Source of the DNA: a virus
Reading direction: 5' to 3' (one strand)
Virus record (IMG/VR): IMGVR_UViG_3300009502_000201
Span: 1-23,986 of that record
DNA length: 23,986 bases
Positions 1-23,986 of this stretch are shown here, piece after piece. The notes under the pieces are model-generated. The model was not told where the DNA came from. It saw only the letters and a program-made list of their open reading frames with translations, and did not search any database. The stretch's first letter is position 1, and the number at the start of each line of letters is the position of its first letter. Both the position numbers and the translations under genes were made by a program.

Positions 1-1158
1 GACACTGCGGACGAGATAGTGGATGCTATAGACGACCATCTGGATGCAGTAGAAAAAGGCGAGAAGCCAGGCAAGAAAAACATTGGACCGAAAGAACCGA
101 AGGGCCCAGAAGGCAAAGGCCCAGCGGGGAAGGAACCGCTCCTTATTGACGGCCAACCGCTTCCTCCAATGGAAGAAGGTGGTGGCATGGGGATGGGCGG
201 AAAGCCAGGCCCGATACCTCTTGCTTCAAGGATTCAGAACAGACTCCAGAGGCGTGCGGATGGCAACTCCGACATGATAGAGCAGATAAAAGCCGATGCA
301 AGTCTCACCCCTGAGCAGAAATGGGCGGAGATAAAGAAACTGCAAGGCCAGGGAGTTGGAACTCCTGCTGTTGCGGGCTACAAGGCAATCTTCACAAAGG
401 TGTCGGATGCCAAGAACCCCAAGATGGTAGACAGGAAGGCCTCCTACTGGTCGGTGCATGAAAGGAGGGCAGATGGTTCCCTCGGCGGGCTTGCAATCAG
501 GGCGACCGTGGAAGATATGTACGGCGAGAAATTCGCCCAGGCATATGAATGGGCTTCTTCAGTACCCTGCGGTAAGGAAATCCTTGCAAACATCGAGGAG
601 AAGGGTATAGAGCAGACCGCACAGGCTATGAACGTGGCCCCAAAGATGGTAAGGTCCGCAAAAGAGAAAATCGATATGCGGTCCTACTACAAAAAGATAT
701 TCCCCGACAAATATGTTTCCGAGCTCGTAAAGGAGCGGAAGAAATCGGCGGAACTCGAAATGAAACTTAAAACAGCGGAAGAGAGGGCGGTAAAGGGTGC
801 AAGGGCTGAAGAAGAACTTGTACTCCGCACGAAGGCCGAGAAATGCCTTAGTATCGTCCAGATGGCGGTTGACAAGGGTGCGATAGATGTAAAAGACTTC
901 GACACCACAGTTGACAGCCTGATGGAGAAGAGTGAAGACGGCGTGCAGGCGTTTGAAGAAGCCATAGCGTCAGTCAGGACGGTTGCCAGGACCGCCTCCA
1001 CAGAGAAGATACCTGCGGACAAGGCGATGGAGAGGATAGCGAGTCTCAGGAAAGGTGCGACACTCAAGACGCCGATAGTGATTCCTCAAACTGAACAGAA
1101 GTTTGAGACGGAACTCGGCAAGATGTTCAAACTACCGCCCAATGCCTCTGCGAGGTAA
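1..1158 (+). CDS. Scaffold-like capsid assembly protein (5' truncated)
   Basis: The frame is open from base 1, so the true start lies outside the window; the GTG at 19 is only an internal candidate. The visible 385 residues begin with a low-complexity Lys/Gly/Pro/Glu stretch (GPKEPKGPEGKGPAGKEP, then a Gly/Met-rich run). A mixed region with a helix-rich middle follows, then a strongly charged segment (about residues 235-290 from the GTG) that looks like a coiled coil, with ELVKERKKSAELEMKLK and EERAVKGARAEEEL. It lies directly upstream of a decoration-like gene and the MCP gene, the usual place of a prohead scaffold or a protease-scaffold fusion. No protease catalytic signature is seen in the visible part. 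The scaffold role is inferred from position, charge and predicted coiled coil; no family was recognised by sequence. Confidence 0.6.
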   Translation, partial: DTADEIVDAIDDHLDAVEKGEKPGKKNIGPKEPKGPEGKGPAGKEPLLIDGQPLPPMEEGGGMGMGGKPGPIPLASRIQNRLQRRADGNSDMIEQIKADASLTPEQKWAEIKKLQGQGVGTPAVAGYKAIFTKVSDAKNPKMVDRKASYWSVHERRADGSLGGLAIRATVEDMYGEKFAQAYEWASSVPCGKEILANIEEKGIEQTAQAMNVAPKMVRSAKEKIDMRSYYKKIFPDKYVSELVKERKKSAELEMKLKTAEERAVKGARAEEELVLRTKAEKCLSIVQMAVDKGAIDVKDFDTTVDSLMEKSEDGVQAFEEAIASVRTVARTASTEKIPADKAMERIASLRKGATLKTPIVIPQTEQKFETELGKMFKLPPNASAR

Positions 1159-1183
1159 TAGGGCGTAAATAGAGCCTTCGAAC

Positions 1184-1223
1184 GGGTGGGAAAGGAGTTT
1201 CTGGAGATTCTCTCGACCCACCC
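1184..1223 (+). other. Stem-loop between scaffold and decoration genes
   Basis: GGGTGGG at 1184-1190 can pair with CCCACCC at 1217-1223 around a 26-base loop. No T-run follows, so it is not a standard intrinsic terminator. It could protect or process the mRNA between two genes needed in different amounts. Its function is unknown. Confidence 0.3.
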
Positions 1224-1260
1224 AGACGAAAGTTCACAAAAAAAGGGGGTGAAAAAAACA

Positions 1261-1761
1261 ATGCTGAAGACACAAGGAATCTTTGAAGGGAACCCAAACG
1301 GCAATTATAAGATACATACTGAAGTCTATACTCTTGTAGGCACTGTTCCAGCGGAAATAATGAGTGCTTCCAATCTTGGACTCCAGAAACCTTATGGCGA
1401 ACAGGTTCTCGGATTCGGGGCAGGAATGATTGCACAGTTGAAAGCTGACAGCGGTGAGACGAAAGTCACCATCTCTGACGGAACGATGCCGTGCGGTATT
1501 TTTGCCGATTCGTTCGTGGACTGCCTGAAGAGCGGTAAGGCGACTTACTATGAATTCTTCGGAGACTATTTCACGGACATCATAGACCCTGCAGGAACGT
1601 ATACTACTGTCGGCACACTGCTCTATGTTGTAGCGTCAGGTGCGGATAAGGGTAAACTTACCACAGTGGTCGCAGGCCTGCCAGTTGGGGTAATCACCCA
1701 ATCACCAGACCTCGTAAACGGCGTGCTTCTGGGCTTTACCTGGAAGCCAGCCATTAACTAA
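1261..1761 (+). CDS. Putative capsid decoration / head stabilisation protein
   Basis: The product is 166 aa. ATG 1261 is chosen because AGGGGGTG lies about 10 bases upstream (1243-1250); the frame is open back to 1186 but has no ribosome-binding site there. The protein is small, rich in Gly, Val and Thr, and looks all-beta, with alternating hydrophobic strands such as ETKVTISDGTMPCGIFADSF and LPVGVITQSP. The pattern of a value being set and then read back (GVLLGFTW at the C-terminus) resembles the small beta-barrel proteins that trim the capsid surface. It sits between the scaffold-like gene and the MCP gene, the usual place for a decoration protein in phages with this gene order. The assignment rests on size, fold impression and position. 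No catalytic motif or membrane segment is visible. Confidence 0.5.
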   Translation: MLKTQGIFEGNPNGNYKIHTEVYTLVGTVPAEIMSASNLGLQKPYGEQVLGFGAGMIAQLKADSGETKVTISDGTMPCGIFADSFVDCLKSGKATYYEFFGDYFTDIIDPAGTYTTVGTLLYVVASGADKGKLTTVVAGLPVGVITQSPDLVNGVLLGFTWKPAIN

Positions 1762-1787
1762 CGTCATCAAAAGGAGGTGACAATCTA

Positions 1788-1961
1788 ATGCCACAAACTC
1801 TTCAAACTGAAACCTTAACTCCTGAACAGAAAGAGTATTTAATTGAAAAAGCTCTTTCGTCAGAAGCGGGGAAACAGGCACTGGCCTCTTCTATGGCGAA
1901 CCCAATCAGGCTAACACTTGATTACCAAGCCATCGGAAGGAAATTGGTCGTGGTAGACCCT
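1788..1961 (+). CDS. Major capsid protein, exon 1 (58 codons)
   Basis: This is the N-terminal part of the MCP, starting at ATG 1788 behind a near-perfect AAGGAGGTGA (1771-1780). The exon ends with codons for VVVDP, and the last base is T1961. Read without splicing, the frame continues into the intron and stops at 2058-2060, giving a 90-aa product whose last 32 residues are intron-encoded. Joining T1961 to T3008 keeps the frame (phase 0) and restores VVDP-LPQGALPVYDRDV. The join gives a 296-aa protein, a reasonable size for an HK97-fold MCP. The helical N-terminus (TPEQKEYLIEKALSSEAGKQ) fits an N-arm or delta region. The splice is inferred from exon continuity plus the ribozyme structure. Confidence 0.85.
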
Positions 1962-3007
1962 TTCAAATTAGGGGCTTATTGCGTTAACGCAGTAAGAAAA
2001 TTTGGCTATATGCTGGAAACTCTCGTTAAGTTGTCGGTAGTGGAGACACTAAAAACCTGACAAATAGAGACAATCAGCAGGGAAGTTGTTGTAAAATTTT
2101 CGGAGGATGAATGAGGGCAGGGGGAATACTAAATAAAGAAACACTGAAGATGGAATACGAAAACAACCTCAAAACGGCTGAACAAATTGCTGTTGCATAT
2201 GGGTCTAATAAAAAATCCGTGTTGAGGTTGATGAAAAAGTATTCCATTAAGCCCGTTCATACTCAGAGGAAATTTTTAGGTATCCAGAGCGTTGAGTTAA
2301 CCGATTTACAGAAGCAGGTTATATTTGGAACGGTTATGGGTGATGGATGCTTGGCGTTGCACGGCAGGGAAGCGAGGTTGATGATTGGGCAGTGTTTAGC
2401 CCAATATGAATACGTCGCCTGGAAGAGAGGCATCCTGCGGAGCGTAACACACCAAGACATCTATATCAAGAAAGACAAGCAGGGCCATTCTACTGCGAGT
2501 TTTTCGACATTAGTTCACCCAGGGTTAACCGAGATTTATAACTTGTTTTACACCCACAAGGTGAAGACGGTTACCAAGGCGGTCCTGGAAAACTTAACAC
2601 CAGTTAGTGTTGCAGTTTGGTATATGGACGACGGTAGTTGTGACAGGAAGACATCGAGATTGTGGACTTGTTCTTTCAGTGTGCAGGAGAATGAACTTAT
2701 AGCCGAGTGGTTTGCCAGTAAATATGGGATAGTGTGCGATGTTCGCACTTCCGTGATGGGGCGAAACCATAAAGAGTATTGCTATATCTCATTCGACACC
2801 GAGAACACTGAAAAGTTGCACTCCCTCGTCTCCTCATACCTACTGCCTTCTATGCAATATAAACTGGGTGACAACAACCCCTCAACGACTATACGCCGAA
2901 TATGTGAGCAATCGCATAATGATATAGTCTGTTCTGCACGGGAACGTGCAGAGCGGGGCAGAAATGACCTCGCCTTCAGCCGTAATTAGGTTGATGTAAC
3001 AACTAAG
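1962..3007 (+). ncRNA. Group I self-splicing intron interrupting the MCP gene
   Basis: The intron is 1046 nt. The 5' exon ends in U1961 and the intron ends in G3007, the two hallmark bases of group I splicing. Helices assignable by eye: P1, CCCU 1958-1961 with the guide GGGG 1971-1974 (U·G at the splice site); P2, 1975-1983 with 1988-1996, loop TTAA; P3, 2001-2006 (UUUGGC) with 2895-2900 (GCCGAA); P4, GCUG 2012-2015 with CAGC 2075-2078; P5, UCUC 2021-2024 with GAGA 2067-2070; P6, GGG 2080-2082 with CCC just before the R element. P7 is GACUA 2887-2891 with UAGUC 2925-2929. P8 is 2901-2907 with 2912-2918, capped by GCAA. A P9-type hairpin is 2933-2940 with 2945-2952, capped by GGAA. The GNRA loops and the P, Q, R and S-like segments fit the family. 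No extra P7.1/P7.2 helices separate P7 from P3. The endonuclease ORF starts within the P6 loop. Confidence 0.9.
2111..2989 (+). CDS. LAGLIDADG homing endonuclease inside the MCP intron
   Basis: The product is 292 aa. ATG 2111 follows CGGAGG (2101-2106) closely. Residues about 22-45 look like a DNA-binding helix-turn-helix (TAEQIAVAYGSNKKSVLRLM). The first LAGLIDADG helix is at 70-81 (IFGTVMGDGCL, acidic D78). The second is at about 165-176 (VAVWYMDDGS, D173/D174). Two motifs in one chain indicate a monomeric enzyme. Known members cut the intronless allele at the insertion site and so spread the intron; the inferred target is the MCP sequence around the VVDP|LPQGA codons. The last 35 or so residues (from NPSTTIRR onward) are encoded by bases that also form P7, P3, P8 and P9 of the ribozyme, so they are probably constrained by RNA rather than protein function. 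The frame stops at 2987-2989, just before the 3' splice site. Confidence 0.9.
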   Translation: MRAGGILNKETLKMEYENNLKTAEQIAVAYGSNKKSVLRLMKKYSIKPVHTQRKFLGIQSVELTDLQKQVIFGTVMGDGCLALHGREARLMIGQCLAQYEYVAWKRGILRSVTHQDIYIKKDKQGHSTASFSTLVHPGLTEIYNLFYTHKVKTVTKAVLENLTPVSVAVWYMDDGSCDRKTSRLWTCSFSVQENELIAEWFASKYGIVCDVRTSVMGRNHKEYCYISFDTENTEKLHSLVSSYLLPSMQYKLGDNNPSTTIRRICEQSHNDIVCSARERAERGRNDLAFSRN

Positions 3008-3724
3008 TTACCACAGGGTGCTCTTCCCGTGTACGACAGGGATGTTAAGATACCTGCAATAGTCGTCGGCAAGCGTGGAGGTGCTCCAGACTCCATCGTC
3101 GAGGGCGAAAGGTTTACTGTCGGGACGTGGGAGCTTCTTTCCTACCCGCAGGTGCGGTTCTCTCAGATAAAGGAAAGACGGTTTAATCTGATTGACCGTG
3201 CACAACAGAGGGCGAAACTCGACCTTATGGCGGAAGAAGATAAGAACATTTTCAACGCCGTGGACGTGTCGTCTACTGTCGTGAATCCGATTACCAACGT
3301 CGCAAACGCTCTTACCAGGGATGCGATGGTCACGGCTCTGGCTGAGGTCGGCAAGTGGGACCTCGTTCCGCAGAAGTTCGTAATGAACTACTCGGAATAT
3401 GCTGATATCATGAAATTCGGCAGAGACCAGTTCGACCCAGTAACTCAAAGGGAACTCCTGCAGACAGGACTTGTCGGGCATCTTTGGACGCTTGACATTC
3501 TCGTCAGCAAGATGGTTCCGAGAGGGACTGTGTACGTTCTTGCGGAACCCGAATTCGTCGGTGTTATGCCTATCAGGCAGGACATCAACGTCATTCCCGC
3601 AGACAAACCCGAGAGGCTTCGCCTCGGCTGGGTAGTCTACGAGGAAGTCGGCGTAGCAATCGTCAACCCGAGGGCGATAGCCAAGATAGCAGTATCTGGC
3701 AAAACACCGTTTACTCCTTGGTAA
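3008..3724 (+). CDS. Major capsid protein, exon 2 (C-terminal 238 aa)
   Basis: The frame opens after the endonuclease stop (2987-2989), and after splicing it is read from TTA 3008 as LPQGALPVYDRDV. Without splicing, only an internal GTG at 3029 could start it, with no convincing ribosome-binding site. The sequence is typical of an MCP family of contractile-tailed phages: a KRGGAPDSIVEGE segment, then RRFNLIDRAQQRAKLDLMAEE (a spine-helix-like stretch), then DIMKFGRDQFDPVTQRELLQTG and a closing VYEEVGVAIVNPRAI strand. In the mature virion hundreds of copies would form the icosahedral shell. Expression must depend on intron splicing, so capsid yield is tied to the ribozyme. MCP identity rests on position and recognised family pattern. 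Confidence 0.88.
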   Translation, partial: LPQGALPVYDRDVKIPAIVVGKRGGAPDSIVEGERFTVGTWELLSYPQVRFSQIKERRFNLIDRAQQRAKLDLMAEEDKNIFNAVDVSSTVVNPITNVANALTRDAMVTALAEVGKWDLVPQKFVMNYSEYADIMKFGRDQFDPVTQRELLQTGLVGHLWTLDILVSKMVPRGTVYVLAEPEFVGVMPIRQDINVIPADKPERLRLGWVVYEEVGVAIVNPRAIAKIAVSGKTPFTPW

Positions 3725-3769
3725 TCTAAGGATAAGCTGGTGGTTGGGGATTCAAATCGCAATCATATT

Positions 3770-3803
3770 GGTGGCCAGGGCGGGGGTTATTCCCCGCCCC
3801 ACC
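3770..3803 (+). other. GC-rich hairpin downstream of the MCP gene
   Basis: GGCGGGG 3779-3785 pairs with CCCCGCC 3792-3798 around a 6-base loop. Outer GGTGG (3770-3774) and CCACC bases near 3799-3803 can extend it. The bases after it are A-rich, not T-rich, so it is not a standard intrinsic terminator. A stable 3' hairpin could protect the abundant capsid mRNA or reduce read-through into the next gene. The rest of the 3725-3857 gap shows only the ribosome-binding site of the next gene. Confidence 0.55.
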
Positions 3804-3857
3804 ACCGATAAAATAAAAAATCATATAAAAAAAGACATTAAGAACCGAGGAGGAGTT

Positions 3858-4295
3858 ATGGAAGACAAAATCTACACGAAGGTAAAGAATATCAGCGGGG
3901 GCAACGTAGTAATCAGCACGCTCACGGGGTTCGTCATCACGAAGGACCAACAGATAGACCTCTCATCCAGTTTCAAAAAATCAGTGTTGGATGACGCATC
4001 GGGCGAAATTAAGGCTCTTATTAACGCCAAGTTGCTTGAAGACTTGGGTGATGGAGCCGATATCCGTGCCAATATCCCAGCGACAGACGGCATGATAACC
4101 AAGGAAGAACTGGAAAAGAAAAAGAGAGAGGCCAAGATAAGAGACATTCAAGGCTCTTCCAATGTCACGGCACTGGAAGATTACGCAAAAGATACCGACC
4201 CAGAGGTCGTCAAGGTTGCGAAAGCAAGGCTTGTCGAGCTCTTCGGCGATGATGAATCTGAATCAGGGTCAACAGTCGGCATAGGGTTGCAGTAA
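3858..4295 (+). CDS. Small acidic virion-region protein of unknown function
   Basis: The product is 145 aa. ATG 3858 has GAGGAGGAG immediately upstream and is preferred over in-frame non-ATG starts back to 3744. The N-terminal 60 residues look beta-rich (YTKVKNISGGNVVISTLTGF). A charged helix follows (ITKEELEKKKREAKIRD), then a helical segment, ALEDYAKDTDPEVVKVAKARL, that resembles HEAT-like or small helical repeats. The tail is acidic (FGDDESESGS). Its place between the MCP gene and the neck genes suggests a head-associated or assembly protein. I do not recognise the family. Confidence 0.7.
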   Translation: MEDKIYTKVKNISGGNVVISTLTGFVITKDQQIDLSSSFKKSVLDDASGEIKALINAKLLEDLGDGADIRANIPATDGMITKEELEKKKREAKIRDIQGSSNVTALEDYAKDTDPEVVKVAKARLVELFGDDESESGSTVGIGLQ

Positions 4296-4300
4296 AGCAG

Positions 4301-4357
4301 GAGGATGATAGGTGCCAGAGGAAATCTCTCTGGTCACCCCCTGGCATCCCTATCCTC
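4301..4357 (+). other. Imperfect inverted repeat overlapping a small ORF
   Basis: TGCCAG 4313-4318 pairs with CTGGCA 4341-4346, and GATAGG-like flanks (4307-4312) pair with CCTATC-like bases (4348-4354) across small bulges. A competing inner stem is CCAGAG 4315-4320 with CTCTGG 4327-4332. No T-run follows. The structure covers the start of the small ORF at 4312 and could hide or expose its initiation region. Confidence 0.4.
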
Positions 4358-4386
4358 TTCTTGGGCCCTACATAAAGGGGGAGTAA
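4312..4386 (+). CDS. Candidate 24-aa small protein, coupled to the next gene
   Basis: A GTG at 4312 follows a perfect AGGAGG (4299-4304) with a 7-base spacer. The frame encodes 24 residues (MPEEISLVTPWHPYPLLGPY followed by IKGE) and ends with TAA at 4384-4386, directly abutting the ATG of the next gene (TAAATG). The peptide is Pro- and aromatic-rich, with no clear membrane segment. It may be a real micro-protein or a leader ORF that couples translation into the 497-aa gene. The overlapping inverted repeat leaves a purely RNA role possible. Confidence 0.4.
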   Translation: MPEEISLVTPWHPYPLLGPYIKGE

Positions 4387-5880
4387 ATGACTTACCCAGC
4401 TAATTACGATGTTTTCACCACAAAGGTGAACATTGGACAAGCCATAGGCAACGAACCGCACACGATACCAGCCTCAAGCCCGTATCAGGTCACGCTGTTA
4501 CATTTAGCGAACACCAGTTCGATTGTCATTACTGGGACCATTCAACCCACCTACACCGAGGTAACTACTACCCCAGGCTTGCATCAATTCCTTGTCGATT
4601 ATTCTACTGGCGAGATAACTTTTAACGCTGGGGATATGAATGACACGTTGGCTATTAGTTATACGTGCGTCGGCGACTATGCGTCGGCTGACAACGTAAA
4701 TGCCCTTCAGGCGACCGCAGTCAACAACATAGAGCATACGCTTGGGCTCAATCCGCAGGGCTCCAAGGCTTCGCTGGTTGAGAGGCTTGGGATAGCACTT
4801 AATGACGATGGCACCATAAAAAGCAATTGGCTACTCAATATTAAGAAAAATAGTTCTTTAATCGTGTCTTCGGCCAAGGCAATAAACTTTGGCACTGGCA
4901 TCACTGTTGCGGATGCTGGCTCTGGTGTAGCGAATGTGAGCATGGCTACTGATGAGTGGCCGTTATTGTCAGATACTGGTGTTGGTGTTGCACAGGGAGG
5001 GGTCCCAAATCCGAACCTTGTTTTCAATAATTTGGGAACTGGATATAGCCAAGGAGACGTTTTGACGGTGGATGGCGGTAACAGAGATTGTATTATTACT
5101 GTTGCTGTGGATGGGAGTGGTTCTATTACTGCTTTCTACACGATGACTCATCCTGGTAGCGGGTATCTGTCGAATGTTTCATACCCGCTGACTGGTGGCA
5201 CTGGACACAACGCCTCTGGTTGGGTATATGCAATGCAATACCCAACCATCTCCATATCGCACGACGTTACTGGTATAGTCAGGGAGGGAGACAAGATAAA
5301 ATATACTGACAACGGGAGCGTGAAATACGCATACATACTTGCTGTCAGTTTTGCATCGTCAACGACCACCATAACATTGTCGAACAGTTTGGACTATGCT
5401 TTTTCTGCAAGTCCAGTAGCAATAACAAATATCTGCTACTCGAAAGTTGCGACACCGCAGGGCTTCCCAGATTGGTTTAATGCCCTGCCTCCGCAGTGGT
5501 TTGGGCTTACAAGTGCCACTCCGTCGTCAACGTTTAACAGGTTTAGGATAGACGGTGGTATATGCAGGATACTGGCACTGATTAGTGCGACCAAGTCTGG
5601 GGCTGATAATCTCGTTGGGTTTTCCATTGGGACACCAGACAGGCGACAATTTTTCACATCGTTCCCGCCAGTAGACCTGGGGGCATCGTTCTCTAACCAT
5701 ACATTTTCGGTTGGCGATGGTTACGTGGGGCCCAGCCCAGACATTTGCTTGTCTGGGTTTTACAGGGAGACTGTCGACTCTTATGTGATTGGCGGAAAGA
5801 TGTATTTGTATCGTAACGATTCATGGGCAGATAATGACCCAATTGTTGCTTTAACTTGCAATCTTACATACCCGATATAA
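4387..5880 (+). CDS. Putative virion fibre / head-decoration protein
   Basis: The product is 497 aa. ATG 4387 has AAAGGGGG upstream and abuts the preceding stop. Residues about 40-105 form a beta module (LVDYSTGEITFNAGDM, then LAISYTCVGDY) often seen at the N-termini of phage appendage proteins. A short helical link follows (ADNVNALQATAVNNIEHTLG). Residues about 215-285 carry a Gly-rich GTGYSQGDVLTV...GSGYLSNV pattern typical of trimeric phage fibre shafts. The C-terminal third is Ser/Thr/Gly-rich and looks like a beta-sandwich receptor- or surface-binding domain. It lies between head and neck genes rather than at the baseplate end, so a head fibre or whisker-type appendage is the best guess. 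Exact function is unknown. Confidence 0.6.
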   Translation: MTYPANYDVFTTKVNIGQAIGNEPHTIPASSPYQVTLLHLANTSSIVITGTIQPTYTEVTTTPGLHQFLVDYSTGEITFNAGDMNDTLAISYTCVGDYASADNVNALQATAVNNIEHTLGLNPQGSKASLVERLGIALNDDGTIKSNWLLNIKKNSSLIVSSAKAINFGTGITVADAGSGVANVSMATDEWPLLSDTGVGVAQGGVPNPNLVFNNLGTGYSQGDVLTVDGGNRDCIITVAVDGSGSITAFYTMTHPGSGYLSNVSYPLTGGTGHNASGWVYAMQYPTISISHDVTGIVREGDKIKYTDNGSVKYAYILAVSFASSTTTITLSNSLDYAFSASPVAITNICYSKVATPQGFPDWFNALPPQWFGLTSATPSSTFNRFRIDGGICRILALISATKSGADNLVGFSIGTPDRRQFFTSFPPVDLGASFSNHTFSVGDGYVGPSPDICLSGFYRETVDSYVIGGKMYLYRNDSWADNDPIVALTCNLTYPI

Positions 5881-5961
5881 AGGAGATTTTGGAAAACATA
5901 ACACATAGACAATAGGCACCCTACAGTAAGGCCTAATAATATAATATACTAAGGAGTAGGT

Positions 5962-6654
5962 ATGACGGTAAGAGATATCAGGGTGGTCGCACGTGACACC
6001 CAATTATCCATAGGATACAACCAGCAAACTGGTGTATGGAATGTTGACATTCCGACTCAGGCGGACGACAGTTATGTCGTGTCCGAAGAGGCGATAGATT
6101 ATGTTAACAACTTGCTTATTACCATCACGATGGTCTCGGTGGCAATGGGCAAGATTGTTAAAGTTGTCTGCACGGACAAGAACTCCCTCCCGATACCTGG
6201 CGTCCAGGTCACTCCTTATTACAGGAACGGTTCCAATGGTTCTAATAATGGTCTTGCCGATGCCCAGGAGACTGGTGCCGACGGGATTGCATACCTATAC
6301 CTTCAATCGGGTTCCTATAACCTGAAGTTTTTCAATACCAATTACTACACCCATTTTATCAACAACTACCAAGTCCACAGTGGCCTTACCGCTCCGTATG
6401 AGAATGCAGGTGGGACCATTGTTAACAGCCACGTGGTTAAGAACAACCTAAATGCACCTGTAGTCGGGGCGTTTGTGAAGTTCTTTGAGGTAGGGCAGGA
6501 CCCGCTTGTTGCGTTGGTGGCCAACAAGGTGACCGACTCCAGCGGAGTATGGTCGGCTACGTTAAAAAACTTTGATACGACCACATACATAGTGACGTTT
6601 GAGAAGCCAGGACTGGAAGGGCAGAAGTTCCAGGTGGGAGGCGTCAATGCCTGA
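5962..6654 (+). CDS. Virion protein with two Ig-like (carboxypeptidase-regulatory-like) domains
   Basis: The product is 230 aa. ATG 5962 follows AAGGAG at 5951-5956. The N-terminal 65 residues include an adaptor-like segment and a hydrophobic helix (about 46-64, VNNLLITITMVSVAMGK). Two beta-sandwich repeats follow. The first (about 65-120) has PIPGVQVTPY, then GADGIAYLYL and GSYNLKFF. The second (about 150-225) has APVVGAFVKFF, then DSSGVWSATL and TTYIVTFEKPG. This 'modify, specify by polymer, T/DxxG' layout is that of CarboxypepD_reg/SpaA-like folds. In phages such domains sit on the virion surface and may bind host or environmental glycans. Its last 8 bases overlap the next gene, suggesting coupling. 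Neck or collar decoration is inferred from context. Confidence 0.6.
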   Translation: MTVRDIRVVARDTQLSIGYNQQTGVWNVDIPTQADDSYVVSEEAIDYVNNLLITITMVSVAMGKIVKVVCTDKNSLPIPGVQVTPYYRNGSNGSNNGLADAQETGADGIAYLYLQSGSYNLKFFNTNYYTHFINNYQVHSGLTAPYENAGGTIVNSHVVKNNLNAPVVGAFVKFFEVGQDPLVALVANKVTDSSGVWSATLKNFDTTTYIVTFEKPGLEGQKFQVGGVNA

Positions 6655-7498
6655 TATTAACGTCATAAAGACAGTGACGAACCCGCTTGCGAGCGTCTGG
6701 TTATATCCAGCGAACGCACCTCATCCGTCGGCTCCTGTTAATTTGGATGCCCAATACGTGTCGCAACCGAATACGGCAACGCAAAATGCGAATATTGCTG
6801 GAATCACTTTAACCTGGGATGCAAGCACCAATCCAGACGTGATTGGATACAATGTCTACAAGAATGATGTTCTAAAGACTTCGCCGTCAATTACCGTGCC
6901 CACGTGGTTTGATTCCGTGGATGACGGTAACCCGTATGTAAGTTACGCTGTTTCAGCGGTTGACATATTAGGGAATGAAAGCCCTCGGTCGGATGTCATC
7001 AGTAATTATTCTTCAGTGGTTGACAGATTGATATCGGATTTAAGGGCCGTGCTCAGGGATAACTGGTTGACAAATACGACTCCTCCACAACCAGATTATT
7101 GTAAGAGAAAATACTCTGATGCGGAACTTTTAATCCAGTTGAGAAGGGCGTTGAACGATATAAACGCTACGCCAGTCCCGACAAATTATACGTTTGAGCA
7201 AATGGCTACGCAGTGGTATGACCTGTTGCTCACTGGTGGCCAGATTTACTCTGCAATTAGCCAGGGGCTCATGGAGGTTGGTAAGGAGTTTAATTACTCA
7301 GATAACGGGATATCTATCACGATAAGCCGTTCAGGTAGCTACAAAGGATTTGCTGATTCACTACTGACGAATTATACTAAACAACGTGACAGAGTGAAAC
7401 TAAACTTGATAATGACATTCTCGGGTGCTGGATTGATTACCAACCCGATGGCGTTCAAAATCAGAACTTACGCCCCGAAACAATGGAGGGTCAGATAA
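6647..7498 (+). CDS. Neck/connector candidate with N-terminal Fn3 domain
   Basis: The product is 283 aa. ATG 6647 overlaps the preceding stop by 8 bases with GGGAGG just upstream, and is preferred to the in-frame GTG at 6599. Residues about 28-120 form a fibronectin type III domain: ITLTWDAS, GYNVYKNDV, a Tyr-rich strand, and the diagnostic SAVDILGNESPRS end. The remaining 160 residues are mostly helical (DRLISDLRAVLRDNW, AELLIQLRRALNDINA, then EQMATQWYDLLLTGGQ) and end in a beta-strand region. A helical bundle of this type between head and sheath genes fits a head-completion or connector protein. The Fn3 part is probably an exposed add-on. The domain call is strong; the neck role is inferred from gene order. 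Confidence 0.65.
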   Translation: MPDINVIKTVTNPLASVWLYPANAPHPSAPVNLDAQYVSQPNTATQNANIAGITLTWDASTNPDVIGYNVYKNDVLKTSPSITVPTWFDSVDDGNPYVSYAVSAVDILGNESPRSDVISNYSSVVDRLISDLRAVLRDNWLTNTTPPQPDYCKRKYSDAELLIQLRRALNDINATPVPTNYTFEQMATQWYDLLLTGGQIYSAISQGLMEVGKEFNYSDNGISITISRSGSYKGFADSLLTNYTKQRDRVKLNLIMTFSGAGLITNPMAFKIRTYAPKQWRVR

Positions 7499-7499
7499 G

Positions 7500-8831
7500 G
7501 TGGCTGATTTTAATAAAAGTAGGGACATAGGCCCATGTACTGGTGGCTCGCCTGCGGAGTTTGATAGCCCGTATGGCAGGTATTCTATGGAGCCAGCAGA
7601 TGCAGAAAACATGGACCAAATTATGCAACAGATTCTCTATCGGAACGAACTCTTACTAAAAGCCGATGGCGAGCCAGTTGCGATGTATAGACAGAAACAG
7701 TCGGGTGAGCTATGCCCTTGCGTTGAATTAAACAGAAACCAGGCCCTGTCAAATTGCAGGGTTTGTTACGGCACACGGTGGGTCGGCGGATACGATTATG
7801 TCGGCAAGCATTTGTGCAGGATTTCTCCTGCTCCATACGTGAAAACAATTACGGAACTTGGGTTAATACCGAAGACAAATCCCAAGGCGTGGTGTATGCC
7901 GACCCCCGTGATGAAAGCGAGAGATATAATCATAACCAAATTGGCACTCCCAGAAGTTGGGATAGTAAAGAATATAGACGAAGCGGTTGTAAGGGGTAAC
8001 CTTTCTTCAACCGAAGACGCACTGAAGCGTCTCAATGTAGTGGCCGTGGACAAGATAAGCAATGCGAGGCAGGGTGGCAGTGATTACAAGGAAGGGGTAG
8101 ACTTTATCCTTACTGGCGGGCAGGTTGCATTACAGGATTCTACTGTGACCGCTGGCTCGACCACGAGAAGGACCTTTAGGGTTCTTGGCACATATCAACA
8201 GATAGGGTATCCAGAATATGATTATACGGGCAAATATAATGTCGATGAACGCACGTTAAATGTTAACACTGCTGGTGTTAAGGTGGGGGACAGCGTTCAT
8301 CTTGTAAATTATTCCACCAAGCCACAATCCTGGGATGTTTTGGTAGTGGCTGGAACTGGAGTGGATACGGGTTACAATACAATCACTATCACGGGAGATA
8401 TTGTCGGGAACCAGACGGCGTATCCAGTTAGCGGGTTCCTTGCCTCTATCAAGGGCGACAATGTCAAATGGTTGACGGGTGGCACGAAGCCAACGCTTGG
8501 GGCTGTTTACTATGTCTCTTATAGGTTCAACTTGACCTTCACAAAGAGATATCAGGTCCAGAGCGTAACCCAGTCAAACTGGAGAGGGTCAATATTGCAT
8601 CAAGATATGGAACTGGAATTGCTTGAGCCGAGCCATATCGTGTATGCAATAGGGTCCCCGTTCGACAATGGTAATACGATAGGATATGCGAATGGCATCA
8701 CCTTGCAGTTAATACACCAAATCCGTGTAGATAGCGGTATAAACCTCACAGAGACGGACCCGAGGTATCTGGTGGATTCGAAGTATGACGTTGACCATCC
8801 GCCAGCACCGCAAGAGTGCGTGAGGACATGA
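7500..8831 (+). CDS. Cys-rich head-tail joining (neck) protein candidate
   Basis: The product is 443 aa. GTG 7500 sits two bases after the previous stop with GGAGGG at 7485-7490. A CPC...CxxC cluster (C72, C74, C86, C89) followed by GTRWVGGY looks like a structural metal site. Further on, SDYKEGVDFILTGG (about 198) and KPTLGAVYYVSYRF (about 335-348) look like two halves of a beta module that also occurs in the sheath and J-like genes. Between them lies a second beta module (about 260-316, AGTGVDTGYNTITITG and YPVSGF) that recurs in the next gene. The C-terminal region is beta-rich. The next gene overlaps its stop (ATGA). Its position before the terminator and sheath genes suggests a neck or connector role. 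No enzymatic motif is seen. Confidence 0.6.
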   Translation: MADFNKSRDIGPCTGGSPAEFDSPYGRYSMEPADAENMDQIMQQILYRNELLLKADGEPVAMYRQKQSGELCPCVELNRNQALSNCRVCYGTRWVGGYDYVGKHLCRISPAPYVKTITELGLIPKTNPKAWCMPTPVMKARDIIITKLALPEVGIVKNIDEAVVRGNLSSTEDALKRLNVVAVDKISNARQGGSDYKEGVDFILTGGQVALQDSTVTAGSTTRRTFRVLGTYQQIGYPEYDYTGKYNVDERTLNVNTAGVKVGDSVHLVNYSTKPQSWDVLVVAGTGVDTGYNTITITGDIVGNQTAYPVSGFLASIKGDNVKWLTGGTKPTLGAVYYVSYRFNLTFTKRYQVQSVTQSNWRGSILHQDMELELLEPSHIVYAIGSPFDNGNTIGYANGITLQLIHQIRVDSGINLTETDPRYLVDSKYDVDHPPAPQECVRT

Positions 8832-9646
8832 TATATAAACTTCTATACCATGTGAAGACTGGGATTATCAAGACGCTTCAAACGGCCCTTGAGCAGGACC
8901 CAGAGTTTTATCCAGATGGAGCTGGGGTCTCGAGAAGCAGTATCCCGAAGATTGTTGACGGGTGGAATTACGAGATGAGAGAATTCCCGATGGTTGTTGT
9001 CGCTGGGAGCAACGGTGGCAACAGAAGGGAAGGTATCGCTGATGCGGTTGATACAATTTACAGTGTGGTCTTTGACAAATCGATAGAGGACGCTGGCAGT
9101 TCTACCTTGAGGATTTTCAGGGTAAACCAGTGTCTGCCTATTGGGGCATCCATAAACGTATACAACCCCGCAACTACGCCGACGAATTTTACGGTTGCAG
9201 TGGAGGCGGGGTCTGGGACAGATACTGGCAAGAGGATAATTAAGTTGCACGGGACTGCCGTCGGGCCAGACACGACATACCCGCTTAAAGGGTTCAGGGC
9301 TCTGTCGGAACTCCCAACTGGGGACCGATTTGGTGGATGGTTTAATTTATCACTGGACATTACTTGTGTCGCCAGGAACACATTAGAAAGAGAGAGGTTG
9401 GCGGATAAAGTTTTGTCTCTTATTTGGTTTGATAGGAAGGCGTATTTGCGGGATACCTACAACATCCACATTTTTGACGTGAGGATGAGTGGGGAGACTG
9501 AAGAGAAATACGGGACAGACATGCTTTACTTTGCGAATATAAACATTACTTGTGCAACAGAATGGTCGGAGGTGAAGTGGTATGACAAAGTTCTGGAAGG
9601 AGTGGAGGTTGAAATCGCTGTAATCGACCCCAGTCTTATATTATAA
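8828..9646 (+). CDS. Putative tail terminator protein
   Basis: The product is 272 aa. ATG 8828 gives a 4-base ATGA overlap with the preceding stop; an in-frame GTG at 8816 is an alternative start. The N-terminus is helical (LYHVKTGIIKTLQTALEQDP). Strands and a basic SNGGNRREG loop follow. Residues about 104-160 are a beta module shared with the upstream gene (AGSGTDTG, then TTYPLKGF). The C-terminal part (SLDITCVARNTLERERLADK, then WFDRKAYLRD and VRMSGETEEKYGTDML) alternates helix and strand in the manner of tail-terminator or minor tail proteins that cap the tube before it joins the head. It lies directly upstream of the sheath gene, where the terminator gene usually is. Confidence 0.6.
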   Translation: MIYKLLYHVKTGIIKTLQTALEQDPEFYPDGAGVSRSSIPKIVDGWNYEMREFPMVVVAGSNGGNRREGIADAVDTIYSVVFDKSIEDAGSSTLRIFRVNQCLPIGASINVYNPATTPTNFTVAVEAGSGTDTGKRIIKLHGTAVGPDTTYPLKGFRALSELPTGDRFGGWFNLSLDITCVARNTLERERLADKVLSLIWFDRKAYLRDTYNIHIFDVRMSGETEEKYGTDMLYFANINITCATEWSEVKWYDKVLEGVEVEIAVIDPSLIL

Positions 9647-9678
9647 AGAATCATAAATCTCATTAAGGAGGGATTACA

Positions 9679-11061
9679 ATGGCTTACAGAGAACCAGGAG
9701 TTCAGAGCACTTTTGTAGCATCCCCTGGGGGTGAAAACCTCATAGGGAACATAAGGTTGCCCGCTATCATAGGACAGGGGTCGGCCTCATATACTGTGAC
9801 GGAGTTGGTGACAAGGGCGTCTTCAGGTACTACGGATACTCTCGCACACACCGCAACGCAGATTCTCCAAGTGGGCAACTACAGCACTACCACGGATTAT
9901 GTGTTGACGACAGACTATTTGCTTACAACTGGCAAGATAGACTGGTCACCCGCACACACTACACCTACTTCGGGTCAGAAATACTACGTGACTTACAAGT
10001 ATGCGAAGGTGTCGGGGGATTACGTGCCGAAACTATTCGACAATATCAACGATGTCATTGCTGAATACGGGCCGATAACTTACAACTCGTCCACGAAGCT
10101 CATTGACGTCACGGCATACCTGACGCTTGGTGCTTATCTTGCGTTCAAGAATGGTGCCCAGCAGGTCATCCTTGCCCAGGTAAACGACCCGACTACAGCG
10201 TCTTCCTTTGATGATGCGTTCACGCAACTCGAAGAAGAGGTTAGCGGTCAGAACCCGAATATTATTGTGCCGATATTCGATACGCTTTCTCATGTCGGTG
10301 CTCCTGCTTCACCATTTGACTCTGGCATTACCTTTGCCGTTGCTCACGTGTTGAAGATGGGTGCTCCCGAGTACGGGAAAGAAAGGACATTATTCACCAG
10401 CCTGTGGGATGGCTCTGCCACCACAGACCTCATTACTAAGGCGACTGCCATACATAATGAGAACATTTCGGTCATTGCACCTGCGAATGCCATTTTCACG
10501 GCTTCATATGCGGGAGCAACGGCGGACTGTCAAGTTGGCGGTGATTTCCTTGCGTGTGCGGTAGCGGGTTTAGGTGTAAGCCAAGACCCAGCAGAACCGT
10601 ACACCAGGAAGTTAATCAACGGCTTCAAGTCACTGGTAACACCGCTCCTTACGCAAGTCCAAAGGATAAACCTTGCGAGTGCGGGGGTCATGGTCCTGAA
10701 GCAGACCGCAGGCATCATTAGGGTGTCACAAGGCCTTACAACGGACCCGTCGACCGTCAACACTTCGCAGGTAACGGTTCCGCAGATAAAGGCTTGGACA
10801 ATCCAGAACGTCAGGCATGCGTGCGATTCTTATATCGGCAAGAAGTTTGCCGATGGCACCACGAAGAAAATCGAGGTGACGGTTTCCAATGTCCTTGAGC
10901 AGATTGTCGACGCTGAGATTATTACGAAGTATGCGAACGTTTCGGCGAAACAAGACCCGCTTAATCCGCTGAAGGCCAAGGTATCGTTTAGCATATTGCC
11001 GATGTATTCTCTTGACTACATTGACATAACGTTCACCATAGACCTCGGTCTATTATCATAA
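9679..11061 (+). CDS. Contractile tail sheath protein
   Basis: The product is 460 aa. ATG 9679 follows GGAGGG. The start MAYREPGVQS is typical of sheath proteins, as is the conserved C-terminal core: SAGVMVLKQTAGIIRVSQGL, IKAWTIQNVRHACDSY, then a DAEIITKYANVSA region, ending in an LDYIDITFTIDLGL strand that would take part in inter-subunit beta-sheet exchange. An extra beta module (about residues 42-115, with TTDYVLTTDYLLTTGKIDW and YYVTYKY) is inserted near the N-terminus and recurs in the J-like baseplate protein. Copies would stack as rings around the tube and contract on infection to drive the tube through the host envelope. This is the clearest identification in the window. Confidence 0.95.
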   Translation: MAYREPGVQSTFVASPGGENLIGNIRLPAIIGQGSASYTVTELVTRASSGTTDTLAHTATQILQVGNYSTTTDYVLTTDYLLTTGKIDWSPAHTTPTSGQKYYVTYKYAKVSGDYVPKLFDNINDVIAEYGPITYNSSTKLIDVTAYLTLGAYLAFKNGAQQVILAQVNDPTTASSFDDAFTQLEEEVSGQNPNIIVPIFDTLSHVGAPASPFDSGITFAVAHVLKMGAPEYGKERTLFTSLWDGSATTDLITKATAIHNENISVIAPANAIFTASYAGATADCQVGGDFLACAVAGLGVSQDPAEPYTRKLINGFKSLVTPLLTQVQRINLASAGVMVLKQTAGIIRVSQGLTTDPSTVNTSQVTVPQIKAWTIQNVRHACDSYIGKKFADGTTKKIEVTVSNVLEQIVDAEIITKYANVSAKQDPLNPLKAKVSFSILPMYSLDYIDITFTIDLGLLS

Positions 11062-11086
11062 ATCAAATTAAAAGGAGGCGATAACA

Positions 11087-11662
11087 ATGGCAGTAGATAT
11101 TACGGGAATAAAACCAATAACAGTTGCAACAGTTTCAACGAATATCCAGATACAGGTCGGGGGTATTACGATAGGTTACATCAGGTCTCTGACCGAGGGA
11201 CAAAGCCAGCCAGCTACCTTGCTCTATGAGGTCGGCACGGTTGGTATCGTCGAGCAAGTATCGCAACAGCCAGGGGCTGTGATTCTTAACGTAACGAAAG
11301 TTGCGACTTATCACAAGAACCTGATTAACTCTATTGCGAGGGTGCTCAAGATTCAAAGCGAGTCTGACATCCAGGACTGGGACATCCCCAGAGGGATGAC
11401 TGCGGGCGACGTAAAGACTGCACTTGGAATATGGTATGGCAAGATGTCGAAGGTAACCACACCGCAAGCGGTCTATGCGTTGCAGTATCTGCCACTTGGC
11501 TTCACGCTCAAGGCGACAGAAACAAACCCGATGGAACAGGACCAGGTAACTACTTACCACGGATGCAAGATAACCAGGTATTCGAGGCCGATAGTTGCGT
11601 CTGGCGAACTGGTGGTTGCGGAAACTGCGGACATTTCCTGCAGATACGTCGACTATCAATAA
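11087..11662 (+). CDS. Tail tube protein
   Basis: The product is 191 aa. ATG 11087 follows AAAAGGAGG. It lies immediately downstream of the sheath gene and has the length and beta-rich layout of inner tube proteins of contractile tails: an early IQVGGITIGYIRSLTEG strand pair, an EVGTVGIVEQVSQQPGAVIL hairpin, a central helix (HKNLINSIARVLKI) and closing strands ending in TADISCRYVDYQ. Tube subunits polymerise as hexameric rings on the baseplate hub to a length set by the tape measure and form the DNA channel. Assignment is by gene order and fold pattern, and is strong. Confidence 0.85.
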   Translation: MAVDITGIKPITVATVSTNIQIQVGGITIGYIRSLTEGQSQPATLLYEVGTVGIVEQVSQQPGAVILNVTKVATYHKNLINSIARVLKIQSESDIQDWDIPRGMTAGDVKTALGIWYGKMSKVTTPQAVYALQYLPLGFTLKATETNPMEQDQVTTYHGCKITRYSRPIVASGELVVAETADISCRYVDYQ

Positions 11663-11732
11663 GGTTAACGGCAATGTAACGGCAATATAAAAAAGAAATT
11701 AAAATAAAAAAAAGAAACCAAAGGAGTAGACA
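11663..11732 (+). other. A-rich leader with a tandem 10-bp repeat
   Basis: The 70-base gap holds TAACGGCAAT twice (11666-11675 and 11677-11686), then a strongly A-rich stretch to about 11720 and AAAGGAG before the chaperone ATG. No hairpin is seen. A-rich leaders keep ribosome-binding sites unstructured, so this may tune chaperone translation after the abundant tube message. Confidence 0.3.
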
Positions 11733-12164
11733 ATGAACCCAATAGAATCAATATCTTTGATTGGCAGTAAATCTGGCGTTTACAATATACTCGGCAGGCA
11801 GGTTGCAATGAACACGCTTGACGATGATGACATGGTGAATGCTTATGCGTCTACTGCGGTTTTTGACACTACCACGAGGGCTATGGCGGTTAAAAGAACT
11901 GTTCTCGCACGGGCCATTAAATCGATAGACGGGACCACTTGGAACGATTTAATCAAGCCAGAAGAGAAGAATTCTAAAACTGCTGTCACAGTTGCCCTTG
12001 ATGCAATGGGTAAGTGGCAGAAGACCGTCGTAGACGTTTTTTATGCCAAATACGCTGAGCTTGAGGACGAATCAACCAGGGAGTTGAACAAGATTCAAGA
12101 GGAGATAATAAAAAACCAAGTGGCGGGTTCTTCGGATTCCAAAACTACCTTAACTTCAAAATAA
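11733..12164 (+). CDS. Tail assembly chaperone, zero-frame product (gpG-like)
   Basis: The product is 143 aa. ATG 11733 follows AAAGGAG. It is the first of two short overlapping ORFs between the tail tube and tape measure genes, which is the hallmark place and arrangement of tail assembly chaperones. The N-terminus is mixed (SLIGSKSGVYNILGRQVAMN); the rest is helical and charged (TRAMAVKRTVLARAIKSIDG, then YAKYAELEDESTRELNKIQE). A slippery A_AAA_AAC lies at 12110-12116 in the correct phase near the 3' end. Most ribosomes should stop at TAA 12162-12164; a minority would shift -1 and make a fused 225-aa form. Both forms are expected to coat the tape measure during tail assembly and be absent from the virion. 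Confidence 0.8.
   Translation: MNPIESISLIGSKSGVYNILGRQVAMNTLDDDDMVNAYASTAVFDTTTRAMAVKRTVLARAIKSIDGTTWNDLIKPEEKNSKTAVTVALDAMGKWQKTVVDVFYAKYAELEDESTRELNKIQEEIIKNQVAGSSDSKTTLTSK
12098..12116 (+). other. Programmed -1 ribosomal frameshift site
   Basis: The heptamer A_AAA_AAC occupies 12110-12116, with zero-frame codons AAA 12111-12113 and AAC 12114-12116. After a one-base slip, reading resumes with CCA at 12116 and runs open through 16 codons straight into the frame of the 12164 ORF, with no stop. An SD-like AGAGGAG at 12098-12104 lies 5 bases upstream and could stimulate slipping. No strong downstream hairpin is obvious. Tail chaperone frameshifts of the lambda G/GT type are widely conserved. 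Confidence 0.82.
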
Positions 12165-12409
12165 TGAAGGCGGTAGGCGGAATTGATGCGTTAAAGAAAT
12201 TAACTCAACGGGAATGGCTCTGGTGCTTGGACTCGGCGATAAAGGAATATGCGGAGGAGAGGGGGCTTCAGTTTCAGGCCCCCGAGAACCAGGCTAAGCC
12301 GTCCCCTACCGATGGACTCGCCGTGCAGACGGATACCAAGACGATAGTAGACAACGATTTCGAAAAACATCTCGCTGAATTGAAAGCACAGAGTGAGGCT
12401 GAGGGGTAA
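12164..12409 (+). CDS. Tail assembly chaperone, frameshift extension (gpT-like)
   Basis: The ORF from ATG 12164 is 81 aa and overlaps the previous stop as TAATG. It is more likely expressed mainly as the -1 extension of the upstream chaperone: from the slip at 12116 the frame adds 97 residues to the first 128, giving 225 aa. The added part starts PSGGFFGFQNYLNF. It then has a helical core (GIDALKKLTQREWLWCLDSA and IKEYAEERGL) and a Pro-rich linker. It ends in a charged tail (DNDFEKHLAELKAQSEAEG). The TAATG junction also allows low-level re-initiation. The tape measure gene begins 3 bases later, as in many tail operons, so synthesis of the chaperone and its client is coordinated. Confidence 0.75.
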   Translation: MKAVGGIDALKKLTQREWLWCLDSAIKEYAEERGLQFQAPENQAKPSPTDGLAVQTDTKTIVDNDFEKHLAELKAQSEAEG

Positions 12410-12412
12410 CCG

Positions 12413-14407
12413 ATGATTGATGAAATAAGAGGTGGCGGAGAAAGGGGTTCGTGGTCTGGCTCTGGAGAGCCAGAGTCACTTGCACGGTCCAAGACCGATG
12501 CAATGTTAATGGACAGGCTCTCTTCCTTGGCGACAAGTATAGACAGGTTATCGGCCAACGTTGCTGGACCACAGGGTGGACGTGGTGGTTCGGCAAATGA
12601 TGGAGTTTCCAACGCCACCACAACGATAGAGCGGGCAATTAAAGAGTCCATGGAGTCGTTCACCCACAACCTAAAGGAAAGTCTGAATGTTGTCGCCAAA
12701 TATGAGCAAGATGGTGTGACTAAAACCATGTTTGCACAGTGGAGACAAAGTGACGAATCTCGGTCCGATAGTTACCAGAAGGAATACGAAGAAAAAATAA
12801 AAATGATAGAGAAGACCAGGGCGTATACCGACATAATGAAATCTGCCACCAAGGAGACTGGTGACCTCACTGGTATATTGTCCAAGTTTAATAATATGAA
12901 AATCGGCCAGGCAACGTTGGATATTTCGGAAGGAAAGGACCTTATCAGGGAAGGCTCCAGGATAAACGATATTGGTATGATAAAGGCTGGTCAGGCGTTA
13001 AAGGGAGCTGGGGAAGAGGCTCTTCTGGCCTCCACAAAAATGTCGTTACTTATTGGGGCTGTTGGTGCAGTTGCTATGGCATCGGAAGAGACCCTTGCCC
13101 AGTCGAGAAAAATAACCCAAGTGCAGGAAAGTTATGGCTACCGTCAACACGGGGACACCTCTGACAGATTGATGGGTGGAATCTTGGGTCGCCACATGAC
13201 GTCGCAAAGGATGCTCTTTGAGGTAGATAAAGATGAAACGCTGAAGAGAATGGGGGGCATGCAGAGGCGTGGTGTTGGTGCTGGAATGGACCCCTTATCG
13301 GGAATGAACGAGAACATGGCAATAGATACGACAATTGGGGTTATGAACCGTGGATATAACATTGGCGGAGACACGCTTGAAAAAATAGCAACCAGTATGA
13401 GTGTTCGTTTTGCTATGCCCGCTGATAAGGTGAGTAATGCCCTCGTTGGTATGGCGATGCGGGCTGACAAGGCTGGCATGGCCCAGGCTCAATATATGGA
13501 GAACGTGGAAGCGTTAAACGAGGCCACGAAACAGTTTGGACGGACATACTATCAATCTGAGTCCATAGTTCAGGCTTTTAATGATGTGTTGAAAAGACAG
13601 ATTATTAACCAGCAGACGTTGGTTGCTTTGTCAGAGCCGTCAAAGATGGGGATGGGGCAACAGGTGTGGTTGGGTGAACAGATGGGGTTTAAGGGGAATT
13701 TTGCCCAAATTATGGAGCAGTTGCAAAACTTTGCAAATAAAGACCCTAATGGATTCATAACCGCACAGACGGGAATCATGCGAAAGGCCGTGGGCGGGGA
13801 AGGCGTTGCGAAAACTGTTATGACCAACATGCTTGCAAAGTCTTTTAATGAAGATTTCAGTGGTGGTAGTGGAAGAATTAGCACTATGGCGTCAGTGATG
13901 AATGATTCCCTGAGGGCGAGCGGGAATAAGAACATGGGGGCGTCTGTTTTGGACACCGAGGGGATGCTTCTGGATGTGGGCTTAAACGTAGCAAAAGACA
14001 AAGGGATTATACAGTCGACAAAGGATTTAACCCGTGCCGTTATCGATTATGGCCTTGGTCCCATTGGCACCAGTATTGACCCTATCAATAATATCGCCCA
14101 AGTTATGGTTTCAAGTGCCGATAGGCTCTCGGAACGGTCAAAGCAGGTTGGGGAGGATGTTAAGGGCTCAAAGGCTTCTGGTGGAGGGGTTTCAGAGGAT
14201 GGAAAGTACCAACTTCACGCAGGCGAGCATGTCTTGCGACCAGGTGAGCGTGCTGGGGGGACTATTAGCATAGAGCTTGGACCTGGCTCTATTGTTGTTG
14301 GCGGTGGAGATACTGAGAAGAATGTGGACCTTGCTCTGGATAGGTTAAAGGGAGAAATTATGAAAGAAGTTAACATTAAGTGGCGTGAAGCCGTTGGGTC
14401 GAGGTAG
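12413..14407 (+). CDS. Tail tape measure protein
   Basis: The product is 664 aa. ATG 12413 follows GAGGGG. It is the long gene after the chaperone pair, largely helical, Ala/Met/Gly-rich, with a Gly/Ser-rich N-terminus. A coiled-coil-prone stretch covers about 70-160. A hydrophobic segment (about 209-224, SLLIGAVGAVAMA) may become a pore or membrane helix after ejection. The C-terminus has HAGEHVLRPGE and a Gly-rich strand (ELGPGSIVVGGG), a common ending of tape measures. At about 0.15 nm per residue the tail would be near 100 nm. The protein would fill the tube lumen, set its length and leave before the DNA. No lytic domain is visible. Function is inferred from size, position and composition. 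Confidence 0.85.
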   Translation: MIDEIRGGGERGSWSGSGEPESLARSKTDAMLMDRLSSLATSIDRLSANVAGPQGGRGGSANDGVSNATTTIERAIKESMESFTHNLKESLNVVAKYEQDGVTKTMFAQWRQSDESRSDSYQKEYEEKIKMIEKTRAYTDIMKSATKETGDLTGILSKFNNMKIGQATLDISEGKDLIREGSRINDIGMIKAGQALKGAGEEALLASTKMSLLIGAVGAVAMASEETLAQSRKITQVQESYGYRQHGDTSDRLMGGILGRHMTSQRMLFEVDKDETLKRMGGMQRRGVGAGMDPLSGMNENMAIDTTIGVMNRGYNIGGDTLEKIATSMSVRFAMPADKVSNALVGMAMRADKAGMAQAQYMENVEALNEATKQFGRTYYQSESIVQAFNDVLKRQIINQQTLVALSEPSKMGMGQQVWLGEQMGFKGNFAQIMEQLQNFANKDPNGFITAQTGIMRKAVGGEGVAKTVMTNMLAKSFNEDFSGGSGRISTMASVMNDSLRASGNKNMGASVLDTEGMLLDVGLNVAKDKGIIQSTKDLTRAVIDYGLGPIGTSIDPINNIAQVMVSSADRLSERSKQVGEDVKGSKASGGGVSEDGKYQLHAGEHVLRPGERAGGTISIELGPGSIVVGGGDTEKNVDLALDRLKGEIMKEVNIKWREAVGSR

Positions 14408-14415
14408 GAGGAAGA

Positions 14416-15147
14416 ATGTCGTTATCTTATGGTTTGATAAATTTCTCACGGATGACATTTACAGACTTGTTGCCCATGGCCCTCCAAACTTTAACTGAGG
14501 GTGGAGCCGAAGCAGTCTTTAGTGCTATCAATCCGTTAGCCAATTCTACAAGCTCTCAAACAAGCCAGGACCAGGTTAATGACGCCCTGGACAAAATGGA
14601 GTGGTCGTTTGAGGCTCTGTTGAACCCAGTGGTGAGCCTACTGGTTAATCCACAAAACATCAAGGTCGACAAAAAGGTAATTTTCAACAAGATGCAGACG
14701 AAGGGTGGATTCGTGGTTCAGTTCTGGGGGCCCGATTTACCAACCGTTACTGTCACCAGTAAGACTGGTTCGTTTGCAATAAACAAGAGTATGCTCCGTG
14801 TGTTCCAGGTTCTGAAGACACACGTGTATGATAGAAGGTTTTCAACCAGGCAACCGTTTAAGGGTATGCCGATAATCACCATGATATGGGACCAGCAGGT
14901 TTACGAAGGATTCTTCCAGAACTTTAATTATAGTTTAGACGCAATGGAACCATATGTCATAAATTATACTTTTACATTTACAATCACAAACCAGTTGGCG
15001 GTTCCAGGTTTGCCAGATATCTCGAGTGCGATTAACACTGTGAGCGGGGTTTACCAGGACCTGGGCTCACCGCTTGGACCAATATCTTCATTGTCAGAAA
15101 GCGGTGGTCAGCAGAATGAAGACGGATGGGGGGTGCCTCTCGCATGA
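14416..15147 (+). CDS. Baseplate tube-initiator / hub-adaptor-like protein
   Basis: The product is 243 aa. ATG 14416 follows AGGAGG. It lies between the tape measure and hub genes, where contractile systems encode the protein that links hub to first tube ring. Residues about 75-100 (SLLVNPQNIKVDKKVIFNKM, then TKGGFVVQFWG) match a pattern I recognise from this class of phage baseplate proteins. A compact beta domain follows (TVTVTSKTGSFAINKS, then MIWDQQVYEGFFQNFNYSLD). The C-terminal 50 residues are flexible and Ser/Gly-rich. No LysM repeat is evident. Its stop overlaps the next start as ATGA, so the two baseplate proteins are probably made in matched amounts. Confidence 0.65.
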   Translation: MSLSYGLINFSRMTFTDLLPMALQTLTEGGAEAVFSAINPLANSTSSQTSQDQVNDALDKMEWSFEALLNPVVSLLVNPQNIKVDKKVIFNKMQTKGGFVVQFWGPDLPTVTVTSKTGSFAINKSMLRVFQVLKTHVYDRRFSTRQPFKGMPIITMIWDQQVYEGFFQNFNYSLDAMEPYVINYTFTFTITNQLAVPGLPDISSAINTVSGVYQDLGSPLGPISSLSESGGQQNEDGWGVPLA

Positions 15148-17732
15148 GAGTTGTCGAGCAACAGCCAGATGTTAAGGTGTTTCTTAAACGCTTCATAGAC
15201 AATGAAGACGACTGGAATGAGGCCGTGACTTATTTGGGGTTAAACGGCGAATCTATGAAACTTTTTTTGCGTGGCGACGGCGAGAAGCCTGGGCAATTTT
15301 TCCCAACCTGGGGGACGGAGAGCATAGACCAGTACCTCCAGACTGTAACGGTATTAGAAGAGCGTATGGGTGGCGATTACGCTGAGGTGATTTACCCCAA
15401 GGATGCCCCCTTGTACCTGGGGGACGATTTCAGACCATCGTATGAGTTGGGCCTTCTTGAAGTTATGAAGGGCGTCTATGCGGTTACAACTAATATAAAT
15501 AGGAACGGCAACCCAGGGAGTGCTACTGTAAAATTATCCCTATCGCTACTTAGCAATAACATAGACGATAAAACGCTGTTGGCAATATCGGCATTTGATT
15601 TGCTCAATGCCGACTACAGTAAGATTCTCAATATGTCTGCCGAAGGGATAAGTCAACTCAAGCAAATGGGTGTTACTGGGGACTCCGCTACAGCTAAGCG
15701 GATAGTAGAGATGCTGTCGACAAGGAAGTTAAACATCTTGCAATCTAACTCTGGTGGCAACTCCATGTTTGTGGACAGTATTAGGACTATTTTCAGGCCA
15801 ATGGACAAAATACAGATATGGTTTAGGAAGAGACATACCACTGGCTATAATTTCCCCAGCGATTATGCGGTAGCCTTCACTGGGCTTATCTCTGATTCTA
15901 CAGTGTCTTATGGTGGCGGGAAGGTGGAGGTGACGCTTGGTGCCGAGGATACTCTGAAGTGGTTGCGAATTACCAGGGTAAACGTTTCTCCATCCCCGAA
16001 CGTTGGGGCTTCGGAAAGCGGGCAGAAGGCAATTGCATTCACTACTACATTTGCCAAGGAAAACGGCTCCCAGATAATCAAAGACCTTGTCCTGGGTCGT
16101 GGCGTGAATGCCAATGGGACACCTTGGTTGCAAAGGATTATACAGAATGATAGCGGGGACAATATCACGCAGTATTATGTGAAGAATATGAAAACTGGGA
16201 ATGGTGATTGGCGAGTTGTTACTTTTTCAGATTCAAAGAATACAAAACCAGTGGGCTTAGCTGGATACGAACAACTTGAGCAAGCGAGCCCGATTACGGC
16301 TATTGGCGAATTCCAGTTAATTGATAAGAAGTCATACGCTACCATAAAGACAACAGTGGATAGTGGTGACCCTGCTGTTAAAAAAACAAAAACAAGTGAT
16401 GGCAACCCAATTTACATCAGGGAAACATTGCAGGCTGGAATGTTTTTTAGATTAGATACAGACTTTGATAAGAGTAGATTGTTGATACCAGAGAAGTGGA
16501 TTGCAGATTGGGCTCCATATAAAAACCTATTCCAGAGTGCTTTCCAGTTGTGGGAGAGTGATTTTAAGTTCAGACTTGACATCGCCAAGGAAGTGGCGAA
16601 CGCAACTGATTTTGAGTTCTTTGCTGACGCAAGCGGGACAATTCATTACAGACCCCCACTATATATGCTGACTCCAGGGTTAAGCTACACGTGGTTGTTT
16701 AATTACGGGGAAACGGACATAACAAAATTTTCCCCATACTTTATCGAGGACCAGTATTTTATAGATGATATAGATGTTGTGAGCGATAGTTTCACGACGA
16801 GCGATAGAGATATTAAAACTTATGTGTCCGTCACTGGACAGCCGAACTATTTTGACATGGAGGATTTCCTCAAGGTTAATACTACGTACTATTACAACCC
16901 AGTCCTGGTTAACAGGTATGGGGTAAGGTATATAACCAAGCAACTACCCATGCTCTCTGGGCTTGACGCTGGGGCCGACCCAGCAAGGACATCGTACGCC
17001 CAGGCGTGGATGAATAGACAAAACGCTTCTATCAACACAGGGTCGGTCACTATAGCGGGGACGCCAGAATTAGAAGTCGGTAGGACTATTGGGTTAATCG
17101 GTAACAAGGACAACATTGTTAATACAATTAAAAAGATAAACGCTTCATCTGCTAAGTCTTTGCGTGGCGACGAAACAAAAGTGACTGCAAAGATTTCTGG
17201 TGCCATTAACAGTCTCAATCAAGATATCATTGAGCAAATGAAAAGACTGCCAGTGTATTACATTGACACGATATCACACTCCTATACCCAGGGAAAAACG
17301 TTCACCACTACACTGGGGTTGACTCACGGAAGGGTGCTGGGGAATAGATATGGGACTGGGTTCCTTGGGTTTGGGGTTGGTGGTGACGACGCACAGACAA
17401 TGGACGCCATGATGGATGCAATAGATTATAATCCGCCACAAAAAGTCTGGACTGCGATGGGACCCCAGGGCGGTATAGGGTTAAAGAGAGAGAAGTGGGC
17501 TATTATTCGTTCCCAGGATGCGTCTGGAGCCCCTGCGGTGAAATATTATTCTGCTCCCGAGACGAATAAGAATGGTGTTGCTCCTGTCAGGTCAATGGGT
17601 AATCCAGTTCCAATAGAAATGCACACCGCTGTTGGCGGTCCAGCAATTTGGAAACTATATGAATTTAATCAAAACATGCTCTACCTGAGTGGGGAATCGG
17701 ACACGCCAGGGAAGCCGTGGCCAGGACAGTGA
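15144..17732 (+). CDS. Baseplate hub protein (gp27/gpD-like)
   Basis: ATG 15144 gives 862 aa and an ATGA overlap with GGGGGTG about 9 bases upstream; ATG 15126 (868 aa) is an in-frame alternative. Early regions are mixed. Residues about 205-280 contain DSIRTIFRPMDKIQIWFRKR followed by VAFTGLISDSTVSYGGGKVE, the phrase typical of hub proteins that form a pseudo-hexameric ring. The middle third is long and irregular. The C-terminal part has YAQAWMNRQNASINTGSVTI and PELEVGRTIGLIGNKDNI, again hub-like, and a DTISHSYTQGKTFTTTLGLT strand pair. A trimer would join the spike below and the tube initiator above. The next gene is the spike, as expected. Confidence 0.78.
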   Translation: MRVVEQQPDVKVFLKRFIDNEDDWNEAVTYLGLNGESMKLFLRGDGEKPGQFFPTWGTESIDQYLQTVTVLEERMGGDYAEVIYPKDAPLYLGDDFRPSYELGLLEVMKGVYAVTTNINRNGNPGSATVKLSLSLLSNNIDDKTLLAISAFDLLNADYSKILNMSAEGISQLKQMGVTGDSATAKRIVEMLSTRKLNILQSNSGGNSMFVDSIRTIFRPMDKIQIWFRKRHTTGYNFPSDYAVAFTGLISDSTVSYGGGKVEVTLGAEDTLKWLRITRVNVSPSPNVGASESGQKAIAFTTTFAKENGSQIIKDLVLGRGVNANGTPWLQRIIQNDSGDNITQYYVKNMKTGNGDWRVVTFSDSKNTKPVGLAGYEQLEQASPITAIGEFQLIDKKSYATIKTTVDSGDPAVKKTKTSDGNPIYIRETLQAGMFFRLDTDFDKSRLLIPEKWIADWAPYKNLFQSAFQLWESDFKFRLDIAKEVANATDFEFFADASGTIHYRPPLYMLTPGLSYTWLFNYGETDITKFSPYFIEDQYFIDDIDVVSDSFTTSDRDIKTYVSVTGQPNYFDMEDFLKVNTTYYYNPVLVNRYGVRYITKQLPMLSGLDAGADPARTSYAQAWMNRQNASINTGSVTIAGTPELEVGRTIGLIGNKDNIVNTIKKINASSAKSLRGDETKVTAKISGAINSLNQDIIEQMKRLPVYYIDTISHSYTQGKTFTTTLGLTHGRVLGNRYGTGFLGFGVGGDDAQTMDAMMDAIDYNPPQKVWTAMGPQGGIGLKREKWAIIRSQDASGAPAVKYYSAPETNKNGVAPVRSMGNPVPIEMHTAVGGPAIWKLYEFNQNMLYLSGESDTPGKPWPGQ

Positions 17733-17737
17733 CAACA

Positions 17738-18898
17738 ATGAACCCATTCTTATACAGAGGTGACATGGATGCGATGGACCAACTTTACACGGTCCAAATT
17801 GGTAAAATTGTCAGCGTAGACGAAGACAATGCTACCGTTAACGTCCAGTGGGCCGATAAAGATGGTGGTAGGATGGGTGTGCCATTCCCCATGCCCTTTG
17901 CTGGCAACGGATGGGGTGTGTGGGTGATGCCGTGTGGCGGGGAAACGTGCTTAATAGGGTTTAGGCAGAATCAATTCCCTGTGATACTGGCCTGGCAACC
18001 TTGTAATATTGCCACGCCAAACTCGTCATATCAGAATATGTTGGGCTTGTATGGGGCCACACAGATAAAGGGCGGGGAGATTTACTCGAGAAGCAGGATG
18101 GCTTATGCGAACTGCAAAAAATGCCATCATGTAAGTCTGTTGTCGGCGTGGAATGATAGTGCCTCAAGGGCAAACGGCACGAAGATGGATATGTGCCCAA
18201 TATGCGGGGCACCTGCGATTGATAAAACAGTTTCACCGCCAGTAATTAACAAACTATATGTCGGCGGATTTTCCTATTTATTCAACGATGGGTCGTTTAC
18301 GATTGCCCAGGAGGTGGACCTCGCAAATGGGTTCCGCTCTGGGGCAAACTTCACGATGAACAAGGACGGGAGTGTAATCCTCAAGGATAAACTTGGCAAT
18401 AGAATTGAAACGGATACCTCTATTGGAAGTATAAAGATTCAGCAGAGCATAATAACAAAGCAAAGGACCAGCGACCAATCGGATGACAGTGTGATAAAGG
18501 ATGGGTCCAGCGTAGAGCTTGGTGATGACGGCTCGGTTACTGTCCAGCAAGTTTTGAAAAAGGATTCGCAGACGGTTGAAGACGGTGCCAGTATCACAAT
18601 GGACGCAACGGGTGGGGTTACGATACTACCCAAGAATGGTAAGGTGGTAATAACTATAGACGTTAACGGCAACGTAAACGTGACCGCCGATTCAAAGATA
18701 GTATTGGAGGCCCCAGAGGTTGATATCGGGGACGCAAGTGCCAAGGCGTTGGCAGTTGCAGACAGCGTGGCACAGCAGTTCAATGCGTTTATTACCGCTT
18801 ACAATGCCCACATGAACGGGGCTTATCCGTTGGTTACCCCGTATGCAGGGCAGATGAGTGTGGGGAATATAGGAACCACGAAGGCGAAGGGGTCATAA
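17738..18898 (+). CDS. Baseplate spike (gp5/gpV-like OB fold) with an internal zinc ribbon
   Basis: ATG 17738 gives 386 aa; GTG 17717 or GTG 17729 (overlapping the previous stop) are alternatives, since the ribosome-binding site is weak. The N-terminus is an OB fold (about 16-88: YTVQIGKIVSVDEDNATVNV, then WVMPCGGETCLIGF). Cys126, Cys129, Cys153 and Cys156 form a CxxC-x23-CxxC zinc-ribbon pattern directly after it. A repetitive beta region follows (NKDGSVILKDKLGN, DDGSVTVQQV, MDATGGVTILPKNG, then VDIGDASAKALAVADSVAQQ), as in the needle of trimeric spikes. No lysozyme domain like that of T4 gp5 is present. The spike would puncture the host envelope. The OB/needle call is firm; the zinc role is inferred from the cysteine spacing. 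Confidence 0.85.
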   Translation: MNPFLYRGDMDAMDQLYTVQIGKIVSVDEDNATVNVQWADKDGGRMGVPFPMPFAGNGWGVWVMPCGGETCLIGFRQNQFPVILAWQPCNIATPNSSYQNMLGLYGATQIKGGEIYSRSRMAYANCKKCHHVSLLSAWNDSASRANGTKMDMCPICGAPAIDKTVSPPVINKLYVGGFSYLFNDGSFTIAQEVDLANGFRSGANFTMNKDGSVILKDKLGNRIETDTSIGSIKIQQSIITKQRTSDQSDDSVIKDGSSVELGDDGSVTVQQVLKKDSQTVEDGASITMDATGGVTILPKNGKVVITIDVNGNVNVTADSKIVLEAPEVDIGDASAKALAVADSVAQQFNAFITAYNAHMNGAYPLVTPYAGQMSVGNIGTTKAKGS

Positions 18899-18907
18899 GG
18901 AGGCAGT

Positions 18908-19330
18908 ATGTCCTTTGCATTAAAAATAGTCGATAAAGACCTGGTGTTTGACGGGTCTGGTAAATTAGAGACCGTAACTGGCTCAGATAAGCTCGTGCAG
19001 GGATTAAACAAGATTCTGGTAACTGAGCGGGGAAGAAATTTTCTACACCAGCAATATGGCTCTACGCTCTACAATTTACTCGGCAAGAAGTTTTCTTCTG
19101 CCCTGATGACGTCCTTGCTGTCGAAGAACTTGGCACAGACGCTGGCTTGCTTTCAACAGATACAACAGAATCAGAGGATGAACCAATACGTAGCCCCGAG
19201 TGAAATAATAGCATCGGTGGACTCGATTGTGGTCGCCAGGATGGGGCCAGCTCAAGTGGCCTTTAATACGGTACTTAGAACACTTAATGGTGCTCAGATT
19301 AGAACATTAACCAACATACAAAATACGTAA
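18908..19330 (+). CDS. gp25-like baseplate wedge protein
   Basis: The product is 140 aa. ATG 18908 follows AGGAGG overlapping the previous stop. The layout is that of the T4 gp25 / P2 gpW family: an N-terminal VTGSDKLVQGLNKILVTERG with the conserved 'ERGRNFLHQQYGSTL' turn, a helical middle (LMTSLLSKNLAQTLACFQQI), and a C-terminal strand pair (VDSIVVARMG). These proteins sit in the inner baseplate wedge next to the hub and seed the sheath. Its gene order (spike, gp25, J, I) is the standard order of simple contractile baseplates. Confidence 0.88.
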   Translation: MSFALKIVDKDLVFDGSGKLETVTGSDKLVQGLNKILVTERGRNFLHQQYGSTLYNLLGKKFSSALMTSLLSKNLAQTLACFQQIQQNQRMNQYVAPSEIIASVDSIVVARMGPAQVAFNTVLRTLNGAQIRTLTNIQNT

Positions 19331-19340
19331 TGGAGGGATT

Positions 19341-20960
19341 ATGCCTACAGTTTATAATAGAACAACCGAAGCGATAACTCGGGGAACCACGCCTGGCGGG
19401 ACGGATACATTACTCTATACCGCTATCAATATTGTCAGGATAGGGAACACCTCGATATCGACCGACTACAGCCCCAGCACGGACTATAATCTCTCTCCGA
19501 GTGGAGCGGTTGATTGGTCTCCGTTGGGTGTGGAGCCAGTTGCAAATGCAACCTATTATGTGACCTATGATTACTACCCGCAGAACAGACTGAAGACTAT
19601 AGACAACGTCATCACTGACATGAGGGCTGATGTAAAGATAAATAATCCGCTCATAGATATCAGTGAAGGTGAAATCGTCAACGATATCTTTATAGAGGTC
19701 CCAGCGAAACAGATTACAGACCTGTATTCGACGGCGGAGCATATTGGCCTGATACAGTCGCTCAAGAATCCAGACGAGTTCTCTACGCAAGAGATGAACG
19801 ATTGTGCGTATAATTATAACTTGACCAGGAAGCCTGCAACAACCTCGGTTGGATTCGCATTGTTTACTGCAAGAGTTGCACCAGTGGCAGATATTATCAT
19901 TATTGTTGGGACTCAGATTTCTACGTTGGCGACATCTACTACGCCGTCGGTGACGTTCCAGGTTACAACGTCTACAGTTTTACTTGCTGGGACATATTCA
20001 GTCTTGGTACCAATAGAATCCGTTGCGGTAGGAGTGTCGAACAATGTCGGGGCGAACACTATCTCTACTTTGACCACACCGATAAGCGGTGTCACTGGGG
20101 TTACCAATCCAGGGGCGACTACTGGCGGAACGGACCAGGAATCCAATGCCAGCCTGGCCAACAGAATAATCAACGTGTGGTCTGGGGCGAACATCGGGAC
20201 AAAGCAGGGTATTCAGAACCTGATGCTGGCCCAGAATAACGTAGAGATGGCACTTGTTCAAGGATGGGGAGACCCGCTGATGACCAGGGACAATGGTTAC
20301 GGTGGGAAAGTGGACGTTTACATTATGGCTGAGTCCAACTACTCTACACCCATCACCGATGAAGAGACTACGGATTACGGCGGTGGGAATATAATTCTGG
20401 CCAAACAACCAGTGTTATCTATTTCTGGCGTTAAGGTGAACAACGTCGCAATAAGCCCATCGAATTATTCACTGGTGAAAGATTCTTCTGGTGTCGGGGG
20501 AAGCACGAGAGCCCAGGATGCGGTGAGCTTCAGCGTGCCACCGTCACTACACGATGATGTAAGAATATCTTACACATACAACAGCCTGATTGAATCCCTA
20601 CAGGCCCTGGTGGATGAGGATGTGAACCATATTGTGACGGCAGATGTGTTGATAAAGTCGACAGTTGAAGTTCTTGTCGACATGACATTCCAGATTTCCA
20701 TACAACCAGTCGGGTCTACATTTGCCACGGTGAGAGATAACGTAGCGACTGCGTTAACCAATTTTATAAACATCAAGTCGCTTGGTGCGAAGATTCTGTA
20801 CAGTGACATGATAGGTGTCGCCCGCTCAGTGCTCGGCGTAGTAGAAGTCCAGGTCCCGTTCACCTTACTTGCGAGACACGGAGCCAGTGGCGTGGGAGAC
20901 ATCACGTGCACGGCAAAAGAATTCCCGAGAATGGGAATCCCGACTATAACGGAGATTTAA
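19341..20960 (+). CDS. Baseplate J-like wedge protein
   Basis: The product is 539 aa. ATG 19341 follows GGAGGG. The first 85 residues are an extra beta module (TDTLLYTAINIVRIGNTS, TDYNLSPSGAVDWSP, then YYVTYDYY) closely similar to the one in the sheath. The rest follows the J/gp6 pattern: NPLIDISEGEIVNDIFIEVP, a helix (QITDLYSTAEHIGLIQS), a central beta domain, GGTDQESNASLANRIINVWS, then IGTKQGIQNLMLAQNNVEMA, and a C-terminal VRDNVATALTNFINIKSLGA. Dimers of this type form the wedge ring that surrounds the hub and changes shape on contraction. It lies between the gp25-like and I-like genes. Confidence 0.88.
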   Translation: MPTVYNRTTEAITRGTTPGGTDTLLYTAINIVRIGNTSISTDYSPSTDYNLSPSGAVDWSPLGVEPVANATYYVTYDYYPQNRLKTIDNVITDMRADVKINNPLIDISEGEIVNDIFIEVPAKQITDLYSTAEHIGLIQSLKNPDEFSTQEMNDCAYNYNLTRKPATTSVGFALFTARVAPVADIIIIVGTQISTLATSTTPSVTFQVTTSTVLLAGTYSVLVPIESVAVGVSNNVGANTISTLTTPISGVTGVTNPGATTGGTDQESNASLANRIINVWSGANIGTKQGIQNLMLAQNNVEMALVQGWGDPLMTRDNGYGGKVDVYIMAESNYSTPITDEETTDYGGGNIILAKQPVLSISGVKVNNVAISPSNYSLVKDSSGVGGSTRAQDAVSFSVPPSLHDDVRISYTYNSLIESLQALVDEDVNHIVTADVLIKSTVEVLVDMTFQISIQPVGSTFATVRDNVATALTNFINIKSLGAKILYSDMIGVARSVLGVVEVQVPFTLLARHGASGVGDITCTAKEFPRMGIPTITEI

Positions 20961-20961
20961 T

Positions 20962-21957
20962 ATGCCAAAATACCATTCTTTTAGATATGGAGAGCGTGGC
21001 TATAGTGGTCCGATAATAATTGTGAACACTGTCAATCAACTACCAAGCATTGGTGCTGGTAATGTTTATTACGCAGACATGCTTGCGAATTTGGCGGACG
21101 AGCATGTCTATCCGACTGACGATAACTATATCGCTACAGTGACAGCGAAACCAGTTGCTGTTACTGGGACCAGTGGACTGGGTGCGGATATAACTTTAAC
21201 GACAAACGGGACCCATACGGTAACAGCAACCGCAGACGGGCTGGGTAATTGGACGGCAGACCTGCAATTGTTCGAGGGGTTGAACACAATAGAAGGCAAG
21301 TATCATTACGTAGATGACGGCGGTATTCCAATTTACGGGGTATTCCCGCCAATCTACGTGATATGCAACGACATACATTTGTTCCTGTATGTGATGTGCA
21401 AGCAGTTCAACTTAGTGAAGAACGAGTTGGATAGCACGTCGCTCGACTCCAATTTACTTTACACGAGAGGGGAAAGGCTCGAAGAAATATGGGGGACGAA
21501 ATTGAACTTTGCGTATGACGAGAATGTTTCCTACGCCCAGTATCGTGCCATACTGTTTGGGTTGACTAAAGTGTATCTCGGCGGGTCCACGCTGGCTAAT
21601 TTGAAATATGCCCTTATGTTACTCGCCAACAACCCAGGGGTGAAGATATACGAGTTCTGGAGGGACGCCAGTAAGATGGTGGCGAACCGAGAGGTTTATT
21701 GGCAATGGAACCATTTGTCAAGTGTTTGGAATGGAGAGTCTTACAGGTGGCTTGATACCAGGGCCTTTGAAAGGCTGGGCCTGACTCAGTTCGGGTGCCA
21801 AATATTATTTCCAATAGATAATTATACTGGGCCGTTGGAGTATGCGAGCGTTGCCATCAACTTAACCAGGCCCGCTCACTTAATTTATTCTTTAATACTC
21901 TGGCTGACGACTTATTTCCCAGTGCCAGACAATGACGTCACATACACGTTGGCTTAG
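20962..21957 (+). CDS. Baseplate I-like wedge protein with Ig-like insertion
   Basis: The product is 331 aa. ATG 20962 lies one base after the J-like stop with GGAG at 20951-20954. The N-terminal third has an Ig-like segment (about 55-110, with TTNGTHTVTATADGLGNW and LFEGLNTIEGKY). The core is helical (SLDSNLLYTRGERLEEIWG, then YAQYRAILFGLTKVYLG and LANLKYALMLLANNPG), typical of tail protein I-like partners of J that connect wedge and fibres. The C-terminal region is aromatic-rich (WQWNHLSSVWNGESYRWL) and ends in a hydrophobic LIYSLILWLTTYF segment. The I-like assignment is based on position after J and on the helical core pattern; the Ig-like call is moderate. Confidence 0.65.
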   Translation: MPKYHSFRYGERGYSGPIIIVNTVNQLPSIGAGNVYYADMLANLADEHVYPTDDNYIATVTAKPVAVTGTSGLGADITLTTNGTHTVTATADGLGNWTADLQLFEGLNTIEGKYHYVDDGGIPIYGVFPPIYVICNDIHLFLYVMCKQFNLVKNELDSTSLDSNLLYTRGERLEEIWGTKLNFAYDENVSYAQYRAILFGLTKVYLGGSTLANLKYALMLLANNPGVKIYEFWRDASKMVANREVYWQWNHLSSVWNGESYRWLDTRAFERLGLTQFGCQILFPIDNYTGPLEYASVAINLTRPAHLIYSLILWLTTYFPVPDNDVTYTLA

Positions 21958-21968
21958 GAGGAATTAAA

Positions 21969-22664
21969 ATGGCTACAGGACAGATAGTGGTAAATGGAAG
22001 AGTCCTTGAATCCCGACTGATGCAGGGTGATACGGTCGCAGGGATAACTAAATTCGCAATCGGCACAGGAGATGGTTCCTGGAATGTCGCTAATCCCCCA
22101 GTGGCAAAAGATGTCGGAGGGAACAGTCTCGACATCTCGTATAGCGGGAGTGGCCTTGGCGTTGTCGTTGGTGCTGGGGCACTATATTTTAGCGGGACCG
22201 CCTTAGATGTCCCACAGACGATTCTGGACGACACGACAACACCAGCGATAGTTGTAAGTCAATACAACCATATAATGGTGGATAACGCTGGCGTGTTTAC
22301 GGTAACGGCAACCTCTTCGGCGACAACTCCTACGATTCCGTCGGGCAATATTTACATAGGATACGTGAACACCGATGCGACCGTAGTTCTTACGATATAC
22401 AACCAGGCCAACATGGTGCACGAACTTGCCAGGGTCAGCGTGGTAATAAGTTTTATCGATTTACAGGGAGATGTCACTCTTGAGGCTACAAACAGGATAA
22501 GGGTGACCGCAACGTTTGGGGCTGGGGTTGGAACTGGAGATATCATGGAGTTCGCTCTGTTTGGTGGAGCGGGTGACAGTGTAATGATAGCGTATAAAAC
22601 GGTTCAAGTTATTCATAAATTATCTACCAACGCTTTGAACGTTGTGTGGGATTTATCATTCTAA
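21969..22664 (+). CDS. Baseplate-to-fibre linker / short tail fibre candidate
   Basis: The product is 231 aa. ATG 21969 follows AGGAGG. The N-terminus (GQIVVNGRVLESRLMQGDTV and FAIGTGDGSWN) carries the 'G(T)GDxSWxxxNPP' phrase common in the attachment domains of tail fibre-like proteins. Alternating strands and Gly/Thr-rich loops follow, with RIRVTATFGAGVGTGDIMEF near the C-terminus. It lies between the I-like gene and the long fibre gene. An adaptor or short fibre role is inferred. No chaperone or collar motif is present. Confidence 0.55.
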   Translation: MATGQIVVNGRVLESRLMQGDTVAGITKFAIGTGDGSWNVANPPVAKDVGGNSLDISYSGSGLGVVVGAGALYFSGTALDVPQTILDDTTTPAIVVSQYNHIMVDNAGVFTVTATSSATTPTIPSGNIYIGYVNTDATVVLTIYNQANMVHELARVSVVISFIDLQGDVTLEATNRIRVTATFGAGVGTGDIMEFALFGGAGDSVMIAYKTVQVIHKLSTNALNVVWDLSF

Positions 22665-22674
22665 AGGAGGCACT

Positions 22675-23986
22675 ATGCCAGTAACACCAGACATTTCGAG
22701 GGATACATTTCCTACAAATAAACCCAAGAACTATTCAAGGGTGACGATTCAGCAAGGTAAATCTGGGGTGGACGCTGAGATTAACGAGGCTCTTGACCAG
22801 CAGAACTTTGAACGTAGACAGCTAAGCGATGACCTGATTGTGGACGGGGCTATCTCTTCTGGCTTCCTTGTAGTCGGGACTGGAGCTGTTAACCAAGTGA
22901 ATATAATGGCTACGGGTTCCGCTCAAGACGGCATCACTGTCGGGAGAATCCGTCTAAACAACTGGAGGCTTGACCTCCCAGTAGACTTCACGTCTACAGA
23001 TGCTGGCCACTACGCTTTAACTGGCTCAAATTATTACACGCTGACTGGGTTCACTACTCCAGGTGTCGATAGAATAGACCTGGTTTACCTGGAAGCCTTT
23101 GAGGAGGATATAGATTCCTCAATAGATTCATATTTAATTGACCCCGTGATAACCACCGAATGTGCCATCAGGAAGAGGGTTAAATACATCCTACAGATAG
23201 CGGAAGGCACTACGGTTATTCCGTCTCTCGGTGCGGGGCATTACGGATTAAGATTAGCTACTATAGCGAGACATGCAAGTGTCGGGACAATTGTGGCTGG
23301 AGACGTGACCGATGTGAGGCCAACTTGCACGTTTGCTGACAGTATCAATCCAGAAGTTGTCACAGCCAGGGGCTCTCTTGCGTCGTTAAATGCACGCCTG
23401 AGCGTTTCCTTGAAGCCGACAGACGGGACACTCGTGGACTCGATTGTAGATGGAGCGACACTACAGAAAGTCTCAAATGTCCTGTCGGTAAAGGATGCGG
23501 GAATTGTCAGTGCAAAAATAGCAAGTGGAGCGGTAGAGTCTACCAAGATTGCAACTGGTGGTGTTGCAACAGCCAATATTGCTGACCTCGCCGTTACGGG
23601 TGCGAAGATAGCCAACGCCACGATAGATGCGAGCAAAGTTATAGATAATTCTATCACTGGGACCAAGATTGCAGATGCGAGTGTGACACTTGGAAAGCTT
23701 GCTCCGTTATCGGTAGACAACTCAAAACTTGTGGACCTTGCGGTAACAACCCCCAAGATAGTCGACCAGGCGGTAACTGCGAGCAAAATAGCGTCAGGGA
23801 CAATCACTGATACCCAGATAAGCTCGTCGGCGGGTATTGCTATCAGCAAAGTAAACACAGATACACTGCTTGAGGTGGGTGATACAAAGTGGAGAATGTG
23901 TGCTACCGTAGTTGCGGGTGCAAGATGGTTACTGATGGACGGAAAGACCATTGGTGATGCTTCCAGTGGTGCAACGGCATTGGCGA
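22675..23986 (+). CDS. Long tail fibre with decapeptide repeats and collar domain (3' truncated)
   Basis: ATG 22675 follows AAAGGAGG, and the frame is open to the window end (437 codons visible). The N-terminus (YSRVTIQQGKSGVDAEINEA, then LDQQNFERRQL) resembles the 'QQGRVxLDAxxNE' start of a phage tail-associated family (DUF6519-like) and probably anchors to the baseplate. A beta domain covers about 55-230. A repeat block of 11 decapeptides follows (nt 23497-23826). A collar-type segment begins near the end (ARWLLMDGKTIGDASSG), a domain often found in fibres near the receptor-binding tip. This protein most likely determines host attachment. The receptor-binding end lies outside the window. 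Confidence 0.75.
   Translation, partial: MPVTPDISRDTFPTNKPKNYSRVTIQQGKSGVDAEINEALDQQNFERRQLSDDLIVDGAISSGFLVVGTGAVNQVNIMATGSAQDGITVGRIRLNNWRLDLPVDFTSTDAGHYALTGSNYYTLTGFTTPGVDRIDLVYLEAFEEDIDSSIDSYLIDPVITTECAIRKRVKYILQIAEGTTVIPSLGAGHYGLRLATIARHASVGTIVAGDVTDVRPTCTFADSINPEVVTARGSLASLNARLSVSLKPTDGTLVDSIVDGATLQKVSNVLSVKDAGIVSAKIASGAVESTKIATGGVATANIADLAVTGAKIANATIDASKVIDNSITGTKIADASVTLGKLAPLSVDNSKLVDLAVTTPKIVDQAVTASKIASGTITDTQISSSAGIAISKVNTDTLLEVGDTKWRMCATVVAGARWLLMDGKTIGDASSGATALA
23497..23826 (+). repeat. 11 tandem 30-bp codon-phased repeats (decapeptide shaft)
   Basis: Eleven 10-residue units follow each other without gaps, with consensus near xxVxxxKIAx (for example GAVESTKIAT, LAVTGAKIAN, QAVTASKIAS, GTITDTQISS). 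The DNA units are diverged while the protein period is exact, so selection acts on the protein. Such repeats form trimeric beta-structured fibre shafts. Confidence 0.85.

What the first reader, a model, noticed from the sequence alone, without database searches (positions are those of the whole stretch)
1..23986. Five palindromic tetranucleotides (GATC, CCGG, GCGC, CGCG, CTAG) appear completely absent
Reading the whole window by eye, checking GATC twice (through every GAT and every ATC) and the others through shared trinucleotides, I found no GATC, CCGG, GCGC, CGCG or CTAG. With equal independent bases about 94 of each are expected (23,983/256). Other palindromes do occur (GGCC at 103, GTAC at 519, AGCT at 722, TCGA at 671), so this is not a general lack of palindromes. 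CTAG is rare in many genomes, but joint absence of all five in coding DNA suggests selection by several host restriction systems or exclusion by hosts with those specificities. It is a possible fingerprint for host matching.
Basis: partly seen in the sequence, partly recalled or inferred. Interest (0 to 1): 0.8.

Follow-up and report, generated by a model that had tools for sequence, protein, structure and literature searches.

The report
Phage DNA purged of six restriction sites
This 24-kb piece of a large bacterial virus has lost every copy of six short DNA words that bacterial defence enzymes typically cut, and the purge is so complete that two alanines never sit side by side in any of its proteins.

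Summary
GATC, CCGG, GCGC, CGCG and CTAG are all at zero in 23,986 nt (55-88 expected each). A sixth palindrome, GCNGC, is also at zero (64 expected). With proteins and codon usage held fixed, 29-78 copies of each are still expected. No non-palindromic 4-mer is missing.

The window is a whole IMG/VR contig: head and tail genes of a myovirus whose capsid protein is 63% identical to Bacillus phage G. Relatives have purged other palindromes (CTAG 0/788 in 316 kb, CCGG 0/626 in 379 kb). Among 78 contigs the window is the extreme.

Ala-Ala is always GCN-GCN, which contains GCNGC. The window has no Ala-Ala in 7,771 residues (48.5 expected). Where relatives have Ala-Ala, it is kept 0 of 57 times. Ala-Ala also falls with GCNGC in unrelated phages: SPO1 31/38, A511 7/30, Staphylococcus phage K 3/63.

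Best explanation: a probably lytic phage selected by several host Type II restriction systems, strongly enough to change protein sequence. Site avoidance is long known. The six-fold extent and the dipeptide ban were not found in the papers searched. The host and its enzymes are unidentified.

The parts
1..23986 (.). Whole contig free of GATC, CCGG, GCGC, CGCG, CTAG and GCNGC on both strands
1788..1960 (+). Major capsid protein, exon 1 (end approximate; ORF 1788-2060 reads on into the intron)
   Evidence: PHROG 2522 major head protein; junction judged from uninterrupted L002 capsid
1960..3008 (+). Putative group I intron (bounds approximate); about 14 of the six sites expected, none present
   Evidence: RF00028 match 2721-2951, 32.8 bits, E 2.2e-6, below the gathering score of 50; expectation
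2111..2989 (+). LAGLIDADG_2 homing endonuclease inside the putative intron
   Evidence: PF03161 105 bits, PHROG 11023
3008..3724 (+). Major capsid protein, exon 2; 62.6% identical to Bacillus phage G gp27
9679..11061 (+). Tail sheath protein
   Evidence: PHROG 2839; 32% to phage G gp178
12413..14407 (+). 664-aa protein without a family match, at the tape-measure position of the tail module (inferred)
   Evidence: no match; order compared with phage G
17717..18898 (+). Baseplate protein with Phage_base_V OB domain
   Evidence: PF04717
18908..19330 (+). Baseplate wedge (gp25-like) protein
   Evidence: PHROG 2669 and 120
19341..20960 (+). Baseplate wedge (J-like) protein
   Evidence: PHROG 6; 29% to phage G gp188
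1186..1761 (+). ORF upstream of the capsid gene; here four relatives have GFAAG and the window GFGAG

Best explanation
The contig belongs to a large, probably obligately lytic myovirus related to Bacillus phage G. It replicates in hosts that between them carry several Type II restriction systems cutting GATC, CCGG, GCGC, CGCG, CTAG and GCNGC. Each unmodified site is a chance of being cut, so variants that lost sites were favoured until none was left. Most sites were lost by synonymous changes. GCNGC cannot be lost that way where two alanines are adjacent, so there amino acids were replaced, and the proteins have no Ala-Ala. Shown: the absences, their confinement to palindromes, their independence of codon usage, the Ala-Ala ban and its tracking of GCNGC loss in other phages, and different palindrome sets in relatives. 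Inferred: that host restriction enzymes are the agents, that several hosts or systems are involved, that the phage is lytic, and that its DNA is unmodified.
For: Six palindromes at zero; the codon shuffle still expects 29-78 of each. Asp before C is GAC 60, GAT 0. Only palindromes are eliminated: 0 of 240 non-palindromic 4-mers in the window or any of 11 relatives. The motif set differs between close relatives and holds genome-wide in large records. No Ala-Ala in 7,771 aa against 48.5 expected, other spacings 48-62; 0 of 57 aligned Ala-Ala kept against 24% of A.A pairs. Independent phages show the same link between GCNGC and Ala-Ala. Site elimination is an established anti-restriction strategy, almost only for orthodox Type II sites and more in non-temperate phages.
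Against: No host, restriction enzyme or methylome was identified. Only 24 kb of this genome is known. GCNGC is usually not avoided by phages. The comparison of methyltransferase-free with methyltransferase-bearing records is weak (p = 0.036, 11 related and partly incomplete records).
Confidence: 0.85

Rival explanations
1. The phage encodes its own sequence-specific nucleases that destroy host DNA, and its genome lacks those sites for self-protection.
For: The rest of the genome is unknown. Some viruses of algae encode restriction enzymes (own knowledge).
Against: No restriction or methylation gene is seen in the window (the only nuclease is the intron endonuclease). Relatives with genome-wide elimination (G001, G033, G035, G038, G039) lack the three methyltransferase families searched. 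Their restriction nucleases were not exhaustively searched. Six private nucleases would be needed.
Confidence: 0.06
2. The sites are avoided because of modification-dependent enzymes: DNA methylated in one host at GATC or GCNGC is cut in the next host by DpnI- or BisI-type enzymes.
For: BisI-type enzymes cut methylated GCNGC, and GATC is a Type IIM site avoided by phages.
Against: It explains at best two of the six motifs and needs methylating hosts as well; Rusinov et al. see only weak avoidance for this class.
Confidence: 0.05
3. Mutation bias, codon usage or tRNA adaptation, without selection on DNA sites.
For: CTAG is rare in many genomes (own knowledge); GC content varies widely among these relatives.
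Against: Codon-usage-preserving shuffles expect 322 sites in all. Only palindromes are lost. Ala-Ala is lost while alanine itself is common.
Confidence: 0.02
4. An artefact of library preparation or assembly, such as DNA digested with frequent cutters before sequencing.
For: The preparation of the source metagenome is unknown here.
Against: An unpurged genome would hold no 24-kb stretch free of about 320-400 expected sites. Relatives from many metagenomes and the cultured phage K behave alike with other motif sets.
Confidence: 0.01

Closest known systems
Restriction-site avoidance in prokaryotic viruses (Rusinov et al. 2018, PMC6286503)
   Same: Elimination of palindromic Type II sites from a dsDNA phage genome, by single-base changes
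   Different: Six motifs at exactly zero at once; includes GCNGC, which that survey found usually not avoided; the loss extends to amino-acid sequence
Staphylococcus phage K (KF766114), elimination of GATC sites (reviewed in PMC6532042)
   Same: GATC 0/371, GGCC 0/88, GGNCC 1/100, GCNGC 3/57.5 and Ala-Ala 3 of 63 expected
   Different: Not a phage G relative; keeps CCGG, GCGC and CTAG; three GCNGC remain
Phage G-like relatives in IMG/VR (G001, G004, G029, G033, G035, G038, G039)
   Same: Same clade by capsid protein; complete or near-complete loss of some palindromes
   Different: Other motif sets in each; none lacks GCNGC; at most three tetramers lost
Bacillus phage G (NC_023719)
   Same: Capsid 62.6%, sheath 32%, baseplate 29% identical
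   Different: No tetramer eliminated in about 315 kb, GC 0.30, and it carries methyltransferase genes

Membership tests
Restriction-site avoidance (anti-restriction by site elimination) | Recognition-like palindromes depleted well below compositional expectation (under 0.1) | tested here: met
   0 against 55-88 each; GCNGC 0 against 64
Restriction-site avoidance (anti-restriction by site elimination) | Depletion not explained by codon usage or protein sequence | tested here: met
   Synonymous codon shuffle
Restriction-site avoidance (anti-restriction by site elimination) | Confined to palindromes of Type II kind | tested here: met
   0 of 240 non-palindromic 4-mers; only GCNGC variants among absent pentamers without an absent tetramer
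Restriction-site avoidance (anti-restriction by site elimination) | Host carries restriction systems with the matching specificities | not testable with these tools
   Host unknown; genome scans with capsid and intron endonuclease found nothing
Restriction-site avoidance (anti-restriction by site elimination) | Absence holds over the whole genome | tested here: inconclusive
   Only 24 kb of this phage is held; genome-wide in relatives for other motifs
Phage G-like myoviruses | Phage G-like capsid, sheath and baseplate genes | tested here: met
Phage G-like myoviruses | Giant genome (hundreds of kb) | not testable with these tools
   The record is a 24-kb fragment; relatives reach 139-441 kb
Group I intron (RF00028) | Covariance-model match at the curated cut-off | tested here: not met
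   32.8 bits against 50, E 2.2e-6, whole model matched; so called putative here

The most novel reading that the evidence does not exclude
Restriction pressure does not stop at silent codon changes. Where the site is GCNGC it forbids the dipeptide Ala-Ala, so host restriction enzymes dictate phage protein sequence. The effect is graded: across unrelated phages Ala-Ala observed/expected falls with GCNGC observed/expected (SPO1, A511, phage K, this window).
Probability: 0.8. Interest if true: 0.65.

Novelty: new variant of a known kind. Interest (0 to 1): 0.6.

Why it matters
It is a clean, countable case in which a bacterial defence appears to constrain the amino-acid sequence of a virus and not only its codons. 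It yields a one-line test, counting Ala-Ala, that can be run on every phage genome and followed up in cultured phages. The clade also offers closely related giant phages that have each purged a different set of sites, which could make the missing set a predictor of hosts for uncultured phages.

Tried and rejected
Host: capsid-profile and intron-endonuclease scans of 84,980 genomes found nothing. Rest of this phage: terminase and portal searches gave related contigs, none with the six-motif fingerprint. Tail sheath in IMG/VR: no relatives. No tRNA and no Rfam match at gathering score. CCSGG and GGSCC are redundant with CCGG and GGCC and were dropped. A link to Fusobacterium nucleatum, whose named enzymes (from memory) include GCNGC, CGCG, GCGC and GATC cutters, was considered and set aside because its GC content (from memory) is far too low. 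Mutation bias and artefact were rejected. The idea that purging replaces methylation is kept only as weak support (p = 0.036, 11 related records).

Full report
WHAT IS THERE. GATC, CCGG, GCGC, CGCG and CTAG are at zero in 23,986 nt, with first-order Markov expectations of 88, 77, 57, 55 and 67. A scan of longer palindromes found a sixth total absence, GCNGC, 0 against 64, with all four variants at zero. GTAC (17/80), AGCT (28/71) and CTNAG (41/77) are partly depleted. Shuffling synonymous codons among 24 CDSs, which keeps every protein and the codon usage, still gives 74.6, 77.6, 54.2, 49.5, 37.0 and 29.4 expected copies for GATC, CCGG, GCGC, CGCG, CTAG and GCNGC. The third base of a codon follows the next base: Asp before C is GAC 60, GAT 0, while elsewhere both codons are common. 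The putative intron, where about 14 sites are expected, has none either.

THE CARRIER. The window is a complete IMG/VR record and so a fragment of a phage. It carries head and tail genes: major capsid (62.6% identical to Bacillus phage G gp27), sheath (32%) and baseplate. The capsid gene is interrupted by a putative group I intron with a LAGLIDADG_2 endonuclease.

RELATIVES. A capsid profile found 53 loci in IMG/VR. Many have purged palindromes, but different ones. L005, 81% identical in capsid, lacks GATC and GGCC and keeps CCGG (101/59). L002, 79% identical, lacks GTAC. In large records the absence is genome-wide: CTAG 0/788 in 316 kb, CCGG 0/626 in 379 kb, GCGC 0/223 in 167 kb, GGCC 1/459 in 440 kb, and in the 139-kb G001 GTAC 0/153 plus 25 of 46 testable palindromic hexamers. 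No non-palindromic 4-mer of 240 is eliminated in any of them, and non-palindromic hexamers of matched composition seldom are, for example 4 of 237 in G001. Phage G shows no elimination in about 315 kb. Among 78 contigs of at least 9 kb the window, with six motifs, is the most extreme; 50 contigs have none.

INTO THE PROTEIN. Ala-Ala is always GCN-GCN and so always contains GCNGC; no synonymous change can remove it. The window has 614 alanines in 7,771 residues and no Ala-Ala (48.5 expected), while alanines two to five residues apart occur 48-62 times. The zero follows necessarily from the DNA; the point is that alanines are otherwise plentiful. In alignments with ten relatives, Ala-Ala in the relative is kept 0 of 57 times in the window, although alanine pairs one residue apart are both kept in 17 of 72 (24%). 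At that rate, 0 of 57 has a chance of about 2e-7; the relatives are not fully independent, so the figure is only a guide. At one site four relatives have GFAAG and the window GFGAG.

THE SAME IN OTHER PHAGES. Staphylococcus phage K, outside this clade, has GCNGC 3 against 57.5 and Ala-Ala 3 against 63, with normal spacing controls. Members of its family fall in line: Listeria A511 GCNGC 7/42, Ala-Ala 7/30; Bacillus SPO1 49/62 and 31/38 (50 kb each). Most phages with ordinary GCNGC numbers have ordinary Ala-Ala; KHP30 is intermediate (15 against 34). Rusinov et al. found GCNGC usually not avoided, which fits its amino-acid cost (inference).

MECHANISM. Losing orthodox Type II sites is the simplest counter to restriction and is most pronounced in non-temperate dsDNA phages. 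All six words are known Type II sites (own knowledge). The different sets in close relatives suggest that each lineage met a different set of systems (inference). Records without the three methyltransferase families searched tend to have purged more hexamers (p = 0.036), but the sample is small, related and incomplete, and one record with three methyltransferases (G029) still lacks CTAG. No host could be found, so the enzymes remain inferred.

NOVELTY. Site avoidance is known, and the lack of GATC in phage K is a textbook case. In the papers searched I did not find six complete eliminations together, nor a statement that site avoidance forbids a dipeptide. The library lacks most subscription journals, so this is a limited search.

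Noticed in passing
window 1960-3008; L005 about 9006-9970: The major capsid gene is split by a putative group I intron with a LAGLIDADG_2 endonuclease; L005 has an insert of about 1 kb at or near the same codon, and L009's capsid gene is also split.
   Followed up: partly
window, L002, L005, L006, L007, L011: Capsids 73-81% identical to the window, yet contig GC runs from 0.38 to 0.66 and capsid third-position GC from 0.34 to 0.93. The cause of this fast drift is unknown.
   Followed up: partly
G001 (L060-L066): 25 of 46 testable palindromic hexamers are eliminated in 139 kb, with only one tetramer (GTAC) lost.
   Followed up: partly
Staphylococcus phage K (L244, L246-L250), Listeria A511 (L251), Bacillus SPO1 (L252): Ala-Ala depletion tracks GCNGC depletion in a second phage family.
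   Followed up: yes
G029 (L094-L109): CTAG 0 against 788 in 316 kb although three DNA methyltransferase genes are present.
   Followed up: no
G008 44558-45079 (L056): A C5 methyltransferase match with an in-frame TAA stop, possibly a broken gene.
   Followed up: no
L184, L185: Distant terminase relatives that lack CATG (0/52, 0/45), GATC and CCGG altogether.
   Followed up: no
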